This document shows positions 1-39,858 of a stretch of 39,858 nucleotides of DNA, in pieces (position 1 is the stretch's first letter; each line of letters starts with the position of its first letter). The stretch comes from a virus. Below the pieces are notes generated by a model, which saw only the letters and a program-made list of their open reading frames with translations, was not told the origin of the DNA and did no database searches. Position numbers and translations under genes: made by a program. The DNA is taken from the IMG/VR virus record IMGVR_UViG_3300050821_011111, positions 1-39,858 of that record; one strand, written 5' to 3'.

Positions 1-393
1 AAGCGCCTTATCGAGGTAAACGAGAACCCCGACGCGAAGGATAAGGCCTACTCTACGGCCCAGATCGTTAAAGCCGTCTTCGGCGACATCTACGGCGAAC
101 GGCTCCGCGAGACGAAGGAGAAGGCCGATAACTGGGCCCTAAAGAACGCCCAGCTCCGGGGCGAGCTTCTCGACCGGAACTCGATCCTACGGGGTATGGA
201 GCATATCGTCGCTGCGACGGCCCGGCTTATCGACGCCTCTAGCCTTTCCAAGACCGAGAAGACCGATCTCCGGAATACCCTAGCGACCTGGCCCGTAGTT
301 GTTCGGGGAGTAGCTGAGAAGCAGTCGCACGAAATCGCCGTCGGAAGTAAGAACGGGAAGGAGGGAGGAGAAAATGGCGAAGAAGAGGATTAG
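1..393 (+). CDS. Terminase small subunit, Nu1-like (5' partial at window edge)
   Basis: The frame is open from base 1 to a TAG at 391-393. The visible 130 residues contain a 'YSTAQIVKAVFGD' segment and a charged helical stretch ('RLRETKEKADNWALKNAQLRGEL'-type) of the sort that follows the N-terminal DNA-binding domain in lambda Nu1-family small terminases, which bind the packaging site and recruit the large subunit. The end overlaps the large terminase start by 20 nt, the usual small-then-large order. An internal ATG at 196 is unlikely to be the true start because coding character continues upstream. If the window is circular, the gene begins at ATG 39802 and encodes about 149 residues. The family call rests on pattern and position. 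Confidence 0.72.
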   Translation, partial: KRLIEVNENPDAKDKAYSTAQIVKAVFGDIYGERLRETKEKADNWALKNAQLRGELLDRNSILRGMEHIVAATARLIDASSLSKTEKTDLRNTLATWPVVVRGVAEKQSHEIAVGSKNGKEGGENGEEED

Positions 394-2419
394 GCGCGAT
401 CCGATCGAGGCCGAGACGCGGGACGAGGCGAACTGGATCCGCTCTCTTCTAACCCATTTCGCCCCCCGTAAACCGATCGCCCCGAGTAAGTGGCAAGAAC
501 TCTACCGGTTCGCTCCTCCCCATTCCCCGAGAGCAGGAAAGTGGCATAATGATCCGTACCAAGTCCAGCCCCTCGATACGATCCTCGAAGAAGGGGTCGC
601 GAGCCTAACCCTAATGTGGTGCTCCCAATTTATCGGTAAGTCGAGCATCGTTGAAGGGATCCTCGGCTGGCAGATCGACCAGGATCCAAGCGCTTGCGTC
701 GTCGTCCATCCGACCGGCGATAACGCGAAGGTCTGGTCTAAAAACCGGTTTACCCCGCTAATCGAGAGTATTCCGGCCCTAAGAAAGTTAGTCGACCGTA
801 AATCCCGCTCTAATATCGGGTCCGGCGAAAACACTGTTAGCCATAAGCTCTACCCCGGCGGCTACATCGTCGCCGGAGGCGCTAATAGCGCCGCCCAGCT
901 CTGCGCCCATACGGCCCGGATAACCTGCTTCGACGAGACGGACCGCTACCCGGCGATGGTCGGGAAGGTTAACCGGGAAGAGGGCGATGTTATCGTGTTA
1001 GTTGAACAGCGCTCCGCCCGGTTCCGGAACGCCTTCTCGATTAAGACGAGCACTCCGACGGTTAAGGGTTTTAGTAGGATCGAAGAAGAGTTCGGGAAGA
1101 CGGATAAGCGGAAGTGGTTTGTAAAGTGCCCGAACCCGAAGTGCCGCCTCGAATTCGTAATCCTCTGGAACCATATAAAGGTTCCCGAAGAGAAGGACGC
1201 GAAGGGAGAGATCGTTTCCCGGTATACCGCGAAAGCTTACTTAGAGTGTCCGAGCTGCGGTACCCATTATAACGACGACCGGAGGCAGGAGATGGTCCGG
1301 AAAGGCCGATGGATCGCTACTAATCCGGAGGTTAAGAACCATCGGGGCTATTGGGCGAACGCCTTCATTGTACTCGGTCCCGGTAAGGCCGGGTACGAGA
1401 GCTGGATGCATTACTTCTGGGACCGGTACCTAGCGGAGTCGGCGATGGGTTCCCGGGCGCTCCGGGAGTGGCAAAACTTAATCTGCGCCGAGACCTACGA
1501 GATCGAGAGTATTCCGCCGCCCGACTTTTTGACGTTGTATAACCGGCGCGAGTATTACGACGAGTTCGAAGGGGAGATCGTTCTCCCGGAACGCGTCCTG
1601 TTACTGACGGTCGGGATCGACGTCCAGCGGGACCGGGTCGAGATGGAGACGGTCGGTTGGGGTCTGAACGATGAAAGCTGGGGGATCGAGTACCGCGTCC
1701 TCCGGGGTAACCCGCAACTCCCGAAGTTCTGGGACGACGTCGATACCTACATAAAGAAGACCTTTCGGCATCCCTCGGGGCATATCCTCTCGCCCTACTG
1801 CACCTTAATCGATACCGGCGATAAACCGCATCCTATGTACGCCTTCGTCCGGAAGTGCGCGCCCCGGCTCGTCTTCGCGAGTAAAGGCTTTCAGGGGTTC
1901 CAGCCGAATTGGTGCAATCGGTCCGGCGGTTCTAACCAGCGGCTCTTTATCCTAAAGACCGATACCCCGAAGGAGAATCTCTACTCGAACCTCCGACTAA
2001 CCGATTACGGGCCCGGCTATTGCCACTACCCCTCGAACGACGCTTCGAATTACGATACGACCTATTTCGACCAGTTAACGAGCGAACGTTTAGTACAGAC
2101 TAGCAACTTCCCCCATTTCGAACTTCGCGCTTCCCATATCCGGAACGAGTCGCTCGACGTCCGGGTACTGGCGATGGCGGCGCGGGAAATCGCCGATCCG
2201 GATTGGGAGAAGACGCGGGCTTGGATCGCGTCGCCCCCGTCTAAAGATTGGCGTCCGAAGCCTCCGCCGCCCCCGGTCCCGGTTCCTCCGCTCGTCGTCG
2301 AAGACGGGTCGCTCGTCCCGAAAGAAGCTCCAAGGCCAGAACTTGTAGGGGCGAATAGTACTTCTCCTCCGTCTGGGCCGCGCCGTATTTCGGGTACTGG
2401 TTGGTCCCGGCCATTCTAA
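374..2419 (+). CDS. Terminase large subunit, GpA family
   Basis: ATPase-nuclease motor that packages DNA into the prohead. The 681-residue length fits the lambda GpA family. A Walker-A-like element 'WCSQFIGKSS' lies near residues 82-91 and a Walker B 'TCFDETD' near 164-170. A four-cysteine zinc-knuckle pair (CPNPKC 232-237, CPSC 272-275) sits between the ATPase and nuclease parts. Nuclease-type acidic residues appear in 'VGIDVQRD' (D396) and 'TLIDTGD' (D460). The C-terminus is a proline-rich tail. The ATG is preceded by a good GGAGG Shine-Dalgarno, unlike many later genes. The gene overlaps the small terminase by 20 nt and the next gene by TAATG. Confidence 0.95.
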   Translation: MAKKRIRRDPIEAETRDEANWIRSLLTHFAPRKPIAPSKWQELYRFAPPHSPRAGKWHNDPYQVQPLDTILEEGVASLTLMWCSQFIGKSSIVEGILGWQIDQDPSACVVVHPTGDNAKVWSKNRFTPLIESIPALRKLVDRKSRSNIGSGENTVSHKLYPGGYIVAGGANSAAQLCAHTARITCFDETDRYPAMVGKVNREEGDVIVLVEQRSARFRNAFSIKTSTPTVKGFSRIEEEFGKTDKRKWFVKCPNPKCRLEFVILWNHIKVPEEKDAKGEIVSRYTAKAYLECPSCGTHYNDDRRQEMVRKGRWIATNPEVKNHRGYWANAFIVLGPGKAGYESWMHYFWDRYLAESAMGSRALREWQNLICAETYEIESIPPPDFLTLYNRREYYDEFEGEIVLPERVLLLTVGIDVQRDRVEMETVGWGLNDESWGIEYRVLRGNPQLPKFWDDVDTYIKKTFRHPSGHILSPYCTLIDTGDKPHPMYAFVRKCAPRLVFASKGFQGFQPNWCNRSGGSNQRLFILKTDTPKENLYSNLRLTDYGPGYCHYPSNDASNYDTTYFDQLTSERLVQTSNFPHFELRASHIRNESLDVRVLAMAAREIADPDWEKTRAWIASPPSKDWRPKPPPPPVPVPPLVVEDGSLVPKEAPRPELVGANSTSPPSGPRRISGTGWSRPF

Positions 2420-3306
2420 TGGCGGAAAAATCGGTCGAAGAAGAGAAATTCTACTTTAACGAAGAAACGGTCTTAACGTTGTACTTCCGTTGGAAGGAAG
2501 CGAAGGAGGACCTCGCCCTTTTAAACGAACTCCTTCTTTCCTGTCTCCCGATCGTCGAGCGGTTAATCTCGCTCCGGGGAACGACCGATTTCGAGAGCGT
2601 CGAAGAGTTACGGAACCGGGCGCTTCTCCGGTTAGCGAAAGGGTTCCGGCGATGGTACGATCCGGCGAAAGGCCGGATCTTTACCTTTATTACGAAGACG
2701 ACGGAGCATGGTCTCGTCGACGCCGTTCGCCGCCGTCGGCGGGTTTCCTACCGGTATCTCCCGTTCGACGATCTTCTCGAAAATTCGGTCCGCTTCTCGG
2801 TAAATGGGCAGGAGCACGGGCAAGCGGTCGACGATATAGCCTACCGGGTCCGGCGGATCCGGACGCTCTCGGTTTGCCCTTTCGAGCAAGAGGCCCAGCG
2901 TTACCTCGTCCGTAATCTTCTCGAATCGAATTTCGCCTTCCGTCGGCACGAGGCCTCGGACGCGATCGTCGTCGTTTACGGCCTAACCCCGGAGCGGGCC
3001 CGGAAGCTTTACGATATTACCCTTCTCGCGATCCGGCGCGTTTTAATCGATAAGCGGAAGCTTAAGCCGATCGTCGCCGCCGATCTAATCGGGACCCGGG
3101 GCCGGGCGCTTCTCCGGTACGCGAACGTTCTTACCCCCGACGAATTCTCCCGGCTCGCTTACCTAATGCGGAACTTAGCCCCGGCGATTATCGAGGAGGG
3201 GGAATTTACCCTAAAGGAGATCCTTTACGGCTCCGAGCGGGGAGCCTACCTATTCCGGGGCGAGTTCCCGCTAAGGGTTCCCTTATTCGAGGATACGGCG
3301 GTTTAA
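2419..3306 (+). CDS. Sigma-70 region 2-like protein (putative phage sigma factor)
   Basis: The 295-residue protein starts at ATG 2419, overlapping the terminase stop as TAATG; an in-frame TTG at 2401 is less likely. Residues about 35-110 read like sigma region 2: 'LLSCLPIVERLI', then 'ELRNRALLRLAKGFRRWYDP', 'AKGRIFTFIT' and a basic 'LVDAVRRRRR' helix. This order resembles sigma factors such as T4 gp55 ('FDPSRG..F.TY' type). Residues about 150-200 could form a C-terminal helix-turn-helix. It lies in the packaging/head operon, where a sigma factor is unexpected in P2/lambda-type phages. A role in late-gene transcription is inferred; another head-operon helical protein is the alternative. Confidence 0.6.
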   Translation: MAEKSVEEEKFYFNEETVLTLYFRWKEAKEDLALLNELLLSCLPIVERLISLRGTTDFESVEELRNRALLRLAKGFRRWYDPAKGRIFTFITKTTEHGLVDAVRRRRRVSYRYLPFDDLLENSVRFSVNGQEHGQAVDDIAYRVRRIRTLSVCPFEQEAQRYLVRNLLESNFAFRRHEASDAIVVVYGLTPERARKLYDITLLAIRRVLIDKRKLKPIVAADLIGTRGRALLRYANVLTPDEFSRLAYLMRNLAPAIIEEGEFTLKEILYGSERGAYLFRGEFPLRVPLFEDTAV

Positions 3307-3311
3307 GCGAA

Positions 3312-3319
3312 CGTAGTTA
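3312..3319 (+). promoter_or_regulatory. CGTAGTTA leader motif, 10 nt before connector gene
   Basis: First copy of the recurring plus-strand motif; it lies between the sigma-like gene and the 3330 start. No clear Shine-Dalgarno follows (the spacer is pyrimidine-rich), so the motif may itself set transcription or translation initiation. Confidence 0.55.
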
Positions 3320-3329
3320 CCCCTTAACG

Positions 3330-3899
3330 ATGTATAACTCGCCGCTAATTCATCCCGTCTTCCCCGATCTCCTCGTCGCCGGAGATTCTTGGGACGTGAC
3401 GATGCCCTCCGGGGAATACGGCGGGGGGGATTGGACCGCCATTTTAACCTTCGGAGCCGGAGAAACGAAGCTCGTCTCGACCGCGATTCTCGACGGGGAT
3501 AATTTCCTCTGGACGATAGCGGGGACCGAGACCGCTCCGCTCGCGACCGTCGGAATAAATCCGTACTTGTTTACAATAACAGTAAGCGACGGCGTTCGCC
3601 GGTATACGGTCGATACGGGCCGGGTAAACGTCATTCCCGATATTACGACGACCGCGAATATAACGGGGACGAAGACCAACCTCCAGCTAATGCTAGAGGC
3701 GTGCGATAAATGTCTTACCGCGCTTCTAGGGCAGAAGACCACGATGGTTCAATTCGCGGGCCAGATGTACCAGTTCCACGAACTCGATAAGCTCTTTAAA
3801 GTCCGCCAAGCCCTCGCCGCCCAGGTCGCCGACGAGGCGGATTCTTTACGCGGCGCTTCCGCCTACCGGCAGTTCGTCTCGACCTTTATCGAGTACTAG
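3330..3899 (+). CDS. Head-tail connector, gpW-like C-terminal domain with beta-rich N-terminus
   Basis: The 189-residue protein has two parts. Residues 1 to about 105 are beta-rich and Ig/adhesin-like ('WTAILTFGAG', 'FTITVSDGVRRYTVDTG'). Residues about 115-189 form the helix-hairpin-helix pattern of lambda gpW-type connectors ('LEACDKCLTALLG', a short hairpin with 'MVQFAGQMYQFHELDKL', then a helix 'RQALAAQVADE'). Lambda gpW closes the portal after packaging, and the gene order terminase-gpW-portal is the same here. It starts 23 nt after the sigma-like gene and ends 3 nt before the portal. The family assignment is pattern-based; the N-terminal extension is not part of classical gpW. Confidence 0.6.
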   Translation: MYNSPLIHPVFPDLLVAGDSWDVTMPSGEYGGGDWTAILTFGAGETKLVSTAILDGDNFLWTIAGTETAPLATVGINPYLFTITVSDGVRRYTVDTGRVNVIPDITTTANITGTKTNLQLMLEACDKCLTALLGQKTTMVQFAGQMYQFHELDKLFKVRQALAAQVADEADSLRGASAYRQFVSTFIEY

Positions 3900-3902
3900 A
3901 AT

Positions 3903-5582
3903 ATGGCGATCCTTTCTAGCCTTCGTAACCTTTTCCTCGGGCCGCCGGTCTCGACGGCGATCCCGGAGATCCGGCTTAAGGAACGCAGTATCCCCGGGGA
4001 TACTGGACTTCCGTCGATTTCGCCCGGGACGCTCTGGTCGAAAGAGGACGCTTGGCTCGACCGGGCGCTTAATCCGTACAGCGAGCGTTTATACGACGCG
4101 GCGGCGGTCCGGCCCTATACCGCCGACTGGCAAGGGTTCGCGACGTCCGGTTCCTACGAGATCCTAAACGCCTGGCGGAGGATCTGCTATCTAGCGCGGG
4201 ATCTCGAACGGAACAATAGCCACGTTATCGCCTTTCTCCGGGAACTCCGGAATAACGTTCTCGGCTCGACCGGTATCCGGATGCAGCCCCGGGTCCGGCT
4301 TCAGCGGGGCGGTAAGCTTAATAAGCCGTTGAACGCCCTAATAAAGGAGGCGTGGCTCGATTTCCGGAGGAGCGGGGTTTACGAGGTAACGGAACAGTGG
4401 TCCGGAGCGACCCTCGACGAGATGTGCTTACAACGGATGGCGACGGACGGCGGAGCCCTCCTTAAGCTTCATCGGGGCTATCGGGGTAACAAGTACCGGT
4501 TCGCGGTCCAGGCGATGGAGGTCGACTCCCTCGATATAATGGCGAACACCTCGAACCCGCCGAACGCCAACCGGATAACCACCGGCGTCGAGACGAACGA
4601 TCTCGGAAAACCGGTCGCCTACCACTGCCTCGACTTCTATCAAGCGGACCTCTGGTCGAACCAGATTACCGGTAAACGGGTCCGGATCGAAGCGGAGGAT
4701 ATGCTTCATCTCTGGCTCCCGACTCGGATTACCGCCGTACGAGGGATCTCGTGGTTTACGTCCGCGATGATCGACCTACGGATGCTCGGGAAGTACGAGG
4801 AAGCGGCGGTTATTAGCGCCCGGAATGCGGCGGCGAAGATGGGCTTCTACGAGCGGACGATGGACGCTCCCCGTTACGAGGGCCAAGGCCAGCGGCCCGA
4901 CGGCTCGATTATCGAGGAAATTACGCCCGGCCTAATCGGGGAGCTTCCCCCGGGTTACACGTTTAAACCCTTCGATCCTGGTCAACCGAACGAACAATAT
5001 GCGCACTTCAAAAAAGGCATTTTGAGGACGATTTCGAGCGGGCTCGGGGTAATGTATTCGAGCGTCGCGAACGATCTAGAGTCGGTTAACTATAGCTCGG
5101 CCCGGTTCGGTAAAGACATCGAGAACGAAAACTGGCGTTGTCTCCAGCGGTTCCTCGTCGAACAGCTACTCGCGAAAATCTTTAAGCCTTGGCTAGAATG
5201 CGCGGTTCTGGCCGGGATTATCCCGATCCCGTTTAGTTCGGTCGACGCAGTCTGCGCGAGTATCGTTTTTCGGCCCCGGGGATATTCCTACGTCGATCCG
5301 ACGAAAGAAACTCAATCGGCCCTCGCTTCGATCGACGGCGGTCTCGCGACCCGGCGGAAAGAGCTAGGCGATCTTGGAATCGATTACGACGAGTTTCTCG
5401 ACGAGGTCGAGGCCGAACGCGACGAGCAGGAGGAACGCGGGATCGTTTTCGTTAACCCCTATTCCCGACAGCCGGAAGTCGAGGCGACGACCGAAGATCC
5501 TTCGAGTTCCCCGGGGAATCCTCCTTCGACGGAAAGTAGCGCCTCGACGAACGGTTCGGCGAAACCGGCGAAACGGGTCTAA
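3903..5582 (+). CDS. Portal protein, lambda gpB family
   Basis: Forms the dodecameric portal ring through which DNA enters the head. The 559-residue length fits the lambda portal family. Diagnostic stretches include 'RDLERNNSHVIAFLRELRNN' (about 99-118), 'DMLHLWLPTRITAVRGISW' and the conserved C-terminal-half signature 'LRTISSGLGVMYSSVANDL' followed by 'NYSSARFG'. The last 40 residues are Ser/Thr/Pro-rich and probably disordered. Codon use in 4978-5030, just before the conserved signature, departs from the rest of the gene (CAA, CAC, TTG, AGG codons). The start is three bases after the preceding stop. Confidence 0.93.
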   Translation: MAILSSLRNLFLGPPVSTAIPEIRLKERSIPGDTGLPSISPGTLWSKEDAWLDRALNPYSERLYDAAAVRPYTADWQGFATSGSYEILNAWRRICYLARDLERNNSHVIAFLRELRNNVLGSTGIRMQPRVRLQRGGKLNKPLNALIKEAWLDFRRSGVYEVTEQWSGATLDEMCLQRMATDGGALLKLHRGYRGNKYRFAVQAMEVDSLDIMANTSNPPNANRITTGVETNDLGKPVAYHCLDFYQADLWSNQITGKRVRIEAEDMLHLWLPTRITAVRGISWFTSAMIDLRMLGKYEEAAVISARNAAAKMGFYERTMDAPRYEGQGQRPDGSIIEEITPGLIGELPPGYTFKPFDPGQPNEQYAHFKKGILRTISSGLGVMYSSVANDLESVNYSSARFGKDIENENWRCLQRFLVEQLLAKIFKPWLECAVLAGIIPIPFSSVDAVCASIVFRPRGYSYVDPTKETQSALASIDGGLATRRKELGDLGIDYDEFLDEVEAERDEQEERGIVFVNPYSRQPEVEATTEDPSSSPGNPPSTESSASTNGSAKPAKRV

Positions 5583-5599
5583 GCGACGGAAAGCGGGGG

Positions 5600-5607
5600 C
5601 GTAGTTA
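5600..5607 (+). promoter_or_regulatory. CGTAGTTA leader motif, 6 nt before protease-capsid gene
   Basis: The motif sits in the 31-nt gap between portal and protease-capsid. The spacer to the ATG is GGGGTT, which could add weak Shine-Dalgarno character. Confidence 0.55.
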
Positions 5608-5613
5608 GGGGTT

Positions 5614-7809
5614 ATGGATCTCCCTCTCCAGTTTCGCGCTTTAACCCTAGTCCCCGAGAATCCGGTTAATCTCGAAGAGCGGACGGTCCGGATGAGCTTT
5701 TCGAGCCGGGAACCGGTCGCCCGGTTAGTCGAAGGGAAAATGTATTTCGAGCGTCTCTCGCACGAGGACTCCGCGATCGATAGCGTTCGGCTCGAAAATC
5801 GGAGCGTCCCGTTTCTCGATAATCATAATTGGGACCGGGTCGGCGGGAAGGTTATCGAGCACTCCGTCCGGGGCGATAAAGGGTACGCGACCGTGAAGAT
5901 GAGCCGTAACCCGCTCGGGACCGAGATGCTTAACGACATCTCCGACGGCGTCCGGACCGAGGTAAGCGTCGGGTACCGGGTAATGTCGATGAAGCGGACC
6001 GGGAGTATTGACGGGAAGGACGAGTTTACCGTGACGCGGTGGATGCCGTACGAGCTTTCGTTAGTCGGCGTTCCGGCGGACGCGACGATCGGGATCGGAC
6101 GGGCGGCGGAAGACCTTTATCCGGTCGAAATCGTCGACGAAGAACGGGCCGATAAGGCCGACGACGACGACGATCATTACTCGACGTACGGCGACGTCGA
6201 GTACGCCGATAAGAAGAATCATAAGTACCCGATCGATACGAAGGCGCACGCCAAAGCGGCCTGGAGCTACATAAATATGCCGAAGAATGCGGCGAAATAT
6301 AGCTCCTCGGAACTCTCGACGATTAAGGGCCGGATTAAGGCCGCCGCGAAGAAATTTGGGATCGAAGTTTCCGACGAAGAGCGGGCCGAAGTAGCCGCGA
6401 CGCCGGGCGTAGTTAGCGAGTTAGAACACCGAAAACTTATGGCCGATAACGAATCCACCGCCGCTAACGCTAAACCCTTCGTTGAGGTTGTCGTGGAGAC
6501 GCCCGACCAGATCCGCGAGATCGAACTAACCCGAACGCGGGAAATTATGGCGGTCGGGAACCGCTTCGGCGCAATTAAAGAAGCGGAAGAGTACGTCCGT
6601 TCCGGTAAAATGCTCGCCGACTTTAACTCCTATATCCTGGAGAACAAGGTCAATACCGCTCCGCCGATCTCGGTCCGGACCCTCGACTCGAACGTCGGGA
6701 CGAACGCCCGGGAGCGGAAGCAGTACAACCTAGCGAAAGCGATCCTAGAAGGCGCGGAACATATTTCCGGGTTCGAACGCGAGATGTCCTTAGAGGTCGC
6801 GAAACAGGTAGGCCGTAATCCGACCGGTTTCTTCATTCCCGAATTTTCCCTTATGCCGCAGGGGATGCCGGGAGTGTACTCCCGGGCCGGAGATCTTCTC
6901 GCGACCGGCGGCGCTTCGACCGGCGGCGCTCTCGTCCCAACGATCATCGATAATAGCCTTATCCCGTTCCTCCGGACGAAGATGGTAATTGGGCGGATGG
7001 GGGCGACGGTATTCTCCGGTCTAACCGGGAATTTCGCTATGCCCCGCCAGACGTCGACCGCGACGGCGACCTGGAATTCCGAAGTCCAGGACATTACCCG
7101 GTCCGGCCAAACTTTCGATCAGGTCGTTTTCCAACCCCAACGGCTCGGCGCGGTTACCGCGTTCTCGAAGTGGCTATTGCAACAGGCCGTCGTCGACGTC
7201 CAAACCGTCGTTCGCGACGATCTCCTAGAGACCGTCGCCCACGCCCAGGATAGCGCCGCTCTTTACGGGACCGGTATTAACAACCAGCCGGTCGGAATTT
7301 TCGCGACGACCGCCGATACCGTCTGGCCGTCCGCGTATACGAAGATGAGTCCTTCCGTAACCTTCGGGAGCGGGTACCCGACCTGGAGTAAAGTCGTCCA
7401 GTTCGAGGGTAATATCGAGAGTAATAATATCGATCTCGACGATGGGACGTGCGGGTACGTTACGAGCCCGAACGTTAAGACGCTCTGGAAGACGATGGCG
7501 AAAGTGGATCCCCGGGCGACGAATCAATTTTATCCTTCCTTTATCTGGGAGGACGGAGCGGCTCCGGGAGAAGGCCGGGTAAACGGCTTTAAGGCTCTCG
7601 CGACGAATCAGATTACCAACGACAAGGTAGTCTTCGGTCGCTGGCGGGATCTAATCTCGGCGATGTGGGGAGGGATCGATCTAATGACCGATCCGTATAC
7701 GCTAGCAAGTACCTTCCAGATCCGGGTTATTATTAACCTGATGTGCGACATCGACTTCCGGTACGGCCCCGCTTTCTGCTACTCGACCGACTCGGGGCTC
7801 TTCAAGTAA
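5614..7809 (+). CDS. Fused prohead protease - DUF6582-like linker - major capsid protein (HK97 type)
   Basis: One 731-residue frame carries three parts. Residues 1 to about 165 form an HK97-type (S78) prohead protease with candidate His71 ('FLDNHNWD'), Ser118 ('RTEVSVGYRV') and the 'YELSLVGVPAD' motif. Residues about 188-250 match the DUF6582 pattern ('YGDVEYADKK', 'YPIDTKAHAKAAWSYI', 'IKGRIKAAAKKFGI'). Residues about 276-731 form the HK97-fold capsid ('GGALVPTIIDNSLIPFLR', 'FAMPRQTSTATATW', 'NQPVGIFATT'). The fused protease would cleave itself from the coat protein during maturation. An internal ATG at 6439 (MADNES), 23 nt after an internal CGTAGTTA, could also yield separate capsid. A terminator follows the gene. 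Confidence 0.9.
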   Translation: MDLPLQFRALTLVPENPVNLEERTVRMSFSSREPVARLVEGKMYFERLSHEDSAIDSVRLENRSVPFLDNHNWDRVGGKVIEHSVRGDKGYATVKMSRNPLGTEMLNDISDGVRTEVSVGYRVMSMKRTGSIDGKDEFTVTRWMPYELSLVGVPADATIGIGRAAEDLYPVEIVDEERADKADDDDDHYSTYGDVEYADKKNHKYPIDTKAHAKAAWSYINMPKNAAKYSSSELSTIKGRIKAAAKKFGIEVSDEERAEVAATPGVVSELEHRKLMADNESTAANAKPFVEVVVETPDQIREIELTRTREIMAVGNRFGAIKEAEEYVRSGKMLADFNSYILENKVNTAPPISVRTLDSNVGTNARERKQYNLAKAILEGAEHISGFEREMSLEVAKQVGRNPTGFFIPEFSLMPQGMPGVYSRAGDLLATGGASTGGALVPTIIDNSLIPFLRTKMVIGRMGATVFSGLTGNFAMPRQTSTATATWNSEVQDITRSGQTFDQVVFQPQRLGAVTAFSKWLLQQAVVDVQTVVRDDLLETVAHAQDSAALYGTGINNQPVGIFATTADTVWPSAYTKMSPSVTFGSGYPTWSKVVQFEGNIESNNIDLDDGTCGYVTSPNVKTLWKTMAKVDPRATNQFYPSFIWEDGAAPGEGRVNGFKALATNQITNDKVVFGRWRDLISAMWGGIDLMTDPYTLASTFQIRVIINLMCDIDFRYGPAFCYSTDSGLFK
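6408..6415 (+). promoter_or_regulatory. Internal CGTAGTTA copy before possible capsid start
   Basis: An exact motif copy lies inside the protease-capsid frame, 23 nt before an in-frame ATG at 6439 that would begin the capsid part. The gap is longer than at gene starts (6-14 nt), so it may be chance or an internal start signal. Confidence 0.25.
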
Positions 7810-7831
7810 GAGACTTTTCTTAGATAGACGG

Positions 7832-7870
7832 AGCCCCCGGCGAATAAGAGTACCCGGGGGCTTTTCTTTT
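7832..7870 (+). terminator. Rho-independent terminator after capsid gene
   Basis: A 9-bp GC-rich stem (AGCCCCCGG with CCGGGGGCT, arms 7832-7840 and 7854-7862) is followed by the T-rich tract TTTTCTTTT. It ends about 32 nt before the next start codon, so the downstream gene needs its own start signal. Confidence 0.85.
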
Positions 7871-7886
7871 CCGGCGGGAGGGAGCG

Positions 7887-7894
7887 CGTAGTTA
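7887..7894 (+). promoter_or_regulatory. CGTAGTTA leader motif, 8 nt before 7903 gene
   Basis: The motif falls in the 32 nt between the terminator T-tract and the next ATG. That placement favours a transcription start function. The spacer AGGGGGAA also offers a Shine-Dalgarno-like purine run. Confidence 0.6.
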
Positions 7895-7902
7895 AGGGGG
7901 AA

Positions 7903-8244
7903 ATGTCCGAAGTCTCCGATAATTTCCTCGACGCCTTCTCCGACGCCCTTTCGGTCGACGGCGACGATATTCTCTTTACCTTCGCCGACGGGGTTCCCCG
8001 GCTTATAACCTGTCTCTGGGTTAAGGACGTCTCGGCCTATATGCATACCCATACCCACGGGACGAACCCGGTCCTTTACGAGAACCAGAAGATCGCCCTT
8101 ATCCGGGAGGCCGACGTTCCGGCGAACGCCCGGATGCGGGCCAACGATTATCTCTTCGTCGGTAATACCCGGTATAAGATTATGCAAGCCCGGTTAAAGG
8201 ATTCGATCTGGACGCTACAACTAATGATCCTGACGACGTCGTAA
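7903..8244 (+). CDS. Head-tail joining/neck protein (FII-like by position)
   Basis: The 113-residue protein has an acidic N-terminal helix followed by a beta-rich body: 'DILFTFADG', a central strand pair, then 'ANDYLFVGNTRYKIMQARLKD'. The pattern 'low-complexity start, strand, ..D.v.v.g..y.v....d..g...L.L' is common among lambda FII-type head-tail joining proteins. The position between the capsid and a gpZ-like gene agrees. No catalytic residues are visible. It is the first gene after the capsid terminator and ends 4 nt before the next start. Identification is mainly positional. Confidence 0.45.
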   Translation: MSEVSDNFLDAFSDALSVDGDDILFTFADGVPRLITCLWVKDVSAYMHTHTHGTNPVLYENQKIALIREADVPANARMRANDYLFVGNTRYKIMQARLKDSIWTLQLMILTTS

Positions 8245-8248
8245 ACGT

Positions 8249-8806
8249 ATGCCTCTAATCGATATATCGTGGCGGGTTGAGAATCTCGATAAGGTTATCT
8301 CGGATCTTTCGAAGATCCCCGGCGGAGCCGCTTTCGCCGTCTCGCACGCCATTATGGATACGCTTCGGGCGGTCCGGACCCAGGCGGCCCGCGCCGCCCG
8401 GGAACGTTATAATATTCCGTACGGCTGGGTTTTAAAAGCGTTCGGGACGCCGCGAGTAGCGGGAATGTACGGTCTTCTCCGGAGTACCGGAGCCCGGGCT
8501 CCGCTCCACCTTTTCCCCCACTCGGATATTCGACCGAGTGGCGTCCAGGTCCAGGAGGTTAAGGGCCAGACTATGCTTATCCGGCACGCCTTTCGCGAGG
8601 CCGTCGTCGGACGCGGAAGCGGGTATACCGGTTACCGGGGCGCTCCAAAGTATCCGATCCACGCGATCGTCGGTCGGGCCGCGCCGCAAATGATCGACGA
8701 ACAGAGTACCGTCTGGCCGAAGATCGAAGCGTTCGAGCGTTCGAAGCTCCAGGAGCGGCTCGCCCATTACATCGGAGCGATCCTCGGAGGGGATATTAAA
8801 GTCTAA
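8249..8806 (+). CDS. Minor tail protein, gpZ-like
   Basis: The 185-residue protein resembles lambda gpZ-family tail completion proteins. It has an N-terminal strand-helix unit ('WRVENLDKVISDLSKIPGG'), a long basic helix ('AVRTQAARAARERYNIP'), a central beta region, then 'IHAIVGRAAPQMI' and a C-terminal helix. In lambda, gpZ acts where the tail tip or terminator meets the head. The gene starts 4 nt after the previous stop and its TAA overlaps the next ATG (TAATG), implying translational coupling. No unusual features were seen. Confidence 0.6.
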   Translation: MPLIDISWRVENLDKVISDLSKIPGGAAFAVSHAIMDTLRAVRTQAARAARERYNIPYGWVLKAFGTPRVAGMYGLLRSTGARAPLHLFPHSDIRPSGVQVQEVKGQTMLIRHAFREAVVGRGSGYTGYRGAPKYPIHAIVGRAAPQMIDEQSTVWPKIEAFERSKLQERLAHYIGAILGGDIKV

Positions 8807-9345
8807 TGAAAGGGTTCGGATTTACTCCGCTCGATCTCGAACGGGCCGCGATGCAGTCGATAACCGGTTGGGTTAATAATCCGCCGATCCTCGTCCGGAA
8901 CCCGTACGATCCGAAGGGACCGCCGGTCGTCCCGACCGTCTACCAGGGGCGGATCCCTTCCGTCGACGCCGGGCCCGAGAACGGGCTTCCGCTTTATAAA
9001 GCGCCCTCGATTGCCGTCTGCTGTTATGCGATGTCCTATAAACGGGAGAGCGGGGTCGGTACGCTCCACGCCGCGATCTTAACCTGGGACGACGATCTAA
9101 CCCGGAACGGCTACGAGGACACCGCCAATATCATTAACCGGCTTATTACCGGCTTCTACGAGATCGGCGTTCTCGGCGAAAGCTTTCTTCTTCTCGACGA
9201 TACCGTCCACGGCGACGTTATCCTCGATCCTTCGGTCGATTTCTTCGGGTATTTTCTCGGAAGCGTCGAAGCGAAATTCGGGTTAATGACCCCGGGAATA
9301 AATGAAGGCCCTCTCTATGGCTCGGAAGATTATACCATCTCCTAA
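8806..9345 (+). CDS. Putative tail terminator/completion protein
   Basis: The 179-residue protein lies between gpZ-like and sheath genes, the usual place of a tail terminator in contractile-tailed phages. The sequence alternates strands with one helix and contains 'ILTWDDDLTRNGYEDTANIINRLI', a pattern like the helix of tail-terminator folds that pack several subunits per sheath ring. Its start overlaps the gpZ-like stop and its 3' end overlaps the next gene by 44 nt. I do not recognise a named family with certainty; the function is positional inference. Confidence 0.4.
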   Translation: MKGFGFTPLDLERAAMQSITGWVNNPPILVRNPYDPKGPPVVPTVYQGRIPSVDAGPENGLPLYKAPSIAVCCYAMSYKRESGVGTLHAAILTWDDDLTRNGYEDTANIINRLITGFYEIGVLGESFLLLDDTVHGDVILDPSVDFFGYFLGSVEAKFGLMTPGINEGPLYGSEDYTIS

Positions 9346-9610
9346 ACCGAAGATGCGGATTTATACCGGCCCGAATAGCCGCGAACTCGGGCTCCATACC
9401 TATATGCGTTTCCCGGGCGAATACCCGGAGCACGTCGCCTCGGCGCTCGCCGAGAATCCCGGCTTAGAATCGTTCTTCGAAGACTTCTCGACCTGGGCCC
9501 GGCGGAGGCCTCCGGGAGCGATGCCGCCCCGGACGAAGCCGCTCTTTCCGGGGCCCTCGAAGCTACCGCCGGTCGGTAAAAAGACCTTCTCGCCCTTCCG
9601 GGTAAAGTAG
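9302..9610 (+). CDS. Small hypothetical protein between tail terminator and sheath
   Basis: The 102-residue protein overlaps the preceding gene by 44 nt, with a start ATG at 9302 and a second possible ATG at 9317. It is basic at both ends ('MARKIIPSPKPKM', 'PPVGKKTFSPFRVK') with a central acidic helix ('EHVASALAENPGLESFFEDF'). The C-terminal third is rich in Pro, Arg and Lys and probably unstructured. A small gene at this position is common in P2/Mu-like tails but I cannot name its function. Confidence 0.55.
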   Translation: MKALSMARKIIPSPKPKMRIYTGPNSRELGLHTYMRFPGEYPEHVASALAENPGLESFFEDFSTWARRRPPGAMPPRTKPLFPGPSKLPPVGKKTFSPFRVK

Positions 9611-9644
9611 CGGCCCGGCGAGGGGGAGTAGCCGTCTCGCGGGG

Positions 9645-9652
9645 CGTAGTTA
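9645..9652 (+). promoter_or_regulatory. CGTAGTTA leader motif, 10 nt before tail sheath
   Basis: The motif lies in the 52-nt gap before the sheath gene; the spacer GCGGGTAGCT has no strong Shine-Dalgarno. Confidence 0.55.
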
Positions 9653-9662
9653 GCGGGTAGCT

Positions 9663-11189
9663 ATGGCCGCTAATCCTCGCGACGTTCAAGTAAGTGACGC
9701 CCCTACGGCGCTCAAAGTAATAACGCCGGTCGACTCGGCCCATATCGTGGTAGTTGCCGCCGCTCCGGTTCATACCTCTCCGAACTATATCTGGACGACG
9801 CCGGGAAGCGGGCTCTCGCCGTACGCGAAGGTGGTAAATGCGCCCGTGAGTTGCCTCGTCCCCGCCGACTTTACGACCGCGCTCGGCTACTCGACCCGGT
9901 TCGGTCCCGGGACGACGAATCCTTACGGGGCCGCCGAGGTTTACGATTGCGCGATGGTCGAGAACCGGGTCTCCCCGGTTACGGTTATTAACCCGTTCGA
10001 CCCGTGGTCGATGAGTACGTTCCGGACGATCGCCGGGCTTACGATTTCCGCGTCGAATACGATCCTCGTCGACGGCGAAGTTATTCTCGCTTCCCTCGTC
10101 GTAAAGGGCTCTAGCGGAACGCATTACACTTCGGGGATCGATTATAATTTCTCCTACAACGACGGGACCCTCCTCCAAGGGACGATCTCGGTTTTCGCGA
10201 ATTCCGCGCTCTCGAACGAGCCGACCGTAACGGTTACCTTCTATACCCCGAACCTCTCGAATATCGATAAGAACGATATTATCGGCGGGGTCGACGTTAA
10301 CGGGAACTCTTCCGGTCTCGCCGTCCTCGAAAAAGTTTTCCCGGTTACCGATCTCGTTCCGGCTCTGGTATTGACGCCCGGCTTCGGGGCCGATCCCGAG
10401 GTTTATGCCGCTGCGAATGCCCAGTGCCAGAACATTAATAACGGGCGGTTCCGGGCGATGTACATCGGGGACATCGACGCCCATAACGTCCGTCAGTACG
10501 GCCAGATTAACCTCTGGAAGAATACGAATAATTTCGTCTCCCGGTTTACTCTTGCCGGATGGCCCGCCGTCGAACTCGGCGATAAGAAGTACCACGCCTC
10601 CACGATGGAAGCGGTCCTCTGCGCGAATACCGATAAACAATTCGGCGGAATTCCCTACGTCGCGCCGAGTACGAAATCGGCCTCGATTACCGGGACGATT
10701 CTCTGGGACGGGACGCCGGTCTTTATGGACCCGACCCAGGCCGATTATATCGAGAATCTCGGGGTCTTTACCTTCCTAAATTTCCGGGGCTGGAACAGCC
10801 TGGGCGATTTTACTCTGGCGTGGCCGAACGACTCGGATCCGGTCCATTTCTGGATCCCGATCCAGAGAATGTTCATTTGGTTAGGCAACACGCTTTCTGT
10901 AAATTTGCACCAGTTTATTGATTTGCCAGGGAACCTCCGGACCCTCTCTTCGATTAACGAGACGATTCAGGCCTACCTTAATACCCTCGTCCAGGCCCAG
11001 GCCGCTTGGACGGCCCGGTGTACCTTCAATCCGGACGAGAACCCGATCGAGGAAATCCTTCGAGGACGTTACCATTTTACGATCCTCTGGTCGCCGCCGA
11101 CTCCGATCCGGACCCTCCTAATTTCGCTCGTCTACGATACCGTCGGCCTCGCCGCTTCGATTACGAATATCCAGCTCGTTTCCACTTAA
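9663..11189 (+). CDS. Tail sheath protein (contractile tail)
   Basis: The 508-residue protein polymerises around the tail tube and contracts to drive the tube through the cell envelope. It has the sheath architecture: a variable N-terminal half with beta-rich insertion ('TVINPFDPWSMSTFRTIAG' to about residue 200), then the conserved 'TDLVPALVLTPGFG' stretch and a C-terminal domain with 'FWIPIQRMFIWLGNTL', 'TLSSINETIQAYLNTL' and a final strand. It is followed directly by the tube gene, the standard pair. A tract at 10862-10932, in the conserved C-terminal domain, uses codons rare elsewhere (AGA, TTG, CCA), suggesting exchange with a relative. Confidence 0.9.
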   Translation: MAANPRDVQVSDAPTALKVITPVDSAHIVVVAAAPVHTSPNYIWTTPGSGLSPYAKVVNAPVSCLVPADFTTALGYSTRFGPGTTNPYGAAEVYDCAMVENRVSPVTVINPFDPWSMSTFRTIAGLTISASNTILVDGEVILASLVVKGSSGTHYTSGIDYNFSYNDGTLLQGTISVFANSALSNEPTVTVTFYTPNLSNIDKNDIIGGVDVNGNSSGLAVLEKVFPVTDLVPALVLTPGFGADPEVYAAANAQCQNINNGRFRAMYIGDIDAHNVRQYGQINLWKNTNNFVSRFTLAGWPAVELGDKKYHASTMEAVLCANTDKQFGGIPYVAPSTKSASITGTILWDGTPVFMDPTQADYIENLGVFTFLNFRGWNSLGDFTLAWPNDSDPVHFWIPIQRMFIWLGNTLSVNLHQFIDLPGNLRTLSSINETIQAYLNTLVQAQAAWTARCTFNPDENPIEEILRGRYHFTILWSPPTPIRTLLISLVYDTVGLAASITNIQLVST

Positions 11190-11199
11190 TCGCCTCCGG

Positions 11200-11207
11200 C
11201 GTAATTA
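11200..11207 (+). promoter_or_regulatory. CGTAATTA leader motif, 9 nt before tail tube
   Basis: Variant with A in place of G at position 5. The spacer GCCTCGACT lacks a Shine-Dalgarno, so initiation must rely on something else. Confidence 0.5.
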
Positions 11208-11216
11208 GCCTCGACT

Positions 11217-11732
11217 ATGCAATATCCATCCGCGTGCAAGAACTATAAGGTCTATAACGACGCCGATGCGCAGTTCGTGGGACTGAGCGATATTACCTGC
11301 CCAAAGCTCGTTTTTACAAAAAATGATATTAAGGGCGCGGGGCTCGGCGGAAGCTTTAATCTACCGGTCTCGGGTCAAGTAGAGCCGATGACTTGTACGC
11401 TCAATTTCCATACCAATACGATCCAGTCGCTCTCGATCTTTAGCGGGGAAGGAGCGCGGATCCGGTGCCTCTCTTCCTTGCAAGTGTACGATACCTCGAA
11501 GGGTAAATTCGCCGAACTCCCCGAGGAGGTAATAATGAACGTCGTTTCCGACTCCCAGGACCTCGGGAAACGGGAGAACGCGACGAAGGCGATGGTCGTA
11601 CTCGAATTCTCCGTCCTCTATCTCGCCCTTACTTTTAACGGTACCAAATATTGGGAAATCGATCCTTTCTCGAACGTCTGCATCGTTAACGGGGTCGACC
11701 TTAACGCCCAGACCCGCGCCAATATCGGTTAA
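11217..11732 (+). CDS. Major tail tube protein (P2 FII-like)
   Basis: The 171-residue protein is in the size range and position (right after sheath) of P2 FII tube proteins, which stack as hexameric rings inside the sheath. The motif 'KLVFTKNDIKGAGLGGSFNLP..GQVEPMTCTLNF' near residues 30-60 matches the tube N-terminal pattern in which a conserved loop precedes 'gq.epm..ti.f'. 'KRENATKAMVVLEFSVLYLAL' near the C-terminus is typical too. The first 40 codons use GCA, GTG, CTG and CCA more than neighbouring genes do. A terminator follows. Confidence 0.85.
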   Translation: MQYPSACKNYKVYNDADAQFVGLSDITCPKLVFTKNDIKGAGLGGSFNLPVSGQVEPMTCTLNFHTNTIQSLSIFSGEGARIRCLSSLQVYDTSKGKFAELPEEVIMNVVSDSQDLGKRENATKAMVVLEFSVLYLALTFNGTKYWEIDPFSNVCIVNGVDLNAQTRANIG

Positions 11733-11750
11733 CGCTTTTCTCATAAGCAA

Positions 11751-11790
11751 AACCCTTCCCTTCTCCCGAAAAGAGGGAAGGGTTTTTTCG
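11751..11790 (+). terminator. Rho-independent terminator after tail tube gene
   Basis: Arms AACCCTTCCC (11751-11760) and GGGAAGGGTT (11775-11784) form a perfect 10-bp stem, running into TTTTTT (11783-11788). It separates abundant sheath/tube transcription from the chaperone and tape measure genes. Confidence 0.9.
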
Positions 11791-11805
11791 TTTCCGGGGG
11801 TTTCG

Positions 11806-11813
11806 CGTAGTTA
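11806..11813 (+). promoter_or_regulatory. CGTAGTTA leader motif, 14 nt before tail chaperone
   Basis: The motif occurs in the 37 nt between the terminator and the chaperone ATG, the second case in which it is the main candidate for restarting expression. The spacer GAGGGCGAAAGAAA has purine-rich, weak Shine-Dalgarno character. Confidence 0.6.
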
Positions 11814-11827
11814 GAGGGCGAAAGAAA

Positions 11828-12214
11828 ATGAAGAAGATAGACGCGATCGAGGAAGCGGTTCGGGCTGTCCATACTCCGGGCGAAGTTCCGGAACCTCCGG
11901 TAGAAGCGAAGGAGGATACCCGTTACGTTACTTTAAAGAAACCGATTACCGTCGGGAACCGGGTAATCGATAAACTCTTTTGCGACGTTTCGGAGATGAG
12001 CGGGGAGCAGTATTTCCGCTTAGTCCACCGCTTCCGGGACGAGAACCATTACGTCTTTTCGACCTCCCTTAATAAGCTCGGGGAAGACATCTTCCAGGGG
12101 ATGGTCGTCGCCGAGCTAAACTCGATTACTTTCGAAGATCTCCGGAAGCTTAGTTTTAAGGACGTCCACAAGGTTTTCCAGCGGGTGCAAAATTTTTTAT
12201 ATTCTGCGGGGTAA
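11828..12214 (+). CDS. Tail assembly chaperone, short form (P2 gpE-like)
   Basis: The 128-residue zero-frame product resembles phage tail assembly proteins of the gpE type. 'TRYVTLKKPITVGNRVIDKL' gives a beta-hairpin of the kind 'v.L..Pi..g...i..l', followed by helices with 'LRKLSFKDVHKVFQRVQNFL'. It lies between the tube and tape measure genes, where contractile- and long-tailed phages keep two chaperone forms made by programmed frameshifting. A slippery TTTTTTA heptamer lies five codons before the stop. Confidence 0.75.
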   Translation: MKKIDAIEEAVRAVHTPGEVPEPPVEAKEDTRYVTLKKPITVGNRVIDKLFCDVSEMSGEQYFRLVHRFRDENHYVFSTSLNKLGEDIFQGMVVAELNSITFEDLRKLSFKDVHKVFQRVQNFLYSAG

Positions 12215-12384
12215 GCCTAGAACGGGCGGCTACTCCGGACTACGACCCGGTCGAGACCTTACGGGGGCTTTATCTCTGCCTCTCGCACGAGCGCGGCGAT
12301 ATAGCGTATTGGCTCTCGTTACCGATCTTGGAAGCGGCGATCTGGATGAAAAAACTTTCCGATCTTCATAAAGAGTCGTCGTAG
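11828..12384 (+). CDS. Tail assembly chaperone, -1 frameshift long form (E+E'-like)
   Basis: After a -1 slip at 12193-12199 the reading continues without a stop to TAG 12382-12384, adding about 61 residues. The extension contains 'ATPDYDPVETLRGLYLCL' and 'IAYWLSLPILEAAIWMKKL', a helical segment typical of the second half of chaperone fusions that bind tape measure protein. No start codon or ribosome site for a separate gene exists in 12215-12384, so frameshifting is the simplest explanation of this open stretch. The stop codon lies inside the next leader motif. Confidence 0.75.
12193..12199 (+). other. Programmed -1 frameshift site (slippery TTTTTTA)
   Basis: In the zero frame the codons are AAT TTT TTA, so both tRNAs can re-pair one base upstream on the T run. 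The heptamer fits X XXY YYZ (T TTT TTA), one of the most slip-prone sequences known, and P2 uses a similar T run in gene E. Confidence 0.75.
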
Positions 12385-12387
12385 TTA
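12380..12387 (+). promoter_or_regulatory. CGTAGTTA leader motif, 10 nt before tape measure
   Basis: The TAG of the frameshifted chaperone is part of this motif copy. The spacer CCCTCCGTAT has no Shine-Dalgarno. Confidence 0.5.
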
Positions 12388-12397
12388 CCCTCCGTAT

Positions 12398-14620
12398 ATG
12401 GCCGAAGGTAAGGTCGAAGCCTTAAATATCGAGATAATGGGGAAGCTAGACCCTTCCCTAATCGCGGCGGTCAACGCCGCCAAGGCCCGCCTTAAGGAAC
12501 TCGGAGCTGACGCCCGGACTTCTTCCGAGTTTATGAAGCGGTTCTACGCTCAGGCGTTCGACGGTATGGGGGCGAGCGCGAAGAAAGGGGAGAAGGAGGT
12601 AAAGGGCGTCTTCGCCCGGATCGCCGAGGCGGGAAAGAAATCCGCCGAGCATATCTCGCACTCTTTTAAACACGCCTTCCACGAAATCGGGACGGAGGTA
12701 ATGCGGGGGATAGGGTTCGGGGCCGGGTTCTCGATCGTCGGTAATATCTCTCAGGGGATCGGTAACGCTATGGAAAGCGTTAAGGAGTTCGCCCACGGCG
12801 CGGTCGAGATCCACGCCGAACGGGAAGCCCTCCAGTCGACAATCCACTCGATCCTCGCTTCCCAAGGCCGGGGCGGCCAAGCGGCGGCGATGGATATGAT
12901 GTTCCGGTCGTTCGAGGGCCAGAAGGGTCCCGAGACCTACCAGCAGCTCTCCCAGGCGACTAGCCTTCTTCTCGGCGCGGCTCCGGAACGGTTTAAGACG
13001 GTCGGATCGGTCGAGACCCAGTTACAGCATCTCGCCGACGTTTCCCGGGACGCGACCGCCTTTAGCGGCGTTACCCAGGCCTACACCCGCATCCTCGCCG
13101 AGGGTAAGGTCGACGCCGCCCATCTTCGGGAGATGTCGGTCGATACCGGATTTAATTTTAAGAAGGCGATGGCGGACGCGTTAAAGCTCTCTCCGGAGCA
13201 GTTAACGGACCTAATGAAGAAGGGGAAGATAACCGGGAAGCAATCGATCGATGCCCTAATGAAAGGGATGGAGCTTATGACCGGGCCCGGCGGCGCGGCC
13301 TACCAGCACGCCGAAGCCCAGCTCCAAGGGTTAAACGGGATCTTTAAACGCTTCGAGGGCCACTTCCAAGACTTCCAGGATTCGTTCGGGATGCAGATGG
13401 AGAACTTTCTCCGCCCGATCGCGAACGAGGTCTTAAAATATCTTACCCCGTCGGTCTTAACCCACGCCTTCGACCGGTTCGAAGGCCTCGCGAAAGGGCT
13501 CGGGATCTCGATCTCCTACCTAATAGAGGCTTTCGGTAAGGAAGGGAACATTACCAAGTTACATACGCTAGGCGACGCGGTAAAAGGCTTCTTCGCGACC
13601 GTTTTTAATTTCGGTAAGGAGCCGATGACCTTGACCGGGCATATCTCGCCGAACGAGATCGGGGAGATGATGAACCCCCGGTGGCAAGCGAAGCTCGACG
13701 AATTAGCGAAGACGGTTAGCGGAGCCGCCGAGACGCTCTCCGGGATTATAAAGGCGATTACCGAGAATTGGGAGAATATTAAGAAGGGGATGCTCGCCGT
13801 CGCGGAGGTTTGGACGGCGTTTAAGATTGCGGGCTGGATAAAGAATATCGCCGAGTTTTTCGGAGCCGTCCCCTATATCAATACGGCGGCGATTAACGCC
13901 GGAGTTATTAATACGGGCGTCGCGGCGGGAGTCGGACCGGGAGTCGCCGGAGCCGGAGGAGGAGTCGTCGCGGGAGAAGCCGCTACCGGAGCCGGAGGCG
14001 CGACCTTACTATCCCGGTTGGGTTTCGGTCTCGGAGTCGGTACGGTTACGTTAGCCGAGTTGGGGATCGCTTGGGGGGTCTCGAAGATGGCCGACGTCGT
14101 CGGGGACGCCCTCATAAAGAAATATTTACCGGATCTCGGTAAGGGCCAGACGATAAAGGGCGAGGAATACCGGAGAATCCAGGCCTCCGAGGAGCAAGCC
14201 CGTCTACAAGGGGCTTCTCCGGCGAAGCTCGCCCGTTTCCAGGAGACCCTCGATAACCTCTTTAAGGGGATGAATAAGGCGGAGCAGGAAAGCGTCTTCG
14301 CCCCGGCCCGGGCCCGGGCGATGAAGGCCTCGCTTATCCCTCAGCCCGACATCCGTACCCAGCGCGAAATCTCTCCTCCCGGAGAGGATAAGATTCGGGG
14401 CTCGCTCGATGGAGTCTCGAATAGTTTCGCCGCGCTTCCCGATAAAGCCTCCGGGATTTCGAGTAACCTCGATACCGTCGCCTCGACCTTCTCCGGGTTA
14501 CCGGGGAAAGCCTCGGCGGTTTCTTCGGCGATCGATTCGTTCGTCTCGGCGATTAACTCGGCGGTCGCGAAGGCGAACGCCTCGATCGCTTCGATTAACG
14601 CGGCGGCGATGCTCGTTTAG
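12398..14620 (+). CDS. Tail tape measure protein
   Basis: The 740-residue protein sets tail length and probably travels through the tube during infection. It has an N-terminal domain of the tape-measure type ('HAEREALQSTIHSILASQG', then 'VTQAYTRILAEGKVDAAHLREM'), long amphipathic helices, and a hydrophobic Gly/Ala-rich segment near residues 474-570 that could insert into membrane. The C-terminus is low-complexity Ser/Ala repeats. With about 1.5 angstrom per residue a tail near 110 nm would be expected. The stop overlaps the opposite-strand gene that follows by three bases. Confidence 0.9.
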   Translation: MAEGKVEALNIEIMGKLDPSLIAAVNAAKARLKELGADARTSSEFMKRFYAQAFDGMGASAKKGEKEVKGVFARIAEAGKKSAEHISHSFKHAFHEIGTEVMRGIGFGAGFSIVGNISQGIGNAMESVKEFAHGAVEIHAEREALQSTIHSILASQGRGGQAAAMDMMFRSFEGQKGPETYQQLSQATSLLLGAAPERFKTVGSVETQLQHLADVSRDATAFSGVTQAYTRILAEGKVDAAHLREMSVDTGFNFKKAMADALKLSPEQLTDLMKKGKITGKQSIDALMKGMELMTGPGGAAYQHAEAQLQGLNGIFKRFEGHFQDFQDSFGMQMENFLRPIANEVLKYLTPSVLTHAFDRFEGLAKGLGISISYLIEAFGKEGNITKLHTLGDAVKGFFATVFNFGKEPMTLTGHISPNEIGEMMNPRWQAKLDELAKTVSGAAETLSGIIKAITENWENIKKGMLAVAEVWTAFKIAGWIKNIAEFFGAVPYINTAAINAGVINTGVAAGVGPGVAGAGGGVVAGEAATGAGGATLLSRLGFGLGVGTVTLAELGIAWGVSKMADVVGDALIKKYLPDLGKGQTIKGEEYRRIQASEEQARLQGASPAKLARFQETLDNLFKGMNKAEQESVFAPARARAMKASLIPQPDIRTQREISPPGEDKIRGSLDGVSNSFAALPDKASGISSNLDTVASTFSGLPGKASAVSSAIDSFVSAINSAVAKANASIASINAAAMLV

Positions 14621-15111
14621 TTTTCGTCGATTCGCGGGGCGGGGAAGCGAAGACTAGCGTCGTCCGTCTGGAGGAGTAACTCCCGGTTTTTAACATCTTC
14701 CTCCGCTATCTCGAAGAGGATCGCGCCCGGTTTTTCCGTTTTAGGTTCGAGGCTAACTCCTCCGTTTTCGCCGGTAAGAAAAAAGGGAATCGGTTTATGG
14801 GTATTACCCGCTCCGTCTACCAGTAGGAAGAGGTTACCGAAGTTGAGTGAGGTCGATTCGTGCCCTTGGGTATTACGGATAGTAAAGGCGATCCGGACGT
14901 AGAGAGCGCCTTTCGGCGGATGCATTCCCGGAAAATTACCGAAGGATTTTAGGGCGCGGTATTCGGTAATTTCGAAGTGACACCGAGCAGTTTCGAAACT
15001 TTTTCTTTCCTCCTTACTAAGGGCTGGAGGAGAAGGTTTATGTTCATTCCAGAAATAGAGCGCGACCGGGATACAAATTATAACCGATAGAAATATTTTT
15101 AAGTTTTTCAT
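14617..15111 (-). CDS. Membrane-anchored DUF4352-like moron in the tail operon
   Basis: The 164-residue protein has an N-terminal hydrophobic segment (residues about 5-20) acting as signal or anchor, without a clear lipobox, and a beta-sandwich body. 'GALYVRIAFTIRNTQGHES' near residues 69-87 is the conserved strand of DUF4352/telokin-like domains ('y..v.vtv.N.g'). It is transcribed against all surrounding tail genes and its stop overlaps that of the tape measure. It is preceded by the leader motif found before the integrase-cluster genes, 10 nt from the ATG. A cell-surface role in the lysogen, such as superinfection exclusion, is inferred only from location and topology. Confidence 0.7.
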   Translation of the reverse strand: MKNLKIFLSVIICIPVALYFWNEHKPSPPALSKEERKSFETARCHFEITEYRALKSFGNFPGMHPPKGALYVRIAFTIRNTQGHESTSLNFGNLFLLVDGAGNTHKPIPFFLTGENGGVSLEPKTEKPGAILFEIAEEDVKNRELLLQTDDASLRFPAPRIDEN

Positions 15112-15121
15112 ATACCCTCTC

Positions 15122-15143
15122 TACATTTCGCCTCGTTTTTTCG
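15122..15143 (-). promoter_or_regulatory. GCGAAATGTA leader motif before moron
   Basis: On the minus strand a CGAAAAAACGA block leads, with one intervening base, into GCGAAATGTA, which ends 10 nt before the moron ATG at 15111. The same two blocks with the same spacing precede the gene starting at 35038. A plus-strand CGTAATTA lies back-to-back with it at 15158. Confidence 0.6.
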
Positions 15144-15157
15144 TTTTCCGGGAGTCG

Positions 15158-15165
15158 CGTAATTA
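15158..15165 (+). promoter_or_regulatory. CGTAATTA leader motif, 10 nt before tail protein X
   Basis: The motif occupies the divergent 64-nt region between moron and gene X, facing right, and supplies the only visible start signal for the right-hand baseplate genes. The spacer GCGGAAAGAG is purine-rich. Confidence 0.55.
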
Positions 15166-15175
15166 GCGGAAAGAG

Positions 15176-15400
15176 ATGGCGACCGTTTTCCAGTACACGA
15201 CGATCCAAGGCGACGCCTTCGATAGCATCTCCTTCGATCTTTTTACGACCGAGAAGTATATGGGGGAGATTATTACCGCGAACCGGGTCTACGCCGACGT
15301 CGTCGATTTCGACGCCGGAGTCGTTTTAACGATCCCGGTCGTAAACGTTACCCCGAACCTTTCCGCCGTGGCCTGGGGGACGCTAACCGCGACCTCGTAA
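15176..15400 (+). CDS. Tail protein X (LysM-type, P2 gpX-like)
   Basis: The 74-residue protein has the pattern of P2 gpX: 'YTTIQGDAFDSISFDLFTTE' (LysM-like 't.qGdtlD.ia...yG'), 'ITANRVYADVVDFDAGVVLTIP'. Gp53/gpX-type LysM proteins sit near the tail end, bridging tube tip and baseplate hub. The gene is first in the run X-D-V-U-25-J-I and ends 7 nt before gpD. Confidence 0.85.
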   Translation: MATVFQYTTIQGDAFDSISFDLFTTEKYMGEIITANRVYADVVDFDAGVVLTIPVVNVTPNLSAVAWGTLTATS

Positions 15401-15407
15401 TCTCTCT

Positions 15408-16301
15408 ATGATAGTACCGAGTATTACGATCGGCGGTACCCCGCTCCCGGCCCAGATCCTCGCGAGCCTTACCCACGTTACCTATAAGGAGGGGCTCGTC
15501 TTTACCGGCGATACGCTTTCTTTCTCGATCTCCGACCCGAAGGGAACCTTCCGGCGCGGCTTCCATCTTAAAGCGGCCCTCCCGGTTACCTGTTCCCTGG
15601 CGTCCGGGGGGAAGGTACGGGATTGCGGAACCTTCTATATCCATACGGTCCGGATGAAGGGGGATAAAGGCGGGGGGAGTAATATCGATATAGAGTGTAC
15701 GTCGATCCCGATAAAGCCGGAGTGCTCGGTAAGGACGGAACGAAAGAGCCGGGCGACGGAAAAGTCGACCTTAAAGGATCTCGCCGCGAAAGTCGCGAAG
15801 GAGAACGGCTTAACGCTCCAGTATAAGGCGACCGATAACCCGAAGCTCGACCGCGACGACCAGCATGATCAATCCGACCTCGTCCATCTCGGTAAACACT
15901 GCCAGCAGAACGACTTCGCCCTAAAGATCCGGAAGGACGCGATTTGGATCCTCGATCACGAGGCCTTAGAGAAACAGGCTCCCGTCGGCGCGTTCGTTCT
16001 CCCGCTTCCCGGTAACCCGGGCGGTTTTAACGGGACGGGAGGGATTATCTCCTGGGAACTAAACGAGTGCGTCGAAGACATCTATAAGGCGGCGGAGGTC
16101 GCCTTCAAGGATCACCGGACGGGTAAGACCGTTAAAGAGACCGTTACCGATCCGGGGAACGCCGATCTCGGTACGACTCATCGGGTTAAGGCTAACCCCC
16201 ACGATAGCGCGGGCCCCAAGTTATCGGTCGATCCGAAGACCGGGGTTCATTACAACCCTTTCCTCCCGCCCGGATCATCCGGCGGTCCGCCGGAGACGTA
16301 G
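15408..16301 (+). CDS. Baseplate hub protein gpD-like, N-terminal part (split gene)
   Basis: The 297-residue protein covers the first domains of P2 late control protein D / T4 gp27-like hub ('VTYKEGLVFTGDTLSFSISDP', 'STLKDLAAKVAKENGLTLQY', 'QSDLVHLGKHCQQNDFALKI'). The hub joins tube and spike. The usual C-terminal region, which starts with a 'AK..L..KNR...' helix, is absent here and is encoded by the next gene. Its last 30 residues include 'DPKTGVHYNPFLPPG', closely matched at the start of that next gene. It ends with TAG inside ACGTAGTTTT, four bases before the next ATG. Confidence 0.85.
   Translation: MIVPSITIGGTPLPAQILASLTHVTYKEGLVFTGDTLSFSISDPKGTFRRGFHLKAALPVTCSLASGGKVRDCGTFYIHTVRMKGDKGGGSNIDIECTSIPIKPECSVRTERKSRATEKSTLKDLAAKVAKENGLTLQYKATDNPKLDRDDQHDQSDLVHLGKHCQQNDFALKIRKDAIWILDHEALEKQAPVGAFVLPLPGNPGGFNGTGGIISWELNECVEDIYKAAEVAFKDHRTGKTVKETVTDPGNADLGTTHRVKANPHDSAGPKLSVDPKTGVHYNPFLPPGSSGGPPET
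16230..16264 (+). repeat. 35-bp direct repeat, copy 1 (end of gpD N-part)
   Basis: About 30 of 35 bases match copy 2 at 16336-16370; it encodes DPKTGVHYNPFL. The offset between copies is 106 bp (not a multiple of three). Confidence 0.8.
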
Positions 16302-16305
16302 TTTT

Positions 16306-16674
16306 ATGGCGATACCGAATCTAAAGCTCGATACCGATCCGACGACCGGGGAACACTTCAACCCTTTCCTAAAAGCTAAACTAGCCGCCGAAGCGAACGG
16401 AACGACGTCGAGTATCGAAACCGACTCCGATAAGGTCGAGCGGGCGAAAAAAGTCGCTAAGTCCGAACTTAAAAAGAAGAATCGGAAACGGAATAAGAAA
16501 GGGATCGTCGTCCCTTATAACGCGGCGCTCGAATCCGGGACCGTCTACGCGGTTACCGGGAGCCGGAGCGACCTAGACGGGAACTGGCTCGTCGTCGATA
16601 TGACCCATACTTTCGTTAAAGGCGCGGGAGCGACTTCGACGGTTAACCTGGAGCGGTGCATAACCGCGTTTTAA
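16306..16674 (+). CDS. Baseplate hub protein gpD-like, C-terminal part (split gene)
   Basis: The 122-residue protein carries what is normally the C-terminal segment of gpD: a basic helix ('VERAKKVAKSELKKKNRKRNKKG'), then beta-rich 'IVVPYNAALESGTVYAVTGSRSDLDGNWLVVDMTHTF' and 'TSTVNLERC'. In intact gpD proteins the pattern 'a.a.L..kn......l.gd..l..G..v.v.g.g..dG.y.v....h....g..t...l' occupies the last 100 residues. Residues 11-22 (DPTTGEHFNPFL) repeat the end of the upstream gene. It starts four bases after that gene's stop, probably by reinitiation. Confidence 0.75.
   Translation: MAIPNLKLDTDPTTGEHFNPFLKAKLAAEANGTTSSIETDSDKVERAKKVAKSELKKKNRKRNKKGIVVPYNAALESGTVYAVTGSRSDLDGNWLVVDMTHTFVKGAGATSTVNLERCITAF
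16336..16370 (+). repeat. 35-bp direct repeat, copy 2 (start of gpD C-part)
   Basis: It encodes DPTTGEHFNPFL in the frame of the second gpD part. Recombination with copy 1 would delete 106 bp and join the two parts into one continuous frame. Confidence 0.8.
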
Positions 16675-16676
16675 AT

Positions 16677-17315
16677 ATGATCGGACCTTCCTACGGCTCG
16701 AACGATTTTAATCAGACCTCGCTTAACCTCCTCCGGTCGGGGACGGTAATCGACCGGCAGTACGGGGTCGGCGGCCCCCAGGTCCGGGTCTCTTTTCCGG
16801 ACCGGGATATTACTTCGGACTGGATCCCGGTCGCCTCGTCGATGGCGGGAGGGGTAACGACCTACTCCTTACCCCGGATCGGGACGAACGTCCTCGTCGC
16901 CCATCTCGGTACCGGGATCGAGAAAGGGGTCGTTCTCGGGAGTAACCCGACGGAGAACGGGGGAGCGATCGGGCCGGGTTCGCCGAATAGCGTCGCGATG
17001 TTAGCGGACGACGGCTTCCAGGTCGAGTACAACCCCGATACCGGCGCGTTAAACGTTCTCGGGGCGAAAACGATTACCTTCGCCGCCGGGGGCGATACTC
17101 TCCTTTATAGCGAAGGGAATCTTACCGCGTCCGTCGGCGGGACGGCGAATATTACCGCCGGGACGGCGATCGTTAAAGCCGGGAATATTAAGCTCGACGG
17201 GAACGTCGTCGTTACCGGGACGCTCGAAGTCGACGGCTTTACGAGTTGTAAGGGCGGAGGAACGACGACTCCGCATATGACGAACGCCGACGGTCTCTCG
17301 ACGAACTCTTGCTAG
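16677..17315 (+). CDS. Baseplate spike protein gpV-like
   Basis: The 212-residue protein has an OB-fold N-terminal domain ('GTVIDRQYGVGGPQVRVSFPDRDITSDWIPV', 'LPRIGTNVLVAHL') followed by a beta-helical needle ('NLTASVGGTANITAGTAIVKAGNIKLDGNVVVTG') of short repeats, ending in 'TTTPHMTNADGLSTNSC'. This is the P2 gpV / Mu gp45 membrane-piercing spike. ATG 16677, two bases after the gpD stop, is preferred; an in-frame GTG at 16656 would overlap gpD. The terminal Cys/His could bind a metal at the tip, but this is not established from sequence. Confidence 0.88.
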   Translation: MIGPSYGSNDFNQTSLNLLRSGTVIDRQYGVGGPQVRVSFPDRDITSDWIPVASSMAGGVTTYSLPRIGTNVLVAHLGTGIEKGVVLGSNPTENGGAIGPGSPNSVAMLADDGFQVEYNPDTGALNVLGAKTITFAAGGDTLLYSEGNLTASVGGTANITAGTAIVKAGNIKLDGNVVVTGTLEVDGFTSCKGGGTTTPHMTNADGLSTNSC

Positions 17316-17323
17316 CGTAATTA
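17316..17323 (+). promoter_or_regulatory. CGTAATTA leader motif, 7 nt before gpU-like gene
   Basis: The motif fills almost the whole 15-nt gap between the gpV stop and the gpU start; no other signal fits there. Confidence 0.5.
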
Positions 17324-17330
17324 AAGTCGT

Positions 17331-18008
17331 ATGATGCTAGGATGTCTAGGCCCATTACCATTCGTTGCGGGTCGAGGCTCGCTCTTCTCTCCCCATTCTA
17401 TTAGCAAGGTCCGGAAGAATTCCTGGGCGCGGCATAAGATAATGAACTCGAACGACGTCCTAGAGGATACTGGGGTCGAGCCGATCGAATTATCGATCGA
17501 GATGTCGTTCTTCTCGCCGTGGACGTTTTCTCCGGCGGCCTCGTTACCGATGCTGGAAACGTTCGCCGAGTCGAAGTTACCGATGCCCTGCATCCTCGGG
17601 AATACGCCCCTAGGCCGGGGCCTACTTACGCTTTTTGTATGCGAATCGGTCGACGCCAAGATGGAGAAATGGTCGGGATCGAACCTAATCGTTATGACGG
17701 CGACGGTTAAACTAATCGAGTACGCCTTACCGCCGAGCCCGCTAATGAACTTTCTAAGTAACCCGCTCGGCGCTTTAACCGGAGCGGTTACCGGAGCCGT
17801 CTCCGGGGCGATTAGCTCGGTTAGCGGGGCGGTTAGCGGAGCGGCGGGAAACTTTATCTCTTCGATCGGTTTACCGGGACCGGTTGGAAGCGCGGCGGTA
17901 AGCGGTCTCGGACTCGGCTCGAACCCGAATATTCTCGCCGCCGGTCCCGCGACTTCCGCCCAGATCGCGGCGGCGAACGCCGCCGGACGAGCGGCGACCG
18001 GAGGATAA
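17331..18008 (+). CDS. Tail protein gpU-like with glycine/alanine-rich C-terminal extension
   Basis: Residues 1 to about 135 match P2 gpU: 'MLGCLGPLPF', a beta-sandwich with 'EPIELSIEMSFFSPWT', then 'LGNTPLGRGLLTLFVCESVDAK' and 'VTATVKLIEYA'-like end strand. P2 gpU acts in tail assembly. Residues about 140-225 are an unusual Gly/Ala/Ser-rich extension ('GALTGAVTGAVSGAISSV'). Two adjacent ATGs (17331, 17334) are possible. The first 30 codons use CCA, GCG-GGT and TCT-CCC forms unlike the rest, hinting at recombination. Confidence 0.8.
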   Translation: MMLGCLGPLPFVAGRGSLFSPHSISKVRKNSWARHKIMNSNDVLEDTGVEPIELSIEMSFFSPWTFSPAASLPMLETFAESKLPMPCILGNTPLGRGLLTLFVCESVDAKMEKWSGSNLIVMTATVKLIEYALPPSPLMNFLSNPLGALTGAVTGAVSGAISSVSGAVSGAAGNFISSIGLPGPVGSAAVSGLGLGSNPNILAAGPATSAQIAAANAAGRAATGG

Positions 18009-18011
18009 AGT

Positions 18012-18500
18012 ATGCCCTCGGCCCTAACCCTCTCTTCTTTCGTCGCTAAGGTCGGCGACCAGCTTTTCGATCTCGGGAGCGATTTCCAGTTCGACTTCGA
18101 GGTCGAAGCCGGAACGGTCGAGGAAGTCCTCCAGAACGTCTTTAATACCCTTAGTACCCGGCTCGGAACCCAGCGGCTACAGCGGACCTTTGGGCTCGAT
18201 ATGTCCTTTATCGATATGCCCGGAAATATCGCGACGCTTCAGGCCCAAGTCGCTATGCTCCGGGACGTTAGCTATTGGGAGCCCCGGGCGACCTTTAGTA
18301 AGATCTCTTTTACTCTCGACCCGGTCGAAGTCCTCGCCGGGGTTTACCGGCTTTACGCCGAGCTAACGATTAATCTCGATCCGGTTTACGCTCTCCAGCT
18401 TTTTAAACCTCCGGGCGAAGAGTTGACCTGGGTAATCGACGGGCCGATGGACGGGACGCCGAACGCCGCGACCGCGCAACTCGAAAACGTTACCCTTTAG
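18012..18500 (+). CDS. Baseplate wedge protein, GpW/gp25-like
   Basis: The 162-residue protein fits the gp25/GpW family: 'DFEVEAGTVEEVLQNVFNTLSTRLGTQRLQRTFGLDMSFID' at about 28-68 corresponds to the family pattern where a helix binds the sheath-initiating baseplate region and '..l.TP.GsR...p.fG'. The C-terminal strand contains 'WEPRATFSKISFTLDP'. It begins three bases after gpU and precedes baseplate J, the normal P2/T4 wedge order. Confidence 0.8.
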   Translation: MPSALTLSSFVAKVGDQLFDLGSDFQFDFEVEAGTVEEVLQNVFNTLSTRLGTQRLQRTFGLDMSFIDMPGNIATLQAQVAMLRDVSYWEPRATFSKISFTLDPVEVLAGVYRLYAELTINLDPVYALQLFKPPGEELTWVIDGPMDGTPNAATAQLENVTL

Positions 18501-18504
18501 AGCG

Positions 18505-18512
18505 CGTAGTTA
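18505..18512 (+). promoter_or_regulatory. CGTAGTTA leader motif, 11 nt before baseplate J
   Basis: The motif is in the 23-nt gap between gp25-like and J genes; spacer ACGGGCGAGAT. Confidence 0.55.
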
Positions 18513-18523
18513 ACGGGCGAGAT

Positions 18524-19732
18524 ATGGCTAGTCCTCCTTCGCCCTTCGATAACCTGCCCGAGATCTCCTTCGCGCAAATCGACGTTACCGCGCTCCAGGA
18601 AGCGATTATTACCGGCTTCCTCTCGGCTTGGGAAGCGGATACGGGCGAATCGCTTACCCTTCTTCCCTCGGACCGGCGCTACAATTTTCTAAGCTCGGCG
18701 ACCGCCTGGTTAATAGGGGCGTACGCGACGCTCGATACGAGTGCGAAGCAAAACCTTATCCCCTTCGCGACCGGCGGCTTTCTCGACAATATCGGGGCCT
18801 TCTTCGATATAGGGGCTTTTAGCGGAACGCAATCCCGGGGGAAACGGTTACCCGCTTCTCCCGCCGTTACCGAACTCGCCTTCTCCCTTACGGGCCCGGT
18901 CGCTTCGGCCTCGATTATCCCGAAGGGAACCCAGGTCGCTTCCGCTTCGACCGGTTACATATTTAGTACAGATCAAGATCTAACGATCCTCTCCGGCCTT
19001 CTCGCGGGATACGTTTCGGCGACCTGCACCGTTACCGGAGCCGGAGCGAACGATCTCGGGGACGTCTCGACGCTTGTAAACTGGAGTGGTGCGTTCGTAA
19101 TCTCGGCGCTTAATACGTCTCCGACCCAGGGCGGCGCGGACGTCCAGAACGACGAAGATTTCCGGCTCCAGCTTTATAGCGCCTCCGACTCCTACAGCAA
19201 TGCAGGATCGTACGGGGCTTATGAATTTTTCGCCCGGAAGGCGAGCCCGGCGATCGCCGACGTCTCGGTCGCCGGTCCGGAGGACATAGGGAGTCCGGGC
19301 GACGTTCTCGTTACCGTTCTCCTACAAAACGGGGAGTTCCCGGACGCGCCCTTTTGCGAGCTAGTCGCGGACGCGATTAACCCGGAGAATATCCGGGATC
19401 TCTGCGCAAACGTCTCGGTCGCTCCTCCGTCGGGAATCCCCTACACGGTCCAAGTCCGCTACTGGGTCGATTCGAGCCAGGTTAATAACGTTCTCGGCGT
19501 CCAGACCAACGTCAACGCGGCCTTAAATAGCTGGGTAACGGGGAATAGTCTCGCGCTCGGCGGCGCGATTAATCCGTCGACCCTCGCGACGGCGGTAATG
19601 GAGGCCGGGGCTTCTTACGTTCTCGTCGACTCTCCGGCGGCCCGGATCGGGTTAAGTAAATGGCAGGTCGGGGTTATTACCGACGACCCGATCGCCATCT
19701 ATCAAGGAGTCGAGGACGATCTTCCGGTTTAA
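18524..19732 (+). CDS. Baseplate assembly protein J (P2 gpJ-like)
   Basis: The 402-residue wedge protein has the baseplate J pattern. Residues 1-115 are helical ('FLSAWEADTGESLTLLPSDRRYNFLSS'), followed by a beta insertion containing 'SASIIPKGTQVAS' and the conserved 'SPTQGGADVQNDEDFRLQL' at about 200-222. The C-terminal part has 'VRYWVD' and 'VNAALNSWV..'. It contacts gp25-like and I proteins to connect hub and fibres. Only one CTG leucine codon was noticed, showing the codon bias of the window. Confidence 0.9.
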   Translation: MASPPSPFDNLPEISFAQIDVTALQEAIITGFLSAWEADTGESLTLLPSDRRYNFLSSATAWLIGAYATLDTSAKQNLIPFATGGFLDNIGAFFDIGAFSGTQSRGKRLPASPAVTELAFSLTGPVASASIIPKGTQVASASTGYIFSTDQDLTILSGLLAGYVSATCTVTGAGANDLGDVSTLVNWSGAFVISALNTSPTQGGADVQNDEDFRLQLYSASDSYSNAGSYGAYEFFARKASPAIADVSVAGPEDIGSPGDVLVTVLLQNGEFPDAPFCELVADAINPENIRDLCANVSVAPPSGIPYTVQVRYWVDSSQVNNVLGVQTNVNAALNSWVTGNSLALGGAINPSTLATAVMEAGASYVLVDSPAARIGLSKWQVGVITDDPIAIYQGVEDDLPV

Positions 19733-19735
19733 CGA

Positions 19736-22231
19736 ATGGCGACCTACTATGTAACGCCGAGCGGTGCGGGGACCGGTAACGGTTCGTTCGGGAACGAGTG
19801 GAGCCTCGGGTATTTTAACGTTACCGATCGACCGACCGGCGGCGATACGGTCGTCTTTACCGGGACCTTTACCGCGACCGTAACTCCGGCGACCTCGGGG
19901 ACCGGGAACGGGGACGGACGGTTAACGCTCGATTTTACGCGGGCGACGCTCGACGATAACTCGTCCGACGCGACCGGGCTCCGCTTCTACTACAATCAGG
20001 CCTTCGTTACCGTCCTCGGCGGCGCGTTCGGGACGACGCTCGGGAACGCCGGAGGGTTCGGGGTAATGTTCGGGAATAGCGCGACCTACGAGGCCCACGA
20101 TATAACGTTGGATGGTTTTACCCACGCGGGGGACGAAACGATCGGGATGCTCGTCGGCGTCTATTTACCGTACGTCTCGAATCTCGTTATCTCGAACTGG
20201 CATCTCGACAATTGTAACGGGATCGTTTTAGGGCATTCCGGCTCGAATCTTAACCACGACATTCTCATCTCGAACTGTTATGTCCGGACGAGTATTAATA
20301 CACTCTACCAGACGGACATTATCCAGATCGCCGACGCCTGGAACGTGACGATCGAGGGCTGCTACCTCTGCAATCGGGCTCCCGCCGACCAGAATAACCC
20401 GTCCGACGATAAGCGGCATAACGACATTATCCAGTTTACTTCGACCGGAAACGGTAACCCTTACAATCTCGTTATCCGCTGGAATTGGATCGAGTGCTCG
20501 GCGGAGAGCGGGGACGGCTCGTCGAGCTGGATGATACTACAGGCGATGAACGGGGGGCCGAACGGGGAACCGGCGTTGCTATGTTACGGGAACGTTTTCG
20601 TCGGGACCGGGACCGACGGGAACCAGGGGATTAACGTCGGCCAAGGGTTCGAGAACGTCGGCGGGAATTATTATTTTATCGGGAATACGGTAATCCGGCA
20701 TCTCATCCCGTATTATTTCCCGATCGCTTTCGCCGGGAACGCCGGGAACGTCGGTAATACCGCGCCCGCCGGGGCCGACGATACCCTATCCGGAATCTCG
20801 GCGACTTTTATCGTTACGACGACGCCCGGTAATCTCCTTTCCCTCTCGATCGTTTCGGATAACGACGCGAGCGGGACGGCGATAATGGGGCTTTACGCCG
20901 ATACGAGCGGGGTCTCCGGCGTTCCAGGACATCCCGGCGCTCTTATCGCGAGTAGCGCGGTCGGGCCTTTACTCGGGGGTAACGAGACCGTTAATACCTT
21001 CGCCGTTCCGAACGGGCCGGTCGTCCCTCCCGGAAACTATTGGGTCGCGGTTGCGAGCGATACCCCGTTCGACGTTCTCTTCCATTACGGCGGCTCGACC
21101 GATACCTACGTTAATACGGCGTTCGCTTGGACGGGAACGCTCCCGCCGACCTACCCTTCCGGATCGTACAATAACCACGACTATACGGCCTGGGCGACGT
21201 TCTCCGTCTCTCCTTCGACCGGTAATCTCGATTCGAGAAACAACGTCGGAACGGCAGACCAACCCGACTTCGATAATACCGCCGGGGCCTTTTTCGTTAG
21301 TAACTCGATGGTTCCGATTGCGGCGGACTACAACTATTTCGTTTCCGTAAAGGGAGTGACGAACGCCGATACCGGCCCGCACGGGAGCCTTACCGCCGAC
21401 CCGAAGTTTACCGACTATACGAATAACGATTTTAGTTTTACGGAAGCCTCGCCTTTACGGGGAGCCGGAGATCCGTCCGTCGCTTTAATCGATTCGGCGA
21501 TGGGGTTCGGGATCGCGCCGGGGTCGACCTGGCCCGGGCCGACGCTCGTCCCTCGGAATCCGTACTGGAGTATAGGAGCGTACGAAGTCCCGCCGCTCCT
21601 TATCCCGACCCTCGTCGAAGCTCCGGCCTTTAAGCGAGCGCCCGCTTCCCTCGTCCAGCGGACGACCAGCTTTCTCCAGTATCTCTCTCCGGCGCTCCGG
21701 AAGGATAAGTTCTTCGTCGCCCTCGCCGAAGCGCTCGACCCGGTCCTCGCCGAATATCTCGCCAAGATCCCGGTCAATATCCTTATTTCCCGGATCGGCG
21801 GACAACCCGAAAACGTCCTCGATTTCCTCGCCGTCTACCACTTCGGGGTCGATACCTACGATCTAAATCTCTCTTATTCGCAAAAGCTCGCCTTAGTCCA
21901 AGGGGCGATCCGGAACAAGGTCAATAAAGGTACCCGGGCCGCGATTAAAGACGTCGTTGCCGTTACCTTTAACTATTGCGATATTGTCGAATGGTGGCAG
22001 GAGAATCCTCCGGCTCCTCACGACACTTTCAAGGTCGTAATAAACGACCCGCTCGTCGATCCGGTAAAGGTCGAGAAGATGGTCCGGACGATCTTAAAAC
22101 TGAAGAACGTCCGGAGTTTCTTCGCGGGGATCTTTTCCTACCTCTCGGTCCCGCCCGGGACCGTCTACGTCGTAGGGGCCGTCGATCTTTACGACTACGA
22201 CGTTCTCCCGTACGCGCCCCGCTACCTCTAA
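19736..22231 (+). CDS. Right-handed beta-helix protein fused to P2 gpI-like baseplate domain
   Basis: The 831-residue protein has an unusual order. Residues 1 to about 340 begin 'YYVTPSGAGTGNG' and continue as pectate-lyase-like beta-helix coils ('VSNLVISNWHLDNCNGIVL', 'NHDILISNCYVRTS', 'NVTIEGCYLCN'). Residues about 340-495 are a beta-sandwich insertion resembling a carbohydrate-binding fold. The helix resumes to about 615, ending 'YWSIGAYEVP'. Residues about 620-831 are P2 gpI ('FKRAPASLVQRTTSFLQYLSPALRKDKF' through 'LLIGAIRNK'-type helix, 'VNKGTRAAIKDVV', 'VEKMVRTILKLKNVRS'). P2 gpI is normally short and only links the baseplate to the fibre. Confidence 0.85.
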   Translation: MATYYVTPSGAGTGNGSFGNEWSLGYFNVTDRPTGGDTVVFTGTFTATVTPATSGTGNGDGRLTLDFTRATLDDNSSDATGLRFYYNQAFVTVLGGAFGTTLGNAGGFGVMFGNSATYEAHDITLDGFTHAGDETIGMLVGVYLPYVSNLVISNWHLDNCNGIVLGHSGSNLNHDILISNCYVRTSINTLYQTDIIQIADAWNVTIEGCYLCNRAPADQNNPSDDKRHNDIIQFTSTGNGNPYNLVIRWNWIECSAESGDGSSSWMILQAMNGGPNGEPALLCYGNVFVGTGTDGNQGINVGQGFENVGGNYYFIGNTVIRHLIPYYFPIAFAGNAGNVGNTAPAGADDTLSGISATFIVTTTPGNLLSLSIVSDNDASGTAIMGLYADTSGVSGVPGHPGALIASSAVGPLLGGNETVNTFAVPNGPVVPPGNYWVAVASDTPFDVLFHYGGSTDTYVNTAFAWTGTLPPTYPSGSYNNHDYTAWATFSVSPSTGNLDSRNNVGTADQPDFDNTAGAFFVSNSMVPIAADYNYFVSVKGVTNADTGPHGSLTADPKFTDYTNNDFSFTEASPLRGAGDPSVALIDSAMGFGIAPGSTWPGPTLVPRNPYWSIGAYEVPPLLIPTLVEAPAFKRAPASLVQRTTSFLQYLSPALRKDKFFVALAEALDPVLAEYLAKIPVNILISRIGGQPENVLDFLAVYHFGVDTYDLNLSYSQKLALVQGAIRNKVNKGTRAAIKDVVAVTFNYCDIVEWWQENPPAPHDTFKVVINDPLVDPVKVEKMVRTILKLKNVRSFFAGIFSYLSVPPGTVYVVGAVDLYDYDVLPYAPRYL

Positions 22232-22241
22232 AGACGCGAAG

Positions 22242-22249
22242 CGTAGTTA
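22242..22249 (+). promoter_or_regulatory. CGTAGTTA leader motif, 9 nt before first tail fibre
   Basis: The motif lies in the 27-nt gap before the fibre cluster; spacer GCGAACGAG. Confidence 0.55.
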
Positions 22250-22258
22250 GCGAACGAG

Positions 22259-23773
22259 ATGCCTCTTTCGCCGATCGTTCTAACTAACGCCGCGCTCTCG
22301 GCGATTAACACTATTCTCGGGAGCGGCGGTACGCTCGCCTTCTCGAAGGTAATGGCGGGAAACGGTTTCGCTACCGGAGCCGACGTCCCGGCGAATTTCG
22401 TCGAGCTTAAAAGCCCGGTAATGGAGGCCAACCCGACCTCGATAAATATCGCCACCCTTTATCAGACGACAATTCGCGCTGACTTGAATTCGGCGAACGC
22501 CCCGTACGCCTTTAAGATTAATGAGCTGGGGGTTTTCTACTCGCTAAACGGGGGGACGGATTTTCTCTTCGGTTATTCGAGTACGAGCGCCGACGACGGC
22601 GATACCTTATCTCCGCCGGTTAGCGGGGCGAGCGCGATAATTAAGGACTACGTTCTTCCGGTCGTCTACGCGAGGGACGTCCCGGTCGGAACGACGGTTA
22701 CCTTTACCCCGACCGTCGACCTCCATTCCGTCCGGCATCTTTCAAGTGGGGTCGATCCGATCCCGAACGCGACGAGTAATATCGGGGGACTCTGCCCCCG
22801 GACGCCGGGCGATACGACCCGGGTTTTACTCGGGGGCCCGACCGCGAGCTTCGGTACGCTTCCTCCGCACGCCCCCTCCCATCTCGATAACGGGTCCGAT
22901 CCGCTACCGGTCGCGACGACGACCCGGACCGGCGCGTTAACGAAACTTTCCGGCGACGCGAACTCTTACCTAAACGGGGTTGGAGCCTGGGCGGCGGGAG
23001 TCGCTCCGGGGATCGTTCTCGATTTCGCCGGAGGAACCGCTCCCGTAGGTTTTTTAATTTGCGATGGGCAAAGTTATTCGACGACAAACTACGCCGCTCT
23101 TTTCGCCGTAATCGGGTACACCTATGGAGGGTCGGGTGCGAGTTTCCAAGTCCCCGATTGCCGAGGTCGTACGACGGTCGGAGCGGGAATCGGAGCCGGT
23201 CTAACGACCCGGCCTTTAGCCTCGAAGTTCGGCGAGGAAACCCATACCCTTAGTACCGCCGAGATCCCGAATCATAACCACCCGCTCAGCGATCCGGGCC
23301 ACGCCCACTCGGTCGCGGACGGCGGTCACTCGCACGGCGTTAGCCAGAGCCCCCACGCTCACGGGGTAAGCGACCCAACTCACGCCCACTCGGTCCTCGA
23401 TAACGGGCATAACCATCTGGCCTTTTTTAGCACGAACTCGGACGGAGGGATTCCGCCTCAAGCGGGCAGGGATAGCATTCCGCCCTATGGGAGCGCCGGA
23501 GCCCACTCCGACTACGGGGTCGTCTACGGGACGACCAATGTCTGGTGGTTGGACGCCTATACTTCGACGAGCCGGACCGGGATCGGGATCTACGGGGCGG
23601 CGACTGGAATTGGAATTTTTGGAGCGAACGCGAACATCGGGATTAACGGCTCGGGCGCGGGGATCGGAATCTACGGTTCGGGAACCGGGATAAGTATCGC
23701 GGCGACGGGAGGGGGAGCGGCCCATAACAACTGCCAGCCTAGCATCGCGCTCAATAAGGTTATCAAATACTAG
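22259..23773 (+). CDS. Tail fibre with P2 gpH-like N-terminus, collar domain and histidine-rich region
   Basis: The 504-residue protein starts with a baseplate-attachment domain like P2-type fibre proteins ('VLTNAALSAINTIL', 'FSKVMAGNGFATGADVP'). Residues about 247-310 form a phage collar domain ('GFLICDGQSYSTTNYAALFAVIG', 'FQVPDCRGRTTVGAG'). Residues about 336-388 hold many HxH motifs (HNH, HAH, HSH), which in trimeric fibres coordinate metal ions. Residues about 439-485 are hexapeptide-like repeats (GIGIYG, GIGIFG, IGINGSG). It is the first of three fibre genes; the C-terminal region probably contacts the receptor. Confidence 0.8.
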   Translation: MPLSPIVLTNAALSAINTILGSGGTLAFSKVMAGNGFATGADVPANFVELKSPVMEANPTSINIATLYQTTIRADLNSANAPYAFKINELGVFYSLNGGTDFLFGYSSTSADDGDTLSPPVSGASAIIKDYVLPVVYARDVPVGTTVTFTPTVDLHSVRHLSSGVDPIPNATSNIGGLCPRTPGDTTRVLLGGPTASFGTLPPHAPSHLDNGSDPLPVATTTRTGALTKLSGDANSYLNGVGAWAAGVAPGIVLDFAGGTAPVGFLICDGQSYSTTNYAALFAVIGYTYGGSGASFQVPDCRGRTTVGAGIGAGLTTRPLASKFGEETHTLSTAEIPNHNHPLSDPGHAHSVADGGHSHGVSQSPHAHGVSDPTHAHSVLDNGHNHLAFFSTNSDGGIPPQAGRDSIPPYGSAGAHSDYGVVYGTTNVWWLDAYTSTSRTGIGIYGAATGIGIFGANANIGINGSGAGIGIYGSGTGISIAATGGGAAHNNCQPSIALNKVIKY

Positions 23774-23998
23774 ATGGCTATACATTATAAAATCGATCTC
23801 CTAAACGACGAAGCGCTACAGACCTTCGAAGTAAAAGTCGGAGACGTCTTAACGCTCGACGTCCCTTCGGGAGACGGCGGTTTTACTTCGGGCTATCACG
23901 AGGTCCTCGCGATCGAGAAGGACGATCTCGGGATCTACGACGGAGCCCATTATACCCGGGTTACGCTAACCTTAAAGGAGACGACGGCTCCGGAGTAA
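23774..23998 (+). CDS. Small hypothetical protein in fibre cluster
   Basis: The 74-residue protein begins at the ATG immediately following the fibre TAG. It is beta-rich with 'FEVKVGDVLTLDVPSGDGGFTSGYHEVLAIEKDDL', suggesting a small beta-barrel. No cysteine or catalytic pattern is visible. Its tight coupling to the fibre suggests a chaperone or accessory subunit, but this is inference. Confidence 0.6.
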   Translation: MAIHYKIDLLNDEALQTFEVKVGDVLTLDVPSGDGGFTSGYHEVLAIEKDDLGIYDGAHYTRVTLTLKETTAPE

Positions 23999-24005
23999 AG
24001 GCGAG

Positions 24006-24395
24006 ATGGCTACGATTAATTATCCAATCGTCGTCGAGGCGAACCGGGATTTTTATCTCCCGGTAAATCTTACGTCGTCGCTCGGTAACCCAGCGAATTT
24101 GAGTTCTTACCTCTGCATGATGACGGTCAAGAAGGCGGTAACCGATACCGACGCGAACGCCCTTTATAAGTCGGCCCCCTGGAGCCAGAATTTACCCTTC
24201 GGCTCGTTTACTTTTAAAATTTCCCGAACGCAAAATAAGGGCTGGTACCTAATGCCGCCGAGCGGTTCGGGCCCGATTTCGACGACGATCGTTTACGACG
24301 TTTCGGTCCAGGACGCCGCCGCCGTCCCGAATTGGACGACGTTAATGACGGGGCCGGTTTCCGTCGTCGCGGTCGTTACCCAATCTATTCCCTAA
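24006..24395 (+). CDS. Fibre-associated beta-sandwich protein (paralogue A)
   Basis: The 129-residue protein has an 'ANRDFYLPVNLTSSLGNPANLSSYLCMMTVKKAV' N-terminus like the Ig-like N-domain of BppU-type receptor-binding adaptors ('d.t..v.f...d..g...Dls'). The end 'MTGPVSVVAVVTQS' matches the end of the gene at 25787 ('VAGPLLVNDSP'), and both lie directly before a collagen-containing fibre. It starts 7 nt after the upstream stop. The shared arrangement suggests each serves its neighbouring fibre; the function is inferred. Confidence 0.6.
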   Translation: MATINYPIVVEANRDFYLPVNLTSSLGNPANLSSYLCMMTVKKAVTDTDANALYKSAPWSQNLPFGSFTFKISRTQNKGWYLMPPSGSGPISTTIVYDVSVQDAAAVPNWTTLMTGPVSVVAVVTQSIP

Positions 24396-24411
24396 AAATC
24401 CTCTTTATCCT

Positions 24412-25785
24412 ATGCCGACTACGATTACTCCGCAGCCCCAAGCGATCGTTCTCTCCCTTCCCGAATCGAAGGGCGATAAAGGCGATAAAGGCGATCGAGG
24501 GATTCAGGGGATCCAAGGTAACCCGGGGCAACCGGCGAACTGGCGGGGAACCTGGTCGTCGACGACGACCTACGGTCTAAACGACGGGATCTATTATAAC
24601 GGGGGAAGCTACATCGCGATCGCCCCGAATATTAATAAGCCGCCCGACGTTAATCCGGGTTTCTGGCAGCAAGTCGGAGCCCAAGGGCTACAGGGGATCC
24701 AGGGCGTCCAGGGGGTACAAGGGATCCAGGGCGTTAATACTTTTACGACGACGACGACGGATTTTACCGTTCCGTCGGTCGGGTTTACGAATCCCGTCTC
24801 CGTTCTCGACGCGAGCTGGGTCGTACCGGGCCAGTACATCTGGTTAGCGGGCGGCGCGGGAGCGGGCGTCGGCGGTTCGCTCCAGGTCCAATCCAAGGCC
24901 GGGAACTCCTTAACCCTTTTAAATCCGGCTCCGCTTCCCGGAGTCGCGGTCGGCGGAACTTTCGTCGCGCTCGGGGCGCTCTTTAGTTCGGGCGGGGCGA
25001 CCGGAAGTAAAGGCGATAGCCTCCCGATCGGCTCGATCTTTATGTTCGGGTCGAATACGCCTCCGGCGGGTTGTCTGCTCTGCGACGGGACGGCGGTTAG
25101 CCGCTCGACCTATAACGTCCTCTTCGGGATTTTCGGGACGAGCTTCGGAGCCGGGAACGGTTCTTCGACCTTTAATCTCCCCGATCTCCAAGGCCGCTTC
25201 CCGCTCGGGACCGGAGCCGGGGGCGGTTTAACGACCCGGGCCCTCGCCGCGAAAGGGGGCGAAGAGACGCACGCTCTCGCGATCGGCGAACTCGCCGCCC
25301 ATACCCATCCCGGTATTAATCATCTCCACCCCTTTACCGGCGTCGACCATCTCCACTCGCTCCAGGGGCATACTCACGTCGGCGTCAATCACCTCCATAA
25401 TATGGACCATTACCATATTATCCCGGCGGGTCAATTCTCCCACTCCCATACGTACGTCTGGCCCGCGAACGCCGGAAACCAGTGGGGCGTCGCGACTGCC
25501 GCTTGGGGTCAGCTTACTAGTAATACCGGCGTTACGGCTCTTCCCCAAGGCAATACCAATTACGCTAGCCAGACGAACGGGGCCTGGGTTAATACGGGAG
25601 CGTGCGATAGAGATTTAACGACGAGCGGGCCGAACGTTGGGACGACCGGCGCTTCGGATCGTTCGCTCGCTTCTTCGACGGGAGCGGCGGACCGCGACTT
25701 AACGACCGGGGCGACCGGGTCCGGGTCGGGGCATAACAATATGCCGCCCTTCCTAGGGATAGCTTTTATGGTAAAGGCCTCCTAA
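24412..25785 (+). CDS. Collagen-like tail fibre with CBM5/12-like domain and collar domain
   Basis: The 457-residue protein has two collagen-type GXY stretches (about 21-41 and 91-107) flanking a small CBM5/12-type domain (about 43-89, 'WRGTWSSTTTYGLNDGIYYN..SYIAI..N..PP'). Residues about 204-270 form a collar domain ('GSIFMFGSNTPPAGCLLCDGT', 'FNLPDLQGRFPLG') and about 293-350 hold many HTH/HLH/HSH histidine motifs. The C-terminus is Ala/Thr/Gly repeats. It shares the collar and histidine layout with the 22259 fibre, so the two are paralogous modules. Chitin or glycan binding by the CBM-like domain is inferred from pattern. Confidence 0.8.
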   Translation: MPTTITPQPQAIVLSLPESKGDKGDKGDRGIQGIQGNPGQPANWRGTWSSTTTYGLNDGIYYNGGSYIAIAPNINKPPDVNPGFWQQVGAQGLQGIQGVQGVQGIQGVNTFTTTTTDFTVPSVGFTNPVSVLDASWVVPGQYIWLAGGAGAGVGGSLQVQSKAGNSLTLLNPAPLPGVAVGGTFVALGALFSSGGATGSKGDSLPIGSIFMFGSNTPPAGCLLCDGTAVSRSTYNVLFGIFGTSFGAGNGSSTFNLPDLQGRFPLGTGAGGGLTTRALAAKGGEETHALAIGELAAHTHPGINHLHPFTGVDHLHSLQGHTHVGVNHLHNMDHYHIIPAGQFSHSHTYVWPANAGNQWGVATAAWGQLTSNTGVTALPQGNTNYASQTNGAWVNTGACDRDLTTSGPNVGTTGASDRSLASSTGAADRDLTTGATGSGSGHNNMPPFLGIAFMVKAS

Positions 25786-25786
25786 T

Positions 25787-26170
25787 TTGAATACGAGCGC
25801 CTATAGCGTCCCGATTACCGTCTTCCGGAACCGTTCCTGGTTGCAGAGCTTTACGCTTTACGACTCCGGCGGTAACCCTTTCGACGTCTCGAACGATACT
25901 CTCGCCTTAGCGATTATCCCGACCGGGCCCGGGGTTAGCGGGGCGGCTCCGCTCGTTACCGAGACCGGCCCGCTCGTTACCGGGGACGGCGGTAACGCCG
26001 TCGTCTTTACGGTCGGGGACGAGGAGATGGGCGGGCTAACGGCGGGAGCCCCCTATAACTGGCAGTTTATCCGCCGTCCGGGCTCGGGCTCGGGCGCGGC
26101 CTCCTATAGTACGGTCGTCGTCGCCGGGCCGCTTCTCGTTAACGATTCTCCCCCTCTCCCTTCTCCGTAA
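25787..26170 (+). CDS. Fibre-associated beta-sandwich protein (paralogue B)
   Basis: The 127-residue protein reads from a TTG start one base after the preceding stop; no upstream ATG exists in this frame. 'VPITVFRNRSWLQSFTLYDSGGNPFDVSNDTLALAII' resembles BppU-type N-domains and paralogue A at 24006. The C-terminus 'STVVVAGPLLVNDSPPLPSP' leads directly to the collagen fibre gene whose ATG follows at once. The role is inferred from pairing with the downstream fibre. Confidence 0.6.
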   Translation: MNTSAYSVPITVFRNRSWLQSFTLYDSGGNPFDVSNDTLALAIIPTGPGVSGAAPLVTETGPLVTGDGGNAVVFTVGDEEMGGLTAGAPYNWQFIRRPGSGSGAASYSTVVVAGPLLVNDSPPLPSP

Positions 26171-28171
26171 ATGCCCGACATCGCCGTAACGAGTAACGAG
26201 AATAAGATCGTCGTCTACAATACGACGGAGGAGATCCTCGTCGTTTTAGGACAGCCGATGGTCCCCGTCGAAGGCGGTAGCCAGGGGCCTCCCGGCCCGA
26301 TCGGTCCTCCCGGTCCTATTGGTCCGCAGGGCCCGAACGGCGGTCCCGGACCGAAAGGGGATAAAGGCGATAAAGGCGATACGGGGGCGACCGGTAGTAC
26401 GGGACAGCCCGGCCCGATAGGCCCGGCGGGAAGTACCGGCGCTCAGGGGCCTCAAGGGATCCAGGGGGCGACCGGCGCTACGGGCTCCCAAGGCCCAGTC
26501 GGCCCGACCGGCTCCCAGGGGATTCAGGGGCCGAAAGGCGATACCGGCGATACCGGCCCCGCTGGCCCTCAGGGCCCGCAGGGTATCCCCGGAACCTCGG
26601 GATCGGGTTCAGGAGATATGTCGAAATCGACCTACGATACCGCGAATCGCGGTTACGTAGATCGGGCGGTCCTAGCGGATAAAGCGACGGTTCTTTCGAC
26701 CGCCGGTACGACTCATCAATTCTGGAAGAACGGGAACGCTTGGGGGACGCCGGATTACTCGGATCTAACCGGAACGCCCGCGATCCCGGCGGCGAGTAGT
26801 ACGAACCCGGCGATGGACGGGACGGTCGCGGTCGGAACCGGGACGACCTTCGCCCGCTCGGACCACGTCCATCCGAGCGATACGAGTCGGCTCGCGGTCG
26901 GAGCCGCGCCGACGGCGCACGCTCCGAGTCATATTTCCGGTAGCGATATTATCCCGACCTTTACCCGGACGGCGATCGGGCTCGCTCCGGCTTCCGGCGG
27001 AAGTTCCGGAACGGCGAATTTTCTCTGCGAGAACGGGACTTGGTTAAATCCGGCGAGCGGAGCGATCGCCTATAACTCGGAGACGTGGAATTGGACGACG
27101 AAGACGACCGACGCGAATACCTCCGGGCAGCTCGGCCTTAACGCCGGACCCTGGGCCTCGGCGACGGCGATTAATGTAAACGTACAGGCTTCGGATAACC
27201 GGGATATGACGACGGCGTTCCAGACGCTTTTCGTTAGCGGGAACGAAATCCTGCTCCAGATGAAGACGGACTCGACCCGGTTCGCCCGCTATACCTTAAC
27301 CGGGAACGGAACGGCGACCGGGAACTGGTGGTCGTTTCCGGTAACCTGTACGTCGAGCGGAGGAACGATCTTAACCGGGAATACCCCGACGATTTTAACC
27401 CTAATCTCCCACTCCGGCCTTCTTTCCGGGGCCGGGGATATGTTAAAATCGACCTACGATACGAATCTCGACGGCGTCGTCGACTCGGCGTCGAGTGTAC
27501 CCTGGAGCGGGGTAACCGGCGCTCCGGCGGTTCCGGCGGCTTCGACGACGACCCCGGCGATGGACGGGACGGCGACGATAGGCGTCGGGACGGCCTACGC
27601 CCGTAACGATCACGTCCATCCGACGGATACTTCGCGACTCGCGGTCGGAGCCGCGCCGACGGCACACGCTACATCTCATAAGAGTGGCGGTTCGGACGTT
27701 CTCGCGCTCGATACCTTCGGAGCGACGACGGACGTTACTACACTCAATTCGAGCCTTACCGCGCACGGCCTCTTACCGAAGCTCGGCGGCGGAACGACGA
27801 ACTTTCTCCGGGCCGATGGAGCGTGGGCTCCGCCGCCTTACGATCTCGCCCTTTTCGCTCCCGGTAAACCGACGGCGAGCGCCCTTATCTCGCGCTTCCT
27901 CTTTAACCGCTCCGTTAGTTTCCCGATCGGTCTAACCGGTTCCGTCGCTTCGGCGGGAACGGCGGCGACCGCCTCGACGGTTTTTAACCTCGCGAAGAAC
28001 GGATCGAATATCGGGACGGTAACCTTCGCGGCGAGCGGGACTTCCGGAACCTTTAGCTTTAGCTCCGCCGTTTCGTTCGCGAGCGGGGACGTCTTAACGA
28101 TAACCGCTCCGGCGACTCCGGATACGACGCTCGCCGATATTAGCGTAACCCTTACCGGAACCCGGCTCTAA
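26171..28171 (+). CDS. Collagen-like tail fibre with duplicated DHVHP modules
   Basis: The 666-residue protein has a short N-terminal domain, then an uninterrupted collagen GXY tract at about 39-143 ('[19 protein letters not shown]' and following), a long trimeric rod. Two copies of a 70-residue module follow (about 195-262 and 443-515): 'PAMDGT...[31 protein letters not shown]' against 'PAMDGT...[29 protein letters not shown]'. Each is linked to a 'GDM.KSTYDT' element. The C-terminal beta domain (about 540-666) is a candidate receptor-binding tip. The 'DHVHP' motif is frequent in phage fibres. Confidence 0.8.
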
Positions 28172-28178
28172 ACCCCCG

Positions 28179-28859
28179 ATGGCGATTACCGTACCGCAAA
28201 TTAAAAAGGGGAATTCGAGTAGCGGGACCTCCGCTTCCGTTACCTTAGCGACGACGACGACCGGAAATACGCTCGTCGTCGTAGTTAGCGCGTACAACGC
28301 CGCCGCGAACTTAACGGTAACGACGATGGGGGTCTCGACGGGCTCGATTAGCTCGGCGGCTAAATTCGGCGCGTTCGCCGGAATAGCGGGAACTTACGCG
28401 CCGATTGAGGTCTGGGTAGCGCCGAATATTACCGGCGGGACGACTCCCCTCCTAGTCGTTAATCTTAGCGGAACGACGAGCGCGACGGATTTTTTCGCCT
28501 ACGAATTAGCCGGGATGTCCTCGGCGACGGTTCCGGACGGGACGGCGGCGGGAGCGGCGAACGCGGCGGCGACGGCTTGCGTTACCCCGATTATAACGAC
28601 GGCGAACGCGGGGAGTATCGTTTTCGGGGTTTTCTCCCCGGCGAACGTTATATCGAGCGGGGGGAGCGGCTGGACGGGATCGCTCGTCGGGCAGACGACC
28701 GGTTCGTTAACCGAGTACGCGATTCAAACCGCCCCCGGAACGTCCCAAGCGACCGCTACCCAGAATCCCTCCGGAGTTTACGCGAGCTACATTTTCGCGC
28801 TCGCTCCGACGGGCGGCGTCGTTCCGTCCCGGCCTCCCCAAATAATCGTAGTTAATTAA
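28179..28859 (+). CDS. Putative surface/fibre tip protein, beta-sandwich
   Basis: The 226-residue protein is rich in Ala, Thr, Ser and Gly with regular strands ('SASVTLATTTTGNTLVVVVSAY', 'IEVWVAPNITGGTTPLLVVN', 'ASYIFALAPTGG'). This jelly-roll-like composition is common in viral or surface proteins ('gn.lvv......' pattern). It follows the collagen fibre by 7 nt and ends with TAA inside the leader region of the next gene. It may be an additional tip or decoration protein. An exact CGTAGTTA at 28280-28287 falls inside the coding region and encodes part of a Val-Val-Ser run. Confidence 0.5.
   Translation: MAITVPQIKKGNSSSGTSASVTLATTTTGNTLVVVVSAYNAAANLTVTTMGVSTGSISSAAKFGAFAGIAGTYAPIEVWVAPNITGGTTPLLVVNLSGTTSATDFFAYELAGMSSATVPDGTAAGAANAAATACVTPIITTANAGSIVFGVFSPANVISSGGSGWTGSLVGQTTGSLTEYAIQTAPGTSQATATQNPSGVYASYIFALAPTGGVVPSRPPQIIVVN
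28847..28854 (+). promoter_or_regulatory. CGTAGTTA leader motif, 6 nt before holin-cassette gene
   Basis: The motif overlaps the last codons of the preceding gene and ends 6 nt before ATG 28861; spacer ATTAAT. Confidence 0.5.
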
Positions 28860-28860
28860 T

Positions 28861-29265
28861 ATGGCCGAGAACGGTTCTAAACCGAGTAATGGTAAGCATA
28901 CGACCGACTGGTCGAAAGTAATCGGCGGCGCGTTGGGAGTGCTTATTCTGGGGCTGCAAGGGGTAAACCTTAGCGAATTAACCCACGTCGGCGCGGCGGG
29001 CGACGCCCGGGCCGAATCGCTCCGGGCGATCGAGGAGGAAGGTAGGCAGCGGGCCGAAGCGCTTAAAGGGATCGCTACCTCCGTCGACCAGAATACAAAG
29101 ATTCTCGAAACGGTCGAGACCTCGATCGAGCAGAACTCCAAGATTATCGCCGACGGGTCGAAGATGCTCGACTCGGATTCGAAGGCTCTCCAGAACCAGC
29201 AGAAGATTCTCGATCTACTACAGCGGAACCTAGACGCCCGGGCGAAAGCGGAGCCGAGCCCGTAA
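28861..29265 (+). CDS. Single-TM coiled-coil protein, putative lysis-cassette component
   Basis: The 134-residue protein has one predicted membrane helix (about 20-37, 'VIGGALGVLILGLQGVNL') followed by about 90 residues of heptad-rich coiled coil ('SLRAIEEEGRQRAEALKGIATSVDQNTKILETVE'). This arrangement fits spanin-like or holin-accessory proteins. It is adjacent to a two-TM holin-like gene (next start overlaps as TAAATG). No lipobox or endolysin is associated. The alternative is a tail-associated scaffolding coil. Confidence 0.5.
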   Translation: MAENGSKPSNGKHTTDWSKVIGGALGVLILGLQGVNLSELTHVGAAGDARAESLRAIEEEGRQRAEALKGIATSVDQNTKILETVETSIEQNSKIIADGSKMLDSDSKALQNQQKILDLLQRNLDARAKAEPSP

Positions 29266-29484
29266 ATGGAACGCTGGAAGCTAGTCCTCGCGTGGGGTTG
29301 CCTAGCGATGTTTTTCGGGATCCCGCTCCTTACCCTTACGCTCCATCTCGTAAATCTCGCGAACCCGGCGGCTTTCTCCGCCCATTTACCGGAGTTTAAA
29401 TACTTCGCGGATTACCTTCGGACGATTACGGCGATAATTATTTCGCTCGCCGGACTCCATACCGTGGAACTTTTTAAGAAGTAG
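29266..29484 (+). CDS. Two-TM holin-like protein
   Basis: The 72-residue protein has two hydrophobic segments (about 6-29 and 46-68) with a short polar loop and a basic C-terminus (LFKK), the size and topology of class II holins. It is the last gene of the plus-strand late block and meets the minus-strand cluster at 29485. The function is inferred from topology and position; no endolysin gene lies next to it. Confidence 0.5.
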   Translation: MERWKLVLAWGCLAMFFGIPLLTLTLHLVNLANPAAFSAHLPEFKYFADYLRTITAIIISLAGLHTVELFKK

Positions 29485-29589
29485 CTACGGTAAGACGCCG
29501 GTCTCGACGAGTTTAACGGCGAGAGCGTGCCCCTCGACCGCTTCCGCGTCCTGGACGCGTTTAACCTTCTCTTCGTCTTCGTCGTCCAT
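29485..29589 (-). CDS. Very small acidic protein (34 codons)
   Basis: The frame starts at ATG 29589, one base after the stop of the upstream gene (TAG-A-ATG), and ends with TAG at 29485. The product starts MDDEDEEKVKRVQDAEAVEG and ends 'LVETGVLP'. Codon choice matches the neighbours and the tight coupling supports a real gene. No function is recognised. It is the last gene of the minus-strand cluster. Confidence 0.5.
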   Translation of the reverse strand: MDDEDEEKVKRVQDAEAVEGHALAVKLVETGVLP

Positions 29590-29590
29590 T

Positions 29591-29848
29591 CTAGTTCTTT
29601 CCCCGGGCTTTCCGGGCGCGGATTTCGCGGAGCTGCGCCTCGGAAGGAGGAGCGACGACGATCTCTTCTTCCTTCTTAAAGATCTCTATCGCGCAGGGAA
29701 CGCAGACGATCCGCTTCCCTTCCGGGCTCGACGTAGCTCTCCAGACTTTCGCCCCGCAGACAGTACACCGTTCCCGTACGGAAAGTAACTCGGGAACCCG
29801 ACCTTTAACGATCCGGGTGCAGACCAGTATTTCGGCTTTTTCGTTCAT
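29591..29848 (-). CDS. Zinc-ribbon protein (two CxxC)
   Basis: The 85-residue protein contains CTVC (about 28-31) and CVPC (about 49-52), 21 residues apart, a typical zinc-ribbon. A charged C-terminus follows ('EAQLREIRARKARGKN'). Such small phage zinc-ribbons often act in DNA or RNA binding or modify host polymerase, but no specific family is identified. Its start overlaps the end of the upstream gene (29805), and the next small gene follows after one base. Confidence 0.6.
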   Translation of the reverse strand: MNEKAEILVCTRIVKGRVPELLSVRERCTVCGAKVWRATSSPEGKRIVCVPCAIEIFKKEEEIVVAPPSEAQLREIRARKARGKN

Positions 29849-30023
29849 TCGAGATTGGCTCTCTCTTGCTCTCTTCTAGTTCGACCCAGAACGCGATCGC
29901 GCTGAGGCTACCGTTGTAATCTTTCGGGATCCGGCCTTCTCTCTTCCAGCGCCGTAACGTCTCCCTCGACCACTTATCGTTAAGAAGGTAGAATCGGAGA
30001 AGCTTAAGCGGGTTTCTTCTCAT
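29805..30023 (-). CDS. Small helix-turn-helix protein
   Basis: The 72-residue protein carries 'LNDKWSRETLRRWKREGRIPKDY', a winged HTH pattern resembling excisionase/MerR first helices ('ls..tlrrW.reGrip'). It overlaps its upstream neighbour by 20 nt and the downstream zinc-ribbon gene by 44 nt. A regulator role is inferred. It may be a second excisionase-like or Cro-like protein besides the one at 35074. Confidence 0.55.
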   Translation of the reverse strand: MRRNPLKLLRFYLLNDKWSRETLRRWKREGRIPKDYNGSLSAIAFWVELEESKREPISNERKSRNTGLHPDR

Positions 30024-30243
30024 CGGCGGTAAATAGCTTCTCGAAATATTCGGTCGAAACGGGAACCGTTAAGCGGAGATGGACGTCGATCGTCCGGGTT
30101 CCTTCTTCGAGCGCGAGCGCGGCTTCCCGAAGTTCCGAGAAGCTCGCGTAGACCCGGGTTATTAGCTTTAGGCTTACCTCGGCGAGCCCGACGAATTGGC
30201 CGTTCGCGTAGACGAAGGCGATTAGTTTTTCTTTGTCTTCCAT
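30004..30243 (-). CDS. Small hypothetical protein in minus-strand cluster
   Basis: The start at ATG 30243 (MEDKEKLIAFVY) is preferred; the in-frame upstream ATGs extend further into the neighbouring gene. The 79-residue product is beta then helix: 'LIAFVYANGQFVGLAEVSLKLITRVYASFSELREAALALEE', then 'TIDVHLRLTVPV'. It overlaps the two-TM gene by 22 nt and the HTH gene by 20 nt, so it is translationally coupled on both sides. No family recognised. Confidence 0.55.
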   Translation of the reverse strand: MEDKEKLIAFVYANGQFVGLAEVSLKLITRVYASFSELREAALALEEGTRTIDVHLRLTVPVSTEYFEKLFTADEKKPA

Positions 30244-30416
30244 AGCGTCCCCCATCGGAACATTAACGCGCCCCATATTATCCCCCCGACGAAGGAAGCT
30301 CCGACCGAATTATCGGTATCTTTCCCGAAAACGGATTGGGAGAGAAGAGCGATTAGAATAAACCCTCCGAAGAAGACTACCCACCAGACGGGCGACCGGA
30401 GGTAGCGGGTACTCAT
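30222..30416 (-). CDS. Small two-TM membrane protein
   Basis: The 64-residue protein has two hydrophobic helices (about 10-30 and 38-53) with positively charged ends, 'WKTKKN' at the C-terminus. Its ATG overlaps the TGA of the upstream gene (ATGA). It could be a superinfection-exclusion or holin-like protein of the lysogenic cluster, but topology alone does not decide. No signal cleavage site is clear. Confidence 0.55.
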   Translation of the reverse strand: MSTRYLRSPVWWVVFFGGFILIALLSQSVFGKDTDNSVGASFVGGIIWGALMFRWGTLWKTKKN

Positions 30417-31213
30417 AGAGCCGCCTTTTCAACTAGGAAATAACGAGCCGCGTTTAGTTTACCGGTCATCCGAATAAACCCTAGTTTCCGGAGATTGGAA
30501 CGGACGGGGCCTTGATTCGCATAGGGTAACGTTTCGTCTAAGCTAAATATTAAAGCTGCGAATTCCCGAGGAGTTAGCCCCGTTTCCGTTCGCGGAAAAA
30601 CCGCTCGTAAACGTTCTCCTAGTTGGGTATACTTAGCGTTAGCTTTATCTATCTTTTTTCTAACGGACGATCGTTGCGCCGCCGCTCGTTGTAGATGCAT
30701 CTTTTCGGGATTTCTCTTCCAAGCCTCCCGACAAGCTTCGTGGGCTCTAGATCGGAGTTCGTTAAATCGTTCGGGCTCGGCCTCTAAAGCCTTTAGAAAC
30801 CCTCCGGCCATAGCGGAAATCGTAGCCGCCGATTTTTCTGGATTCCGTTTATGCCAATCGGCTCTCATCGCCGACATTTCTTCGCTATGGGTCGCTTTCC
30901 ACTCTGCCGCCGCCGCGAGCGGAACGATTAAACTTAACCGAAATTCTTCGGGGTTCTCCTTCTTCCACTTCCTCGCCGCTTCCGTCGCGAGGGGTTGGTT
31001 CTTAAGAGCGAGCGCTCTTACTTCGTCCGGATGCTCCGCTTGCCATTGCTTAACTTTTTCTAAAAGAGCCTCTATCCGTAAGGCTAACGCTACGATCATC
31101 TTATCGCTCGGATTCGCCCAAGAGGCCCTCTGGGCCGCTTCGCAATTCATCGAGATCGTTAATTTCTTTAAGAAATTCTGGTATTGTACTAACTCTAAAG
31201 TTTTGTCGTCCAT
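30413..31213 (-). CDS. Repeat-containing protein with W-x(3-4)-N/H-P-E units and C-terminal winged-helix-like domain
   Basis: The start at ATG 31213 (MDDKTLEL) is supported by AAAGGA 5 nt upstream; a longer frame to 31267 would cross a strong hairpin. The 266 residues hold about five degenerate units with a Trp followed by N/H-P-[ED]: W57 'WQAEHPDE', W83 'WKKENPEE', W105 'WKATHSEE', W120 'WHKRNPEK', W165 'WKRNPEK'. The C-terminal 60 residues ('TPREFAALIF..DETLPYANQGPVRSNLRKLGFI') look like a winged helix. DNA binding is plausible. It ends in one of the few TGA stops. Confidence 0.6.
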   Translation of the reverse strand: MDDKTLELVQYQNFLKKLTISMNCEAAQRASWANPSDKMIVALALRIEALLEKVKQWQAEHPDEVRALALKNQPLATEAARKWKKENPEEFRLSLIVPLAAAAEWKATHSEEMSAMRADWHKRNPEKSAATISAMAGGFLKALEAEPERFNELRSRAHEACREAWKRNPEKMHLQRAAAQRSSVRKKIDKANAKYTQLGERLRAVFPRTETGLTPREFAALIFSLDETLPYANQGPVRSNLRKLGFIRMTGKLNAARYFLVEKAAL

Positions 31214-31230
31214 ATAGATCCTTTCGGGAA

Positions 31231-31258
31231 GGACGTCTCGGGGAAACCCGAGACGTCC
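31231..31258 (-). promoter_or_regulatory. 12-bp perfect intercistronic hairpin before 31213 gene
   Basis: GGACGTCTCGGG (31231-31242) pairs with CCCGAGACGTCC (31247-31258) around a 4-nt loop. It lies between the stop of the coiled-coil gene and the AAAGGA ribosome site of the next gene on the minus strand. No T-run follows, so mRNA stabilisation or translational control is more likely than termination. Confidence 0.65.
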
Positions 31259-31271
31259 CGTTTCCAAGGAT

Positions 31272-32354
31272 TTAGAATCCTTCGGCGACGATCTTCGCCG
31301 CGATCCGGACGATCGGATCGAGATTCCGTTTTAGAGTCTCGATCTTCTTCCGAGGAAGAAGATCGAGCGCGGTCGTAATCTCTCCGAAGGTAAGCTCCAT
31401 CTTCGAGAACCCTTGCGACTGGGAGATAAGTCTATCGAGATGCCGCTCGTACTTCGGGTCGAGCGTCTCGGCGGCTTTCGCCGCTTCTTCCGCTTTCGCC
31501 GCTTCTTCCGCCGATTTCTTCGCGGCGGCCTCGATCGCTTTCGCCGATCGCTCCGCCCGTTCGGCTTCCTCCTTCGCCTTTAAGGCTCGGGCGTCCGCCG
31601 CTTCCTTAAGCGCGGAATCCTTCGGGACCGCGACCGGCGGAATTACTTCCCCTTCGACCGCGACCGGCTCCGGAGCGACGAACTTCGCCGCGTCCTCTTC
31701 CGCTTTCGCGGCGGCTAGGGCGCTCGCTTCGGCCCGCTCCTTCGCTTCCCGGGCCTCCTTAATAAGCGCCGCCTTCTCTTCCTCTAGACGGCGGACCTCG
31801 GCTTCGTGGTAGGCTTTAAGCTCCCGGGCGGCTTTCTCCTTCGCCTCCCGTTCCTTCGCCGCCTTCTCCCGCTCGTACCTCTCCGCCCGGATTTTCGCTT
31901 CCTCGGCGAGACGAAGATCGCGCTGCCTCGCGTCCTCATTCGTCTGGGCCCAGTGCTCGAAGTCGCTCGGGTTCCGGAGACCGAGACGGCGGAGCTGGTC
32001 CGCCATCGGCTCGACCGGGGTACCCCCGAAATCGATAATCTCGGAAGGGATGAGACTCTGGAACTTATTAATAAGGTCCATATCCCAGTGCAGGTTATGC
32101 CCCGCCGAGACGTAGAGATTAATCTTTTCGAGCGGAAGCTTCGGAAAGAGCCGCTCGACCGTCCGGTCCCAGGCGGCGGGCGTCGCGCCCATCGCGGCGG
32201 CCTTCTCGCGCATATGGCGGAAGGCGAGGCAGGACCGCCCTAACGCGACGGTCGCGTCGAAGTACGCCTCGTCCATCGCCCCGAAGTAATCCTTCGGGAT
32301 CGAGCTAAACCTACCTAGCTCGGAATTTAACCAATCGACTAAACTAACTGTCAT
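31272..32354 (-). CDS. DUF3102-like N-terminus with long Ala/Glu/Lys coiled coil
   Basis: The 360-residue product starts at ATG 32354; an in-frame GTG at 32420 would add 22 residues and reduce the gap to the upstream gene, so the start is uncertain. Residues about 30-100 ('GRSCLAFRHMREKAAAMGATPAAWDRTVERLFPKLPLEKINLYV') resemble DUF3102-type DNA-binding units ('aGr.L.e.k.......w...l......y......'). Residues about 140-300 are a TolA-like charged coiled coil (EKAAKEREAKEKAA and similar). A short helical domain ends the protein. It may be a structural DNA-binding or partition factor. Confidence 0.55.
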   Translation of the reverse strand: MTVSLVDWLNSELGRFSSIPKDYFGAMDEAYFDATVALGRSCLAFRHMREKAAAMGATPAAWDRTVERLFPKLPLEKINLYVSAGHNLHWDMDLINKFQSLIPSEIIDFGGTPVEPMADQLRRLGLRNPSDFEHWAQTNEDARQRDLRLAEEAKIRAERYEREKAAKEREAKEKAARELKAYHEAEVRRLEEEKAALIKEAREAKERAEASALAAAKAEEDAAKFVAPEPVAVEGEVIPPVAVPKDSALKEAADARALKAKEEAERAERSAKAIEAAAKKSAEEAAKAEEAAKAAETLDPKYERHLDRLISQSQGFSKMELTFGEITTALDLLPRKKIETLKRNLDPIVRIAAKIVAEGF

Positions 32355-32438
32355 AATAGATACTAGTACCGGCCTGGTTACCGGCGGGTTACGCTCCTCG
32401 GGGTTAATCCCTCCGGACACCGTAACAGGTGAGCGAAA

Positions 32439-32873
32439 CTATCTATCGCTATTTAAAGAAGAACGGCTACTACCTACATTTCGCGTCGATTTTCCGGCGG
32501 CGAGTAAGAGCTTCTCCAACGAGATAAGGATGAATTCCCGCGTTTCCCGCCGTCCGTCGAACTCCGGGCTACCGAAGAGTTCGAGATAAACGTCGGCGAT
32601 TTTTCCCGAATAGCGGGGATCGTTCGGAAAGGAGCGGAGATTCGGAAGGTTAGCGCGGAGAGCGTAAATCCGGAGATACCGGTCGACCGTTTCCCGGTTT
32701 AATCCGAGCGTACCCTCCGCGATCGCCTTATCTAACTTCTGGCGGTTTCGAAACGTCGCGAGCGACTTCCCGAAACTAAAGAGCAAGAGAAGGGTATCGA
32801 AGAGGTGAGACCCGATTTCGGCGGGGAAATTTTTTATAAACCTATCCCGGAGTTCGTCGTCGTTGTCGTTCAT
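32439..32873 (-). CDS. DUF3102-like small protein
   Basis: The 144-residue protein resembles the N-terminal region of the gene at 31272: 'LLLLFSFGKSLATFRNRQKLDKAIAEGTLGLNRETVDRYLRIYALRANL' fits the helix-helix-'s..t..rYl' pattern of DUF3102. It starts 12 nt after a GCGAAATATA leader motif copy. Another copy at 32475-32484 lies inside its last codons. The function is unknown; DNA binding is likely if the family call is right. Confidence 0.5.
   Translation of the reverse strand: MNDNDDELRDRFIKNFPAEIGSHLFDTLLLLFSFGKSLATFRNRQKLDKAIAEGTLGLNRETVDRYLRIYALRANLPNLRSFPNDPRYSGKIADVYLELFGSPEFDGRRETREFILISLEKLLLAAGKSTRNVGSSRSSLNSDR
32475..32484 (-). promoter_or_regulatory. GCGAAATGTA leader motif copy inside gene end
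   Basis: This copy, with TCGAC directly upstream of it, lies within the 3' end of the gene above and 55 nt before the GTG at 32420. It has no start codon at the usual 10-nt distance, so it could be a remnant or a promoter for the downstream coiled-coil gene. Confidence 0.35.
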
Positions 32874-32885
32874 ATCTTACCTCTC

Positions 32886-32895
32886 TATATTTCGC
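32886..32895 (-). promoter_or_regulatory. GCGAAATATA leader motif, 12 nt before 32873 gene
   Basis: One mismatch to the consensus (A for G), with TCGAC directly upstream. The spacer GAGAGGTAAGAT contains a possible GAGG ribosome site. Confidence 0.55.
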
Positions 32896-32902
32896 GTCGA
32901 TT

Positions 32903-33118
32903 TTAAGCCTCTAGCGACACGCTACTAACCGCGAAGACCGGGATAAAGTGTTCCTCGCCTTCCCCGGCCCCGTAAACGATTAGGTTCGTTCCTTTACCGG
33001 ACGGATGCGTACTAACGAAGTCGCCGACCGGGATCCGGAACCGGCGTCCATCGTTTAGATAGACGCTAAACGGCGAGTTCCCGTGTTTATGGGCGAGGAT
33101 TTGTTCGAGGACGGTCAT
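32903..33118 (-). CDS. Small beta-barrel protein of unknown function (FxVYLNDGRRFRIPVGDF type)
   Basis: The 71-residue protein follows a pattern seen in many bacteria, including planctomycete and verrucomicrobial genomes: 'PFSVYLNDGRRFRIPVGDFVSTHPSGKGTNLIVYG....EHFIPVFAVSSVSL' (strand, DGR turn, 'H/G-F', strand, 'i.l..v.s.'). It probably forms a small SH3-like barrel; its role is unknown. It follows the integrase by 9 nt, and its leader motif overlaps the integrase stop. Confidence 0.55.
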   Translation of the reverse strand: MTVLEQILAHKHGNSPFSVYLNDGRRFRIPVGDFVSTHPSGKGTNLIVYGAGEGEEHFIPVFAVSSVSLEA

Positions 33119-33127
33119 ATTACTCCC

Positions 33128-34318
33128 TTACATTTCGTGAGGGAATTTCGTTTTTTCGGGGGTAATCGCGAAGTAGCGTTCCGCCGTCTCCCGGTTAGTT
33201 AGGGCCCGGTAGTGTTTATGGACGATCGCCGGGGAGTTACCGGCGAGAGCCGCCGTCTTATTCTCGTCGCTCGTAAGGGCGTAGAAATAGCTAATAAAGG
33301 AATGCCGGAGGGCGTTATTCTTCCAAGGGGTAAGCCCGGCTTCGGCGGCGACTCGTCGGCGGATCCTTTCGAGCGACCGAGGGTGGAGAAGTAGCGGCCC
33401 GCTACGGCCTCTAAACGGCCGCAGGAACGCTTTTAGGTTCTCGGTAAGCTCTACTACCCGGCGGGAGCGGGTCTTCGCCTTAGAGGCGCTAATAACGATT
33501 TCCCGCTCCTTAATATCCTCCCAGTTTAAGCGGGCGATCTCGCCCCATCGTACCCCGGCGAAGGCGGCGATCGCGTAGAGCGGACGTATTTCTTCCGGGG
33601 AAGATTTTAGGAGACGTTCGATCTCCTCCGGGGAGAGAATCGTAATCTCTTCTTCCCCGCCGTTCGCTTTAAAGGTCTCGACCCCTTTCATTGGGTTCGA
33701 AGCGAGATAGCCCGCCTTAAGCGCGGCCTCTAAAATCTGGGAGCCGTAGGCCCGGTGCCGCTTTTTACTCCGGGCGGCGAGCGGCATCTCCGCGAGCCAC
33801 TCCGTAAGCTTCTCCGGGGAAATATCGATTAGAAGGGTCTCGCCGAAGTAGCCGGTCATCCGCTTTAGGGTTTCCCGGAGGCTTTCCGCCGCCCGGGGAC
33901 GAAGCCGACCGGTCGAAAGACGGTCGTTTATTTCCTCCCGGTACTCGGCGGCGAAAGTCGCGAAGGGCTTCGAGCGGATAACCAACTGGCGGTGTTCGAG
34001 AGCGGTCCGGACGGCGTCGAGAATCGAGAGCCCGGTCCCCTCTAAAAGATCCCGGGCCCGGGAAGCTTCGAGCCGGAGTTCGGCGTCGATCGTTATCTTC
34101 GAACCGTAGGCGGCGATCTCCCGGTTCCGCCAGGCCGCTTCCGCTTTCGCCTCCTTTTCGGTCGCGAACCAATGTTGCTTTAATTTTCCGTCGACGTATC
34201 CGACTATCCTCCAGGCTTTACCGTGGTAAGGTTTCGAGCGGCGGACTTCGAATTGAGTAGGGCGGGGCTTCGGCATACCCCGATTACTACGGAGGATAAC
34301 GTTAAATTTTAAAGGCAA
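33128..34318 (-). CDS. int: Tyrosine recombinase integrase
   Basis: The 396-residue protein catalyses site-specific integration and excision. It starts at TTG 34318, supported by AAAGGAGC 7 nt upstream; ATG 34276 (MPKPRP) would lose about 14 residues. The catalytic domain shows Arg257 ('GVRWGEIARLNWEDI'), a Lys near 280-282, Arg338 ('NALRHSF'), and Tyr370 ('VHKHYR'). The usual His of HxLR is Asn335 and the LGH His position is Asn361 ('AGNSP'), a variant I know from PVC-group integrases. A SAM-like core-binding domain lies at about 115-205. The adjacent tRNA 3'-end sequence supports its function. Confidence 0.93.
   Translation of the reverse strand: MPLKFNVILRSNRGMPKPRPTQFEVRRSKPYHGKAWRIVGYVDGKLKQHWFATEKEAKAEAAWRNREIAAYGSKITIDAELRLEASRARDLLEGTGLSILDAVRTALEHRQLVIRSKPFATFAAEYREEINDRLSTGRLRPRAAESLRETLKRMTGYFGETLLIDISPEKLTEWLAEMPLAARSKKRHRAYGSQILEAALKAGYLASNPMKGVETFKANGGEEEITILSPEEIERLLKSSPEEIRPLYAIAAFAGVRWGEIARLNWEDIKEREIVISASKAKTRSRRVVELTENLKAFLRPFRGRSGPLLLHPRSLERIRRRVAAEAGLTPWKNNALRHSFISYFYALTSDENKTAALAGNSPAIVHKHYRALTNRETAERYFAITPEKTKFPHEM
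33129..33138 (-). promoter_or_regulatory. ACGAAATGTA leader motif, 10 nt before 33118 gene
   Basis: The motif covers the integrase stop codon, with the AAATGTA core shared and a CGAAAAAACG block farther upstream than in other copies. It ends 10 nt before the ATG at 33118. Confidence 0.5.
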
Positions 34319-34346
34319 ACCGCTCCTTTCGGATACTTTAAGACGC

Positions 34347-34380
34347 TTTAGAGAGGTTCGCTCCCTAAGGAGCCTCTAAA
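34347..34380. repeat. Nested inverted repeat beside attP
   Basis: Outer arms TTTAGAG and CTCTAAA (7 bp) enclose an inner GCTCC-CTAA-GGAGC hairpin. It may bind integrase or excisionase, or belong to a partly preserved tRNA. It directly abuts the tRNA-like segment. Confidence 0.5.
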
Positions 34381-34410
34381 CGCGAGCGGGTTCGAGTCCC
34401 GTACGCGCTG
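34381..34410 (+). other. tRNA 3'-end-like sequence, probable attP core
   Basis: GCGGG (34386-34390), TTCGAGT loop and CCCGT form a canonical T-arm, followed by seven acceptor-strand bases ACGCGCT and a discriminator G at 34410; no CCA is encoded. The matching 5' half of a tRNA is missing, as expected when a phage carries the end of its target tRNA gene to restore it on integration. It lies 63 nt upstream of the integrase start. The exact crossover limits cannot be set from this window. Confidence 0.7.
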
Positions 34411-34483
34411 CTCTCTAAGTTACTTATTTTAAGGGGTTTATCGTTTTGCATAGAAACAGGTTAACGTTAAAAGAACGTTATCC

Positions 34484-35038
34484 TTACGCGTCCCAGTTCG
34501 AGACTTCGTGCATCGTTTCGATTTTCGGGACGGTAAAAGTAACCGAGACGAGATGGGCCTTCGTCCATCCTTTCATCCCGGCGGTCTTCTTTACGGTTAC
34601 GTAACCGAGCCGGATAAGGCGTTTAAGAACTTGAAGAGATCGCTCGTCGGGCGGCGAATACGAAGGCCACGGGACGAGCGATCCCGCGATCCAATTCCAC
34701 GGTTCCTCCTTTTCGAACTCCCGCATCCGCCCGTAAATATAAGCCGCCGCTTCTAGATCGGCTTTCTCCTCGAAAAGATCGAGCCCCTCGGCCCAAGCCA
34801 ATCCCGCTTCGTCCCGAACCGCTTTATTCCGGGCGAGTTTTTCCCGGGCGGTAAAAAGCCGGGTCCGAGCGGCTCGGAAGGCCGCTCCTTTTTCTAGTTC
34901 GACGACCCGTTCGTAATCGAAGAGGTAGACTCTTCGACCGTATTGGATCCGGCGGATTTCGTCCGGTTCTCCGAGTAATTCCCGGATCGTCTTCCGGGTC
35001 CAATGACGGGTTAATAAATCGGTCTGAGTAAATCGCAT
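34484..35038 (-). CDS. Helix-turn-helix protein with helical body, unknown function
   Basis: ATG 35038 (MRFTQTDLL) is chosen because it lies 10 nt after a GCGAAATGTA motif; an ATG within the motif (35053) is the alternative. The 184-residue protein starts with 'TQTDLLTRHWTRKTIRELLGEPDEIRRI' and 'GRRVYLFDYERVVELE', a small HTH/MerR-like pair in which Arg- and Tyr-rich turns follow. A central helix-rich body follows, with a C-terminal winged-helix-like stretch ('SLQVLKRLIRLGYVTVKK'). A lysogeny regulator or initiator role is possible but not shown. Confidence 0.55.
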   Translation of the reverse strand: MRFTQTDLLTRHWTRKTIRELLGEPDEIRRIQYGRRVYLFDYERVVELEKGAAFRAARTRLFTAREKLARNKAVRDEAGLAWAEGLDLFEEKADLEAAAYIYGRMREFEKEEPWNWIAGSLVPWPSYSPPDERSLQVLKRLIRLGYVTVKKTAGMKGWTKAHLVSVTFTVPKIETMHEVSNWDA

Positions 35039-35048
35039 ATTACTGTTA

Positions 35049-35070
35049 TACATTTCGCGTCGTTTTTTCG
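35049..35070 (-). promoter_or_regulatory. GCGAAATGTA leader motif with CGAAAAAACGA block
   Basis: Same composite as before the moron at 15122, with the same spacing between the two blocks, ending 10 nt before ATG 35038. It overlaps the end region of the excisionase-like gene. Confidence 0.6.
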
Positions 35071-35073
35071 GTT

Positions 35074-35277
35074 TTACGCCCCGAAAGCGGTCTTGGCCCG
35101 GAAAGTATTCCGTTCGAGGTAGGCGTCGAGGTCCCGCTTTAGGAAGCGCCAATGGGTACGGTCGAGCCGGGCGTAGGTTATCCGGCCCCGTTTCGCCGTA
35201 ATTCGTAGCCGTACCGGCGGAAGGCCGAGATATTCCGCCGCCTCTTTTAGGTCGAAGACTTCTTTCGCGTCTTTCAT
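35074..35277 (-). CDS. Excisionase-like HTH_17 protein
   Basis: The 67-residue protein matches the excisionase/helix-turn-helix 17 family: 'DLKEAAEYLGLPPVRLRITAKRGRITYARLDRTHWRFLKRDLDAYLER' (first-helix 'eAAeyLg', recognition helix, 'r...dl.ayl'). Such proteins bind att DNA to favour excision or act as regulators. The start codon directly follows AAGAGGAG. It is the first gene of the minus cluster, divergent from the glycosyltransferase, with palindromic operator-like sequence between them. Confidence 0.75.
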   Translation of the reverse strand: MKDAKEVFDLKEAAEYLGLPPVRLRITAKRGRITYARLDRTHWRFLKRDLDAYLERNTFRAKTAFGA

Positions 35278-35282
35278 CTCCT

Positions 35283-35326
35283 CTTAAGAACGGGAAGACG
35301 TTTTAAAACGCCGAAAAACGGGAAGA
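35283..35326. promoter_or_regulatory. Operator-like region between divergent genes
   Basis: A perfect 12-bp palindrome CGTTTTAAAACG (35299-35310) is flanked by two direct copies of AACGGGAAGA (35289-35298 and 35317-35326). This is typical of repressor or activator binding sites in a divergent control region. No clear promoter boxes could be assigned by eye. Confidence 0.55.
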
Positions 35327-35402
35327 AGCCTTTCGGATCGCTACGGAACGAGCTGGCCTTAAGAATCGTGCGATCGGGGTCGGTCCGTAATTCTCCCGGA
35401 GA

Positions 35403-36275
35403 ATGCTTCCGCTTATAATAACGATCCCTTCGAAGGGACGAGTCGGTCGAATAAAAACGCTCGAAGTTTTACCGGCGAGCTGGAAAGAGCTTATCTACGT
35501 CTTTACCCCGGCGGAGGAAATCGAAGCGCATCGGCGCGAGCCCTACGTTTCCCGGGTCGCCGGATTCGTCGCCGACCGGAAACCGGGAATAACCGGTAGT
35601 TGGCAAACGCAATTCGATTTCGCCGCCGAGAACGGGATCGAATGGATGTGGATGTTCGAGGACGACGTTTACCGGATCGATTACTGGCCCGATTTAGAGC
35701 GGTACGAAAGCCGTCGGGCGAACGAGGCGAAGATCGAGGAGATGGCCGAACTCTTTCTCGACCTCTTCGAACGGGAACGGATCGCGATGGTTGGGCTCCT
35801 AAACCGGGGCGCTTCGAAGCAGAAATTCCCCGTCCCGCTCGAATACGCCGTTCGGATCCACGGCGTCTGGGCGGTAAACGTTCCGACGCTCTTAAAGATC
35901 GGGTTCCGGTTCGACGAGTTCGGCCCCGATTTCTACCAGGCCGACTTCCATCTCCAGCTCCGCCTCCTCGAATCCGGTTACCGGAGCGTCCGGGTGCAGA
36001 CCTTTAATTGGGACCAGGGCCGTTCGAACTCTCCCGGCGGCGCGAGCGATACCCGGAACGCCGAGACGCAGCGCCGAAGCTCCGAGATCCTCGCCCGGGA
36101 GCATCCTCTAACCGTAAAGCTCCGGAGCGTACGGTCGAAAAAGTGGGGAGCGGGGAACGGGGATCTCGCCGAGCGGGTCGACGTTACCGTTCGGTGGAAG
36201 AAAGCCCTCTCCAACGTTGGAGAATTGAATCGTCCCGTCGCATTGACCAGCGTCGCAGCTCGCTATAGCTCTTAA
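35403..36275 (+). CDS. Putative TET-associated-type glycosyltransferase (GT-A fold)
   Basis: The 290-residue protein opens 'IITIPSKGRVGRIKTLEVLP' and continues with 'VFTPAEEIEAHRREPYV', 'GITGSWQTQFDFAAENGIEWMWMFEDDVYRID'. This matches the pattern of the TET/JBP-associated glycosyltransferase family ('IPSKGR', 'vp..E...Y', 'GI...R....', 'M.DDDv'), with EDDV at about 86-89 as the nucleotide-sugar/metal site. Family members have been proposed to glycosylate modified bases in phage DNA. The start follows CCGGAGA. No base hydroxymethylase or TET-like gene is seen in the window, so substrate is open. The last 16 codons lie in a 43-bp inverted repeat. Confidence 0.6.
   Translation: MLPLIITIPSKGRVGRIKTLEVLPASWKELIYVFTPAEEIEAHRREPYVSRVAGFVADRKPGITGSWQTQFDFAAENGIEWMWMFEDDVYRIDYWPDLERYESRRANEAKIEEMAELFLDLFERERIAMVGLLNRGASKQKFPVPLEYAVRIHGVWAVNVPTLLKIGFRFDEFGPDFYQADFHLQLRLLESGYRSVRVQTFNWDQGRSNSPGGASDTRNAETQRRSSEILAREHPLTVKLRSVRSKKWGAGNGDLAERVDVTVRWKKALSNVGELNRPVALTSVAARYSS
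36208..36223. repeat. 16-bp perfect palindrome in glycosyltransferase 3' end
   Basis: TCTCCAACGTTGGAGA reads identically on both strands. It is five bases before the left arm of the 43-bp inverted repeat and may belong to the same regulatory or replication element. Confidence 0.7.
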
Positions 36276-36364
36276 TATTAAGTATTCTGGGAAAAGAAAG
36301 GGTTTGGATCTTAAAGAAAAAAGCTATAGCGAAATGCGACGGCACTCAATGCGACGGGACGATT
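36228..36364. repeat. 43-bp imperfect inverted repeat flanking an A/T-rich core
   Basis: Arms 36228-36270 and 36322-36364 match in about 37 of 43 positions, including an outer block of 19 identical bases (AATCGTCCCGTCGCATTGA and complement) and an inner CGCTATAGCT/AGCTATAGCG. The 51-nt core contains the 12-bp palindrome CTTAATATTAAG (36271-36282). The left arm overlaps the last glycosyltransferase codons; the right arm lies between convergent genes. It could be a replication origin, a protein-binding cruciform or a bidirectional transcript-end structure. Confidence 0.85.
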
Positions 36365-36385
36365 GGATTTGTGTAATGTTTTCCG

Positions 36386-37147
36386 CTACTCCCCGAGGAG
36401 ATCGAGCTTTTCCCACTCTTTCCCTACCCATTCCGGCTTTAGCGTTACGATCCAGGTTTCGTGCGCCTTACGGGTCCGGACGCGTACTGTAAAATATTCG
36501 TTCGTATCGGAAGCCGCGTAATCCCGGAGCGAGGCGAGGATCTTCCAATGGGTCGAGAGATCGTAGATCGTCCGGAGAAAGGTCCGACCGAAGCGAGCGA
36601 TCAGTTTCGTTTCGATGTCCCGACCGCTTCCGACGAACTGGGGTATCCGGCTCGTAAAAAGCGACGCCGCGAAAAAGAGCGGAAGAGCAGCGATATATTC
36701 GTCGGACCCGACGAGACCGAGTTCGGTTTCGCCCGTATCGTCTCTCTGTTCCTTAGAAGGTTTACGCGGCGGAGGGTTTAATTTCTTTTCGAGCCAACGG
36801 AGAACTCCCGCTTTCGCCTTTTTAAAGTCGGGATCGGGCATCCGGCACTTATCGTCGAGATCCGGTTCCGAGTTATCGCGGACGATCGCCCAGAGAATTA
36901 CCGATCCGCTTCCGGGGACGATTCTTCCGTTGAAGAAAAGTGCGCAGGTTTCGTCGCTTACTTTAATTTCGCCGTAATCGTCGTAGCCGTTCGACCGGGG
37001 TTCCCACTTCGACTCTACGATCCAGTATTTTCCGTCGAACGGAAACTTTCCTAGAAGGTCGCGGGCTAACCCGGCTTTCGCGCTTAAGTCGTTAAGCGAG
37101 TCGGTCGGAAAAGAGTTTACTTCGCCGTCGGAGGCGGTATTTTCCAT
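36386..37147 (-). CDS. Hypothetical protein, unknown function
   Basis: The 253-residue protein starts at ATG 37147 with AGGAGG 12 nt upstream (long spacing). 'GKYWIVESKWEPRSNGYDDYGEIKV' and 'LFFNGRIVPGSGSVILWAIVRD' form an N-terminal beta region; a low-complexity basic linker ('KKLNPPPRKPSKEQRD') follows, then helices and 'IETKLIARFGRTFLRTIYDL'. No catalytic or metal motif is recognised. It is transcribed toward the glycosyltransferase gene. Lone genes at this location are often accessory (defence or counter-defence), but nothing here proves that. Confidence 0.55.
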   Translation of the reverse strand: MENTASDGEVNSFPTDSLNDLSAKAGLARDLLGKFPFDGKYWIVESKWEPRSNGYDDYGEIKVSDETCALFFNGRIVPGSGSVILWAIVRDNSEPDLDDKCRMPDPDFKKAKAGVLRWLEKKLNPPPRKPSKEQRDDTGETELGLVGSDEYIAALPLFFAASLFTSRIPQFVGSGRDIETKLIARFGRTFLRTIYDLSTHWKILASLRDYAASDTNEYFTVRVRTRKAHETWIVTLKPEWVGKEWEKLDLLGE

Positions 37148-37214
37148 CTGGAAGTTGGCCCTCCTGTTTGGGGGTTAATTTTTTACTTCGTCCAAAAATT
37201 GTACTGGTTTTGAG

Positions 37215-37245
37215 AAGGCGATCCTGTCCGGGATCGCCTTTTCGT
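37215..37245 (+). terminator. Plus-strand terminator with no known upstream gene
   Basis: A perfect 10-bp stem (AAGGCGATCC 37215-37224 with GGATCGCCTT 37231-37240), a 6-nt loop, then TTTTCGTTT. No plus-strand gene ends just before it. Confidence 0.75.
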
Positions 37246-37376
37246 TTCGGGGTTTAAAAAGTGGACGGCGCGTAAATACCGGGCCCGTCCGGGGGAGAAG
37301 AAATTCGGGGCGAAACGAAAATTTCGCTTCCGTCGGCGGGGGGAAAGCCGTACGATCCGAGTCTACTTGCATATTT

Positions 37377-37421
37377 AGTCCCGGGCTTAGTTTGGCGACG
37401 ACGGCCCGGGACTTTTCTTTT
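37377..37421 (+). terminator. Second plus-strand terminator with no known upstream gene
   Basis: AGTCCCGGGC (37377-37386) pairs perfectly with GCCCGGGACT (37404-37413), followed by TTTTCTTTTCT. It lies about 137 nt after the first terminator, so a short plus transcript could fill the interval. Confidence 0.75.
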
Positions 37422-37582
37422 CTAGCGGAAAGCCTCGCCGGAGGCGAGATAAATAAAAGCGGGGACGATCGCGCTAGCCGGAAACGCGTAAGTCGATCGC
37501 GTCCGGGTTACTTTACCGTAATCCGGGCGGCTGGTGTAACCCCAGCTCCCGGCACCTTCTCTTAAGTAAGCGTTTTCCGGCT

Positions 37583-37590
37583 CGTAGTTC
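37583..37590 (+). promoter_or_regulatory. Degenerate leader motif CGTAGTTC, 9 nt before 37600 gene
   Basis: Seven of eight bases match the late-gene motif and the spacing to the ATG is the same as at late genes. A TTTTCCGG element lies just upstream, as also at 7867, 11790 and 15143. Confidence 0.45.
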
Positions 37591-37599
37591 CTTTCCGGG

Positions 37600-38409
37600 A
37601 TGCTTTACGAGAAACGCCGCTACGGATTCGGTCCGACCTTCGACGAGGCGACCGCGATCCGGGTCTACGAGCTTCTAAAAGCCGGGAATCTCGTAAAGAA
37701 TATCGCGCTCGAAGTCGGCCTTACGGAAGCCCAGGTCGGCTCGCTCCGTTCCGGCGGAACCCGGACCTACCGTTACCTCTTCGTAAAGTACGAAGTCTTT
37801 ATCCGGAAGATAAAAATGTCCCGGAGCGAGAAGCCGTTCGGCTACGTCGACGACGGTTTCGATCTCCGGAATTGTAACCCGGCCTTACGGAACCGGGCCG
37901 ACGAAAAACTGCTAACCGACCCGTGGCGAGTTTATAAATTATCGCTCGAATCGCCGAACCTAATGCCGATGAATCCGCCGCCGAAGAAGAACGGTATTTA
38001 CCGGGCGATTATGGAAGACATAACCGCTAATAAGCATCGGGGCTCTCCCGAATCGGTCGCCGCTTTTAAGCGGATCGAAGGGAATATCGCGAAGGAGCGA
38101 GCCCGCGTCCTTTCCGTTCTCGTCGCGAATCCCGGCGGTCTAATCGCCCAGGAGATCGAGGACGTACTCGAAATAAGCTGTTGCTCGGTCTCGGCCCGGA
38201 TGGCGGAATTAAAGAAGAGTGGTCTAATCGCTCGTAAACTCCTTAGGGTCGCTCCGGACGGTAAACCCGAGTACCTAAGGCGGAAAACCCGTTCGGGCGC
38301 TACGGCGGGCGTCTACGTCGTTTCCGGGCCGGATCTCGATTCGAAGAATTCCGCCTCGCTAATCGCGACCGAGCTTGGAAGTCGGACGATCCCGTTTAAC
38401 CGGTCTTAA
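37600..38409 (+). CDS. DNA-binding regulator or initiator with HTH and winged-helix domains
   Basis: The 269-residue protein has an N-terminal HTH ('ATAIRVYELLKAGNLVKNIALEVGLTEAQVGSLRSG', about 17-52), as in proteins that scan for phage DNA ('i..ll..G.....IA...gvs...v..i..g'). A C-terminal MarR-like winged helix follows at about 165-225 ('RARVLSVLVANPGGLIAQEIEDVLEISCCSVSARMAELKKSGLI'). It is preceded by a long structured leader. It may regulate the early genes or act at an origin; in a genome with no helicase or primase seen, it is the best initiator candidate, by inference only. Confidence 0.6.
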   Translation: MLYEKRRYGFGPTFDEATAIRVYELLKAGNLVKNIALEVGLTEAQVGSLRSGGTRTYRYLFVKYEVFIRKIKMSRSEKPFGYVDDGFDLRNCNPALRNRADEKLLTDPWRVYKLSLESPNLMPMNPPPKKNGIYRAIMEDITANKHRGSPESVAAFKRIEGNIAKERARVLSVLVANPGGLIAQEIEDVLEISCCSVSARMAELKKSGLIARKLLRVAPDGKPEYLRRKTRSGATAGVYVVSGPDLDSKNSASLIATELGSRTIPFNRS

Positions 38410-38615
38410 ACGTTGGCGATCGAGAGTTCCTTAAGCTCGAACCGTTCGGTAAAGTAGACGCCGTTTTCTTTGTTAAGGAATTGCATTACCCCGAAATCGG
38501 GATCGAAGCGGACGTTAATTAAAATGCCGGTTCGTCCATCCGGCGTTTTAAGGGTTAGACCGATGGCGAGATGATAGGTATCGGATAGACGCTGTACGAT
38601 TTCTGGACTTAACAT
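38406..38615 (-). CDS. Small hypothetical beta-rich protein
   Basis: The preferred start is ATG 38615 (MLSPEIVQRL), giving 69 residues; an ATG at 38687 is possible but the added segment is Pro/Arg-rich. The body reads 'AIGLTLKTPDGRTGILINVRFDPDFGVMQFLNKENG', a small barrel-like pattern. It overlaps the end of the convergent 37600 gene by four bases. No function recognised. Confidence 0.45.
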   Translation of the reverse strand: MLSPEIVQRLSDTYHLAIGLTLKTPDGRTGILINVRFDPDFGVMQFLNKENGVYFTERFELKELSIANV

Positions 38616-38700
38616 AAAATTTTGTATCCTTACCGGGCCGCTCGGGAAAATAAGCGGACGGAGACTAGCCGGAGAGTGTCTCTGCATTAGAAATAACCCC

Positions 38701-38737
38701 GGCAGCGGGCGGATAGATGTGCTTATCTAGGCCGCTC
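38701..38737 (+). promoter_or_regulatory. Leader hairpin before 38755 gene
   Basis: AGCGG and CCGCT, with inner GATA and TATC, form a stem-loop about 20 nt before ATG 38755, between divergent small genes. No Shine-Dalgarno follows the hairpin (CTCTTTCTCTTTT). Confidence 0.35.
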
Positions 38738-38754
38738 GCGACTCTTTCTCTTTT

Positions 38755-39009
38755 ATGACGTTCGACGAGGAAATAAACTACCTAGCCGGTCGCGGGTTCC
38801 GTTTAAAGCGGGTCCGGATTACCGACGTCGAGGACAAGGGTAATAAAAAGGAAAAAATCCGGGCCGGATTCGAGGTTACCAACGTCCGGGGCGAGTTCTT
38901 TCTCTACCGTTTAACCTACGATTTCGATCTAAGTAAACGGCTTCCGTCCGGAAGTAGTTTCGTCGGACGTTTCCTTACCGCCGGAGAAGCTTTCTTCCGG
39001 TCGCGGTAA
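38755..39009 (+). CDS. Small hypothetical protein
   Basis: The 84-residue protein begins 'MTFDEEINYLAGRGFRLKRVRI', then beta-rich 'IRAGFEVTNVRGEFFLYRLTYDFD' and a helix. It is the first gene of a plus-strand run of small genes leading to the window end and, if circular, into the terminase operon. Codon usage matches phage late genes. No family recognised. Confidence 0.55.
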   Translation: MTFDEEINYLAGRGFRLKRVRITDVEDKGNKKEKIRAGFEVTNVRGEFFLYRLTYDFDLSKRLPSGSSFVGRFLTAGEAFFRSR

Positions 39010-39029
39010 ACGGTAATTATCGGGCGCTT

Positions 39030-39221
39030 ATGAACGACGAAAATATTTTACGGATTCCGATAACTTTAAAGAAACGGACGCCGGAAGAAACGAAGGCTTA
39101 TTTCGAGGGCTTTCTCGCGGGTCTCGTAGCGTCCAAATCGGCGATCGAGAAATCGATCGAAAATTACGAGACGACTTACGCGACGGCTTGTAAACTGTTT
39201 ATAAAGAAGAGCGACGGGTAA
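39030..39221 (+). CDS. Small helical protein
   Basis: The 63-residue protein has a short strand ('ILRIPITLKKRTPEE') and a long helix ('TKAYFEGFLAGLVASKSAIEKSIENYETTYATACKLF'). It ends with TAA overlapping the ATG of the next gene. It might be a host-interaction or early protein; no motif is recognised. Confidence 0.5.
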   Translation: MNDENILRIPITLKKRTPEETKAYFEGFLAGLVASKSAIEKSIENYETTYATACKLFIKKSDG

Positions 39222-39424
39222 TGAAGCTCGAATCTTATAAAACGGAATATGGAGACGAGGTCGTAGCCGCCGAAGACGTCCGGGCGATAATTAAAGAGGC
39301 TTTCGATGCGGGGTGGGACGGGGCTATAAAATGGTCCCGATCCGAATATCCCGACAATATGGGTCGGAAAATCTACGTTGAGGAGTTGGAGAAATTTCTG
39401 AGAGAACAACATCTTCTTTCGTGA
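39221..39424 (+). CDS. Small helical protein ending in TGA
   Basis: The 67-residue protein starts in TAATG overlap with the previous gene: 'YKTEYGDEVVAAEDVRAIIKEAFDAGWDGAIKWSRSEYP'. It is mostly helical and acidic. It uses TGA, rare in this window, and the following intergenic segment is AT-rich. No function recognised. Confidence 0.5.
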   Translation: MKLESYKTEYGDEVVAAEDVRAIIKEAFDAGWDGAIKWSRSEYPDNMGRKIYVEELEKFLREQHLLS

Positions 39425-39442
39425 GAAATAGAATTTCTATTA

Positions 39443-39631
39443 ATGAACTGTGTAAGAAGAACTACTTCTATAATTATGAGTAGACTAGAGCGGCTGGAAA
39501 AGGATATTGAGAAGCTGAAGAAGCTCCTCCGGAAACGTCCGCCGCCGACGACTCTGGATTGTAGTGGAGTCGTCTTTCATCCCGGCGTTAAAGTCGTCGG
39601 GAAAATAAATCTTCCCGGGAGAGGGGAATAA
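39443..39631 (+). CDS. Small coiled-coil protein
   Basis: From ATG 39443 the product has 62 residues; ATG 39476 (MSRLERLEKDIEKLKKLL) would start directly at the coiled coil and is at least as plausible. After the coil is a Pro-rich linker and a strand 'GVVFHPGVKVVGKINLPGRGE'. The upstream segment is AT-rich with a small inverted repeat (AGAAAT/ATTTCT, 39424-39438). The frame continues open after its TAA. Confidence 0.45.
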   Translation: MNCVRRTTSIIMSRLERLEKDIEKLKKLLRKRPPPTTLDCSGVVFHPGVKVVGKINLPGRGE

Positions 39632-39781
39632 ATTAACTACCACTGGCCCTACTTACGGCTTCTCTTCCGGTTAAAAGAGTTCTCGGCCTCGATCCTAGGC
39701 CGGAGATCCCCGGTTACCCGCTTCTTCTTAAACCGGATGCTAGCCGAGGTTCGAAATTACGACGAGACCGGGCGTACTTAG
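39632..39781 (+). CDS. Candidate small gene without ATG, or in-frame readthrough extension
   Basis: Immediately after the TAA of the coiled-coil gene the same frame stays open for 49 codons to TAG 39779-39781. It reads 'NYHWPYLRLLFRLKEFSAS', then 'RSPVTRFFLNRMLAEVRNY', plausible protein with basic helices. There is no upstream ATG/GTG/TTG; ATT at 39632 preceded by GAGAGGGG, stop readthrough, or chance are the options. The only internal ATG leaves 14 codons. Confidence 0.3.
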   Translation: MNYHWPYLRLLFRLKEFSASILGRRSPVTRFFLNRMLAEVRNYDETGRT

Positions 39782-39801
39782 AGTAACGAGTTTAAAATAT
39801 T

Positions 39802-39858
39802 ATGGCCGAAAATACCGCTCCCGAAAACCCGAATCCTCCGGCTTCTATTCCGCCCGAG
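39802..39858 (+). CDS. Start of gene cut by window end (probable terminase small subunit N-terminus)
   Basis: ATG 39802 opens 19 codons (MAENTAPENPNPPASIPPE) that run to the last base of the window. No stop is met. Joining base 39858 to base 1 keeps the frame and continues 'KRLIEVNENP', which would give a complete Nu1-type small terminase of about 149 residues. The Pro/Asn-rich start resembles a disordered N-terminal tail. Confidence 0.6.
   Translation, partial: MAENTAPENPNPPASIPPE

Follow-up and report, generated by a model that had tools for sequence, protein, structure and literature searches.

The late genes of a small temperate myophage are very probably transcribed from a set of dispersed promoters in which CGTARTTA serves as the −10-type element and is read by a phage-encoded ECF-like sigma factor. 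The motif was detected in the IMG/VR virus record IMGVR_UViG_3300050821_011111, a stretch of 39,858 nt that we refer to as the window. Temperate myophage genes are present: a gpA-type terminase, a lambda-type portal, a protease-capsid fusion, tail sheath, baseplate and fibres; the integrase is encoded on the strand opposite to the late genes. A database search found no near phage records for the window. The group is known only from metagenome contigs, and all claims on motif, sigma factor and promoters made here rest on sequence. Contig L006 adds 517 nt to the left of the window start and carries the start of a terS-like gene (419-910) with its motif; the right end of the window does not join L006, thus the window is an incomplete genome fragment. 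If correct, this reading identifies, for an uncultured phage group, the late-gene switch, the sites at which it acts and the probable reader of these sites.

Altogether, 14 copies of CGTARTTA are located on the plus strand of the window and none on the minus strand (Table 1). The original prediction listed these 14 exact copies, 12 before gene starts and two elsewhere (6408, 28280), and a rescan found every one of them in its place; 12 of the 14 end 6-14 nt ahead of an ATG. The 7/8 match that it had reported before gene 37600 is likewise present, as CGTAGTTC. The first late gene, terS, also has a motif (L006:403), which is located 115 nt left of window base 1 and therefore outside the window. 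The comparison with shuffled sequence that had been proposed as a check was carried out with two null models. In 100 dinucleotide shuffles a mean of 3.5 copies was obtained on both strands, and 14 was never reached. For the second null, synonymous codons and intergenic bases of the late region were shuffled 2000 times, and 30 starts were scored with a limit of 25 nt. The 14 copies observed in the late region compare with a null mean of 0.34 (maximum 4), and the 12 of 30 starts that have a motif within 25 nt compare with a null mean of 0.05 (maximum 2).

Table 1. Motif copies, terminator-like hairpins and the proposed sigma gene in the window. Genes are named by their start position.
Feature	Position	Strand	Remarks
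ECF/sigma-70-like protein gene, 295 aa, proposed motif reader	2419..3306	+	directly after terL; Pfam, TIGR02937, AlphaFold model
CGTAGTTA before head-tail gene 3330	3312..3319	+	10 nt to ATG; same place in L010, L009, L012, L013
CGTAGTTA before protease-capsid gene 5614	5600..5607	+	6 nt to ATG; AAGC at −19 (5581-5584)
CGTAGTTA inside capsid ORF	6408..6415	+	GAAGT at 6388-6392; in-frame ATG 23 nt downstream, codon 276
Terminator-like hairpin	7832..7862	+	24 nt before motif 7887
CGTAGTTA before gene 7903	7887..7894	+	8 nt to ATG; orthologous sites compared
CGTAGTTA before tail sheath gene 9663	9645..9652	+	10 nt to ATG; GAGTA at 9625-9629
CGTAATTA before head-closure gene 11217	11200..11207	+	9 nt to ATG; orthologous place has CGTAGTTA, CGTATTTA or GGTAATTT
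Terminator-like hairpin	11749..11786	+	19 nt before motif 11806
CGTAGTTA before tail-chaperone-like gene 11828	11806..11813	+	14 nt to ATG; orthologous sites compared
CGTAGTTA before tape-measure gene 12398	12380..12387	+	10 nt to ATG; orthologous sites compared
CGTAATTA before baseplate-hub gene 15176	15158..15165	+	10 nt to ATG; orthologous sites compared
CGTAATTA before tail gene 17331	17316..17323	+	7 nt to ATG
CGTAGTTA before baseplate-wedge gene 18524	18505..18512	+	11 nt to ATG
CGTAGTTA before tail-fibre gene 22259	22242..22249	+	9 nt to ATG
Exact copy inside gene 28179	28280..28287	+	no start nearby, no conservation seen
CGTAGTTA before gene 28861	28847..28854	+	6 nt to ATG
Variant CGTAGTTC before MarR-like HTH gene 37600	37583..37590	+	9 nt to ATG; AAGT at −19; weaker candidate
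Variant CGTACTTA, GAAATTA upstream	39773..39780	+	candidate from two-part scan; ORF from ~39802 runs off the window

A gap of at least 15 nt to the previous gene is found for 11 of the 12 motif genes and for one of the 18 late genes without motif (Fisher p about 2.5e-6, the gap before terL being taken from L006). Two genes deviate: 28861 carries the motif although its gap measures 1 nt, and 24412 is without motif although its gap measures 16 nt. Such a restriction to gapped genes is what promoters heading short operons would give. The spacers between motif and ATG contain neither AGGA nor GGAG in any of the 12 cases, and GAGG occurs in one (11828); the absence of Shine-Dalgarno words claimed for several spacers thus applies to 11 of 12. 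That the motif follows shortly after two terminators also proved correct, with terminator-like hairpins just upstream of 7887 and 11806. Including the relatives described below, seven motif copies from both motif groups have such a hairpin ending 10-24 nt upstream (window 7887 and 11806; L022:8168; L012:6402; L026:3760 and 7744; L027:12364), which leaves about 25-45 nt for transcription to restart before the start codon.

The putative reader is encoded by an unannotated gene whose start overlaps the terL stop. Its sigma matches in Pfam and TIGR02937 are all below the curated cut-offs when taken singly: Pfam Sigma70_r2 matched the 2419 protein with an E-value of 0.0055 and the best family member with 2.9e-4, TIGR02937 matched the best family member with 2.6e-5, and ECF-type models were matched in 8 of 12 members. 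An AlphaFold model based on twelve homologues reached a mean pLDDT of 75, with most of region 2 at about 90 (the single sequence gave 37 and was unusable). Model residues 12-104 align with region 2 of SigC (Z 10.2, 2.2 Å over 86 residues). The alignment with sigma-E (1or7) covers 155 residues including a second helical domain, up to residue 215, with an rmsd of 18.7 Å, so that the placement of the second domain is not fixed. Each of the fifty structural matches listed is a sigma factor or a model that contains one, at Z-scores of 10-12, which are not decisive for helical proteins. Foldseek E-values were weak (best 0.12), and the viral library was headed by a phage ECF sigma factor. Among solved structures, a profile search gave weak ECF matches among ribosomal proteins, and a sequence search with the window protein alone gave unrelated weak matches. 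Sequence profiles did not detect a region 4 helix-turn-helix in the 2419 protein, the genome collection contained no homologue of it, and PHROGs offered no clear family. Since several weak matches agree, the predicted product is probably an ECF-like member of the sigma-70 family; it appears to belong to a separate, previously unannotated sigma lineage.

As relatives we collected IMG/VR contigs that carry a sigma-like gene as well as related genes for terminase and portal. In L009-L016, L022, L033 and L034 the sigma is 42-59% identical to that of the window, and CGTARTTA, at some sites CGTATTTA, is found before orthologous genes. All CGTA-type relatives tested have the motif ahead of the capsid gene (L009 in the form AGTAGTTA), and all five that reach the head-closure gene have it there too. 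The motif is kept at orthologous sites even though the proteins of these genomes are roughly 45-75% identical; a shift by one gene was seen in L012-L014 and L016, where the orthologue of 9302, rather than the sheath gene, is preceded by it. L007 and L018, which have related terminases, contain neither the sigma-like gene nor an enriched motif of the CGTARTTA kind.

The sigma of L027 is only 30% identical to that of the window, and the top strand-specific word of this contig is GGTAATTT, with eight copies on the late strand; they precede starts, among them those of portal and capsid, by 5-14 nt. The portals of L026 and L027 are 79% identical, and L026 shares GGTAATTT; the L026 contig stops before the place of the sigma gene, and the GGTAATTT-type sigma was read in L027 alone. 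A search with the L027 sigma as query found only L027 itself. CGTARTTA and GGTAATTT are nearly exclusive between the two phage groups. In the alignment a sigma helix near residues 90-108 is well conserved in CGTA-type members and altered in L027; this helix may set promoter specificity. The data suggest that motif and sigma diverge together, as seen in one split with one readable second-type sigma, which supports a promoter function. With the natural pair CGTARTTA/GGTAATTT, sigma-promoter specificity is directly testable.

Pooling of sites from several genomes revealed an additional upstream element. Of 58 pooled sites, 16 have AAG at −19 relative to the motif start, and this combination of word and offset ranks first among CGTA-type sites and, separately, among GGTAATTT-type sites (p below 0.001 in circular shifts, with pooled sites that are partly orthologous). 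The consensus is GAAGY at −20 to −16, a spacing that fits a −35/−10 pair, and the pooled sites thus have the form of a two-part promoter in which the spacing is fixed; GAAGY was not significant when the 13 window sites were taken alone. At low scores the two-part scan lacks specificity (at score 9, 12 sites versus 7.0 in Markov sequence), and only high scores were used. The smallest spacer between motif and start among 60 sites is 5 nt, where 3 would have been allowed. With the geometry of T4 late promoters (motif at −13 to −6) transcription would start six nucleotides after the motif, and a 5-nt spacer would be exactly leaderless. Since no spacer is shorter than 5 nt and Shine-Dalgarno words hardly occur, most late mRNAs probably have leaders of 0-10 nt. 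Host sigma-70-type promoter sites are no more frequent in the window than in shuffles, and host-type promoters were rejected on this result.

The copy at 6408 is located within the capsid ORF, after the protease part. Each of the 11 capsid ORFs examined has an internal copy of its lineage's own motif type, located at codon 186-344; 14-29 nt further on there is an in-frame ATG, usually followed by Ala-Glu. With weights derived from other genomes, 6408 has the best two-part score in the window. The original prediction had set aside both 6408 and 28280. Conservation does not support 28280, possibly a chance occurrence; 6408, conserved in all relatives tested, looks functional and most likely acts as an internal promoter from which a shorter capsid protein is made separately.

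For sigma activity, start sites, leader lengths, nested product and feedback we infer the following. Host RNA polymerase with the ECF-like sigma from 2419-3306 would use CGTARTTA as −10-type element of the late promoter set. CGTARTTA would be recognised by region 2, and the degenerate GAAGY, located about 15 nt upstream of it, by a putative C-terminal helix-turn-helix part. Initiation would take place about 6-7 nt downstream of the motif, so that most late mRNAs would begin 0-10 nt before the AUG and be translated without Shine-Dalgarno sequence. Genes with near-zero gaps behind a promoter gene would be co-transcribed, probably with coupled translation, and some late units would be set apart by terminator-promoter pairs. 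The capsid-internal site would yield an extra transcript for the shorter capsid protein. The motif before terS would place the terS-terL-sigma unit under the sigma's own control, and late expression would reinforce itself. Under this model near-leaderless mRNAs would account for most of the virion protein synthesis, and a nested capsid product would arise via the internal promoter. On balance we think it somewhat more likely than not that a hitherto undescribed lineage of phage ECF-like sigma factors controls a dispersed, near-leaderless late regulon in small temperate myophages, with promoter/sigma co-divergence and a conserved internal promoter for a nested capsid.

Besides a −10-like element, the original prediction had considered a non-Shine-Dalgarno ribosome signal, for instance through 16S rRNA pairing outside the anti-Shine-Dalgarno. 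The constant location 5-15 nt before the start codon and the near absence of Shine-Dalgarno words would agree with this, and the complement TAACTACG may resemble a conserved 16S stretch before the 530 loop. However, ribosome recruitment accounts neither for the −35-like element with its fixed spacing nor for the terminators just upstream, the co-occurrence with the sigma gene or the GGTAATTT type, and it leaves unexplained the internal sites and the tightly spaced genes that have no motif. We rejected it because of the −35-like element, the terminators and the altered motif of the related group, and consider it very improbable. The sigma gene, the altered motif, the terminators and the pooled −35-like element strongly favour the −10-like element.

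A different possibility is that the late promoters are real and are read by a host sigma or another phage activator, the 2419 protein having another role. The sigma activity of this protein is predicted, and other types of late activators exist, such as Ltr of S. aureus phage phi13 (PMC13123087). We regard this as unlikely, given the sigma-70 scan, the co-occurrence of motif and sigma-like gene, the different motif where the readable sigma has diverged, and a model in which region 2 and a second helical domain match sigma factors. That chance or codon usage produced the pattern has a negligible probability: two exact copies do lie inside genes, one of them (28280) without conservation support, but 12 starts against a maximum of 2 in the shuffles and the conservation at orthologous places in diverged genomes refute such an artefact. 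A late promoter set read by the phage sigma remains the preferred reading.

Like the ECF sigma factors sigma-E, SigC and SigW, which gave the best structural and profile matches, the phage protein is associated with two-part promoters. A CGTA-type −10 element is known for SigW. Unlike ECF factors, the phage sigma was seen in phage contigs only, has GAAGY rather than GGAAC, carries a conserved C-terminal extension and has profile scores below cut-off. T4 late promoters (TATAAATA) consist of one 8-nt element at −13 to −6 that is read by the sigma gp55, and promoter and sigma diverge together (Aeh1; PMC1524935). A phage-encoded sigma, here predicted, and a single 8-nt element near many late genes are shared with T4. 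However, the T4 promoter is a −10-type element only, whereas the pooled sites here are enriched for a −35-like element at constant distance; T4 in addition uses gp33 and the gp45 clamp, and the present genome is that of a small temperate phage. SPO1-type sigma factors control classes of phage genes, and infection depends on them (PMC9429907); SPO1 is a large lytic Bacillus phage, and the likeness lies in the role of the sigma. By analogy, the system would work like the late systems of T4 gp55 and SPO1, with promoters outside the T4 definition. In AR9, many genes are likewise preceded by a short late consensus, and 13 late promoters are located within ORFs (PMC5312081), but AR9 uses its own multisubunit polymerase and has 5′ leaders of 26-491 nt. 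In Gram-positive temperate phages the Ltr/RinA late regulator gene is located near the terminase, as is the putative one here, and controls packaging and structural genes (PMC13123087). Those regulators activate one promoter via upstream repeats, whereas about 13 dispersed single motif sites without such repeats precede genes here.

Several further features were observed. A reverse ORF of 164 aa (14617-15111, minus strand) with a weak match to phrog_806 (unknown function) occupies most of a 555-nt gap within the late cluster. It contains two GGTAATTT words, at 14933 (−) and 14965 (+); an operator function of this pair was dropped, with no detectable repeat there. In L014 (7104, −) and L015 (2613, −) a gene of ~130 aa is encoded opposite to the late cluster, with CGTAGTTA 7-9 nt before its ATG. 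The region 38632-38707 (+) of the window matches the Rfam Proteo-phage-1 RNA with 44.4 bits (gathering score 42); Rfam matches were absent from the five relative loci searched. A glycosyltransferase gene (35403-36275, +), the start of which is preceded by a CGTAATTC word, matches TET-associated glycosyltransferases and the T4-type glucosyl-HMC glucosyltransferase family, which suggests that the phage DNA contains modified bases.
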